Position numbers and translations under genes: made by a program
In this document: positions 1 through 64,000 of the stretch, piece after piece
How positions within the stretch are numbered: position 1 is the stretch's first letter
Layout of the letters: every line of letters starts with the position of its first letter
Assembly: GCA_903813345.2 (NCBI GenBank)
Contig: CAIIXF020000001.1
Span: 4,092,001-4,156,000, forward strand
Source: Owenia fusiformis
Taxonomy: Eukaryota > Annelida > Polychaeta > Sabellida > Oweniidae
Length of the DNA: 64,000 nucleotides
Reading direction: 5' to 3'
Notes under the pieces: generated by a model
What the model saw: only the letters and a program-made list of their open reading frames with translations
What the model was told of the DNA's origin: nothing
Databases searched by the model: none

Positions 1-1087
1 CTCAATGGGGTAGTGACCACAAATGAGGGCATTAATGGGCCAAGTGTTGAGGCTACAGTTAGTGGAGATACAGTCACAGTCACTGTTGGGGAAGTGAGCT
101 TGTCTACAGCTTATGTGAGTATACAATTTTGAAAACTAGATGGCATGATATAGCAATGCATATTGGTTTATAAAGTCACAGTTACTGTTGTTTCAGTTAT
201 TTTTTCATTTATTGTTGTCTCAGTTATTTTTTAGATACAGTTGTTTCAGTAACTGTTCTTTTAGATAGTGTTCATACAGTTACTATACTTTCTCAAAATG
301 GCATTGTTGATCTTACAAAAGACGACATAAACTTAACTTGACTGATTTCATAGTTATGATACTCAATTGCGATACTTTAACTATTATTTATGAAACTGTA
401 TTTTTATTTTCAGAGTGGTTCTTCTGGTTCTAAATGGTTTGTATTCACCAAGGAAACAAGCAGTAAAACAGTGTCCCTTTATGTGGGTGACTCCAGCAGC
501 TTTTCAAAGACTGAGACCCTATTACCAGCAAACTGTAAGTGAACCTTGCACCATACATAAAAGTGACCATAAATTAATAATAAATTAAAGAACATTTTCA
601 CATTTCAATTGCTTTATGAATCATTGCAGACAATCCCAAAGGGAACAGATGTACCTTGAAACTTGGGTTGACAGCATCAACATATGACAGTGTAAGTGGA
701 AAGCATACAATAATGAAAGAAGACAGCATACAACAATGTTTAAGACAGCATTTTAATATTTCATAGAAATTGGATAAAAGGAGAATTGTAAATATTGGCT
801 CCTTCCACATTCAACTTTGCTGTGCAAAATAATAATAAAAAAGATTAAACCACACGAGTTTTCCTATAATTTTTAAATATTTTACATGTTTTTACTCAAG
901 GATGTTTTATATTTTAAATGATATATTCATATTTTTATACTTATAGTAACAGCTTTACAAATCTTTTACAAATCTATCAATTTTGTTTTAGTTTGGCCTG
1001 TGCACATATGGATGGACTGAAGAAGATGTGTCAAGCTTCCAGTCAAGTGGGGAACCGATTGCAAACCCTAATCCTGTTGTCATATAA
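1..1087 (+). CDS. 3' end of an unrecognised gene (last four coding exons)
   Basis: Four exons join in one open frame: 1-114, 414-534, 630-691 and 992-1087, the last ending in TAA. Each border has a clear AG acceptor and a GTGAGT or GTAAGT donor, and phases agree (0, 1, 0). The visible C-terminal tail is about 130 residues. It is rich in Ser, Thr and Val, with stretches such as VSGDTVTVTVGEVSLS and KTVSLYVGDSSS that suggest beta strands, and only two cysteines (RCTLKL and GLCTYGW). The gene starts outside the window. I do not recognise the family; an extracellular beta-sandwich tail is a guess. It converges tail-to-tail with the minus-strand gene ending near 1458. A possible polyadenylation signal AATAAA lies near 1125, with another near 1193. 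Confidence 0.6.
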
Positions 1088-1457
1088 GTCTCAAGCCCAA
1101 ACTCTATGGCAATTACTGACAACAAATAAAAGGACATTATGACCAATAATATTGTGCATTCCTATGAAAATACATGTAAATTGACCTAAATTGAATAAAT
1201 CACATGATTGTATGCTTTATCTCTGGTTAAAATAGAATAGAAATAACATAGTCCACTATCATACAATTACTCGTTAAGAGTTGACTGTAAAACAAATTGC
1301 ACAAAAAAAGATTCAAAATTGGGAAGATACTGTATATGGTGAGATTAATAGTAAATAACCTAAAAACTAAGTAAAAAAGGCATAATTTTCGCATTTTCTG
1401 GTAAATAAGGCCTCTCCGAAAAATCAGAAGTCTTCCTGATGAAGGCTGGCAACAAGC
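1088..1457. other. Intergenic gap between convergent genes
   Basis: This is AT-rich sequence between the stop of the plus-strand gene at 1087 and the probable end of the minus-strand gene. It holds candidate AATAAA signals for the left gene. I see no exon-like stretch with good splice borders. It probably contains the point where homology between the minus-strand gene and the giant gene ends. Confidence 0.5.
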
Positions 1458-4400
1458 TTACATACTTCTAGTTATAACACAGGGGAAGGTAAATATACTT
1501 ACAGTTGCTGTGATCACATGCTGAGATAGAGGGTACAAGGGTTCTGGGACTCTGATGTTGTACCATGAGGGAGTCACTGGAATCATAGAAATATACACTA
1601 AGTACTAAATAAATATAAGGGATCTTAGGATCTCGCCACAATATCCTAAATTCTCACTTGCTAGCCATGTTACTTTTTGACTGTCACAAATGAATTTATA
1701 TTTTTGACGCTCATAGCAACTTAATGGCCTTAAATGTATCTTTCATAGCTTTTTATGGGGAGTTTGGATGTGAAATGAAAATTAGGTACTTATAGGCAGA
1801 GTCCATACTCTGTATGGGTGTACTTCAAAGAATTTTATGTGTAGACATAATTGAGCTTGGTATAAGCTGTTCCAAGTTATACTTACATGTCTGTGATGTC
1901 ACTGGCAGCCCACAAGTGAGTCCATTGATATTCCCCGCGGAGATGGTGACACTGCGGGTGACATCTAGAGAAGGTTTCATAATATAGGCTGATTGTGAGA
2001 GTTCTACAATCACATCCACATCACCACCACACAGTTCTTTGTAACCAAACACCGGAAGCATCAATCCACCTACAAAAACACATAATAACTTGTTATTCAA
2101 ATGGTGTAGTGTAGAACAAAGTAGAACACCGTCTGGATGTAGCACCACTTTAATGTATTTATAACCGCCATGCTTTTAATATCAAAAGGCTATACTACAA
2201 GTCATCCACTGTAGATATGCATTATTACTTCTACTAACCTTACATGATTGTAAAGATGGAATTTTACATTACCCTGGAGCCCAAAGACTAGTTTCAATCA
2301 CTACACTCTTGATAGGATAGACAATCTTTAGTTTTGAAACCAATAGAATGAATCAAAAAAAAAATTATGGGAGTGCAATTCTAATTGAGTAGCTGAATTT
2401 TAATTGGCCTAATCTTGGTTTGGACTGGATCAAATAACTAGCTATTATTCAAGGAGTGCAGATGAAAGATGCAATATCAAACAATTGAAAAGGATATTTA
2501 CCTGCAGAGTTGTCAACACTGAGTTCTACTGTAATAGCAGATGTAGGTACACCAGTCATGAGTCTGCTTCTTTGAACCTCTGTCATAGTATAAGGTAACC
2601 GCTTCATCCAGCCACTCGTTGACCTCACATAGAAGTGTACATCCAGCAATGGTTGTAATGAAGGTGGTATTGGCGAGTCAATAGCTGTCAGTTCTATCTC
2701 TAGAGTGTATCCAGATGGAGAATCCACTGTCAGACCGGGGACTGCAAAGCTGTCTGATATACTTGCTTCAAATCGTACTGAAAGCACAACAATATGATGA
2801 CCATTCATTTACAAATGATTTTATCCATTGTATGGTACTTTGAATGTCAACTTAGCGTAAGATACTTAAAGGCAGAAAATGTAGTTTAATTTTTTTGGTT
2901 GAACAAAGACTTGATCAAAAAATTTGGATAAAAAATATTCTGTTTGTACTTAGGCATGGTCAAAAACTATCTCATTATAAAGGTGTAGATGAAATTCTCG
3001 TGAAAAGTACATGATTGTACATAATTTATAATTTACCTGTATGAGTACAGTCCACTGTAAGAGGCAGATGTATGTATTGGTTATCGAAGTAGGAATCCTC
3101 AAGGTTAACAGCCAGGGATAACCTCTCTCCACACTCACTGCTTGTGACATTAAAGCTCACCTCAAACTCATAGCTTTGGATTGTATTACTGAAGATACAC
3201 ATACTTAAGATTATTTGAATGACAATAAGCTAACTTATTCACCCCATAAATCTTAAGATTGTTAACTTGGTAATCAGATCATGGAGTGAATGATGCTTTC
3301 TCCAGATATGAGGATTTACAAAAAAAGTAAGCCTTCAATACTAACTTTGATCTGATGAACTTCTTACAATCTTGAGGAAACAAATAATAATATTTCGATG
3401 CTATCTCATAATGCAAATCATCAAATTAAAGATTGATCCCCAGAATGTTGTTATTGAATATATTACTTATAGATTCTGTTCAAATTAAAATGCCCCTTGC
3501 TTGTAAAAATTTAATATAAGATAACAATAGATACTCCCATTCCCCTGAAATGCAATTTTCAAAATTATGCTTGTAGTCACACCTGATGTACCAAATCCCC
3601 TGAAATGTAATTTTAAAATCATGTTTGTAGGCATATGATGGATTTCAGTGTTTTAATTTTGTTCCTCCCATACCTTGGTGTTGGGACAAGAAGTTGTCTT
3701 TGCAGTTCAAGTGCTGCCATATTTGTGAGATTGCCTTCCTTTAAGATGATAAGATTTGCTGTAGAAAGGCTATTACAGTCAGCTGCAGTACACAGTACAT
3801 CTACACTAAGTAGTAACGCAGCCTCATGACCCTCGTACAGGCGTGTGGATCCTTTTAGCACCTTGTAGTCGGATATTGCAACAGCATCTGAACAAGAGGG
3901 AATAAAGATTTAATCACTAGGAATATGGCACAGAATAAAGTTGATTTACATGTATTGTTGTTTTATCTTGAGCCAATGGGTGTGTTGGAATGGGCACCTA
4001 GGTGGATGTCACATTTTGTTTTTCAATAGGTATTAACTGCATGTGCTGTTTGTAATCTATGTAGCATTCTATACTTTACCTTCTTGATGGCATTGAAGGA
4101 TTATTTCATCTACAGCAATGTTATTCATCTCCTTGTCTTCTGCTATGTGATTAAAGTTGTCCACATGTAGAATGGCATAGACTGCACCACAGAAGCTTGG
4201 TAAAGAGGGTTGGAACAAGAGGTCAGGTAGAATGCTGAGAGAGCCATTGGTGATGACAACTTTGGCCCCTAAAGAATGCATTTATCAATTGATTCTTTAA
4301 TATTATTCATACAGTGTAAAACCATAACTTGTGAATTTACCATGTCACCAAACAGTGAGCCATTGCAAGTAAGATATCCTTCTTCAATGGATAATCCATT

Positions 4401-7400
4401 AAGGGAATAGGAAAAGGAATGGGGATAGGGAAGGGGCAAGGGGATGGGAAAAGGGGAGAAGGGAAAGAGATGGGAGAAGGTAATGGGGAAGGGGAATAAG
4501 GGGAGAAGGGAAGACAATGTTTGATGTCAAAGGAGGAATTCGATTGGAGGAAAGTTTTGAGAAAGGGAAACCAATAGTCATTTAGGAAAAATGGCTTTCA
4601 AGCAGAACTTGTACTGTTATACTTGTATATGACATACACTACTAATGTGTACGAAATATGAACAAAAGGGAAATACAGAGACAATCGTTACAAAATTTTT
4701 TAGTGTACTTTTTATTCATATATTTCAAGAACTTACCAGACTCCAGATCAGAGTCATCTAGTTGATCATCTAAAGACCAGTAGAGGACAGAATTAACAAG
4801 GCTGGGATCTTGATCATCCAAATCAACACTGCCAGTGACAGTAATGGACACATTTGTGGCACCATCAACGACCACCTGAGCCTCAGCTATATCAAACTCT
4901 GTGACTACTATGTCAACACCTGCAATAAACACAACTCCACCTTCTAAGATGTATCCTCATTTAGATGAAGCAATTTTGGCAGCTCTTCATATGTTACATT
5001 GGAGATGTAATTCATGTTCATTATGTTAAACCTCCTTTACCCAAAGATTGACTCAAAGTTGACAAGGGGGCCCAAACATATATTTAGTGAAACAAACTTT
5101 GATTATTCATCAAAGGCAGCCATCTTTCCACTCCTCTACCACTCCTCTTTAACAGTCATTACAACATACATGCCCCTTAACCCATTTCCCTTTTACAGTC
5201 CTGACAACAACATACCTGGAGAGGTGTCCTTAATGGCCAAAGGCCATGCTTTAACATTGTTGACTCGGATGATATCCTGGTAAGGCACCCCTGAAGGCAG
5301 ATCAAGTGACAGTACAATGTACCTATAGCCCATATCTGCAGGGATCATATCTGCAGCTATGTTATACTGGATGTCCTCTACTTTCAGTGATTCACCTGAA
5401 TGGAGTCCAAGCAGGGGAGATACGCCATTTGGGTAGGTGACTGACGTAAATGTGTTCAGGAGTAAAGCTTGGCTACCTACAATAAACATTACAAAATATC
5501 ACCACTTGCAAATGGGTATAAAAGTGTTATTCTGTGTATAAAAGTGTATAACTGATGCCAACTGGCAATGCTAAATGCCAGTGCTAAGCTCAAAATAGCA
5601 GTCCCCAAAAATGAAGGCTATTCCAGTTTCATTTCTTGGTAGTGAAATAAAATGACACAGTCTATTACATACGCTAGGATTAAAATGGTATTCAACTATT
5701 ATAGGCCACATTTTGACTGATCAGGGAATTCAACAGACCATCTTCCGCAATAGACATTATTATCAAATCGCTACTTCATTTTAGTTTTTTTGGACTTCTC
5801 TATGATAATTACATGTGTATTAAAATTTACATCTTACATGGTGAAGATTAAATGTCTAACATTTTTACATTTCCCACTACCTCAAGTGTAAAAGATGGCA
5901 CTGATAAAACACTATTGTGAATTCTTTCTTCTCTTATGTTTATTGATAAACATATTTTTATGATTATCATCATGAACCCTAGCAACAAGTAAATATTTCA
6001 ACGGGTAACTATGATACCATTGTGTTGCTATGAGAAACCCCCTCAATAATTCATAACCCATTCTTCCTAGTTTCTGTTTGTCAATGTGTACCTTGGACAC
6101 AAGTAAACATTCAAACACATCTGTTGGTATGTCATCTCTAACAATGCATGCCTTATACCAATCAATAATTCCTACAGTGACATATTTTGTCAGACATCAA
6201 AAATTCAATAGCGATGCACTTAAAAATCAAATAGAAAGTACATGCTTCTGGGTTTTCACATATATGTATTATTTATATTTTTGGACATATTTTTGTAAAA
6301 ATTGTGAAAAATACCTTGGTTAATGGTTGGAAAGTTGCTGAGGTATAAATTCAACTGCCAGTTTTCTTTTCCCTCTGTAAGATCAGAGGAGTATATATTA
6401 TAAATAGTTGTATCGAGCGTGACTGTGTATTCTACCCCACGATACATCTCTGTCTGACCATAACCCACATCCAATGAACTATCACCAAGTGCAAATACAT
6501 CTGAAATACATATGCTACTGTGTTGTAAAAATGATACTGTAAAATTAAATAGCTATCTTTATATGAATTTATTATGTCATTAATTTGAAGTGAAAAGATG
6601 GTTCCTTTAAAAATATTTTCACACCATTCAATAACCAAATGGCCACTCAACCACTTAATAAAAATGAATATAAGTAGAACACGCAGGCAGTATCAGACAT
6701 AGGGACCATCTAACAGAAATTATATCTTTTCAGTCATTCCTTCTTATTTGCTAAAACATCAAAAATACTTACTAGTATTCAAGACAAGTTAAAATATAAG
6801 GTTTTCAAGAAATTCAACATTTGGAACAAAAAAAATGGATGTTAAAATTCATTATTTTGATATGAATCTTTTGCCAGATATCATATTTTGTAAAGGATAC
6901 ATCATTGACACAATTGCAAACCTCGCTTGCAATTTTGTCAGCCTCAATATTCTAACTTTATGTACCATTCAAAGATGAGACCCCCAATGTAGGTAGGGTC
7001 AGGACACATAAATTTGAAACAGTTTGGATGCTACCTAAAGAAGTCTTACCTCCAAAGCATAAAACAGTGATTGGAATGACAGCCATGTTGTTGTCCTCAT
7101 TGCTCTCAGGAATAACATCTGAAACAAAAAAGAAAAATTCAAAAATACAATAATAAGAGTAGTTTCTTTAAAAGGGTCTTACATTCATCTTTTAATATTA
7201 CAACTATGTTATCTACTAAAAGCCATTATGCAAAACATTTGGATGATTTGACATAATGATCAAGAGCAGACAAATCAAACTTGACATGTGATTATAATTC
7301 CTCCTTATCCTTGTCTGGTTTCATATGAAATATATTGATTTTCATACATTTCTAAGTTGTTGATAATCATAAAGACCCCCCCTAAAGTTGTGATTTTAAT

Positions 7401-8505
7401 ATTCAAATAAATGAAACATTTGATCACCCTTGGAGTCTACTATGACAGCCAAATACACAGGTCCACAATACTTATGATCTGAGGCATTGGTGTGAACATC
7501 AACCATATGGAAATCTGGGGCATCAAGCTGAATGAGTGTGGAATGGTCAGAGCTCTCCTCCAAGCTGTTGAATGATGTGGGCCATGACGGCACCTGCAAG
7601 AATATAAACACAGCTTTCATAAGAAGTCGAGTAAGGATGCAGTTTGTTCAAGCTTCTTCATCAGTCTGATGTCAAGAATGCTGCAAAACTGACTTTTTCA
7701 TCAAGTCTGTAGTTGAATATACTTCAAGTTATTGAAAAATAGAAAAACACAGGTGTGAATACAGTGAAATAGTCCAGACAGCTAAAAGATAATCGATAAA
7801 ACATCACATTTGGATGACAATGACATTGCCTTTTTGGTCAAACAGTGATACACAAAAAATCAAATCAATTTGTTATTTCAAATTCAATTCAATTATGAAA
7901 GTTTCTGGTCTCATAAAATTAAAAAATCAAATCAATTTATCATTTCAAATTCAATTCAATTATTAAAGTTTCTGGTCTTATAAAATTGTAACTGTTTGGA
8001 TTACCCGTTTATCCAATTCGGGCAAGATATCCTCATCATTGGAGAGATAGAATATTGGATTGATGGTTTGTATCCCTGCCAGCCTATCTGGTTTATAAAC
8101 TTCATCACCTTCTAGCTCTATTCTCAACCAAAGTGTTAGCTGACCATAACCATCTGATTCTATTACCCCTTGCTCTATTCCAAAATCATTGATGCTTATG
8201 TCGAAATTTCCTACAAGTACAGAAATTCATCCTCTATATCATGAAATCAAATCTGCATCTTACATTAAACATCCTCTAATTCTAAAAGAACATGATATTA
8301 ATAAATACGAAACAATTTATTTTTTGATGCTGTGACAGCATTTGCAACCTTTCACTATATTTATGTCTCATATCTTACACTGTATTGAACATATACACTT
8401 TATACTGTATTGCACATATACTACTTACCTTGTGAAAAACATCCTTTCTGGCACACAAATGTGATCCAAAGGACACCCAAGCCATATTTCAATGGGTACC
8501 ACCCC
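1458..8505 (-). CDS. Secreted CARDB-like repeat protein, truncated paralogue of the giant gene
   Basis: Thirteen exons in transcription order: 8505-8429, 8210-8005, 7593-7428, 7118-7050, 6500-6315, 5476-5216, 4919-4737, 4268-4080, 3887-3674, 3188-3037, 2777-2502, 2069-1887, 1576-1503. They join in one frame of about 745 residues. The first seen exon encodes a hydrophobic stretch (YGLGVLWITFVCQKGCFSQG) that looks like a signal peptide; its ATG must lie in an unseen upstream exon. About five beta-sandwich repeats follow. Repeat 1 ends with the CARDB hallmark KYCGPVYLAVIVDS followed by PESNEDNN. Repeats 2 to 5 match repeats 2 to 5 of the giant gene in order, for example VLCTAADCNSL against VSCTASNCSAL. 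If the last donor at 1502 is not used, the frame reads on to TAA at 1458-1460. An extracellular structural role is inferred. A decaying duplicate is also possible. Confidence 0.75.
4395..4580. repeat. Purine-rich (GGGA/GGGGAA) low-complexity tract
   Basis: An intronic stretch of the minus-strand gene is almost entirely A and G on the plus strand, in irregular runs like aaggggatgggaaaagggg. It is simple sequence. The open frames across it are artefacts of composition. Such homopurine tracts can form triplex or G-rich structures, but nothing here shows a function. Confidence 0.7.
7857..7988. repeat. Two-copy tandem duplication, ~67-bp unit
   Basis: A 67-bp segment rich in 'caaattcaattcaatta' and ending 'gtttctggtct(c/t)ataaaatt' occurs twice back to back with few differences. 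It lies in an intron of the minus-strand gene, just past the donor of exon 8005-8210. It looks like a recent local duplication. Confidence 0.75.
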
Positions 8506-11091
8506 CTGAAACAGAAACAATGGAAATATAATTTTAGGAGGATACATGTAGAATTAATGTCAGGACTTTCATTGGCAGCAGGGAACAAGACAAAGAGTTT
8601 TTTCAAAATTCCCTGTTTTTTAATAATTTTACAAAATTTTCTCCGTTTCCCAAATTTTTTATTTGAACTTTGTTGCGTATTGTCAACATTTATCAAGAAA
8701 CTCCCAAATGTGAATATGATGCATGATCTTATAGAGACATTCCTTTGATGTTTTAAAATAAGTAGAATCATTAGCACTATTGAGAAGTTCAATAGTAGAA
8801 CACCAGGGATATAACTTCACAACAAACAATATTTATTCTCACTCAAACAAACCTAAAAGTAGAAACTATTCATTGGTAAAAGAGCATTCTTTCTCTAATC
8901 ATTTCTAATTTTAGTGCTTCCTTCCAATGATGGATACATGTAATTCCGCTTTGCTGTAATAGAGTCAAAATATGCGTAAATATACAGTAAAGGCCAGCAA
9001 ACATATTTATGAAGAAATATTGACAGAGTAGATTAATATAGTGAATAAGCCCAGTACTGTATTTTGAATTTAAAAACGTATTCAGGAATTGAATCAGATA
9101 ACTTACTAAAACATCAAAAAAGAAAAATGTCTAAAAGCAAATCAATCCTCAGATCCTTGGAATTACCAATCAAAAGAAAATTATACTTACATTATCTAAT
9201 GAGTTATCCAATGTATTATTCAATATTTATAATTTAAGTATCTGTGCAGCCAAATTTTAAATATTTGAATTAATTTTACACTGTGTCAAAGAAAATAATC
9301 AATTTGAAATTGTCACAACATTTTGGAGACAGCGAGAAAACACTAACAACAATATACATTTTGTACATTTATTATTCATTGATGCTTTTTATTACTAATA
9401 TTTGAAAAGTATGCATTGACAATAAAAGTAGCCATTAATTATTTATTTGTGAAGTTCCCTTGTTTAAGCCACCTGATGAAGAAATTAAAAGCAACATCAG
9501 CCATGCTACATTAGACTACATGGAGAATATCTAGAAAGCTCATGTTCAAAACAAATACCAGATTTAAAAGTTCAAGAAAATTTGCTCTCATTTTCAACTT
9601 TTTTTGATTTCTTCTTGAGCATTTCACATTTACAGATCAGAAAACATAATCTGATACACAGATAACGAGAGCATAATATACCAAATTCAAACCCACAATT
9701 TACAAAAATTGCTTCTATCCTATCACTTACATGGCCAGATACCAATTGTAAAAATACATAGCCACAAAGCCAAATAACATAGGTTACAATACTGCATTAC
9801 GTCTAAACCATTTCGTTCATTAATTGGTCAAGGTTTGAAAAAAAATTGTTAAACATTTTGAAATTTAATGAGTTAGGAATTGAGCTACTGTCCTCCCTGA
9901 CCTAAGAAATTTGAAATATAAGACTGACCGCTTACATGTAGCTCTGGTGAATCAATGGGTTACAAAACCTCATCATAAATCATAACATGAATTATTCAGT
10001 CTGTAAATGGTGTGAAACAATCCAACATAGAAACATGAATGATTTATCATACAAAATATTTTTATTGATCAGAAAATAGTTTGAATGTTTTTTTATCAGA
10101 ATTGAAAAAAGAGAAGAACTTTATCAAAGATTTCTCCTTGGGATATATCTACAAATATCTTGTAAGTATAATTTATGATTTTGTGTATTTTTAATGTAAA
10201 ATTTGTGACAAATTGAAAAATATAGAAAGCAATCAATCAATTAAATCTTTACAGTCATTTCGCATCTTACCTTAATGCGCATAACAATTGATAAATTCAG
10301 GTTCAGCCAGAAATGAAATGGTTTGTTTTGAATGTTTTCCTTGCAATCTCGATCCTCTCCTCTAAAATGAAAAGCATCAATTTTACAAGGGGTCACAAAA
10401 TTTAATAACTCAAAGGTAATTGACAAGAAAAGTGTGAAAAGCATGTGAGGTCATCTTTTTTTAACATTTGCTATGGCAATGGACCCAAATTTTAGAATCT
10501 GGTATGAAAATGCCATGAAATACATGTACATGTATATGACTTCTGAAGGAGGACCGTGAATGGTCAGACTTTCCCACTTTCTGGTGTGAGAATGGTCGTG
10601 GAAGATACATTACCTCACACTTGTGTGGCATTGGTCCAGTAGTTACACATGTCCTTGCTTTGTTTTTTGGACATATTATTAGGCATTGGCCTACTACTTG
10701 GACATCTGGCATGGCATTGGAACTACATATATATTTTTCGACATAAGGAACACTTGCATGACTTTAGGGTGTTATTAATATGATGTATAATGCAATGAGT
10801 CAAAAAGTAAAGGGAAAGATACTCAAAATCAATTAATTTGATCAAGAGAAAAGGTCATTTATCCAGATTTTAGTAAACTCTTTCAGTTTACATGTAAGGT
10901 CCATGCCTCAATGTACTAGATTGCGACGCCAATAGCCAGCGTGTAGTCACACATGGTCAATGAAGACGAATGAAAATAACGATTCCTCGTTAAAACGTTA
11001 AAGTTTGGACAATACATCCACTGGATTCACCAAAGCAGTTTTTCAAATTACTATAAATGATCCTTTTTATCAACCAATGTACTGTACATAC
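8506..11091. other. AT-rich region upstream of the minus-strand gene, no gene seen
   Basis: This must hold the first intron or introns and the initiating exon of the minus-strand gene. I cannot place the ATG exon confidently. It needs an ATG followed by a donor in phase 2, because the exon at 8505 begins with the last base of a codon. No repeat array, RNA gene or transposon with readable ends was seen. The scattered short open frames have no splice context. Confidence 0.4.
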
Positions 11092-11170
11092 CTGTAACGA
11101 TGAAAACTTGGATTGAAGTGACAAAATCGCTCAGCTTCCTAAAACTTGGACAGCAACACAACCCCTGACC
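11092..11170 (-). other. Candidate 5' untranslated exon of the minus-strand gene
   Basis: On the minus strand a GTATGT donor follows TCATCGTTACAG, giving an exon end at 11092. The exon would be noncoding and would splice towards the exon at 8505. It sits next to the CCAAT cluster at 11193-11262, as expected for a first exon. There is no transcript evidence and the outer edge is arbitrary. Confidence 0.25.
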
Positions 11171-11189
11171 AAAATCTGTAACCTCTCTC

Positions 11190-11265
11190 TTGATTGGTCA
11201 AACTATAGCGCGAAATCCAAATTTGAATTAAGACACACCTCTTTTTCACCAATTAACCAATCAGA
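11190..11265. promoter_or_regulatory. Candidate bidirectional promoter with CCAAT boxes
   Basis: The region between the two head-to-head genes holds ATTGG at 11193-11197 (CCAAT on the minus strand) and two CCAAT cores on the plus strand, at 11249-11253 and 11257-11261. The sequence between is modestly GC-enriched against its surroundings (tagcgcgaaat). A candidate noncoding exon points left (donor after 11092) and another points right (donor after 11536). Paired CCAAT boxes are typical of animal bidirectional promoters. Assignment rests on position and motif only. Confidence 0.35.
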
Positions 11266-11394
11266 GGTACTATTACAAAGAAGAAATATTGTTGCTGAAT
11301 TCTTCTTTCTCCCAAGTTCGGACGAGGATATCACTTTCGGACGGTCTATCTATTCCACGCTAGATCTATATGTATATTATAAAAGATAACATGA

Positions 11395-11536
11395 TCGGAG
11401 TTATGGAGAGCACTACAACTCTTACTAGAGTCTCCAGCCAAAATTCAGAGACGGATTTTGGAAGAACGTCGATCTCATTTTCCGGCAGTACGATGATAAT
11501 AATCAGAAACACGCTGAGCAAACCCTACGCAACACG
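11395..11536 (+). other. Candidate 5' exon of the giant gene
   Basis: The coding exon of the giant gene is preceded by an acceptor at 15166, so an upstream noncoding exon is needed. A plausible one ends at 11536 before GTAAAA. It contains a short open frame from ATG 11404, or in-frame ATG 11416 (MESTTTLTRVSSQ...), that stops just past the donor. That frame could be an upstream ORF or chance. The donor is weak. Confidence 0.25.
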
Positions 11537-11828
11537 GTAAAAATACGCAATTTGACTTTATGGACGGTGATTTTGTATCGCATCCTATATCAATGCTAAA
11601 CTCATGGTCTATGTTATTCTATGAAAATTCATGGCATTTCGCATGTTTTCTTTCATTGCACTTCTTTTTTTATCCTAGGCACTGTAATGTTGTCTACTGA
11701 ACACTTGATGCGTTTTATCACTGGATGCTATCGCTTATGCAATCACTCAATGCAACGAAAACATAAACTTTAATGTTAAAATCACACCGGAATAGCCTGA
11801 CAACGATAAAGTCAGATCCCGGAGTCAG

Positions 11829-12290
11829 ATACCGTTGTCACAAATGGTGGACATTTACTATAACCGTCGCTTCAACTTCTTAATCACTTGGTCCTCTTTA
11901 CATGGGATTTTATTGTTGTTAATTCTGTGCATGTATTAAGCTCTTATGATGATGTTTCATATGAAATCCCAATTTCGATCAAATTGGGTCATGAATCGCC
12001 ACATTATAGCGTCTTCGATATCGTCAATGACAAAGGAATCTGAATTTGAGTAATATAGAAAGACAACGGCATTTGGTAAATACAGTGTCCGTTGTCCCGT
12101 ATCTCATTTTGATTGGTTAAATTAAAGACTTTATTTCGATGGTAGATTATTACTTGTACAATGAGTATTAAGACACTTTGATTGATTGTTGTTCCAAAGG
12201 AATTTAGTCTAGGTGCTCTATTAAACATACAGTTCATGAAAATCTAATTGAAGCGACGGTTATGTCCGCCGTTTGTGACAACGGCAGGGC
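11829..12290. repeat. Inner inverted repeat pair
   Basis: Sequence around 11829-11875 (ccgttgtcacaaatgg, then ataaccgtcgcttcaa) returns inverted at about 12247-12290 (ttgaagcgacggttat, then ccgtttgtgacaacgg). The arms are roughly 45 bp and enclose about 370 bp of AT-rich DNA. It could be a nested smaller element or an extended terminal structure of the 11783-13945 transposon. No clean duplication flanks it. Confidence 0.6.
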
Positions 12291-12329
12291 CGTCAGATGG
12301 GGGGGTGCGATGGGTGCGACCGCACCCCC

Positions 12330-13720
12330 CTTTGTCACCCCCCAAAATTAATTTGAAAAAAAATTGAAATTTTTTTTTTTTGAAAATTTTTTTTTTTTGT
12401 AATTTTCTTTTCATTGACTCATACACTTTGAAAGTACCCAGAAAGCACCAAATAGCATCTTAAAATTGTAAAATTTTCTAGGGGTATTGGCCACCCCTCA
12501 CACCCCCCACAAAACAATGGAAAAGTTCTAAATTTATTTTAGAGTTTTGTCTCAGACACTTTTAAAGTGCCCAGATATCATCAAATGGCTCCTTGATATA
12601 GTTATTGTTTCTGGGGGACTTACTCCCCATCTTGCACTTGCATAACCCCCCCCCTCTGGCGCCCCCCCCCCTTGACCCCCTCCCCCCCCAAAAAAAATAA
12701 ATTGTGATTTTCTCAAATTCTTTAATTGACTCATACACTAAAAGTGCCCAGAAAGCACCAAATAGCGTCATAAAATTGTAAAATTTTCTAGGGGGAGTGG
12801 GCCACCCCTCACACACCCCCAAAAAATGGAAAAGTTCTGAATTTGTTTTATGTATTGTCTCAGACACTTTTAAATTGCCCAGACATCACCAAATACCTCC
12901 TTGATAAAGTTAATGATTCTGGAAGACTAACACTTACTTGCCCTCTGGCATCCCCACTCCACCTCCCCCTCTGGCAGCCCCCCTCCCTTAACAAAAAAAA
13001 TTGAGATTTTTCAAAAAAATTTTATTGACTCATACCCTCTGAAAGTGCCCAGAAAGCACCAAATAGCATCTTAAAATTGTAAAATTTTCTTGGGAAATAG
13101 GCACTTTTAGGCACAGACACTTTTAAAGTGCCCAAACTTCATCAAATAGCACCTTGATATTGTAAATTTTGATATGGGGGACAAACACTTGCTCCCCCTC
13201 TGGCACCCCAGCCCCACCTCCCCTTCTGGCACCCTTCCCCCCCCCTTTGACACCCCAAAATTTGAAAAAAATTGCGATTGTTTTTCAATGTTTTTATTGA
13301 CTAGTACACTTTAAAAGTGCCCAGAAGCACCAAATATCATCTTTAAATTGTAAAACTTTCTAGGAGAGTTAGCCACCCCTCACATCCCCCACAAAACAAA
13401 AGAAAATATTCTGAATTTCATGTATTGTCTCAGAAGTGCCAGACATCATCAAATAGCACCTTGATATGGTCAATGTTTCTGGGGGACAACCCCTTGCTCC
13501 CCTACTGGCACCCCACCCCACATCACCCTCTCATCCTCTTTGACACCCCAAAAGAATTTGAAAAAAATCACATTTTTCTTATTGACTCATAACGCACAGG
13601 CGTACCAGATGGTTGCAAATTCGCTCCAAATACAACCAAATTTCAAAATTTTCCTGGGGGAGAACCCCCAGACCCCCCTAAATTTTCTAGGGGGCGTGGA
13701 CCACGCCTCACACCCCCCAC
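12330..13720. repeat. Diverged ~275-310-bp tandem array
   Basis: The phrase 'ttgactcatacact ... agtgcccagaaagcacc' recurs at about 12414, 12726, 13025, 13298 and 13581, giving spacings of roughly 312, 299, 273 and 283 bp. Each unit also holds a half-copy ('cagacacttttaaagtgccc'), C-rich runs such as 'cacccctcacaccccccac' and A or T runs. The short frames predicted across it are composition artefacts. The array is internal to the 11783-13945 transposon. Confidence 0.8.
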
Positions 13721-13950
13721 AAAACAATTGGAACGTTTGGAAGTTGCATGCATTTGTTAATTCCAAACCAATATAGGGAGTAACTGACCCCCCCCCCTCT
13801 GTCTTACGCGATTTGATTTACGCGGCAAAAAAATGACAATTTTATATTCTCTTTAGTAAGCTAAAAACCGCACCCCCCTTGGAGAAAAGTGTCTTACGGG
13901 CCTGCACGGTATCTGACTTTACCGTTGTCAGGCTATTCCAGTGTGAAAAT

Positions 13951-15166
13951 GTAACAGTTTCTCAAGTAATTTAAGTATAGCATGTCTTTAAGTTTCCATG
14001 CACTTTATATACACAGATTCTAATTTCAATATATGTTTAGTATCTTTTTGAGTCTTTTAAGCTCCTTAGATGGCCAACAATCTTGTTGTTGACTTCCAAT
14101 GTTTTATGTCTGTATTTAATCCCATTAATATTTGTAGATCAATTTTCGGGGTATCGATGGTATTAGAGCTTAAAAGTTCAGATTCTACTCTGTATAATAG
14201 TCGATTCCTATTATCATTGTACTGTCACACTCAAATAGGAAATGATGAATTGACTCATTCTCATTACAGTGGGGACATGTTGGTGTTGTAAATCAAATCA
14301 GTATATACTGCAAATGAACCAAATTTTAAACCCCTTTCTGCCTAGAATTGATTTAAATTAAATTCCGGGTTGTTGTTCTTTAAACATGTCTTTTACTTGG
14401 AGTCTTTTAGTAATTAGACCATTAAAGTTGTTCAATAACACTGTTCAATAAAAAATCTGAGTATAACTTTGTTATGATGCCTTTAATTTATTCTAAACCA
14501 ATCCAAGGTCATTTTTAGGCAATGTAATCACATCAGTGGCAGGAAATGGTTAAATAGGATTACATATTATGATGCAGAGAGATTTTTTTGGAGAGTTAAG
14601 AAACCTAATTAACATAAAACATTACAACTACAACAGAATATTTAAAAATTATGCAAATAAGATGTTATATTACCACTCAATATTGATTATCATAATTAAA
14701 ACATTATGATTTATATTAGATTATATAATCTTAATTTCTTACCCAAACAAATTGATTTTTAATGTACTTAAGGCATTACGCTGTAAATCTTTGAAGCCAA
14801 CACCCCCTCCCCAGTCCCCACCCCTCTTGATTCATGGTTTATGTATCTTAATTTTTTTGGCATGGTTGGCAGTTTACTTTAATTTTCTCTGGGGTTCATG
14901 TTCATCTGCTGAATAAAATGTTTTTTGAGTATGGTTGATACATATTCTGACAATATTTTATTTTCTGACAATTATTAAAATATCTATTCAAATATAGAAG
15001 TTACTGAGGATATTTTATGCAGAAACTATGAAACTATTAGAATTGGAAAATAGAGACACCCTTTCTCCACCAGATTTTAATTGATTTAATTTCCGATTCA
15101 TTATCGTCCACCAATCCCCATGTTGTCCGCTTCGAGTTGCTTAAACAGGTACTATTTTAATTACAG
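13951..15166. other. Presumed intron sequence, no feature seen
   Basis: AT-rich DNA between the transposon and the first coding exon of the giant gene. It ends in a good acceptor (tattttaattacag) at 15166. I saw no exon, repeat or RNA gene. Confidence 0.4.
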
Positions 15167-18100
15167 GAGATTGGAGTTTGAAGGTCAGGGATGACAAAAT
15201 GTTGGTTGCCCACCTTAGGGCTATACCTAGTACTCACCATACTACTCAAACATGTATCTGCTCAGGACACAGTCGACTTGTACATCAAATATTTCCAACC
15301 TAATCCAGCTATGACAGATAGTGACAGTTTCATAGCTGTACAACTTGAATTAGGAGTCGACCTGCAAGGGGCAGCTACCCTCGAGGGGCCTCAGAATTAT
15401 ACACTCAAGCTATACCTGTCAACTGATGATATAATAGATCCAGCATCAGATTATGAGGTATTAAAATTCAATGTAAATACATGTATACAGGGTGACACAA
15501 AGTCAAACAATCTTAATCTTTAATTAACTCAATTCAGTAATTCAATTATGATGGAATCTTAATGAATTTTCTTGTACATATCAACACATGAAACAGTGCA
15601 GTAATTACAAACTGTACCATTATGGCTTTAAGATTGAAAGAGTCATGTTTTTCGTCCTTCACATTTTCGTGTCACCCAGTATTAATCCTCTTGTTTCTTT
15701 TTTACCTATATCATGTATTGCCATTCAAAAATTGGATTTACCACAAAACTACATGTAATAGTATTTACGAATATTATGCAACAAAGGATTACAGGTTACA
15801 AGATACCCATAGATAAAGATTTCAGGATCATGACGAATACAAAATTGATAGAATAAATATAATCCTTTGGTACACACTAATTTATTTTTTGAGATTTTAT
15901 ATACTTGTATTATCTTATACCGGATCTCCTTCATGTAATGTTTCCAACATTTGCCTTATATTTCCATCTGTATACTGTATTTTAGCTTAATACTGTCCCA
16001 GCCTCATTTTCCCAGATAGAAGAGACACATGAGTTCACAGAATCAGGATTTCTAGATCTCTCTGGCACAGGTCTCGGTATACCAGCTCTGCACCTTGATG
16101 CTTCAACTGAGAAATACTGTGGGGCTACATACATAGGAGTCTTTGTTGATAGTGAGTGCTTACTTGCATTTCATGTGGGGTACATGTTTGTTAGGTTGTT
16201 TTTTTTGTCTTGTATGTCAGTTGAATGAGTATTTTCTGAGTTTATTTATATACATGTAATGTACAGTATTGTTACAACCTCTTATGCAAGTTCAAGGACC
16301 TCTTATACATGGTCAAATCTTGTAAATTAAATACAGTATCCTGATGTGCTTCAAAAATAATTACTTACATCTATAAGTGTATGATATTAAGTTGGCAGGA
16401 GAGACAGGTGCCCAATGTTAGACAAATGAAATGTGCTGATGTTTGCATTTGCAGATGGAGGTGGAATATATGAGACACATGTAGAGAACAACTGGAATGC
16501 ACAACCATTGAAGATAGTTTGCCCTGGGGGTAAGTAAAGACAGTTTACCATCGAAGAGGGGGGGGGGGGTGGCAGAAAAGATAATCTGCCCTAGGGTTAG
16601 GAAAGAAAGCTCTGCTCTGGGGGTAGGAAGGGTATTCTGCACTTGGGGTAAGTACATGTAAAGATAGTATGCTCTCACCAGGGGTAAGTATAGGGATAGA
16701 GTGCCTAGGGTGTGATTAAAGAAAGTCTTCCCTAGGTGGTAAGAAAAGATACTCTTTCCTTTGGATGAGTAAAGATAATCTGCCTTGAGGGTACCTAAAG
16801 TAAATTATTCAACATTTTATCTGATTTATTCCAAAATACATGCAATTATGTTTGATCTATGTGTTTTAGATATATTCTCTATCACTGATGTATCTGTTGA
16901 CTTGGGCACATATCAGACTGAGCTGTTCCCCAGTGCCTCCACTCCTGTCACCCTTAATGCCAAAATCTGCTTCATGGACTCTACCAGGGATTTTCTCCCA
17001 GAGGGAGAGAACAACTACAGAATCAGACTCTTTATGCACACACACAGTGATTTCCTCACTGGTATGTATATAATCACTGCCCCCAGGATTCTGTGTTTGC
17101 AGAGCGCGGACGGAATTTGCCTCTGCCCGCGGAATTGCAGAATCAACTATTTTGGTCAATTTCCGCGGAATTTTCCGCAGAATCCATATATTTTCCAAAA
17201 GTTTAAAAAGTCAGTCTTACCTGTAACAATTTGACACGTTTTCAGTCAAATCCCTTGCAGAAATAACCCAAATTATGCGAAGTGAAAATTCTAAACGCCA
17301 TCGTTTGATTTCTGCCGTTAGATGGCAGCATGTATGTAGTGACTGACTACCTGACTATCACGATATTTTCCCGTTTACTGGTTCGAAAACCATTAGTTTT
17401 TCTTTCGGTTCTCGTCAGAAAGTTAAACAAAGACATAAATTAATAACAGTTATTTATATTATTTAGTTATTGATCGAAAACTTCGAACTCCAATGAGATA
17501 TTACACTTAAAACCTGATTTACATATATCGTGATTCCCATTATGCGCCCGATCCTCCGTGTTTGAAGTTTCGAAAAATGTGAAATTTGAAATAAAATCTG
17601 AATAAAACATTTAAAATGGATCATGTTTTTAGAATATATGATACTGTTCTTGTTAAACCAATCTTGATTTTTTTTATAATAACCGCAAAAAAATGCCGCG
17701 AATATCCGCGGAATTTCTGCAGAATTAGCCCTTTCTTCTTGCAGAATTCACTAATTTCACTTGCAGAATTGAGCATTTTAACTTGCAGAAAACTGGGGGG
17801 AGTGTATAATGATGTTCAATAAATATCTCAACTTAAACCCCCCTTTAAGTTGTACATTTTTCTTGGTCTATTGCTGTTCATCCCATGTACCTCTCTTAGA
17901 TATGAACCACTCGAACTATAAGTTGGAGTTATTTTAGTCAAAGATTTTCAATGTTACACAAACAATGATTTCATGACATCATTCTATTGATGAGCTTATA
18001 CTTAACCATGATATATTTGAATTTATCCTACTTTTTCAACTTGACTACTTTTCAATTTTTTAAAAAAAATGTCCACCAAAGAATGAAGAAATTATTAGGC

Positions 18101-21100
18101 AGAACAAATTATTGGTTACTTATGTAAACGAAGGAATAAGTTTCCAGAAACACCATGTGACCCCACCGTATAGTGCCATTTTAAGGTAATCATGAAACTC
18201 AAAACAAGTTAATAAGTGGAATGGAGAAATCTGACTCGATCTTTTATTTTTTTCTCTTCAGGCAGTCCCCTGGAAGTGACACAACCTGGTGGACCCATTT
18301 TTCCTGTTGGTGTGTCCCCATTGGACTCTCTATACAACAGTCAAGTGGTCTTACTAGATGGTATGCGCATGACTATCAGTGGGGATAAATTCGCTGCAGA
18401 CAACATGTATACACACCTTATTGTGCATGTGGATGTTTCCACAGATTCTGCCACATTAGATGACATACGAGGCAATAACTTTAGGGCTATCCCTATTGTT
18501 GTGTCTGGATTCTTACCAACTCGTAAGTTAACAGTTCATTTCATTTTCACCTCACCACCATAAGTGGTGACATATTGTTATAGTGTCCAACTTTTTTGTG
18601 GATGGTGTTCAGGGTTCGGCGTCTGTAACAAATTACAGAATATTCTACAATACAATTCTACAATATCACATTCGAGTTTTCATAAAATATGTGTTGCTGA
18701 ACCTTCTTATTGTTAAATTGCTGCCATACTGGATAGCCATTATATGTAACAGTACATGTATATGCCTTGTATTTGTATCATATACATGTATACAGTATCT
18801 TGATTTTTCAGAGCAAGTGGATTATCAGGTGCTTGAGTTTGATGTGGATCAGGATACGATTCTTGCTGATGGGTCCTTTCTTCCACGTAAGTTATTGAGT
18901 TATCACATATAGCAAACAGCATGAAAAGTGTGACATATTCTTCAAAAAAGTGCACTTGCAAAATTAAAAATCATTCTTTCACTCATTTATCATATACTCA
19001 ACAATTTATAACAAATCTACCATCGCTTGACCATGCTCACTATTCTGGTTTATGCCATTCCTCAAATCAAAAAGAAGTTATTTGGAGTAATCTGTCAATG
19101 TCAAATCACATAGAAGAAAGTTCAAGCGATCTGTGTACATAGGGTGTATTTTTGTTTTGATTTTTTCTGCAGAAACAGACAGAGACTTTGATAATGCCAA
19201 TGGCTACTATACAGTGAACGTAGGGACAAGTACATTGTCATTTGGAGGCAGTGTTATCCTAAGTGGGGCATTGGCAGGCAACATGAAACCGTTACTGTAT
19301 TTTTCCAAGGATGACATGTAAGGAAATATTTGCTACCCTTCTCAAGAATGCAACTTTATCAACACTTTTTTAAAAACAGATAATGTTTTATATATTTTTT
19401 TTATATCTTATATATATTTTTTTTCCGTCAGAAAAACTACAAGACTACATTTTCTAGCATTAAGTAGCAAGTAGTCATTTCACATTTTCACATGTTTATT
19501 ATGGCATTTTACAGGGGAATAAAAACAGATATTTTAAATTGGGCTACATAAGAACTTCTCAATTTAATTTATTTTTTATTTTCCCAGAAATTGCAATTAA
19601 AGTGGTCATAATTTTGCTTTATGTACAAACATTAAATCTAAAACTAAAAATCTGTTCATTAACTTTCAGCTTTGATGCATTAGACATCCAGTCCAACATT
19701 AGTCTAACTGTAGCTGATCAAGGCTCAGTGCCTGATAACAATGACAAGTATATAATAATGGTTGAAGATGATGCGCAAGCTATGCCAATGCCAGATGACC
19801 CGAACATGTGTGGAGCCATATATTCTATAATCTACCTCGACTTGGTGGAGCAGACAGGAGATAACAATGAAAAGTTAAAGCATAATAACTTTGGGAAGAA
19901 ATTGTTAACTCTACAATGTGATGATACAGGTCAGTAACCTAATTGCGGTCACAATGGTAAAAATATGAAATATAGATTATGAGGTGTGAAATTGAAATGA
20001 CAAAAGTAAGTAAATTTGAATTTTAAAAAAAATGAAGTAATCACATCCTTGCCATCTCAACCCTTATTCCAATGGTCCAAGGAGGTGCCTCTTCTGACCA
20101 ATGAAAATTAATGCCACTTACAAATTTTTTCAGATTCCCTTGGATTAACTGATCTGCAGTTGACAAACTCATTTACCACAATGTGGCTAGATGTAGCCAT
20201 GCCAGTTGAGTTTTCTGTCGCTGTGTCTTGTACTGCGTCAAACTGTAGTGCTCTCACCAATTCACAGGTAGAGTAGACAAAATTATGTTATGTGTTGTAT
20301 TTAAGACAGCTCTACTTTTTATTTCTTTGATTGTAAAGTAAACCGTTTGTGGATCAGTAAAAATGATTGTCAACCAAATTGAGTGATTTATAATATTACC
20401 CCATTCAAAATGTTTGTTATGCAATCTTTTAAATATTCTCTATAATATTTATCAGGTTAATATTAAGATTGTACCTTGTTTTCTATGCTATAGGTGAATT
20501 TTCAACTTGAGCTAGCTGTATTTGACCACGAGACAGATCAGAGTACAGTTCTTGCAACCATAGCAACCAACTCTGACACTGGTAGGTTTCCTTACCCTTG
20601 TACTTCCTCATTATCATTTTCATTGGTTTTTTGGTATTATCCTTAATTCACATCTTTTGTCATTGAATGAATATTTACAAAAGGCTATCTGTTTATAATG
20701 TGATAAAAACATTGATGAAAATGTTCATGTGGCTTGTATGGTAACTGGACAACTTTAATAATCAACATCATTATTCATGTATGACAGAGGCCTATTCTGG
20801 AGATGGCTTACAAAGTGACTTGACAGGGCGCCGGGCAGATGTGACATTTACGACTGAATTGACCTTGACCTCAGCGAGCTGCTCTGATGGAGCGGAACAT
20901 TCATTCCAACTCACCGTCAAAGATGCCTCGGGGAGTGAGGACACTTGGACAGATAATAATATGATAAGAGTGCCAATTCCCAGGGTATTCTGTGATTCCT
21001 CAGGTATGGTAACTTAAGTGTCATATATTGAATGAACAGGTTTTAGTACAAATTTTATAATACAAGTTTGTATCCATAATATAAACCTGCAGTTGGATTT

Positions 21101-24100
21101 TTAAAAATGTTTTTGCATTTTTATGTTTTTTGTCCTTCAAAACTTTTGAATTTTGAACATTTTCCAAAATTTTGAAACATTTGGAATTATATAGTCTCTT
21201 GTAAGCAGGAAATGACTGGGTGTACAAGCCTAGCTTTTTATCACACCAGAAGTAGGATAAAGTCATCATAATAGTAGAATTATTTGGATTGTGTACGATC
21301 GTTATGGCATCCAACTTTTTTGTCATTAGAATTTTGGGAAAAGCACGAGTCTGATTTCTTTCAAATTTTTTTCAAAGGAAGGGCACTACATTCTACAGTT
21401 GATTAATTAGTTAATTAAGCCATTTTAGTTTCTGGTTGCCATTTAAAACTACAAAATTTTCATACTGCTTTCAGCACCGTCAGTTGATTTTAGTGGCAAT
21501 ACATTTGAAGTTAACAACAACAATGAATTACCACTAAATTCACCTGTTTACTTCACTCTTACTGTTGACGCTGAGCTAAACAATGGCTACACTCTACCTG
21601 CAGCCATACACCCACATTTTGAGGTATGTAAGGGGGCAGCCCAAATTTCCAACTTTATCCATGACTAAAGGTATACATCCATCATTATTCTGACTGAACT
21701 TAGTGAACTAGCTACGAAATTAATTACAATCACCTCTTTTTCACACCACTTCATTTCATTGCTGCAGCATCTCTGTTGTTTAACCCTCAACTAGTTTAAT
21801 ATTTCTTTTTCAGTTTGCACTGTATTTGTCAGTGGATAAAGTGTTGGACATGTATGAAGACTACCCCATTCCATACAAGTTCACAGAATGTCAAATTGTA
21901 GAGCTCACTGGAGCTATTGTTGATGGAGATGAAATTGTTCTCAGTGATATGAGTAAGTATTTGAGCTAGAAATAATACTTATCTTAAAGATATGGTGTTC
22001 AACAATACGATAGCTGAGCCCCCTTTGTCTTTATCCTTCGCAAACGGCAGATAAGAAGGGCTCTGGCATACCAGAATTGGTGTTCAACACTTTCTGTTCA
22101 ATTCAATTTGTGGAAATCTTGTAATTTGAATTGTCCAAAGTAAAGTGTATTTAAGCAAGAATGAGTTTTTTGAAGTTGTGGTATCACCCACTCGTCTCTC
22201 TATCTTCTGGCCTATCATATGTCCATCTGTCTGTCAGCCTGCCTTTCCATCATTCAACAATTCTTGGACAAATGAAAACTTTTTTATCTTAATGAGGGTT
22301 CATGCTAGTAATTTATGCCATTCTGTACTTCTTTTGTCTCCTCTTAAGAAATCTGCAATGGTACCATTTCCAAATAAATGATTTGAATACTGCTTGTGGG
22401 GAAAGTCACAGGCTCTTATGTTTCTGTTCTGATATTGAAATCTTCCTTAAAAAATAAGCCCTGTCTTCTACATTTTTTTTATAAAAGAGAGCTGAGAATA
22501 GAAAGTGTATCATGTCGGAAGTAATATTTTTAAAAAGCATCCCAATATTTCCCTTACATACATGTACCAAATTCAGTTTTTTGCAACCAGTCTTTGTTGC
22601 AGCTTTAAACATTTTTATCATGATTGAATTGATGTGTAATACAACTGTTGCTTTTTACTTACAGGTGGGTTTCTCCTTCCTACTGATGGCTTGCAGAGGT
22701 TCTGTGGCTCACAAGTTTATGTAGGGGCCTACCTGGACAGCTTTGATCCTAATACAGCAGATGCTGTCAAAGGTAAATGTATCCTGTGTCACACATACAA
22801 CTCCTATTGAGACACACAGCATTCACATCCCTCCATTTATACAATAAAAATCGCCCGCCTTTCCCTTTCCTTATTTTCCATTTTTTGGGAGTTTGGGTGA
22901 AATTTTTGATTTGTGAACAGATTTGCATAAATATGAACGTCAATCTACATATATTTATTGTTTTTGAAAATATAGGTAATTAATCTTTAACCTTTGGCAG
23001 GTCAACTGGATGAGACATTAGAGTCAAACAATGTGATCTGGACCAATGCAGCAGTAGACCTTACTGGATTATCCTGTGAGAGTAGCCCAACATATACAAA
23101 GACATGTAAGTAGTACTAAGTACAAAGGTCATGTTCATACCATATTGAAGGAGGATTTTTCAATTTATTTTTGTATAACTCATAGCAATCGTATTTCTGT
23201 ATTTGTTTTTATAATGTGTACAAACTATTCCAGTAACGCCCAGTATAATAACAGATGATATAAGTTGGGCTGTGTACCCAGAGGTTGAGCAGACATGGAA
23301 TATAAAGGTATAATGCAGTAGTTTCTTTATTACATATTGTTCTGTCAACATTGTACTTGGGTTAATAAATAAACTATTCAGTTAACATTACTGCCTACAT
23401 CTTTTTCAAAGGACCATGTGCTAGCGTTACTTAACTCTATTTTAGACAAGGTTTATCTTACTCTTACTTATTACACGTGCATATACTTGTATGTACAATA
23501 TAAGACATATTCCTGCCAATATAGATGACACATAATAATGAAAGGTTTTTCTCTAAAGCCCTAACATATTTAATCCGTATTTAGTGATTGCATCCAAATC
23601 TGTGTTTATCTCTGTTATATAACCTATTTGTACTTGTGTTTGTTTCAGCTGAGTATCAAAAATGACTACAATGAGGCCATACCTATTAACCCATCAGATC
23701 AGGATAACTTTGATATTAAGGTTTACCTATCCGCAGACAATACGGTGGATCAAGTCTCAGACATCGCTCTACCTGTCACGTTTAGCAATGGTCTCATGGT
23801 GCAGTCTGGCATAGATGCCAACACTTACATTGTTATTGATTTAACAGGTACACATTGTACCCATTTGGGATTGGCTCAGTAAAATGAATGTTTGCCAAGC
23901 TGCAGAGTCATGGAATTAACCATGCGACTTGCGGAACATTGATGATATTGGCCCGATCCATTTTTGAATGTTACTGTCTTTTAGTATCAGTTGTTTTCTT
24001 CCATATAACATTTTTTCTCTAGTGCCTCAGATTTTTGAGATGACAATATTTTTATAAACAAATGCATTCTCTTGATTTAGAATATTTTGGTGACATTTTT

Positions 24101-27100
24101 TACATTTGCTTAGAAATGTTCAGTTCATTTTCATTTGTAATTTCAGCAAAACTCTGTGGTAGTGTATTCCTGAGCTGCTTCAGTGCAAATGTTTTGAGCC
24201 AGGCACAATGTTCATCATTCTCGACAAATAACTCAATGGTGATCATTATATTGGATACAATAGACCCCAGTTTAACAGGATATTCAGCTGGCCAGCAGAT
24301 AGAGGTTCCTGTATCGGTAATATGCAGTAAGGGATGTAAGTACAACCATTGGATATGAACTCTTACATATATCCTTGTCATTGGCGTCAGAAGGGGGAGG
24401 GCCTTTTTTCCCAGATCTTTTTAGATTTGAAACCGAGCCTAGAATTGAAAGCTCTGGAGCTAATTAAAAGTCAAAATGTTATTATGACAGAAATGATACT
24501 ATGTCATTATCTAGTCATCAAGCATAGAAGATCTCATTTCTTATATTATATTTATATTTAATTCTATACCATGGTTTCTCAGGAACCCATACAGTATGTA
24601 AATACTTTGAAGAATAAGTGCAAAATGTATATTATAGTAAAAATCAAAGTTTTTTAGTCAAAGTCAAACTAGTTTTCTAAAAATTCCATTTTTTTATTTT
24701 TATTATTGGGAATATTGTGCTGATATATGTTCAGAATGCAGCAGAGAGGGTCTAAATTTGAAAACTTTTTGAGGGCATGTCCCCCGATCCACGCTTTACG
24801 CACCACCCATCCAAAAGTCGCCCCCTCCTTTGGCAAATCCTTCTGACACCTCTGCTTGTACATAAGAATATGCAGTTGCGTTATTATGAATTTTGATTAA
24901 AAAGATAAATAAAACATAATTACAAAACAAAAATGCTTCCGATTTTTTATTTTCATTAGTTTTCAAGTTGTTATTAAAAGATTGATTTTCATGTTACAAA
25001 AATTTCAGTGTGAAAAATGTATATCAACTGTAAAGCATCAGTTGTGAGGGAAATTTGTCTAGTGTGGTAATATAATGACATCACTGTTTTGGAAATATAA
25101 TGACATCACTGTTGTGGTTATATATACATCACTGTTGTGGTAATATAATGACATCACTGTTGTGGTAATATAATGACATCACTGTTGTGGTAATATAATG
25201 ACATCACTGTTGTGGTAATATAATGACATCACTGTTATTTGATAACTATAAAGTCATTTGAAACATCCACTTTGCTGTTGTTAAAAGTTCATCAAATATT
25301 TTTTCCAGTAAAAGCAACAATCAACAGTTTTCAATCCGAGGGAACATTAGTTCAAGGCAACTCTTATGAATTCCCTTTTAACATTTCCATCACAAATATG
25401 AACCCGGATGAAGCTACATTTGCTACAGATGCGGACAACTTCAACCTTGGACTGTGGGCAGGAATCGCTGAGAATACTGATCTAATAGCCCTGAATGTGC
25501 CTTCTGATCTGGAAGGGTATCGGGTAGAGATACCACCAAATGGAATGATTCACCTTATTGAAACGGGTAAGCCCAATTTTGCAATTTATTTAAATACTTT
25601 AATACTATTTATTGAATGATAACTGATTTTACGAAATATAGAACTTCTCTGATTTAAGTGCATATTATGCAATGTAAAGAATCAGGCATTTCAAAAATTG
25701 ACATTTTTGTCCACCCTCATTAACATATTTACATACAAATATATACAGCTAAGTAATATACTTAAATTCATTAATATACAAGACTAAATGTATGTACATT
25801 GAACTTATACTGACATGTATTTGTAGCCACAGTCCAACTTGCTATTGAAGATGGTGAGGGTAAGACCAAATGTCCGGAAATAGCATCCGAAGCTATGATT
25901 GTCAAGGCAGTGGTCACTAATATCAACGCAGGTTTGGCTGATTACACAGGAGTAGAGCATCAAATTTCTGCACCATTTGCAATCTCTTGTGACGTAGGCA
26001 AGTACTGCATTAATGTTATAAGGCTTGTCATGACATACCATTTTCTAGCAAGCCAGAGGAGTTGTTATTCAATATAGATTTTTATAATAATCTCAGATGA
26101 TTTCATCAAATGCCTGAGAGTTAAATGAAAATATGAATCACTTATAACCCATGCAAGGTCACTAAACTATTTGATTCATCACTATAATTGTTAGGCCATC
26201 AAATACATTATTTTTATCATAGTAACATTGTTGTCATTACATGTGTGATTACAGATTCCATGGAATTGTCTATCTCTGCATTTGCATTAGCTGATGACAA
26301 TACAATCACACTTGGCACTGCAAAAGACTTCTCCGTTGATGTTAGTATCACCCCTAGTGGTGCGTCGACTTTCTCCAATGGGGGTAGTGACAATAACTAT
26401 GATGTGATGTTTTACATATCACTAGATGACCAACTAGACACCAATATTGATACATTAATTGATTTTCAGTTCAGGGGTCCTAATGAAAATCAGATGTCAG
26501 TAAGTATAAGACTGAAGTGTCATTATATGTTTTAAAACTAATTCTCAATATAGGTACAGATACAGTAAAACCTCTCTTATCTGAACACCAGTGGAATCTG
26601 GAGTTTGCATTTTGAAGTGTTCAGATTAGCCAGGTGTTCAGATATACAGGTTTTACTGTATAAATTTGATGTTGATCATTGTTCTGTATGACCATATGAG
26701 AAACTGTATATTAGAGGGTCAGTTTAGTTTGGTTATGAAACACTCAAATTAATAACTTCATAGCAGGGAAACGTTCTGTCACTCTATCAGAAAAGCTGGT
26801 AACCATGGTAACCCAAACTATGGTACACATGACCAATCTCTAAGTCATATGAATAGTGGAATAATATTGCTGTAATATATGTTATTTATACAGAAAGATT
26901 TATCAGTGGTTTCCATTGATTTGATTTTCTACATTCAGAGTGCCGTGAATTCTGAGGAGACGCATACTCTCGATGACACCTTTGACCTTACAGATGAAGC
27001 CAATGGTGTTTATTTGGCCCTTTCCGACTTCTGTCTCATTTCCATCACGCAGAGCAATCTGTATCTCTTCATAAAGGTTGTGGATAATGTCTTTGACAAT

Positions 27101-30100
27101 GATCCAGTGGCTGTTAACAATGTCGCCATGCAGGCCTTCACACTTGCCTGTCCTAATGGTATGTCAGCTTTCATCTTAGAATCCCTTCAATATATATGTA
27201 CAACAAAAGTTTTAGTTTGTGTTTCCATTTTGGTAAATCTTTTTTTCAAAATGACAAAAAAGAATGCCTTTTTTAATAAAATGTTAACTCTTTATTTTAT
27301 AATGTTCAAATCAAGTCAATTTATTTAACCAATTTGTTGTTCAGGAGCTAGAGATATGTTGATTCTTGGGTTATGCTGATTTCAGATTTACTCTTTGCCT
27401 CAGATGTTACTATTGTTGAAGATAATATGTTTGTTAGCAGTGAAAATATTGTAACGTTTGATGTAGCAATCACAAACACCAACCCAACACAGACCATCCC
27501 TGCTGCAACCGGAGAAAATGAAAACATCAATTTTGAGGTAAAAACATTGAGGTCATTTCATAGGAAGGAATATATATGATTTCTACATGATATTTTGATA
27601 AATCCTGGAGAAAATAAGTACCCTGAATGTTAATTTCATCTTTTCTAGTGAATTCCTGTTTAACCCTGACTAAAATAACATAAAACAAAACCTGTAAAGT
27701 GGAACATCTCTGTATTTGGAACACCTCCATAAGTGGAACACTTTTCAGTACAAAACATTGATACCTCTAAATTATTGAAAATGAACCTTTTTAAGTAGAA
27801 CACCTCCAAAGTGGAACACTATTTTGAGGTACAAAAGATGTTCTACTTACATTTTACTGATTTTACTGTTTAAGATTTTAGTATTTTTCCATCCTCCAAG
27901 TCATTAATACTGATTATACATATAACTATATCTCCCATAATGTCCAGGTTTTAAGTGGAAACACTGTACTACCAGTAAATGATATGAAGATAAGAGGAGT
28001 AGATAGGAATAAACTGAGCCAAGAACTTGCACCAATGCAGTCTGTCACGCTGTCTGAGGTCAAGGTCACTGTGGAAGTAGATGCGAGTAATTGTGTTGTG
28101 ATCTCCAATAATGGGTAAGTCTTTATTTTTTATTATATTTCACTTACTTTTAAAAGAGTGATGCATGGACTGTTGAGTGCAATATGGCAATTACATGTTC
28201 ATTTAAAAGAGGGGGCTAATCTATAATGATTATGGTCATGGTCAATACATTTCAGTTGATACTAACACAAAATATATTTTAAAATTACTTTCCAATTTAG
28301 GTTGAGCATCCGTGTAAAGGCTGGGTTAGGTATGCAAGTTGGCCTGGTTGATAGAGTGCTACACAACAATGTAAGAACCAAGGCAACTGTCGAGTGTGGT
28401 GTGGATACCATAGATCTGTCAGTTAACAGCTTTGCACCCTCTGGCACTATGGAAGCTGAAGCTGGATACTTTGGGAAGATGACATTCGACTTAACAGTGC
28501 AGGTGATAGTTATAATATGAGATATAACGGAAGAGTTATGTATAAGTTCATGTTGAATATATATAAATTTGAATTTAGAGAAGTATGATTTCAAATGAAG
28601 TAAATGTAGACCCGGAGATGTAGATTGTAAAATATAAGAATAAATGATTGGTCAAAATCAAAGATCATGTGATCATGATGTCATCAACAGAATTAGCCAA
28701 GAAACAAGTTGTATGTCCATCAGTGGAATTCTTTATTTTCATCACTAGCAGTAGCAGAACTTTCTGTATTCCAAATATTTCTTGACAAAGGTGACGTCTG
28801 CTTGACTCTGGCATTTTAAAGTGTTTATATTTGAAATTGCCTCAACAAGTCAACTATTTGTTATTGTTTTTCAGGCTGATCTTGGTGGCAGTTTCAGTTA
28901 TGCTGCTGAGAGTAATGCTCATTTTGTGTACACATTGTGGCTGTCTCTAGATGCCACATTGGATATGAGCATGGATAAAAATCTCAACTATGATCCTACT
29001 TCTGTAGCTGCCCTAAATACTGAACTCTCTAAAGAGCTAACCGCCTCTGGTACATTTGATCTGAATTCTGGTGCTGGTGATGAAGTCGTGAGTATACTAT
29101 GTTTAACATTATGTAGATGAATGGGGTAGGCCAAGACAAGTAGTCATCCATAAGGAATTACTACAAATTCCAAGTACTAAAAAGATTACTGTAAGTTTAT
29201 ATCATTTGGGAATATTTTATTGACAAAGTTACACCTTTTTTTTCAACACCGTTTTATTTGTGAATTCTCGAAAAATGTCACAAAGTGCTTAGTTATCTGT
29301 AATCTGATAGAAGAAACCCAAGTATATTGGAATAAGTAAAAAGTGCAGTAGTTATTTCCAGCAAAATACTTTTTATCAAATGAAAATTTTAATAGACATT
29401 CATTGAGTTCATAGAGAAACATGTTGTTTGAATCATATTCAATTTGGATCTTTATTGTGTAATGTTGATGTATTTCAGTTGTTCCCAATGGAGGTCAGTG
29501 CCACCTATTGTGGGAGTGTCTACTTGATTGTGGAAATAGATTCTGGGGACAACCAGGCAGAGTCTGATGAAACAAACAACTATAATGCCCAGCCTATCAC
29601 ACTATCATGTGGCAGTGGTGAGTATTAAGCCTTTTAATATGATAAGTTTCAATGCTCTTAATCTGGTATTAATCCTTTCTAATATGTACAAATACTAAAC
29701 CTCTTAATGTGACAAGTATGAACTGTTTGTCATCTGATCAAGTATGCACCCTCTCAATCTAGATAATGGTTGATTGATTTTTCATTAACATATGTTTTTG
29801 ACAAGTGCACAATCAGCAGACACCAGGGAAATGTCTTTTTGTGAGAATTCTCAATGACAGCCTGATAAGAGTGAAAGTGCTGTTTGACAAATAATGATCA
29901 AATTATTTCACAATCCATTATTGTGAATGACACATGGAACACTACTGATGTGGCCAACTAAAATATCTTGCTTTTTCTAGATATATACATAATGTATATT
30001 GTCTCTAAAAATCTAAAAATGAACTATTCCAGATACCTATGCAATAGAGGGCGTCACTGTGTATTCTCAAGCTGTCTACTTCCCTGGGTACCCTGCAGAA

Positions 30101-33100
30101 TTGAGGTTTGATGCCTCAGTTGTCAATGTTAAAGGAGAACAGATACCAGCAGCAACTGATCCTGATGTTAACTTTGAATTTAAGGTAAGTGGTGTCCATC
30201 CAACCATCAACTCATCTGTCTGTCTCTCTGTCTGTCCATCTGTCTGTTCATGCATCAGCAATTTTGTTTGTTTGTTATCATTATAATTTTCACAATGTAA
30301 GCCAGCCCACTGCCAAATGGTGCCATATTTATCATCTCTTCACATCATTTTTATAGGTATATGCACAAATGGGAAACACATTTGACAAAGGTAAAGCAGT
30401 TGATGTCACACCTACATGGCCAGAGAATGGTGCTCAGGAGAGCTATTTCTCAGATGCACATGAGGATGCAACAAGTCTCACATTCACTAACAGATATGGC
30501 CAGATCCTCCTGGTACAAAGTGTTTGCGATATGCACGTGAACCACTTACTAATTGGTGTCAGGTACAAGAGAGAGGAGACAAAGGAATGCGTCATTAGCA
30601 ACAATTTTGCTGCATTTCCCATATCATGTGGAAGCTCAGGTAATCAACAATTGCATATAATGTAACAATTTTCATAATTTTTCCCAGTTTTCTGCAAGTT
30701 AAAATGATGTTTCTAGAAGTGAAATAGTGAATTCTTCAAATGTTAAATGCAAATTCTGTGGAACCGGAGAATCAAAGAAGTCTTTATCAAAGAAACCATA
30801 TATATATCAAGTTTCATTCAAGACACCTTAGATGCAGCACAGTACTTGATCTGTACATGTATTTTTGAACACAGAATTCAAAAGAAAGATTTGATCAGTA
30901 ACAGTTCTCTATGAAAGGATTTCCATGTACATGTGTCTTATGTATTACTGAAAACAATTTTATATTTTACAGACACAACTGATTTATATATTGCCAGAGA
31001 CCGACTTGGCAATGAACAAGGTAGTTTTATGTTGGACTTGGATAAGACAATCACATTAGGACAGCCAAAGCCATTTGGTTTAAAGATTGGAGTTACTGTT
31101 GGAGGTAGGCTGAATATCTCAATTACCTTTCTATTTCTTTTTAAGAACATATTTTTTAAAATGGGCTAATTTGCAAATTGAGAAATAGAGAATTTTAAAA
31201 AATCTCTTGTATTGAAAAACATGTATAAAGGGAACAGGATTCAACATTTACAAGTCTTTTTTCTTAAGCATCAAATACATGTAGCATCATATCAAAACAT
31301 TATTCAATTGAATAATTTCTTGTGAAATACATATATATAATAGGATATACATGTACAGTATTGTGCCAACTAAATGGTTTAATTTGATGAGCATTAAGTA
31401 AAATACACATTTTTTCAGACATCTTAGTCTTGAAATATTGCATAGCTTATCATATTTTAGTGTTTACTATGATTCTCACTCTGTTCATTTACTTAGGTAA
31501 TGGTGGCTGGAATGCATCTGAGACAGAAGGTCCCCCTATATTCACTTATACATTCACTGTTCAGTCTGGTGATAAAAGTAAAGTCATCCCCTATGCTATC
31601 AACAAGCAAGTGATCAATGCCGAAGTTAAGAGCTCTGTGGAGCTAGACTTAGGTAAGTGATCAATGCTGAAATTAGAAACTCCATGTTGCTAGTGACCTA
31701 TGTAAGTGATCCATGGAGCTAGGCCTACATGTAGTTAAGAGCTCCATGGAGCTAGGCCTACACGTAGTTAAGAGCTCCATGGAGCTAGGCCTACATGTAG
31801 TTAAGAGCTCCGTGGAGCTAGGCCTACATGTAGTTAACAGCTTGGTTTAGCTGAAATCAAATTTTGTCCACCATCTTGAATGATGGTAACTCCAGTTTGT
31901 ATCATTCTGCTATGGACTAATGAAAACAATTTTTCCAACTTTTAGCTGTCAGTTTGACCTGAATAGCAAACATTAGGATTTCATTATTTATGTTTTGTAT
32001 TGTAGCGGGAGAGCTATTGCTTGGTGTAGCAGGTTTCTTAGAGCTATGTACAGGTGATCTATCTCTTAAGCTCACCCTGGACACCAATGATGATATCAGT
32101 GAAACTGATGAAGCAAACAATGAAAGAGTTATTGAAAATGTAACAATTGTGGATGATGGAAGTGGCGTATGTTCAGGTAATATTCTTGCAAGTTCATGGT
32201 CTGCAGGAAAATTTATTCGCTTATCATTTTTAATGTTATTCTGAAGGATAATTGGCCCAAAAATGACAATAGTATTAGAACGTTTTTCCCTGTTCTTTCA
32301 TAACAAACCTCTCAAGTAAGATGGAACAAAATGTTTTAGAATTTTTTATTCAATTATTTATTTGGAAATTACAGTGTCACCCAAATTGGTATATTCATTT
32401 AAGATAGGATATATAGGATTATATAGGACATAACATCATTAGCAGATTTAGGCTTCTACTTCATACATGTATATTCATATCGATTGTATTTGATTATTTC
32501 CAGATAGTCTCGACATAAGCATTAACAGCTTTAGGCTGCTACCCCCACTCCAAGCCTCCTTTGATACAGATACCACCATCAACTTTGAATTTGAGTTTAA
32601 TATCGGGGCAGGTCCATCCTCCACAGTTGCATTCCCCAATTCCTTCAATTACAAATTGATGCTCTCTAGTTTCCCTGGACTCGCAGATGATAGCCAGCCT
32701 TGGGTGAATGATATATCAGGATCTGAGGGAACCGTCTCAGATGTCAATTCAACTCTAGTGACTGGTACGGTGTGATTGTTTTATATTCCCTTGATTACTC
32801 TACTAACTGTAAAAGAAATACTACAGAATGGTACAGTTGAAGCTCTCTGTGGGAACACCTTTCTATAAATACACCTCTCTTTCTGGAATAATTTTTAATA
32901 TTCAAATTCCTTTGAATAACATCGGTAATGAACAACGCCTGTAAGGAATACCTGTCTCCAGGGAACAATTTTGTACAGAAATGAGTATGGAAGGTGTTTC
33001 ATACACAGATTTTAGAGTATGTCTAAGTGTAGCCCTCCGGAATAAAATCTCTGAAGTCTTGAGATATAAACTATTCATGAGTCCTGTCGATGCTTTTACA

Positions 33101-36100
33101 AAACCCATTGGTAAAAAATTGATAAACAAATTGAATTTGAAAATTCATGCAAATAGAATAAAGAATAAAAGATTTGTTAAGGCATATGTAATATCAATTA
33201 TTGAAAGTACTTGTTAATGTAATAACTATTCAATTTTTCAGGCTCATTCAGTATATCTGTGAGTGGCAGTGACCAAATGAATCAGATGTACTGTCGACCA
33301 GGTACATACATTTATGTGATGGTAGACAGCGGCAAAACAGTGGATGAAGCGGATGATTCAAATAACTTTGCTTGGAAGCAAATCTCCCTGAACTGCCCTG
33401 GAATACAAGGTATATACAAATATGTAGTCAAGAATTGTTCTTGTCGAGTAAATTGTCACGATCTGTTACAATCTCACAATATGTAAGTAGCCCAGTCTTA
33501 GGGTTAATTCCTACACACAGCATTGAATTTAGCACACTTACTTTCATGTCTGTATCTGGTTTGCTACATTGCATGTACACTGATTATTATTGGTCATACC
33601 TCGAGGGAATCATTCCTCAAGGGACTCCATGGTCACCAGAGTTAATATTAGCGATGTCATCAATACACTACAGTGATGTATAAAAGGCCAAAACATATAA
33701 AAGGAAAAGCTGAATAACCGAACACCTTTCTTATCAAGACACCGCTGAATTGGCCAGGCCCAGTAGTGTTCAGATTAGACAGATTTACTGTATACTTATT
33801 ATTCTTTGATTTTTATTTTTAGGTTTCTCTCTGATTGCATTTGATATATTTACGTCTCAACATGACAATAAGATAACAGATGGCGAAAATGTTATCACAT
33901 TCACAACCACAGTCCAGAACATTGGAGTGACCATGCCAGCGGGGAGTTCTCCTAATTACAAGTTCCAAGTTTACATAGCTGATGATAATCAGATGGAGAA
34001 TGGAATAGAACTTACTGTGAATAGTTTTGATGGTGATGAACCTAGAGATACAGAGATGCTCACTGCTGCAATCAATTTTTTCGGGAACATAACTTGTGAA
34101 TTTGAGATGACAAATGAACAGTGTGTTGGTAAGTGAAATTATAGTGGAATGGGATTTGGTTTTTAGACATCATCACTATGAAATTAGGTGTATAAAGTAC
34201 CTTGATAAAAATGCTATACAGTTTCTGTTATATATATATATCCCTACACATCTTGCATACTTCCCTCCACAAGGATTTCATTAACTTTAATTGTGTTTTA
34301 CAATTGTTAACATTTTTTTTACAAATGTTTATAATTTGTTTAATAATTGAATGTACAGTTTGAAATGCATCATTGCATCAGATATGTATTAGATAAATAG
34401 AAAAATCGATGATTTTTTCCTGTGATATCATCTAAATCCACTCAATATCTGCAGTACAGTATCTGCACTCATTCTCTGCACTCTTTCATCTAGATATTAA
34501 TATTGAATCATGGATAGAAATGATGTAACTCAAAGCCATATTGCATTTATATCCTCTACTTATTTCAGGTAAGACCTACTTGTGCCTGAAGGCTGTAGAA
34601 GATACAGGGCTCACTGCAGACTGGGACCAATTTGATGGTGATAACTTCCAATGTATGGATTTCCAAAATAGCCACATTGGTCTGGATTGTGCTAGGGGTG
34701 AGTAATATTATGACAACATCCATAGGCCTTATTGTGCAAGAGGTAAATAATATAAATAACATAACACCCATTTGGTGATAGAACCATACAACACTGCTTC
34801 AGCTATGGTGCCATATGGTGCCATGATTTCACTTTACGGATTGGGGGTGTATTAAATCCTTTCTCATTTATTTTCATGCTTTCAGACATCTCTGTTGACT
34901 TGGTGGCCATTAGTCCCATTAAAGTGATGGGTCTCTACCAGGACACAAAAGTACCCATAGACTTCAACTCCACAATTACTCTCATGGGAACAGAGATTCC
35001 AGCATCTGACCTTCCCCACATTGGCCTAGAATTCTACCTGACTGATGACTCCAGCAGTCTCACTCCGAGTGACATCAATGAAGGAGCAGAAATCAAACTG
35101 AGTGGATCATCTGATGTTATGATTGACCAGGAGTCCTACGAGAGACTAAAAGGGTCACTAGAGAATATGGGGGAGTATACAGTCATTGGGAACACCGAGA
35201 TTGAGATAGCATCCGATTGGTGCAGTCATGATCCCTTGTTTGTCTGCATGAAGTATGTTATACGTGATGACTTTCATGTAGACTTTAGGGAGGGGGATGA
35301 GACCAATGATTTTGACTGCATTAATGTAACAGCACTGGTTCTTTGTACTGATGGTAAGTGAATCCATCAATTAACTTAAGTTTTTATCATGTATGAGGTA
35401 ACTTTAAGGACTAACACATAAACACAAGCTTGGACATGGCTGCCAAATCTGAAGAATCAGTAAAATACCCTTTTTGTATCTGACCATATCTTTAAATATA
35501 TGAGTATGCTATAGACTGAAAAAAGGAAACCACACTGTAAAATAAGTCAGTGTAGAAAACTTTATTCCGACTCATTTCTTTTTTTTCTACATACATACAG
35601 TATACATGTATAAAAAAATTGAGTGTATTTACCATGGTTTTTCCAGCCACACGTGATCTTTCACCCATTAAGTTTAACTTCTGGGACACTGATATTGAAA
35701 TGGACTCGGGGCACAGATTTGAGTTATTGGTAGATGTAGACCTGAGGGGCAATGTGACTACTGAACCTCTGTGGTTTGAGTCCAAAATATACCTGTCAGT
35801 GGATCGGGTATTGGATGCAATGGATACCCAGGTATGTACACAATCCTTATTTCTGTTACTATAGCAACATTATCTGATTCTGGGGATAGATTTATGTGGG
35901 GTGAGAAAATATGATGCGTGAGTTTCAAAGAACCCTTAAAGTTTTTTTGAATGTTACAGCCTGTATTGTATGCTGATATGTCCAATTAGAAATAATATGA
36001 CATTTCAGATACCATATGTGGGATTTAAATATGGCTTGGCAAAGGATGAGATGCAACGTCCCCTTGTGCAGGGGAAACACACGTTTAACATGGGGAGTGT

Positions 36101-39100
36101 ACCTCTAGTGATTCCCAGTGGGGTGGAAGAGAAATATTGTGGACACACATACCTTATTGTGCAAGTGGATACAGGTATGCAAAGGACATGCCTTTATTTG
36201 GAGAAATGGCATCAAAATCAATAGAAATATTGACGTTTTTTGCCTCAGTATATTACCTAAAGCTTATGTTAATTAAATCAGCAATCAACAACTGAAACTT
36301 TTAGTGAGGTACATGCACCTAGAATTAATTATTACTGATGTATAACAGGATACACAGTGACCCACTATGGGATACAGATGTTTTCCATTTATATTTCACA
36401 AAAACCCACATGCAAACTCCTGAATGTTTTTTTATGCTGTTGACTATGTTGTAGATGTTGATGACCCTATTGCTGAGAGATATGAAAACAACAATGAGAA
36501 GTCCACAGCTATCAACTTATATTGTCCCCGAGACAATTTTGTCATGTCAGACATTGACATTGAGGTTGAGAAACCTCTATGGCCTGGCTCCCCAGCTGAT
36601 ATAAACTTGGATGTTACCATAAGGAATGTGGGAGAAGATCTACCATTGGCAACCAGATATCTCCCTCATTATGTGCTTAAAGTGTATGCTTCTGATGGGC
36701 TGAGTTATATGGACTCTAATAAAGTTAATGTTACCCCAATTCAGGGATGGACATACCCAGAGAAACTTTACTATTCTGCTATGCCTACTGGAGATGTGCA
36801 TATTTTGAAAGATTTAAAGGTAAAGAAAGTGAGCTGATTACAACTCGATGTACATGCAGAATGCACATGTAACTGGTGCTTATTTCAATTTTGACCTGTT
36901 GATCTGAAATCCATACCATTTGGATCTATATACAAAGCTTTGTTGTCTTTTCAGGGTCAATTGAACTTTGCGGATATTGATGTGAGTGTCTGTGAGTCTA
37001 TGGCATTTATATTGGTGTGTGTAGAGAAACCAGGTGATCCCACAACAGAAACCATTCTGCACAATAACTGTAAAGCTGTCAAGATAGAGGATGATGATAA
37101 AAATTGTGAAGCCAGAGATGGTATGTTCCTTGTCCATTTTGAACCATTCCTTTCTTTTAAAAAAACATTGGATCACATATTTTGTGATGGGGTGTATAAT
37201 GTAGGTAAGGTAAAATAGATAAGCTGAAATAAGATATGAGGAGTATATTAAAATGAAGTATACTACTGATATTCCAGGGATCTCATATAGACATCACAAT
37301 TTTGATGAATCCAGGAAAACCAAAGAAAAAGGAAATTATTAATTGTGAGGACATATTGTTGAAGTTTCAAAGTTGAAGAACTGAAGTAAAAGGCATATTA
37401 CTAAGAAACTACATGATGATAGCTAGATAATACACATGATATAAACAATGTGAACGTGTACAATATTTTATTATCATAACTGAACTTTGCTTGATACAGG
37501 TGTTCATATTTCCAGGTCAGAGGGACATAGAACTGATTGACTTTAGGCTCCCTTCAGCTGTCTCTCCTTTGGACACAATTGACATTTCCCTGGTGATTAG
37601 CATGGATGTCCAGCCCAATGCTAGGCCTATAGTGCAAGGAGACTTCATCTCAGCTATATTCTTATCTCTAGATGAGGAGTTGAATGTAACACAGGATTAT
37701 AAATGGATCCAGTTAGCAAATAATGCATGTAAGTATATATCTTCATACTTCCTGTACACTATGAAATGTGTTTCAAATTAAATGTGTCAGATACTCATAT
37801 TTCAAGTATTTCGATAAGATCATTGGTTCAATGTTTGCATAATTTTGTAATTTTCAATGTGTTTAACCACCTCATCATTTCAATTGTTTTGCCTTAGAGG
37901 AAAACACAAAATCTCTTGAAATTTGAAATAATGTTAATAATAAATCTCTTTGACAGCTGCACAGCGTGGTGAGAGGAAGTTTGCTGACATAAGCCAGAAT
38001 GAAGTAACGCTAACTGAGCTTGGATTTGCAACCCTGTGTGGAGATGTGTTCGTATTCTTCCTCTTAGATAGTGAACAAGACATTGAAGAATACAAGGAGA
38101 ATAATAACTATGCTATGCGAAGTCTTGCTATACTATGTGAGAATGGTATGTACAAGTATAAGTTAATCTTTTATTACTGATTTCATTTAAGCCTTTGACT
38201 TGTAATTGACCTTGAACTATTGTGACCTCAGAATTGGTAATACAAACCTATTACATTCTGTGACTTCATCAACTTGTATTTCACTGTTTCAGATCAACTT
38301 TCACTGTCCAATGTAAAAATGTCTACTGAGTTTGATCAGGTTTTTACTGGCCATCCGACTCCATATGAACTCCAGGTAGACGTGATGTGTACACAGGCAT
38401 ATTGCAACTATGTAAGATCCACAGAGAATGTGAAATTCCTTATCGGGACATTGTTTGATGAAAGTGATGTAGCTCCTCTACCCTTGTTTGATGTGGATGA
38501 GTTAAATATAGGTGTAATTGGAAGTAATGTTAGGAGTGTAGAACCCAGCTTGGGTGCAGAATTTCATGGTCACAGAGCAATACAGTAAGTTGAAATTTAG
38601 GATTCTGTATGATTTTAACAATGTATGATTTTCACATCTTTATACTGTACATGTATGTGTTAAATTACTTTCAAAACATAGTACAGTGAAACCTGTAAAC
38701 TGGAACACCTCTGTTAGTGGAACACTTCAGAGTCCCAAGACCAACTGACTTCATGTTAAATTAACCTCTCTTAGTGGAACACTTTTTGGAGGTGCCGAAT
38801 GTGTTCGACTAAGAGGTTTTACTGTACTACATATTTTAAGTTACCGTATCAATTACAAAACCCACTAAGAAAGAGAAACATCTACGAGTACAACCTGTAA
38901 TGATCAAACAAGGAAAAACTACTTTGAAATATCTACTCCAATTTAAGGAGGTACTCCATCAAAGGTGAGATTGAGCTGCCAGCTGATAGATGTAGAGAGG
39001 ATGGGACAGCCACCCTGAACATTCTTGTTGATTTTGGCTCCTCGCTGTCAGATGAGAGTGACATTGTACAGATGAACAACTACAGAGATATCATCATTAA

Positions 39101-42100
39101 ATGTGGACCTGGTGAGTACATATAGATCACAGCTTTTATGACATCACCAAGATGTGTTGACATATTGTTGTGGTATTGGGTTTGGTTTCTGTAACAATCA
39201 TTACACTTATCTAGATGGTTACATTTTGTCATGTTGATGTATAACTTATCATGCAATCTAATTCTTATGAATATTATTGTGTGTGCATATTTATTGTACA
39301 ACTTCAAGAGGTCTAGAGGCATGTCAGGGCAATTTATGCTTTGTCAGGTTGAGATGCTTGCACCAACATTCTAGACCAGAGGAACCAACAGCTTAACCTG
39401 AACAAATGACAAACTTTAACAACAGTTACTTTAGCTATGGGTCACACACCGACTCGACTCTTGTAATTTCATACCACTATGTTTTAGTTAAAGCTATGAG
39501 AGATCTAGTGGCCCACCCTGTAAAAGTCCTAGGTGGTGAAACACTCCATTCTGGTCGCCCTGTATACTTTAGTCTTCCTATTGAACTGAGGGGCACACCT
39601 CTAAACCCAATGAATGCTGCTCCTAATGCAACCAGGTAAACCTCTGCTATATTAAACTGTTAATAGTTGTAATTGGCACTCTAAATAGCAAATATCCGTA
39701 AATATATATCTTGTCATCCCGATTCCAGGAAATCTACTTAATGGATTTATTTCTAGAGCTAATTGACTTTTTGGCAGCCATCTTGCATTCTGGTGGCCAT
39801 TTTGGATGTTCTTAGATTAATCTTGTCATCTTAATTCCTGGAAAACTGCTTAACGGATTTACTTGAAATTTTACACATGTTACATGGTAAGAAGTTCTAG
39901 AACTGATTAACTTTTTGGTGGCCATCTTGCTTTCTGGGTCATCAAACCCACACTGCTATGTTTCAGGTACGATATTGTTCACCCTGTGAATTCATTTCAG
40001 GTTTCAGTTTAGTTTCTATTTGTCAGAGGATGACAAATTATCAGTTGATGACTTGAAGATGATGTATAAACCTTCAACCAGTATAAGCAGAATGATGGGT
40101 CTAGGCCTCCAACAAGGTCTCACAACTCTTAAGGAAACATTCTATGGTCAGTACTGTTTTTGAATTAATATGTCTGTTAAAACATAAGGTGTGAATCTCA
40201 GCTCTTCAGCAAAATTCTATCTAATCAAAATCAGTATCTAATTGATGTCATAGGAAAAGAACATCAGACTTAATAATTATGTCACCACCAAAAAGTGGTG
40301 ACATATTGTTATGGTCTCCGTTTTTTTTGTGGCGGCAGTTGGCGATCAGTGGTTGGCGTCTGTTACAAATTCTTAAAACTTCCAATAACTTAACAAATAC
40401 TGTTTAGACTGACTTCAGTTTTTTTCAAAATCTTCTGCAAGTTTTCAGAAGTTCAAATCTGACTTAAGATTTTAGATTTGACCTTCATTGACCTTCTTAA
40501 GGTCAAAAAAGATCTTATTTCAACTTGCTTCAAATTGACCAACTTTTTTTCAAAATCATCTTCAGGCTATCAGAAGTTCAACTTGCTTCAAATTGACCAA
40601 TTTTTTTTCAAAATCATCGACAAGTTATCAGAAGTTCAAATCTGACTATTGATAGACCTTCAATGACATTCTCAAGATCAAAAAAAGATTTGACCTTCAA
40701 TGACCTTCTCAAGGTCAAAAATGTATTTTTTCAACTTGCTTCAAATTGACCATTTTTTATCAAAATCATCTACAAGTTCTCAGAAATTCAAATCTGACTT
40801 AAGATTGAACTCATAATATTGTGAGCAACTACATTGTAGGTGGTGATATTTTGTCATGTTAATGCCTTGTTTACATCTTTTATGAAGGTTTTGTTAATAA
40901 TCCCAGTACAATATTAGAATGTTAACTAACACCAGGCCTTGAAAGTGAAGTGTATTTTCATATTTTTGTAGATATTCAATGTTCTGTACAAAGGGTTTTT
41001 CCTAAACCATGAACTCAAATATTGGCTATTAACCCCCTTTCGTTCACGATGTACATTTCTAGAATATTTTCATATTTATCATATTCTTTACATGTATTAT
41101 TAGGTATTAGACTCCCAAATGATCAGTGTGGTAAACAGTTCTTCATTACCTATATTGATGACATGGATGACATCAAGGAGATCTCAGAGAACAACAACAT
41201 GGCTGTCACACCTGTCACCATTCACTGTCAGGGAGGTGAGTAACTGGGTAGAACAACAAGCAAAAAGTAAATGTTAATCCCTTGGTATATTTTCACACAT
41301 GGCATATATGCATGTACAATTCTGTAAAACTAATACAATAATGGCAGATCCAATCTTATCTCTTCTGACAAGCTATATCTCAATTGAACTGAGTCAGACA
41401 AAGTTAAAAATTAAGTTGTCAATGCTTGTGTTTTTTCACTTTTTACTTCCATACATATCATATTGTACTTATTTACTACCAATTGTTAAACTTAATTGAT
41501 AATATGAAGAACACATATTTTTTAAATGTTTCTATGTTTTAGATTTGATTGAGCTGTATGATTTAACAGTATATGACTCACCATACACCCTCTGGAACAC
41601 TCACGAATACACATTTAACTTTGATGCTATCCTGAAAAATACTGGACCATCAGACATTGGAGGCTCTTTTGAAACAATGTATGACTGGGTTGTTCTTTTG
41701 TCAGAAAATACTGAACCAGATTTTCGTGATGACATCATCATCAGACCAGATGTTAAGATTACAGAGAAGACTGAGGATGTGATCAGAAAGGGACTTAAAA
41801 GAGGGGACACTGTGAGGTTGAATGATATGACTGCAACGTTAAGCGTTCCTGAATCTCAATGCAATTTGACAACTGTGAACTATCTTTTGATTGGTGTTCT
41901 CATAAACAATGCTGAATTAGGCACGCTCGAGGATCTTATAAAGAACAACTTTAGACCGCATAAGTTGAACGTTGAGTGTCGCCCAGGTGTTGATTTATCC
42001 ATAAAAGCTTTCTCAATACCCTCTGATACATCTCTGGGAGTGGAGACTGATTTTGAACTGATTGTTGAAGCCACTATAGAGGGTGACGCCGATCCTATTG

Positions 42101-45100
42101 ACAGCTTCAGCTTTAATTTCTTCATCTCTGAAGATAACACATTCCAAAGTGAGCGGGATATTATGGTTGATCATACAATTCCTGCTATTTATTTTGCAGC
42201 ACCTCCCATAGTGGATTCAAACACTGAAATAGACTTCAGTGGGGTTGTAAATGAGGATCCCTCTTTGTCCACTGGTTTAACTCTGCCGAACTATTTGGAT
42301 GTGAAATTTTGCGGAGGAGTTTATTTGTTAGTTGTTTTAGATGTGAGTTCAGAAGTATCAGAAGTTTTTGAAGGAAACAACATTCATGCTGCTGATCTGT
42401 TTATTCCTTGCTTGAATGACCTGTTTAGTTTGAGTGATTTCAACTTCATAGCCCCACAAGAGAAAATACAATATAATTTGCCAGCTAGCTTTAACTTTAG
42501 TGTGAGAGTATCATGTGTGTCTTCAGTTGATTGTGCAACACTAGTCAATGGGGATAATTTTCAATTGGAAGTCCTTGGCTTTGACTCAGTTAGAAACCCA
42601 TTAGCAGGTGTTACGCCCATGATCATTGATGCATCATGGGCTAATGATGAAGCCAATTCACTGTCCCCAGAAGATGCACTGGATACAAGCTTTTCTGCTA
42701 CACATTCAATTGAAATTCAAATATCAGGCTTATTTATAGTATCAGACTTCAGTGCATGCGTAAGAGTGAAATATATTGGTCTGAAAGTTGTGAAAGGAAC
42801 AAGTTCTGAAGTGACTGCATTAAACGATGACACATTCAATCTAGATAATTATGTCATGAGCCCTTTTGAAATCAGCTGTACAAACTTCTCTGTCGATCTG
42901 GCCGTTGGTGTGGTTGACTTCCATGATGCATCATCAGAGGTTAATATAACGGCTGAAAACTTTGAAATTCATTTTGGAGTATCCATTACTGGTGAAAACT
43001 TTCCAGGAGAACCCCAAGGTCACAATATCTTCTATGATATATATATTTCGGAAGATGACGTTTTTGATGAAAATGATTTCAAGCTGGATTATGAAATTCC
43101 GGATGATTTGGCAACTTTGGTACCCGATCCCTTAGAAGTTAGTTCTTTCGCCATGTTTTTTTCCATCCCTTTCAAGCAAAGTGATATGATCCAATACTGT
43201 GGGCGTGATGTGTTCCTCCTGGTTGTACTTGATACTGATAATAACCTAATTGAATCAGATCTCACAAATAATGTCAGGGAAGTGTCCTTTACTCTGATAA
43301 ACTGCCAAGATGGAGTTTATCTGTACACTAAGAATCTAACAGTACCCAACATAGTGTTCTCTGGAGAGGATGTTCCCATTGAAGTAGGATTTGAAGCACT
43401 TTTGCTTGGTAGTGAAGGCCTAGAACCCGATCCCCCAGAGAAGCTGGTTGAATTTCAGTTCAGCATTGTTGATAGCATTGAAGATCCAAAGATCAATGTG
43501 TCTGTGAATTATACTGTACCTGAGGCTAACATTGAAGCCATACCTGCTGAGAGTGAGACACCCCTAAGACTTAACACTACTGCCAATCCCGACAAGATCC
43601 CCAGCTCTATTGTAATCCCAGCTCATGTATCTTTATGTGGGCATCAATTGTATATGAAGGCAGAAGCTATTATTACAAGTGGAAATCCAGATGAACTTCA
43701 TACAGAAAGCTATGCTGTCTATCACCCCACCTACATCAACTGCCCTGAAGACCAACTCGCTCTCAACAATCTACAAATAAAATGGCTGCCGGAGTCTTTA
43801 TGGTCTGAATCTACCAATCGAGTTGACTTTAAGCTTGACGTTATTAACCAAGGCGCTATGATACCATTGAATGAATATGCCAGAAAGTTCAAGATTCTTA
43901 TATACTTCTCAGTTGATGAGACATTATCTGAGGAAGAAGATAGTGTCTTAGAGGTGTACTTTGCTGGTGATGAAGGAAGACGATACGAATGGTATGGTGC
44001 TATAGACCAGGATGAAGTTATTGAAACTCCTCTGCTATCAGGTTGGTCTCTACTATGACATTGACATTTTTTCTAATATTATAAAAAGTGATGTATTTGG
44101 ATTTATAGATTTTTACACGGGAACTCCTGCATGTATGAGTAGTGACCCTAGCACAGGATTTCATTCTGTGTTTACATTAATCAAGTACTGCAGTTACCGT
44201 GATATGAGTATTGAAAATGATATGAGTGATAACAACGTCCACGGTATTGCCAGTATTTAAGATGCTAATAATACATAATATTGATGCAGTGTTTATTGAG
44301 TTTATACTCTATGTCTTTTTACTTCTGTTTTGTAGGGGAACTCAGACTAGATTCATTTGAACAGTGCAGTGAGATAAAGGAAAAAAGTATGAAGCCTACA
44401 TGGTTCTTTAAGCTATTGGCAGAAGATGAAGCCCATTCGGTGTATAAAGATAATGATGTGCTTGAGTATGCCCTGGATCCAGACATGTTGCTCTGTGAAT
44501 TTGGTAAGATACACTGGGATCCTGTCCTTAATCCTATATGGTGTTCAGCCCCACAATTCTACTGAACATTATACAATATTAGTTTAAGGGGTTTTCTTTA
44601 CCTCAATCATACCATAAGAGATGACTATTGAAAATGCAATACCAAATGATTGCATGTTAAATAATCTCAAATTCTGTTTCAGTGAACATGGACCTGTCTG
44701 TAGTAGATGTAACTCTGGTAGGACCCGATGGTAACAGGACACAGGAATTCTACTCGGGCGTTCCTATTCACTTTTCTGTAGATGTTGCCCATGATCAGGT
44801 ATTTATGAACCATAACTATTAACTATGTTCCCAGATATCATCAGGGTACATCCATAGTGTATATGGTACATACATAGGTACATGTAGTGTTGAAGGCAGG
44901 ATCTTAAAATTGTAGAGTTGATTCATAGCCAATGTAAATTTAACCCTATCACTGGACTTCATTTAAACAGTTGAAAGGAAGTATGTGAATGAAGTATTTT
45001 GTTGAGGCATTTGGTGAGGCTTCATTCCTGGCTACAAGCCCACTTGCAGTGGCTTATCTAAAATGTTCATCCTATTTGAGCTTGTCCTCTGTGAGAATCT

Positions 45101-48100
45101 AACAATGTTTATTTGCTATAATTTCAGCCATCAGGTTCAGTTATAAATGCTGTCCCCTTTGATTCTGAGGACCTTCCATTCACAGTTGAGCTGTATCTGA
45201 GTCAGGATGCAATACTTGATGAGTTTGATGCTAAGATAGCTTTGGATATGACAGTGCAACAGAGACATACATTGCAACAGGGAATTCAGAGCCATACAGC
45301 TCGCATCATACGTAAGATACATTTTCATTTCTCGCAAATGTAAGATACACATAGTATACATTTACATTTATCAAACATACATTTACATACTACAGTACAA
45401 GTATGCACTGCACATGCTTTTCATTCTTTTGCCATCAGAATTAAATGGAAGACTGATGAAAGACAAGAATGTTAAGCAATCCACACATGCTACATGTGAA
45501 TTTTCATGCATGTTCCCAATGACTTGTATTTGTATGACATCAAAAGAGGCACTTTCTGGTGCTTGTATCAGTAATTGTATCATGGTATAGAAATGTTATT
45601 TCAGCCTTCACTGGGTCTAACTTGCTCTTGGAGCTCACAGGAGATACCCCATATACTCAGTTCTGTGGAGAAACACATGTTATTGCCAATGTGATTGACC
45701 TGCAGAACCAGAAACCACCAATTGACCCTGTCACATGGAACAATTATAGAGCTCTACCAGTTGTCTTCAATTGCACTGGAGGTGAGCATAGTTTCTATTC
45801 ATATGTAATTTAAAACTCGAACCAATGACTCGGGTATGCCATAAATATTAAACAGTGTTTATTCCCTTCTCCAGTTCTGTTATAACAGAACTATATTCAT
45901 ATCCTCTTCAAAAGAGACTACTGCATATTTTACTTGATGATGTAATACATTGTACTACTGTTAATGTTTTTAGATGTCTTGGTGTTTGAATCTGTAAAAG
46001 TAGATCTTGTTTATCCTCAAACCAAGCTTTATGGGAATGAAGTAACAAAGCTGACTATGAGTGCTGTTTTGAAGAACTATGCTGATGAAGACATACCGGA
46101 CAGTAAAGATGGGAGACCTATCATCAACTTTAGGGTAAACAAATTGAATATTGACAACATGAAATGACTCCAGTATTAAAATACATCAAAACCCGTATTT
46201 GGATGTGCTAGATAAGTTTGAAAAATTCCTCTTAGATTTTTTTAGATTTAAAAGCATTTTTCTGGTATTCATTGACCAACCTGCACATTTTAAAAGGGAC
46301 AAATCAGATAAGCCTCTGTCATTTTATCATCATGAAAAGGTTCATAATTTCAAGTAAATAGAAATTTTAAAGGTTATTGATTTTTATTATTTCACAATTA
46401 ATTTCTCAAATTAGTATTGTTGAAACAAGTAAGTGGTTGTATATTATTATCGCCAACATTTTCTGAAACATTATTCAGTGTTTGGCATCAACATCAATGT
46501 TTGGCATTGGTTTCACACTTTGTAACAAGTGGTTATAATTTTGTAATAAAAACAGGTGGTGTTAGGTGAAAGACAAATACAAAATAAAATATTGTCAACA
46601 TGGTGACCTCAACAAGGTCTTCTCATAAAGTACAAATAGTTCAAGAAAACAAAGAAGAAATCCTAATCAAAGATAAGGCTCATAATTCTCAGAACTGTAA
46701 CAATATCTTGTTCTCCCCTGCAGGCGTTTGTATCTGCCAACAATAAATTAGAGCGTATTAAGGACCCTGAGCTTGAAGTTACATTGCATGCAGATCTGAC
46801 AAGAGATGTGACTAAAGGGTTTAAGTCCCTTGCAAACAGAACATATGAGGGGAGACTGGATGTAGTCATGGCCCAGAGTCTTTGTACATTCTCACCAAGG
46901 TATATAGATCCCAAGCTTTTGCTCTGCTAACTTTAATCTTGTAGGAACATTTTGTACTTTCTGCACATTAACCCATTTTGTAACTGCTAGGTTGCTTACC
47001 AATTCTTTGATGTGGAACAGACTTTTTTGAAGTGCAAATTACTCTGCAGTTAATGTTTCACAATTGCAAGTCATCAGAACTTAACACACAAGGTTTCAAA
47101 TAAGTATAAAATAATTATGTTTTAGATAACAATAGATTAGTGAGTGTTATACATTGGGTTTATTGTAGTATACTGAATTGTGTAATACAATAATGAATGT
47201 ATTTATAGTTAGAAGGTAAAGTGACATATTGTAATACTAACAGTGGTGAATGGTTTGCAGTTGTACCTTTAACAAATTGTTACATTTTCATAACCACTTG
47301 CCATAATGATATACATGTACTAAGTAGTGAATGACATTATGTCATAATGCTTGTTGTTGAATGAAATCTTGTATTGTAGAATTTCTTACAATGTTGATTC
47401 CAGGTTTTTGATAATTGAGGCCTCCAAGGGTGCCCAGGTGGGCCTGCCGGAAGCTGTCATTTCAAACAATTATGAGTTTGTAGACTTAGATGGAATATTA
47501 GACTGCTCACTAGGTGTGTTTTTAGTTTTCTTAAAATCAAATTGAAATTAAAAGCCAAAGTGATGTTCACTATCACTGAATTCTTATTACAAAGTAGTAT
47601 CATAAATAGGTCTAACTATACTGTACTTGTTGTAATTCAACCTCAGTATAACATATTTTTCATTATAAATGTTAACTGCTCAAAACATTGATTTTTACTA
47701 CTTCAGTAAAGACAGATGTGATACTGACTGCATTCTCTCTGCCAAATGGGACAAACCTTATACCTGGCACAGGTTTCCCCTTCCATTTGAGTGCAGAGGT
47801 GAGTACATCTATCTTGCCATGTTTGTGTTTAATGTTACACTTTTACATGCGAACAGAATTATTACACTAAAGAAGATTGAGAAGGGATATAATGAGATAA
47901 AAAATCGTAAAAGCTATTGGTAAGAAAAGTACCCAAATATACCTCTACATGGATTTTCTCAGACTATTTTTTCATTACTATGATAAGCGAGCAAGCTTGA
48001 TCTTATACATATGTACAACATGTACTAAGCCTTAGTCCCTAACCCTAACCAATACAAGAAAAAATCCTGTTCTCATTCCTAGATCACTCTGCAAGGAGGT

Positions 48101-51100
48101 GCAACAGTTGGGAAGAAAGGGAGTAAATTCCTAGAGTTCCAGCTGTACCTCTCTGATGATGCTAACATTGATGAAGATGACTTTAGTCTGGACTTCAGTG
48201 GAAGAGATCAGGAGGATATGCTCACAGGACTCGTAAATCAAAACCTGCAAAGAACACTTGACAGTATTGATGAACAAGTTGTGAGTAAACTTAGACTGCC
48301 TTGGAAATACATGTACATGTATAATCTTGGGCGTAGCGCTATTTTTATAAGAAGTACCCCATCATGGGGAATATGAGATGAGTGAAGTGAAAAACGAACG
48401 TTCAGGGGGTTATGGGGGCTTCTCCCTCCAGAAAATTTTTAAAGGTTGTATTTGAAGTGTATTTGCAACCATCTGGTACGCCGGTGCATACCAGGTGTGC
48501 CAGGCACTATGCCTATGATAATGTATTTTTTATGAGAATCATATTTTATATGTTGTGAACCACTTCATATTGAAACATGAAACAGATGTGGTTCACAATT
48601 CACAATATTTTGTGAATCAGCTGTCTCATAAATATGACACATTCTCCTTATTTTCTTTATCATGAGACATGGCCAACATTTCCCCCCAAAAAATTATATT
48701 TATATTGATGTTTTAAACTGACTATGTTAAGATGTAGAAGTCTTATGATAGTTTTATTTCCCATTTAACTCAAATTTGCCCTTGCCTCACCAGTTTTTGG
48801 CCTCACCCATTTTTATGATCCTGGATAGACCCCTGTCTTTATTATTCATTCAGGTTGTTCCTAGCACTGTACCTGACAGATATTGTGGCCATGTGTACCT
48901 AATACCTTACCTGGACAGTGGGGATGAGATCATTGAGATACAAGAACACAATAACTATGAAGTAGTTGATGTAATCGTAAATTGCTCAGGTAGGTCAGAT
49001 ATGTAACATGTACTCCCCCGATCTGCATCATCATCTTGCAGCACTGTACAGTACTACATGTAGTTTGAGATTGGCTGTGCATATAAAAATAATTGCGTAT
49101 AATGTTTTGATTCCAGATATATTTGAATTAGTGAAACCCAAATTCAGTGTACAACAACAGGAGAAGTACTTCAAGGCACCTGGTATCATTCATTTTGGTT
49201 TCACTGTCATCAACAACCTCAATGAAATGATAGACACAGAAAATGCTCAACCATTTGCCATACCTAAGGTGAGCTTGAAACGTTAAAAGACTGGGTCTGC
49301 AATTGATCATCCAACATTTTTTTGTATCTGTTATAAATGTGTCTTAAATGTTTGACTTAAAAACAAAATGAAGATAAAATGTATGTTGTGGAACAAAATC
49401 CCTGTAGATGTGTGATAAGAAGAGTTTAAGTTTTGTTTTCAGTTGTATATCAAGCATGATGAGGACTCTACAGAACATGACATAACACCAGAATACTGGA
49501 CCATTGAACAAGGTGATGACTGGACACTCACTGCCTCCAATGACAGTGTCCTTGTGTTACAACAATATGGTGAGATCACAATGAAGCAGGTATGCAACTA
49601 TGAAGTGGATCCAATAGAGACAGGGGAGAACATCTTGATATTCCGATTGATTCCTGGCTATAACAATGCTTTGTTTGAAATGTATGCTGATGGTGTTGCT
49701 GAGAATGATATGATGGTGATGGCCATTCATGTGGAATGTGGGGATGGTAAGTAAAAAGTTATCATTTAAGAAATAGGGACAGATACAAGATATATGATTT
49801 AGCGTGCAATATATGATTGTTATGTGACTATATCTGTTATTTTGTTATCATAAATAATGCCAAAATAGTTTTGAATTCATAATGATCTATATCTTGCACC
49901 ATCAACTATTCAACAGATATTCACTACAGGTTGTCCAAGAACTCATGAGAATCTTTTGAAAAAGTTCATGTCTGGATTTTCATGGCAGCTTTTCTCAGTA
50001 TATGCTCATAGACTTTGATATCATGTGTAATCTTTCTTTTCTGAAAAAATCAGAACTTGCTTATCCAATATCTTTCCAATTGTTTGACATTTGACCTTTT
50101 GACCTTGCTTCTTGCCTATTCAAGAGATGGCATAATCTACAATGTACCAGACTCTGACACTCTGGCAGTTAATGTAGTCAATTCTAAAGGGAAGTCGTCA
50201 TTGGTAGACTTTATATGAGCAATTTTATGTATTCTTGGACTTTTTCAGATATATTTGATCTACTTTCGAACTATGAAGGCTTAGATGAAGCACCGTTTTC
50301 TCTGATGCTGGGAAACACGCTGCATTTTGGCCACAATCCTTTCAACTTGGCTGTTAAGGTCAACCAATCAGGTAGCATATATTAATATTATTATTTTAAG
50401 ATTCAATTATTCAAGATGAGTTTACCATTTCCAACTTGACATACTTTATCATATGTACTGTTGTATTCTATGACATACTTCATAAGTTAATATGAACAAA
50501 ATTAAAGAAACAATTATGTTCATAATCAATTTCTTTTAAGTCAAAATTATGTTTGAAGAAAATGAAAATTGTTGGAAACGGGGCAAATTGTAAGATTTGC
50601 TATAAACTTAGAAAGCCATGAGCTGTTGTCTTTGGGAACCAGATGATTCCAATCAGATAGCTAAGAGGTTTAATCATATGTAGTGATGCCCTAGAGTTTT
50701 GTTATCTTGGCATTGCCAAAAAGTGATGACATATTAATTGTTATAGGCATTATTTTTGTGACCAGCTTTTAGTGTTCAGTGTCTGTACCATAGTGCAACC
50801 ATCCACAATAAGTTACCATGTTATGACATTTTGTCATCTTAATCACCCTTGGTATACGCAGCTAACGAAAATTGACTGGTACGGGTCAAAAGCTGGACCG
50901 GTACGGGTTAACGGTTTTATTTGAATTTAAAACAGCCATAACTTGCTCAATATTGACTTCCTCGTGTCTCATTTGAAATATATGATGCCTCCCGATGCTT
51001 TTAAGTACCCCAATTTTTTACAGATTTTTAAACGGACCAAAACTCTCTAAATGCGCGTTTATGCTCTTTTCTCTCGAGAACGACTGTCTCATTTTCACGA

Positions 51101-54100
51101 TAACTTTTATTTAGTACCTCTAACATATAAGATCTATTTTTCCCCATCAAGGTATGATGTAAATGACATGCTATTTACATCTTGTGAGTTTCAATGAAGC
51201 ACGTTTGATTTTATAAAAAATGCCAAACTTTGTGACAAAGAATTTTATCCTGCTTGCAGCGAGGAGACGAACCGGTTCTATTGCTCCGAACCGGTTCGTC
51301 TTCTCGCTGCAAGCAGGAGGAAATTATTTGTCACAAAGTTTGGCATTTTTTATAAAATCAAACGCGCGTCATTGAAACTCACAAGATGTAAATAGCATGT
51401 CATTTACATCATACCTTGATGGGGAAAAATAGATCTTACATGTTAGAAGTACTAAATAAAAGTTATCGTGAAAATGAGACAGTCATTCTCGAGAGAAAAG
51501 AGCATAAATGCGCATTTAGAGAGTTTTGGTCCGTTTAAAAATCTGTAAAAAATTGGGGTACTTAAAAGCATCGGGAGGCATCATATATTTCAAATTAGAC
51601 ACGAGGAAGTCAATATTGAGCAAGTTATGGCTGTTTTAAATTCAAATAAAACCGTTAACCCGTACCGGTCCAGCTTTTGACCCGTACCGGTCAATTTTCG
51701 TTAGCTGCGTACACCAAGGGTGTTAATGCTTTATTTTGTTCTAATTAAGGCAATACTGGTTGGGAGATTCAACCAAGTCTCAGTAACTCCCCATACATGT
51801 TTGAATACTCATTCTACATGCTGGGAATGACTGGTGTGGGACAAATTATGTTCAAACAAGTAGACTATGACATCCTAGCTAAGAAAGACGCAATTAATGG
51901 CGGCACTTATGATGGGAAAATCATTGCCTTGACAGGTAGATTTTTTTTATTTAAAATGATAATAGGTTTACAATTACATGGTTGACAAGGAAGCGTTCTC
52001 AAGTGCTAATTCGTACAGCATAGATAGCATAAGCACTCTAACAGTTTAGTAAAAGGAACTTCATTTTGAAAAACATGTATGTAAAATTCAAGTTTAGATA
52101 GACATGTATGTATTAAACAGTAGACAACTGCTAGTAAAATATATACATTTATTCAACTGCTGATTTTAACAAAATGAAATCTTCACAAGTTCACAATAAT
52201 AATTTCAACATTTTAGATGCATCAGTTGGTTTGGATTTGTCCCCAGAGGATTACTTGTTCTTCTGTAACGCCAATGCCATTGTGTTAACAGTGAATATAG
52301 ACACTAAACAACAAGTGCTAGAATCCAATGAGGGAAAAGCCAATCAGTACAGTATTGAGGAGGCAATATTTGACCAGGATGAATGTACAGGTACCTGAAT
52401 TATATATGATACATGTATATAGAGGTGTCCACCAAGTCTCTTACAATTACAATACAAGTCTGTGTAAGGTGTAAAGGGACTTAATGGACACCCTGTATGT
52501 TCAGAGAGAATAGTGCTAAGATATAGGTCCAACGCAAAGGAGCCAGTAGTTAATCCTTATGGACACCCTGTATATTCTTGATAAGGAGGGATGTATCCGG
52601 GGTCTTGGAAACTTTCAAGACTCCATACTCCATTATAACTTATGTTTTTGGAAATGCCTTATATCTCATACTGATAGTCCTTAAGTTTGTTCAGGAATGG
52701 GATGTTGAATTACCATTTTAAGTGCACTTTTTCAAAGTCCAATATTGCCACCTTGTACCAGTGAGTACCACATAAATCTTGTCATCAAAATTCCAAGAAA
52801 TTCACTCACCTGTTAAACTAAGATGTTCACAGGATATATTCAGTGCCAAGATCTAATTAGAGTTTGGGCAGTAAATTACTTGGCAGACATTTTGAATTTT
52901 TGGTAAAAGTGCAATATTTATTACTGTGTGACATATTGATATTACACAATGTATTACTTTAGATATGAAAGACCTGTATGTTGAGAAATGGATGTTGACA
53001 TCTATGAAGAATGATATAGTGGAAACCAACCACACATATGACTACAGTCTTCAGGTTAATGCCATCCTTACCACCAATGAGGCACTTGACAATGTCACTA
53101 CAACAGATTACAAGCATTTCCTATTGAAATATTTCCTTTCGTTTGATGCTGTTTATGACGACAATGATACTGAATTGGTCGTGCCAATAACTCCAAACCA
53201 AGCTGAAGAATTAGAGGTATATTTGGAATCTTTGTGCATGCAGAATCTAAGATGTCAATGCATGTTTTGAATTAGAGGGAGGAGTCTATTGACAGTCACT
53301 GAATTTTTTATGTCTGTGTTTTGGGGGCCTAAAAGCCTTTTTTCCAATTGAAATTGAGTGGGAGGTTATTATTATTTACTGTACAAAACAAGTTAGAATA
53401 AATCATATGCATGTACAACGATCATTCAGTAACTATTTATATGTTTTAGAAGGCTTATACTGTACAGTACCTTATACTGTATTAAGTATAAAGTCAATTG
53501 ATCCTTAACTTTCTTTTGGCCAAACCAGTGATAATCACAGCCTTTCATAATGACTTTCTTTCACTTAGAAACATGTTGAACAAGAGACAGTGGGGACATT
53601 TGACCTGGATGAGGTGGGTCTAGTGATCCCCCTTACAGCTGAAGTGTATCCTTACTGTTGGAAGAGGGTGTATCTCGGGGTTCTCGTTGACTCAACAGAT
53701 GTACAAATAGAAGTCACCGAAGATAATAATGTCGGCATGCTTGAGATAATACTGGACTGTTATGGTGAGATTTGCTGATATAGTAAAATACTTTTTGTTT
53801 TTTTAATAGATTTGCATATTTTATGCCCTGTATACTCATCATCTTGTATATCATATCCAAATCACAAGATAACCAAAACTAGATAAATCAAAATGCCTTT
53901 ACCATGGTGCGAAGCAAACCAGTGGCATTAAAGCTTTTTCCAAATATGAGTATAAGACCAAATTCAGGACCAGCCCTTTAACACAGTGCCTTGTTTTACT
54001 TTTCAGACTTATTGAATGAGTGTGAGGTTGGCTATGCAAACTGCCATGAGAATGGATATTGCACTGACTTGCCATACAACCTCTACACAGAGTATGGTGT

Positions 54101-57100
54101 TGGCTTCTCCTGCCACTGCAAACCAGGATACACTGGGGATGGTATCCAATGTGAAAGTAAGTACATACAACATATTAATCACATTGTGTAGTAAAGTCAC
54201 TACACAGGTATGGAGTACACTTCACAATATTGTAAGTTTTTAAATACCGAACAGTACATACATTCAAGGGTAATTTAAATTTATTTTTGACATTTTGAAT
54301 TGAACCTGGTATACTTTTTTGATAATATCTTTTCCATATGAAAAATGAGGAATTTTTCTTCAAAAGCTTAAAGGATTATACTTTTTCATCCCAATTGTAC
54401 AATATACACATGATAATAACTAATATGAATATTCATTTATTATTTTCATTGGCAGATATTGATGAATGTGATGAGACAGAACCAACACATACCTGTGATA
54501 TGATACCTCACTCAACATGCTCTGACTTACCTGGTTCTTACATCTGTGAATGCAACCAGGGCTTCACACAGTCCGTAGGGGTACAGGGGGAACAGGTCTG
54601 GCATTTAATTATGATTCCTAGTAATCCAAGATACATACAGTTAAACCTTTTTATTATCAGAAAACTACTTGGACTGGCCAAAATTATTCTGATTGACAGG
54701 GGTTCACATCGGAGTTCTTTTAACATGAAAATGGGATCAATAAAAAGCATTCACACTGAGAGGTATCCAGATAAGAGAGATGTTCGGATATGATGGTTTT
54801 ACACTGTTACTGGAAATTCCCCCATTCTTGAAAGGATGTATGTTCATTCCATTTTATCTCATCTTAATGCAGGTTTGTCTTAACAATGATGAATGCCAAA
54901 GTGGTGACAATGACTGCCATGAGATGGCTGAGTGCATTGACCTAGTTGGCCCACCTTTCTATAGATGTCAGTGTAAGACTGGATTCATAGGCAATGGCAC
55001 ACATTGTGAAGGTAGCCTTATTAATGAATTATAGAAAACTGTGTATTTGTTGAATTGTTTGACATAAATCAAACGTAATTTGAAACTAACATGCTACAAA
55101 ATGGTCACAGCACCGTCATTAAAGGTTTGTAGGAACTATCCAACGGGAATATTATTTCTAAAATGGAGTATAGATGTAACACTCGATTGAGGGGATGAAA
55201 CGCACTTTGGGACAACAATGATGTTCTTACTAGGGGGTCATTAATAGAAAGGTCATGTTAAGGATTCCTATGTCAGTTGTTGTAACTATAGATATAATGA
55301 TATCATAGTAAGAAAAAAGGGATTTTAGGAATTCTCAATTTTACAAAGTTTCTGTCAATGGCCCCCTGACCTCTTATTTTTTATTGAAGATGTGATTGAC
55401 TGCCGTGAGGACTCATGCAACTATAATGGCATATGCAAGGAACACCCAGCTGGCAATGCTATCATATGTCACTGTAATGACCTATATGAAGGGGACTTCT
55501 GTCAAATAGGTACAGTATATGTATTTGATACAAATCTCTGTACATGTAGAAATAGCTATCCCTCACAAAAAATGGTTTTCAATGTTATATCACTTCAATT
55601 TCAATTTGTTTATTTCACAAAACACATACAATATACATATACAATGAGTGGGTGACATTCCTTTATATTATATTAATAGAACCACAATTTTTCCAAATAA
55701 GCTCTACATTGCAGTTCACGGTGGCTGGAGCGAGTGGAGTGCTTGGTCCGAGTGTCTGAGTGAGTGTGAAGAAGGCAAAGAGACAAGGACAAGACAATGT
55801 GATAATCCTGCTCCTAAGAATGGCGGTCGCAATTGCCCTGTCGTGAATAAGGTCGGGGATCTCCAGGAGAGACAATGCGATCTTGGAATATGCACAGCAG
55901 GTACATTACTTCTTTTGAATTTTTTTTTCATTTAGAATATTTATTTCATTCAAATGAAATTTTATATTGATATTGTGGAATACTTTCTGAGAAAGTTGTC
56001 TCTTAGTAAGTTAAGATGTATCAAAATTAATTTTTTAGTTCCACAAATTGTTTTTAGAGCCTGTGAGCTTTAGTAAATTTCAGGTGTGTAACTTACAAAT
56101 GAATTGACTTTGATTAAATGACCATATTCTGCATTATTAGATGCCAGTGTCCATTGGTGTGATGCAGTTGATCCATGCTATGTGGGCACACCTGTTGGGG
56201 CATATGAAGCAGGAGGCGGGGAATGTTACAATGGTAAAGGTGGCGCTTCATTCATTTGTACCTGTCAGCCTGGCTACAGAGCCATCTATGATGACATAAC
56301 TGGATTGTTTATTCGTTGTGAAGGTAATCACAATTAATTTTGCTATACATATACCCTGCTTTCGTCTATACTTCTCTTTCTGTACAGTGTAGAATTGAGT
56401 GAAATACATTTTTACTGGGAATGAATATGAGCTTATTTTATATCATGCTATGAATCGTTTGCTACTCTTCAATCAATATATATGATATTATACTACAAAA
56501 CTCAGTATCCTATTATTTAAGAATACATACCATATCCTATCCCAGCAAGGAATAACATGTTTATTTAGAACTTATACACTTATACATGTACATAATTATA
56601 GTAAAAGAGGTTATGTCACTATGACGTGAAATATGCCTGAGTTCTCCCAATATAGGCCGACCTTGGGAGGCTCTATATTTGGGCAAGAACGAAGGCATTT
56701 CACGTCATAGTGACATAACTGATGTATTACATGCCTTTGTTCCCATGGTTACTTTGTATCAATGACGTGACGTCATGATATTATCATGGTTATTAAAGAA
56801 ATCTAATATCAAAACGAGGTAAGCGGGCTATATCGGGGTAATCGGGCAATATCGGTGGATATAGCTCGCTAACTTTCCCATTGACTTCCATACAAATGCT
56901 TCGCTAGGTATGTAATACATGAAATAAGTACATTGTATTTCTATATAACATCTTCAGATATTGATGAGTGTTCTGAAGGAGTGGCAGGGTGTGACTATGT
57001 CTCCACTTGTCACAATGCCCCAGGGACTTACTCCTGTCAGTGCTGGGAGGGATATGAGGTGACAGGTGACAATGTTTGTATTGGTAAGTGTGTTGTTCTT

Positions 57101-59170
57101 ATATACATTTAGTTTTCTTTATGAAGGTTAACCTCTTGAATACCAGTGCATTTTTCATTTTTGCTTACTTTGTCATATTTCTATCTTGAATTCTTGATAC
57201 AATGCTTGATGTTCATGTTGGAAATATTACCAAACATGGAAAAAGTCCACACATTTTAATTCATATTTTGTGTAAACGTTTTGTCAAAGTTAGAGCAACC
57301 TTAGAGAGAAATTCTAGCCTTGCCCAAGTCGGTCTCTTTTACTTATCTTGATTTCTAATTTTTTTCTATTATGACCGCCAGTAATATTCAAGATCAGATA
57401 AGGAAAAATACCGACTTGGGCAAGGCTAGAGAAATTCTTGTACTGATAGATCTGTCAATATGGGTGTTCAAAGGGTTATTGATGCTTCATTGTAGGCTCT
57501 GTATTCTACATTTTAAAATCTTTTCCTTGTAGATATTGATGAGTGTGCCTTGGAGATTGATGATTGTGACAGAGACACTATGTCATGTGACAACAAGCCT
57601 GGCACATACGAATGTCACTGTAATGAACAATTCAAGCAAGAGAAAAAGAACAACAAATGTCAGGGTAATTTTTGACTATGTTTCATTGACTCATATGATT
57701 TTGTACATTTTTGTTTTTTCTACATAAGTCATGAAATCTGTACAGTAAAACTTATCAAGTGGAACACTTTTGAAAGTGGAACACATCTATAAGTGAAACA
57801 CTTCTGAACATCCTGTTAAACATAACTTAACATGAAATGAACCTCTGTAAGTGGAACACCTCCTAAGTTGAACACTACTTTGAAGTGCCAAAGGTATTTC
57901 AATCACACAGGTTTTACTGTATAAGTATATGATGTTTGCAGAGAACCGTCTGTTTCCCTATGGGAAGGATGCAGGTGATTACATGGTGAATACATTTAGT
58001 GTGGCCACTAGTGAGAGGGTCTCTAATCTCATCCCAATACCACATGGTCTTCCTTTGTTTGGTGGCGATCTCATCGAGAATGTCTATGTAAGTAAGATCA
58101 TATCCATTGTCTTATCTTATCAGAGGATGTCTGTTTGCTGTCGAGTATGCTCATCCAAAAACATTGATATTGAAAAACAATAGACAACAGTTTTAAATCG
58201 AGTTAAATGGTTCAGACTGCAAATAGTTTAACACATCTGTATCAAACCTTAATAAAAAGTCACTACTCCAAGACCAATCTTTGTATTTTATGTCCTCAGT
58301 TACAATAATACAATAAATATACCTTGTTTTGGAATGCTTTCTACAGTTTAACATGCTTGTGTCTCAGGTGAGTGAGAATGGTGTGATTGTGGCCACCAGG
58401 AACAATGTGGACCAAAACAACAAGGAGACATTCAGGAATCCTGTTAACCTCAACAGCCTAGAACTAAGTGATGAAGTGGCTGCAATCATTGCACCACTCT
58501 GGGCAGATAGTGCCTCTGATGACACTGATGGTTCAAAGGTGAGTATGGGGTAGCATTGACCACTTAAAGAGATAGTCATGTAATACTGTATGTAGACCAA
58601 TTGGCTCTTACCTAAAATAACAATGAAATTTAACTGCACATATGATTTAAAAGCACTTACGAACATTTTTTCAACTGAGTTTCTATGGACCTCAGTTTGG
58701 GATTTTTGAAATATTTCTCAAAGGGAGTCCTATTTATTTATATCTCATTTTAGATTTGGATTAACACATACAGGAATACAAGTTTACCATTATTCTCAAA
58801 TGTGAATAGACTGTTTTCTGAACATGTCAACCCAGGAGTAGAAATGACATTCATCCTGAAGGTCACTTGGGAGAACATGAGACCACATTATAGATGGCAG
58901 CCTGATGAGGTAACTTCAGTTGGGTAAACATTTATTTGAGTAATACATCGAGTAATTTGAATAATACTTCATACCATAATATTAAGCAAAAACAAGTCTT
59001 TTCTTAATTTTGGCCATATTGGTAGTTTTGGGGTATATTAAAAGTTCATGAAAATTAATTTGTATGTTTCAGATGAACACATTCCAAGCCCTGCTGGCAA
59101 CTGACTACAGGAGCTCATATGTCATGTTCATCTATGATGATGGGGGTATGAACTGGAAACCCTTGTACAG
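15167..59170 (+). CDS. Giant secreted CARDB-like/EGF/TSP1/NIDO matrix protein, 3' end outside window
   Basis: Seventy-nine coding exons join in one frame (one local shift at 48084-48280), giving about 16.3 kb of coding sequence or some 5,400 residues. The start is ATG at 15191, 24 bases after an acceptor. Domain order: signal peptide, about 32 CARDB-like repeats to 53764, four EGF-like modules, one TSP1, three EGF-like modules, and part of a NIDO domain. Most introns are phase 1 between modules and phase 0 inside them, the classic pattern for shuffled extracellular domains. Cysteines are regular and no membrane segment was seen. NIDO plus EGF occurs in basement-membrane and mucin-like proteins. 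CARDB is mainly prokaryotic and adhesion-linked. A secreted matrix, mucus or adhesive role is inference. The gene continues beyond 59170 past a transposon-filled intron. Confidence 0.85.
15191..16529 (+). CDS. Giant gene: signal peptide and CARDB-like repeat 1
   Basis: Exons 15191-15457, 15986-16151 and 16455-16529. Residues 1 to about 25 form a signal peptide: MTKC, then hydrophobic LGLYLVLTILL, then HVSAQ with likely cleavage before DTVDLYI. Repeat 1 begins there and shows YTLKLYLSTDDIIDP, KYCGATYIGVFVD and the closing ETHVENN...KIVC. The D(S/T/N)-x-E-x-x-x-NN ending is the CARDB signature. The middle exon is 166 bp, exactly as long as its counterpart at 7428-7593 in the minus-strand gene. 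Confidence 0.85.
16870..18522 (+). CDS. Giant gene: repeat 2
   Basis: Exons 16870-17061 and 18262-18522. The repeat lacks the CG motif but keeps the strand pattern and an RGNNFRAIPI ending. DLGTYQTELF and GVSPLDSL match DVGYGQTEMY and GVSPLLGL in the minus-strand paralogue, and the second exon is 261 bp in both genes. The intron between holds a 730-bp transposon starting 13 bp after the donor. Confidence 0.8.
17075..17804. mobile_element. 730-bp inverted-repeat element with GCAGAATT-type subterminal repeats
   Basis: The left end is CACTGCCCCCAGGATTCTG. The reverse complement of the right end is CACTCCCCCCAGTTTTCTG. TATAAT flanks both sides exactly (17069-17074 and 17805-17810), read as a 6-bp target-site duplication. 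Each end carries several copies of gc(a/g)gaatt or ccgcggaatt, probable transposase-binding repeats. No coding capacity was seen. The superfamily is undetermined. Confidence 0.75.
18551..18640 (+). repeat. Fragment of the GTGACATATTGTT interspersed repeat family
   Basis: The fragment reads caccaccataagtggtgac, then atattgttat, and matches the start of the longer copy at 40279. It lies in an intron of the giant gene. Confidence 0.5.
18812..19929 (+). CDS. Giant gene: repeat 3
   Basis: Exons 18812-18886, 19173-19317 and 19670-19929. The repeat contains MKPLLYFSKDDIFDALD, then MCGAIYSIIYLDL and an HNNFGKKLLTLQC ending. It pairs with FCGAVYAILHVDN in repeat 3 of the minus-strand gene. One intron is phase 2, unusual for this protein. 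Confidence 0.8.
20134..21003 (+). CDS. Giant gene: repeat 4 (vicinal-cysteine type)
   Basis: Exons 20134-20267, 20494-20581 and 20788-21003. The N-terminal part carries the motif VSCTASNCSAL, also present as VLCTAADCNSL in the minus-strand gene. Related motifs recur in later repeats (CTQAYC, CVSSVDC). The ending is TWTDNNMIRVPI with a terminal Cys. The vicinal cysteines may form an extra disulfide within one sheet. Confidence 0.8.
21475..24335 (+). CDS. Giant gene: repeats 5 and 6
   Basis: Exons 21475-21623, 21814-21952, 22665-22772, 23001-23105, 23234-23307, 23649-23847 and 24147-24335. Repeat 5 has FALYLSVDKVLDMYED, RFCGSQVYVGAYLDSF and ETLESNNVIW. The 74-bp exon 23234-23307 begins LTPS and matches the last, also 74-bp, exon of the minus-strand gene. 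Homology between the two genes stops after this exon. Repeat 6 has FDIKVYLSADNTVD and KLCGSVFLSC but a divergent end. Confidence 0.8.
24380..24860. repeat. Possible decayed inverted-repeat element
   Basis: The left part reads ggcgtcagaagggggaggg. The right part, inverted, reads aggtgtcagaaggatttgcc, followed by a G-rich run. The two edges resemble degraded terminal inverted repeats about 480 bp apart in an intron. No target duplication is clear. Confidence 0.3.
25064..25236 (+). repeat. 25-bp tandem repeat, about seven units
   Basis: The unit gtggtaatataatgacatca plus ctgtt repeats about seven times. The last four copies are identical and the early ones are varied or shortened. It ends about 70 bp before exon 25309-25566. 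It is a polymorphism-prone minisatellite. Confidence 0.9.
25309..29617 (+). CDS. Giant gene: repeats 7 to 10
   Basis: Exons 25309-25566, 25827-25997, 26255-26499, 26939-27158, 27404-27537, 27948-28114, 28301-28502, 28875-29087 and 29479-29617. Strand landmarks include NLGLWAG, VMFYISLDDQLD, LYLFIKVVDNVF and LWLSLDATLD. Repeat 10 closes with a textbook CARDB end: YCGSVYLIVEIDSG then ESDETNN. The exon at 25827 must end at 25997 before GCAAGT, a GC donor, because the GT three bases upstream breaks the frame. Confidence 0.8.
26563..26658. mobile_element. 96-bp pogo/Tc1-like MITE
   Basis: Ends CAGTAAAACCTCTCTTATCT and, inverted, CAGTAAAACCTGTATATCTG are flanked by TA on both sides, the Tc1/mariner-pogo target signature. 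It lies in an intron of the giant gene. Related copies occur at 27.7, 33.7, 38.7 and 57.7 kb. Confidence 0.75.
27683..27868. mobile_element. Decayed pogo-like MITE
   Basis: It contains aaaacctgtaaagtggaaca, repeated 'agtggaacac' phrases and a 'ttttactg' right edge. It is a diverged member of the same family as the copies at 38684 and 57743, without clean ends. Confidence 0.5.
30033..33409 (+). CDS. Giant gene: repeats 11 to 13
   Basis: Exons 30033-30184, 30357-30639, 30973-31104, 31497-31652, 32006-32176, 32504-32764 and 33242-33409. Repeat 11 is of the HLLIGVRY...ISNNFAAFPISC type, lacking CG. Repeat 12 has LCTGDLSLKLTLDTNDD then ETDEANN. Repeat 13 has YCRPGTYIYVMVDSGKTVD then DDSNNFAW. The donor of exon 31497-31652 lies inside a tandem duplication that spans the exon-intron border. 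Confidence 0.8.
31607..31837 (+). repeat. Tandem repeat spanning an exon end and its splice donor
   Basis: The exon end aagtgatcaatgccgaag is followed about 46 bp later, just inside the intron, by aagtgatcaatgctgaaa, and again by aagtgatccatgg near 31704. From 31711 the intron holds about four copies of a 33-bp unit (agctccatggagctaggcc, then tacatgtagttaag). The unit resembles the coding stretch gttaagagctctgtggagct. The array therefore grew from coding sequence, and the functional donor sits at a repeat junction. Confidence 0.8.
33703..33790. mobile_element. Decayed pogo-like MITE
   Basis: It carries ataaccgaacacctttctta and 'gtgttcagattagacagatttactg'-like sequence similar to the copy at 26563-26658. 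Ends are eroded. Confidence 0.5.
33823..37120 (+). CDS. Giant gene: repeats 14 to 17
   Basis: Exons 33823-34128, 34569-34697, 34886-35353, 35647-35831, 36009-36174, 36455-36819 and 36955-37120. Repeat 15 is carried by one 468-bp exon. Landmarks are YKFQVYIADDNQME, LEFYLTDDSSS and KYCGHTYLIVQVDT. The repeat 16 ending is ERYENNNEKS. Repeat 17 is a CG-less type with LVCVEKPGD and LHNNCKAVKI. A and non-A types largely alternate here. Confidence 0.8.
37516..41235 (+). CDS. Giant gene: repeats 18 to 20
   Basis: Exons 37516-37728, 37957-38145, 38293-38584, 38948-39111, 39488-39635, 40001-40146 and 41104-41235. Repeat 18 has AIFLSLDEELNVT and LCGDVFVFFLLDSEQD. Repeat 19 is the vicinal-cysteine type (VMCTQAYCNYV). 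Repeat 20 has FSFYLSEDDKLSVDD and QCGKQFFITYIDD, then EISENNNMAVT. The intron before the last exon holds a 590-bp interspersed repeat. Confidence 0.8.
38684..38824. mobile_element. 141-bp pogo-like MITE
   Basis: Left end CAGTGAAACCTGTAAACTGG and right end inverted CAGTAAAACCTCTTAGTCGA are flanked by TA at 38682-38683 and 38825-38826. The interior has repeated 'tagtggaacac'. Confidence 0.75.
39134..39245 (+). repeat. Short copy of the GTGACATATTGTT family
   Basis: It starts 'gtgttgacatattgttgtgg' and ends 'ttacattttgtcatgttgatg', matching the edges of the 40279 copy with the interior deleted. Confidence 0.5.
40279..40868 (+). repeat. Interspersed repeat with internal tandem structure
   Basis: It begins with the small hairpin caccaccaaaaagtggtgac and ends ggtgatattttgtcatgtta. 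The middle repeats 'ttcaacttgcttcaaattga', 'caaaatcatc' and 'gaccttcaatgaccttctca' about three to four times. Shorter relatives are at 18.55, 39.13 and 50.7 kb. The class is unknown. It lies within an intron of the giant gene. Confidence 0.65.
41543..44041 (+). CDS. Giant gene: single 2.5-kb exon with about five repeats
   Basis: One uninterrupted exon encodes about 833 residues, roughly five repeats (21 to 25) and the start of the next. Elsewhere each repeat is split over one to four exons. Within it are YLLIGVLINNAELG, FCGGVYLLVVLDVSSEVSEV, SCVSSVDC, YCGRDVFLLVVLDTDNNLIE and LCGHQLYMKAEAI, each at the expected place. The borders are a normal acceptor (tatgttttag) and a weaker donor (GTTGGT). 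The likely history is local loss of all internal introns, for example by recombination with a cDNA copy. Confidence 0.9.
44109..47513 (+). CDS. Giant gene: repeats 26 to 28
   Basis: Exons 44109-44243, 44336-44503, 44683-44798, 45128-45311, 45605-45781, 45974-46134, 46724-46899 and 47404-47513. Repeat 26 is atypical, with many Cys and little CARDB ending. Repeat 27 has FTVELYLSQDAILDEFD and FCGETHVIANVIDL. Repeat 28 is the CG-less type ending VISNNYEFVDL...DC. Introns at 46135-46723 and 46900-47403 contain nothing I could identify. Confidence 0.75.
47707..48989 (+). CDS. Giant gene: repeat 29, with an apparent 1-bp frameshift
   Basis: Exons 47707-47798, 48084-48280 and 48854-48989. Coding similarity runs through the middle exon: ITLQGGATVGKK first, then KFLEFQLYLSDDANIDEDDF. 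These two parts are in different frames. The exon is 197 bp where 198 is needed. The jump falls near 48117-48124 in a purine run (gaagaaaggagt), and without it the frame meets TAG. The last exon has YCGHVYLIPYLDSGDE then EIQEHNN. The cause may be an assembly error, an allelic mutation or a missed splice choice. Confidence 0.65.
48330..48515 (-). repeat. Dispersed repeat fragment shared with 13.6 kb
   Basis: In inverted orientation this matches 13600-13690: both hold gcgtaccagatggttgcaaa, then 'aaatacaacc', 'aaaattttc' and a G- or C-rich run. It lies in an intron of the giant gene. Confidence 0.6.
49117..52390 (+). CDS. Giant gene: repeats 30 and 31
   Basis: Exons 49117-49268, 49443-49746, 50249-50371, 51750-51935 and 52217-52390. 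Repeat 30 is CG-less (QVCNYEVDPIETGENILIF ... AIHVEC). Repeat 31 is degenerate, with FFCNANAIVLTVNIDTK and no NN ending. The intron between 50371 and 51750 carries a nested pair of repeats, including the 879-bp palindrome. Its acceptor (ttctaattaag) follows the insertion by about 20 bp. Confidence 0.75.
50705..51745 (+). repeat. GTGACATATTGTT-family copy split by the palindromic element
   Basis: The left part is 50705-50843 and the right part resumes at 51723. When the palindrome and one TTAAT are removed the edge reads gtcatcttaatgctttattt, close to gtcatgttaatgccttgttt in the intact copy at about 40853. The palindrome therefore inserted into an older repeat. Confidence 0.65.
50844..51722. 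mobile_element. 879-bp near-perfect palindromic (foldback) element, CAC ends, 5-bp TSD
   Basis: Left arm 50844-51278 and right arm 51288-51722 are each 435 bp and are reverse complements with only a few mismatches. They flank a 9-base loop (tattgctcc). The ends read CACCCTTGGTATACGCAGC and, inverted, CACCCTTGGTGTACGCAGC. TTAAT flanks both sides exactly (50839-50843 and 51723-51727). There is no coding capacity. The high arm identity implies youth or ongoing conversion between arms. It sits in an intron of the giant gene. Confidence 0.9.
52963..53764 (+). CDS. Giant gene: last CARDB-like repeat (32)
   Basis: Exons 52963-53216 and 53569-53764. The repeat is well preserved: KYFLSFDAVYDDNDTE, then YCWKRVYLGVLVDSTDVQIE and VTEDNNVGMLEIILDC. 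The next exon opens directly with EGF-like sequence, so the repeat array ends here. Confidence 0.85.
54007..55509 (+). CDS. Giant gene: first EGF-like block (four modules)
   Basis: Exons 54007-54156, 54456-54595, 54873-55011 and 55390-55509, each one module. Module 1 reads NECEVGYANCHENGYC then FSCHCKPGYTGDG. Module 2 has the calcium-binding start DIDECDE and SYICECNQGF. Module 3 has NDECQSGDNDCHEMAEC then YRCQCKTGFIGNG. Module 4 reads DCREDSCNYNGIC then CHCNDLYEGDFC. Six-cysteine spacing is present. The 2-to-3 boundary is a phase-0 intron, while the others are phase 1. Confidence 0.9.
55715..55900 (+). CDS. Giant gene: thrombospondin type 1 domain
   Basis: One phase-1 exon encodes a TSP1 repeat: GGWSEWSAWSEC with the layered-tryptophan WxxWxxW motif, then CEEGKETRTRQCDNP, NCPVV and QCDLGIC. 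The WSxW context is a typical site for C-mannosylation and the domain usually binds matrix or glycosaminoglycan. An earlier acceptor at 55679 would put a stop in frame, so the acceptor at 55714 is chosen. Confidence 0.92.
56141..57664 (+). CDS. Giant gene: second EGF-like block (three modules)
   Basis: Exons 56141-56323, 56958-57083 and 57533-57664. The first is a long, atypical cysteine module (HWCDAVDPC ... CTCQPGYRA). The next two are calcium-binding type, each starting DIDEC: CHNAPGTYSCQCWEGYEV and CDNKPGTYECHCNEQF. All are flanked by phase-1 introns. Two foldback repeats sit in the introns between them. Confidence 0.88.
56606..56915. repeat. Foldback repeats (hairpin elements) in intron
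   Basis: Sequence ggttatgtcactatgacgtg near 56609 returns inverted as cacgtcatagtgacataac near 56700, forming a long hairpin over about 110 bp. A second inverted pair, gatgtattacatgcctttg near 56722 and ggtatgtaatacatg near 56908, encloses the next 190 bp. They are probably one or two MITEs. Confidence 0.65.
57316..57427. mobile_element. 112-bp foldback MITE with 11-bp direct repeats
   Basis: Ends AGCCTTGCCCAAGTCGG are exact inverted copies. The duplicated flank AGAGAAATTCT is present at 57305-57315 and 57428-57438. Long inverted repeats with 9 to 11-bp duplications suggest a Mutator-like or foldback origin. Confidence 0.75.
57743..57919. mobile_element. 177-bp pogo-like MITE
   Basis: CAGTAAAACTTATCAAGTGG at the left and inverted CAGTAAAACCTGTGTGATTG at the right are flanked by TA (57741-57742 and 57920-57921). 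Its right end lies about 20 bp before the acceptor of exon 57942-58087. Confidence 0.75.
57942..59170 (+). CDS. Giant gene: NIDO domain (incomplete)
   Basis: Exons 57942-58087, 58347-58538, 58754-58909 and 59073-59170. The order fits NIDO: LFPYGKDAGDYMV, then VSENGVIVATRNN, then AAIIAPLWADSASD, then IWINTYRNTS, then the hallmark MNTFQALLATDYRSSYVMF and IYDDGGMNW. NIDO is the domain of nidogen, tectorin, SNED1 and mucin-4. The last exon ends in phase 2 before GTAGGT, so further exons lie beyond the LINE outside the window. Confidence 0.9.
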
Positions 59171-60311
59171 GTAGGTACATGTACAGTGTCATGACAGTAA
59201 CGATCGAGATAGTTCCTCACAGTGTGTGATTGGATGATCAAAAATAATTTAATGCTCTTTGTGTTGTAGTGGAAATAGTTTTCAAGAGTAAACACATCAT
59301 TTCTGGCCATCGTCATTATTTGACGTTACCAACCAAGAGTTTTTTTTTTTTTTTTTCATTTCTCATTTATTCCAAATATAACATAAAATACATTACAATA
59401 TTATTGCCTACGTTTTTCAACATTGTCGGCAATATACAAAACATATAAAAATGGAAACAATGAAAATACAATAGATAAGGTACATAATATTAATGGCAGG
59501 GAATGTTAGAGGCTTTCAGGGGGGGGGGGTTAATCTAAAATATCAAGAGCCTGGCAGATGTAATGGCTAACTATATGAATAATTTGTTCATTATCAGTTA
59601 CAGTGAGATTTCTGTCTCCAAATAATAAAAATTGAATTTTTTCATGAGAGTTTAAATTTTGGAAACGATTGAAAAATCCTAAGGTTTTTAGTCCTGCTAG
59701 GAGAGTGCATCTTTCTTGTTGCAGCAGAGGGCAGTTTAATAAAAAGTGATGCGTTGTTTGTTGTATGTCACCACATACGCAGAAAGGGTCATTTACTGTC
59801 ACAAAGTTATGGGAATATAAATGTGCTTTTAGAATCAGTCCAGCTCTAAATCTATTGAACAGAATTTCAATTTTCCTTGGCATTGTCATATTCATTTTAG
59901 TAGTGGATACTCTGGAGTCAGGGCTCATATTTCCTCTTACTAACCTTTTAAATCTAGATATTGGTTGGCCTTTCCTGTCCTCATATGGTATGTCATCCCA
60001 CAGGGTCATAGCTCTGATAATGGTTGACTTTTTGAACGAATTACTGATTGGAAAGGGTATTCTATAATGCCTTGGTTGTCTTAGGGGCCGATTTGGAATA
60101 TTCTCGTATGAACTAACTAAATCACAAATGAAAGGAGGGAAACAATGGTATCTAGCCTTGAAAGCAAAAATTTTAAGATGTTCTTCTCTCCTGGAAGCTA
60201 ACGTTTTCCAGTTGAGTAATGATAAAACTTTCGATGTGTTTGAACCGTGTATTGCTCCTGACACATGGCAAGCTGCTTGATAATGAAGTCTATCCAATCA
60301 CGGAGCGGTAG

Positions 60312-60840
60312 GCAAACTGCGCGCCTACTATGCACGCAGTTTGGAACACTGACAAACTGCGCGCCTATTCACAAAATGACAGACAGGGAGGACACGACTC
60401 CCAAGAGGATGGAAAGTACTGGAAATACTAGGCTAGTTTTGTTGAGACAGTACCAAGATGTGGAGACTAACTTAGTTTATACGTAGCACTCGATTTTTTT
60501 CCCGATGCATATCTAGTTATCTCAAAATAAGGTTCCCAAGGAGCTTTCGTGTTAAAATTATGTAGTGTTGCGTCATATAATGTCTGTTTTTCGTAGTTTG
60601 ACGTTTATTCAGCCCTTGTGTTTGCATATTCTGAAAGATATAGGATTGCTGCACATGGTTTAAGTTATATAGGCCTAGTTTGTTTGTTAAACAGTGACAA
60701 GCCATTAACATGATTTAATTTTTTTCGCTGTCAAACTGCGTGCATACTTTCACGTGGATTACACAAACTGCGTGCCTAATATTTACAAACTGCGCGCCTA
60801 TCTTTACAAACTGCGCGCCTCATTTGCAAGCTGTGTGCAA
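60312..60840 (+). repeat. Subterminal repeats of the nested transposon, left side
   Basis: Copies of aaactgc(g)(c/t)gc(c/a)ta occur near 60314, 60353, 60734, 60765, 60786 and 60807, mostly in one orientation. The opposite orientation (taggcgcgcagtttg) dominates on the right at about 61948-62010 and 62369-62425. They probably act as transposase-binding sites. Confidence 0.8.
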
Positions 60841-60854
60841 GTTTGTTGTGTATT

Positions 60855-61322
60855 TTCAGAAAACGTAAACGCCACTCACTAAACCTGTCCCTATATAAAA
60901 AGAAACCAAAGTCTGACCCTAACAAAAATGTAGATAACAACGGCACATCTTCAAAAACCATGACACCCCCTTCAGAATTAAACAAGATGTTATTTTAAAA
61001 CGCACCAATGAAGAAAAGGAAACCAATCAAGAAACCAAAGAGGCGATTATTTAAAGGTACATGTACCAGTGACTCATTTGAAAAAAAACATTAAAAGACT
61101 GTGAAAACCTCTTGCCCGATGTCCTCTCAAACCTTAAAAGAAATAGTACATTGTGTCAACCCTTCCTCAATTTCTTTGGATTTATCAGGCTCGTATACTA
61201 GACATGTACTGCAGTCGGGACATTCAAGTATTACTTCCTTTGGCATATGCTATAAAATAGACTCGGAACTATTGTATCCCCAAAAATTCAAAGATTTAAG
61301 TGAAAAAGTTTTGAATTTCTGA
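60855..61322 (+). other. Coding-like remnants inside the nested transposon
   Basis: After a good acceptor (ttgtgtattttcag) there is an open basic stretch (KRKRHSLNLSLYKKKPKSD) ending at 60995. A second open frame of 73 codons lies at 61101-61322. An ATG frame at 60376 (MTDREDTTPKRMEST) could be a first exon. They may be remnants of a transposon gene or captured host exons. I recognise none of them. Confidence 0.35.
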
Positions 61323-64000
61323 ATTTTTGCTCGTCATGCATGCATGGCCACTTATTTATGGTAACATGGGTAATAAGTTTCAAGTCGAAAGAGTGAGATT
61401 GTTGTAAACATCTTTTTCTTACTTATGTTGCTAAAACTGTGAATTTTTATAGCATTTTATAATGAGAAATTCATTGAATTCTAAGAAATTGCTTTTTGGA
61501 CTGCATCAATCAAAAATATAAATAAAAAAGGATTCAATATATATTTACACAATTTTTATGAACGAATTGTATTTATGTTGCACCATGCATCATGCACCAT
61601 GTTAGTTTGAAATAAAGTAGTAAAATAGGCACTTCGGCACTTCGATGGGGACTAGGCGGGGGCCACCTGGGTGTCTTTTAGTAGGACCCCAATAGAACAA
61701 AACCATTTTCATGAGATTTTTGAACTCAACTCTATATGATGAAGTCGAATTATTGCATCAATTTTTTATTAAATCATATAGACAAGAACAAAATAAAATA
61801 TAAATATGCACATTTCCACTGGTTGTCAACCATCAACCCAATTTTAGTTTTTGATTTATTTGAACCTTTTCAATCTCTACCTTTTCAACTTACTTACGTA
61901 CTCCCATGAAATCACATAGGCCTGCATTACTGATAAGTCATCGATAATATGCACGCAGTTTGGAAGAGTAGGCACGCAGTTTGTGATTTCTGGCTAAAAT
62001 AGGCGCGCAGTTTGTGTTTTATTACTTCTTTCTGTCATGTTCATCTGTTTTAATACGAAATATTTTGTATTGTACGGGAAAACTGGGTTGAGATTTACCT
62101 GTGGATCAAAACCCAAGTGTTTTATATTTCTGTGAAACGTGCGATATCAACTTATGTATCGGTGATCGAAAAATCGATGTCAATTTTTGGTATTAATCTG
62201 CTTATATTTTTAAACCTACGTTCATCTGGACATGCATTTCGCTATCACATGGTTGAATCATATAATCGCCACCGAATGGACGTGTTGAACTATAAAACAA
62301 TTCAGAATAAATGTCTTAAAATGACGTTTGAAAACACAGACTCCAACTGTTATGATGCAATGTTGATAGGCGCGCAGTTTGTCAGTCTTTCAAACTGCGT
62401 GCATAGTAGGCAAGCAGTTTGGCTACCGCACCGTGCCAATGTTAATAGTTTTGAAGTTGATGCCTTATCATATATTGTATCACAGTAGTCGAAATGTGGT
62501 AGTATAAATGAATTATATATATTCTCTAGGTATTTACTGTTTAGCATTTTAGTTAACTTTTTCAATGGTCTCATGAGAGAGATTACTCTCTCTATGAGTT
62601 GGTCAACATGTGAATTAAAGTTTAGATTTTGATCAAGTACTAAGCCCAGGTGTTTGTGTTTGGTGCAACTAGGAATCACATCTCCTCCTAGTTTTAAAGG
62701 GACTGGCTCTTGTAATAGTCTTCTATTTCCTGATACAAAGGTTAAGTCAGCACTTTTTTGTGCCTTAAAAGTCATCTTCCAAGTCATGGCCCAATTTGCC
62801 AAAATGTCAAGATCTCTTTGAAGTGGTTGGTGAATGTTTAAAATCTGATCAAAGCTGTCATGTGCACTATAAATAGATGTATCATCAGCAAAAATAAATG
62901 TTTTGGATAGGAGATCATCTGGTAAGTCATTAATGTAAATAAGAAATAGGAGGGGCCCGAGGACTGATCCTTGAGGTACACCTGCATTGATTTTATAGTT
63001 ATTTATATTGTGATCATTGTTATTATTATTGTTATTTGTTCCATTATTAAGATTTCCATAATTTTCAGAAGACCAATCAGATAAGCTGTTGTTGACTTTG
63101 GCTCGAACCCTTCTGTCTTTTAAATATGATGTCATTAGCTGTACAAAATTGAAATTACAACCATAGCCTTTAAGTTTCTGTATAAGTAATCTATGCGGGA
63201 CTAAATCAAAAGCGGCTGTTAAATCTAAAAAAGCTGAGCGGACATATTTATTATTATCTATATTTTCATGGATATTGTGAACAATGTTAATTAACTGGTT
63301 AACGGTGCTGTGCTTCGGGAGAAAACCACTCTGGAATTTGTATAAAAGGTTGTGTTGAAGCAGATGATCCAAAAGATGTTTGTGAATGATGGTTTCAAGA
63401 ACTTTCGAAAGGTTACTTAAGAGTGTTACCGGTCTATAGTTGCTGACAAGTTCCCTGTCTCCTTTTTTATAAATAGGAACAATAATACCTTCTTTCCATA
63501 TATCAGGGAAAGTGTTCTCTTCTAATATCTTATTAAATAGTTTACTGGTTGGTAAAGCAAGAGATCTGGCACATAGTTTTAACATTTTGTTATTAATTTC
63601 ATCAGGCCCTTGAGATTTAGTTGTGTCAAGGTCATGTAAAAGTTCAAAGACTTCTTCAGTCGTGGTTCTAAAATTTTGCATAGTATGTTGTGTTCTAAGT
63701 TGGAAGGGAGGAGTTTAGTCATCATTTATGTTAATTATGTTTTTTCCAACAAAGTATTTCATGAGAGCATTGGCTTTTTCATAGCTGGTACAGGCTGAAG
63801 TATTTAAAGTGGGATTTCTCAATACTGGTATTGTTGACACTTGATTTTTTCCAAGAAGTTCTTTTATCAATGACCAATAATCCACAGAATTTCTACTAAC
63901 ATATTCAATCTTATTAACTAGTTTTCTTTCATAATCAGATTTAGCTTCTTCTATTAACTGCTTTACTAATTGATTTTGTGTTTTGAACTTGTCTCTATAG

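Follow-up and report, generated by a model that had tools for sequence, protein, structure and literature searches.

The 64,000-nucleotide stretch of Owenia fusiformis DNA analysed here (the window) probably contains the first half of a single, very large gene, and its product is best explained as a tethered MUC4-type protein with an acidic CARDB-like stalk, a reading that we favour with some reserve. The predicted single-pass membrane protein would comprise, in order, a signal peptide, 32 repeats, four EGF modules, a TSP1 module, three further EGF modules, NIDO, AMOP, and VWD (GDPH) domains, ∼20 EGF modules, another TSP1, a cysteine region, a transmembrane segment, and a tail of ∼230 residues. 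If this is true, the stalk of a MUC4-type protein is replaceable by a long, folded, and strongly acidic repeat rod, and CARDB, a domain known chiefly from bacterial and archaeal proteins, forms a large-scale tandem array in an animal. Genes of such size and make-up can be missed, since the sole deposited protein found for this locus is partial. The preliminary description had proposed one giant animal gene joining about 32 CARDB-like beta-sandwich repeats to EGF, TSP1, and NIDO modules, and the results presented here support that proposal. Two features go beyond that description: the gene model continues past the window, and a paralog, placed head to head, begins inside the window on the minus strand.

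Gene model and the deposited partial protein

Exons were modelled with an iterated, splice-aware Viterbi (dynamic-programming) procedure trained on the long exon and built without an exon list from the preliminary description. The model yields 79 exons on the plus strand up to position 59170 with zero in-frame stops, the same number of in-frame exons as had been counted before. After the start of exon 1 was placed manually at position 15191, an ATG, and exon 2 was trimmed, the product encoded in the window by the 79 in-frame exons (15191–59170) has 5474 residues and begins with a putative signal peptide, MTKCWLPTLGLYLVLTILLKHVSA, recognized by eye. Exon 49 alone encodes 833 residues and five full repeats. 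Scanning of the window returned zero Rfam and zero tRNA matches. Features are listed in the table.

Table. Features located in the window, with the basis for each assignment.
Feature	Position	Strand	Basis
Paralog, first 13 modelled exons; the gene goes on left of the window	1006..8210	-	Exon model; four small upstream exons dropped as spurious
Interval between divergent genes; candidate shared promoter; paralog signal-peptide exon not confidently found	8211..15190	.	Exon models
Exon 1, with the ATG, the putative signal peptide, and the first part of CARDB-like repeat 1	15191..15457	+	Sequence reading; signal peptide by eye
32 CARDB-like repeats, residues 26–4880, exons 1–67	15266..53764	+	Exon model, repeat profile
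Exon 49, 833 codons, intron-less: repeats 21–25 and start of 26	41543..44041	+	Exon model, Pfam
Repeat 22, predicted structure: mean pLDDT 82, best PDB match CARDB of PF1109 (3idu, 2kl6)	41983..42414	+	Structure model, 32 window rows
Stretch covered by P0001	42457..59170	+	Deposited partial protein
Exon 50 of the model, doubtful: missing in P0001	44109..44243	+	Exon model vs P0001
Four EGF modules, exons 68–71; last exon shorter in P0001	54007..55545	+	Exon model, Pfam
TSP1 module	55715..55900	+	TSP_1 23.7 bits vs 21.6
Three EGF modules, exons 73–75	56141..57664	+	Exon model, Pfam
NIDO, first four exons; completing exon at 64062–64323 (extended), outside the window	57942..59170	+	NIDO 73.8 bits vs 25
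Remnant of a non-LTR retrotransposon with a reverse transcriptase frame, within the intron that follows exon 79; outside the gene product	59530..63681	-	RVT_1 108.5 bits

When the repeat region was used as a protein query, 1269 candidates were scored and a single one of them was returned at E <= 0.001. This entry, P0001 ("unnamed protein product, partial [Owenia fusiformis]"), has 3023 residues, begins within exon 49, and spans repeats 23–32, EGF, TSP1, EGF, NIDO, AMOP, VWD, and EGF; NIDO, EGF_CA, VWD, and TSP_1 all score above their respective Pfam cut-offs in it. Twenty-eight of the 31 window exons from 49 to 79 are present whole in P0001, and 26 of the 31 have both junctions; the differences are that exon 50 is missing, exon 71 ends earlier, and exon 49 is partly covered. 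At its C-terminus P0001 has, after an EGF, a short exon reading DMNIQLSIQ followed by a stop, at 72.8 kb in extended coordinates. The genome paper for O. fusiformis, in its available text, reports a 505.8 Mb assembly whose annotation combined transcript data, ab initio prediction, and protein alignments (PMC9977687), and P0001 is assumed here to be a product of that annotation. At the level of sequence and by agreement with the deposited gene model, repeats 23–32 are joined to EGF, TSP1, NIDO, AMOP, VWD, and EGF; support from this outside gene model covers repeats 23–32 and onward, and repeats 1–22 are modelled here alone.

Layout and identity of the repeats

The 32 repeats are 134–199 residues long, ∼150 being typical, and the longest contains the doubtful exon 50. 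In a leave-one-out profile every one of the 32 outscores the best of 100 shuffles of itself, with repeat boundaries that had been chosen with the aid of such a profile and of exon ends. Three columns are conserved in at least 90% of the repeats: the aspartate of an S-x-D motif, a cysteine in the middle, and the final cysteine. Introns of the model lie at 24 of the 32 repeat ends, all 24 in phase 1; the coincidence of introns with ends, but not their phase, is partly our own choice, because the ends were set at nearby exon ends around the final cysteine. The remaining eight ends fall inside exon 49 (five) and inside exons 21, 25, and 40 (one each). Over its 4855 residues the array is strongly acidic (D+E 15.6%, K+R 5.4%, net charge -494, pI 4.1; for the paralog described below the net charge is -461), proline-poor (4.5%), and not rich in Ser/Thr (14.9%). 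Repeats 19 apart are unusually alike, for example 4 and 23 or 12 and 31 (25 offsets tested; p 0.001 alone and 0.014 over all), a hint of a possible old block duplication in the array. A regular alternation of repeat types was rejected, as 19 was the only one of the 25 offsets that stood out.

The CARDB-like nature of the repeats, claimed in the preliminary description, is borne out by Pfam for the longer segments. Exon 49 scores 25.5 bits for CARDB (PF07705), above the cut-off of 22.7, over profile positions 67–100, and CARDB is the sole Pfam family listed for this exon up to E 10; P0001 scores 24.2 bits against the same cut-off. Single repeats match weakly (CARDB at E <= 0.1 in 4 of 32, the best 5.8e-4), seven other Pfam families match one repeat each, and four of six paralog pieces match CARDB, all four under the cut-off. 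Comparison of predicted structures with CARDB folds gave a divided result: the model of repeat 22, the better of the two, has the CARDB beta-sandwich fold and places CARDB at the top of both fold lists, whereas CARDB is absent from the 50 best fold matches listed for the model of repeat 24 (6 rows, pLDDT 63), which include integrin alpha and others. CARDB, as in PF1109 of Pyrococcus furiosus, is both the best fold match and the best Pfam match of the Owenia repeats, which differ from it in being ∼150 residues long, compared with 101 profile positions, and weak one by one, and in having a conserved cysteine pair and the phase-1 exons of an animal gene. The repeat profile had zero matches up to E 10 among PDB sequences, NCBIfam gave two chance-level matches to one repeat each, and a CARDB family search across the Owenia genome (one genome, five candidates scored) gave nothing at E <= 0.001.

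Archaea are reported to have large proteins, predicted to be secreted, that contain several CARDB domains (PMC8416519, available text), and the available text of PMC6425310 names CARDB in bacterial proteins only. Literature matches for PF07705 are prokaryotic only, judged from titles and the start of abstracts, and among the matches listed for CARDB, in a search with most subscription journals outside its coverage, no animal CARDB protein appears by title. Prokaryotic contamination or recent transfer is rejected, given that the gene has introns and phase-1 boundaries, sits on a contig of chromosome scale, and joins the repeats to EGF and TSP1 neighbours.

The repeats might instead be generic E-set or Ig-like sandwiches, similar for instance to the integrin thigh or to FN3, that acquired the CARDB ending by convergence and do not descend from CARDB. 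The weak scores of single repeats and the repeat 24 fold list agree with this, as does the finding that Spo0M and NPC2, which are unrelated sandwiches, come within 1 Z unit of the CARDB match of the repeat 22 model. Nevertheless, CARDB stands alone and over cut-off for exon 49 and heads the fold lists of the better model, and a motif of the S-x-D...D type occurs in 20 of the 32 repeats and an ending of the C...NN type in 28, so that we regard convergence as rather improbable, though a serious competitor to CARDB identity.

The head-to-head paralog

A second gene lies head to head with the first. Its model starts near window position 8210, runs ∼106 kb leftward, has the same modules, and includes a transmembrane segment near 3994.9 kb; on contig C1, where the window spans 4092001–4156000, the paralog extends left to about 3994400. 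From 171 modelled exons, 30 were dropped by eye as spurious and 13 beyond 3994000 were removed, and the pruned model has 128 exon peptides and 7508 residues (residues at exon joins uncounted). A local profile, run over 184 kb made up of fetched DNA and the window, gave 101 matches above 9 bits, the weakest with E near 0.8, of which 67 are on the plus strand in the main array, 34 on the minus strand at 4042786–4099647, and none elsewhere in this DNA. Searched against the genome (498 Mb, 525 contigs) at E <= 0.001, exon 49 has one further match, on the minus strand ∼37 kb left of the window (5.2e-5, 47% over 51 residues, with one internal stop), and the paralog's own long exon finds itself only.

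Alignments of the two products give identities of 23% over 2931 columns, 26% over 1941, and 32% over 2886, and the C-terminal parts give 33% over 2609. When all 32 repeats are taken together, their best places in the paralog correlate in order at 0.70. For 24 of the 32 the best place leads the second by at least 10 points, and 22 of these 24 are collinear, repeats 12 and 13 being out of order. Since the order of most distinctly placed repeats is kept, the array is probably older than the gene duplication. The VWD motif is GDPH in gene 1 and GGPH in the paralog, and therefore cleavage at this motif may occur in one twin only. Two tandem repeats were also observed: one of ∼22 residues, NDINTYVTGVSMRPDQCNGEYF, in a paralog exon inside the array (C1:4043802–4045070, minus strand), and one of 308 bp in 2.2 copies between the divergent genes (window 12409–13094).

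Continuation past the window, protein class, and proposed working

With 70 kb of downstream DNA fetched, the model extends ∼47 kb past the window and ends at 111502 in extended coordinates, giving a full model of ∼96 kb, 113 exons, 7523 residues, and ∼830 kDa. The downstream run masked 59180–64040, 74320–102200, and everything past 113000 (extended). After the rest of NIDO follow AMOP (32.2 bits against a cut-off of 25 for a piece from beyond the window; absent at E <= 0.01 from the matches listed for P0001 as a whole), VWD (33.3 bits against 22.9, with GDPH at residue 5704), the ∼20 EGF modules, counted by eye, the second TSP1 (29.4 bits against 21.6), the juxtamembrane cysteine region, for which Pfam gave no match over cut-off, a putative transmembrane segment, WVIPVIVVAALLVIVVVLIIAVV, read by eye, and the tail. 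The join across 74320–102200 is one that we infer, because this masked 28-kb stretch carries frames of mobile elements together with three collagen-like genes on the minus strand; the EGF exons on its two flanks are both phase 1 in the model.

A query with the NIDO–VWD region found at E <= 1e-10, besides P0001, the proteins P0002 (Branchiostoma), P0003 (Mya), and P0004 (Biomphalaria), and at E <= 0.001 also P0005 (great white shark). With Branchiostoma floridae mucin-like P0002 the Owenia model shares EGF, NIDO, AMOP, VWD with GDPH, the EGF array, TSP1, the juxtamembrane cysteine region, and, as read by eye, the transmembrane segment and the tail, in the same order. The repeat profile found CARDB-like repeats in none of the four (best score -1.2 bits), the P0002 model beginning inside an EGF with its N-terminus missing. 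The survey of animal homologs for the full domain order, called for in the preliminary description, accordingly recovered the C-terminal half in P0002–P0005 and the complete order with CARDB repeats in none of these four. The searches need exact shared five-letter words and a length window, so that CARDB-bearing relatives can escape them; because the survey is bounded by word sharing, length windows, and database content, restriction to Owenia is not claimed.

By its domains the closest class is that of MUC4-type membrane proteins: NIDO, AMOP, VWD with GDPH, and EGF are all present, with the transmembrane segment and tail seen by eye in the model. Human MUC4 has the core layout NIDO-AMOP-VWD-EGF-TM in common with the Owenia model; in the available text of PMC8660890, MUC4 has a tandem-repeat mucin region at the place in question, and GDPH cleavage in its VWD is putative. 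Where MUC4-type proteins carry a Pro/Thr/Ser stalk, the N-terminal two thirds of the Owenia protein are the CARDB-like array, and since that array lacks the Pro/Thr/Ser-rich composition of a mucin, the protein is not a mucin in the strict sense and would at most work like a tethered one. Mucin4-like proteins of the cnidarian Actinia tenebrosa have extra N-terminal CUB, ZP, or FN3 domains (PMC9080433); like the Owenia protein they combine the MUC4 core with a varying N-terminal part, and CARDB is not named in the available text of that paper. The preliminary description knew of no described protein with this order; its second half is the known MUC4-type NIDO-AMOP-VWD layout, of which the form with the CARDB array is a variant. 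A literature search with most subscription journals outside its coverage found no description of this protein, no mention of CARDB together with NIDO, and none of Owenia fusiformis together with tube and mucin.

The continuation to a transmembrane segment is modelled, and it is repeated in the paralog and in the amphioxus homolog. As the model runs to a transmembrane segment and tail, like P0002 and the paralog, the protein is probably membrane-tethered rather than simply secreted, and the main reading of the preliminary description, a secreted giant structural protein, is not sustained. Under that reading, transcription would stop where the first EGF block ends, yielding a secreted matrix, mucus, or tube protein, and the EGF-TSP1-transmembrane exons farther downstream would be part of another gene or a rarer isoform. 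Owenia is a tube builder, the 28-kb stretch with its mobile-element frames and collagen-like genes splits the two parts, and a shorter, perhaps secreted form is conceivable because the deposited model stops after an EGF. P0001 is labelled partial, however, the EGF exons keep phase 1 across the gap, and the EGF array runs on to a transmembrane segment in the paralog, in P0002, and, by eye, in P0003 from Mya, and we consider the secreted reading unlikely. It is still less likely, and indeed improbable, that the model merged two or more adjacent genes: the sole deposited protein is partial and repeats 1–22 fall outside it, but repeats 21–26 are joined by exon 49, P0001 connects repeat 23 to VWD and EGF, the largest intron within the array by the exon list is ∼1.4 kb, and the paralog keeps the order of most (22 of 24) distinctly placed repeats over the whole array.

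As a tethered MUC4-type protein, the molecule could use its acidic array as a long, extended stalk that binds water and divalent cations, each repeat being closed by a disulfide between the conserved cysteines, and the array could do the spacing and barrier work that falls to the glycosylated Pro/Thr/Ser region in mucins. For a putative binding of di-metal ions like that in 3idu, the feature observed is the S-x-D...D type motif in 20 of the 32 repeats. At ∼4 nm per module the stalk is estimated to exceed perhaps 100 nm. A cut at GDPH, by analogy with the putative cut in human MUC4, would split the protein into a large alpha part and a beta part that stays tethered, so the stalk may be either tethered or shed; likely sites are the surface coat of the worm, its mucus, or a tube-secreting epithelium. 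A more elaborate scenario, which we offer only tentatively, is that oweniids have twin giant membrane proteins, divergently arranged, whose O-glycosylated region gave way to ∼32 CARDB modules in a polyanionic array; this array would have expanded by duplication of phase-1 exons before the twins split, and would build the surface coat or tube secretion with calcium standing in for glycans.

The three collagen-like (GPPG) genes on the minus strand are similar to one another, carry a GGGANYLCLPRDPEWGKTM domain, lie at ∼76.9–80.7, 89.6–91.7, and 98.5–101.6 kb (extended), and are apparently nested in the 28-kb intron. Farther downstream, a possible start of the next gene, with a secretion-like leader, AYPGGPPVGACQHMFPVEHN, is seen at extended ∼113942–114144.
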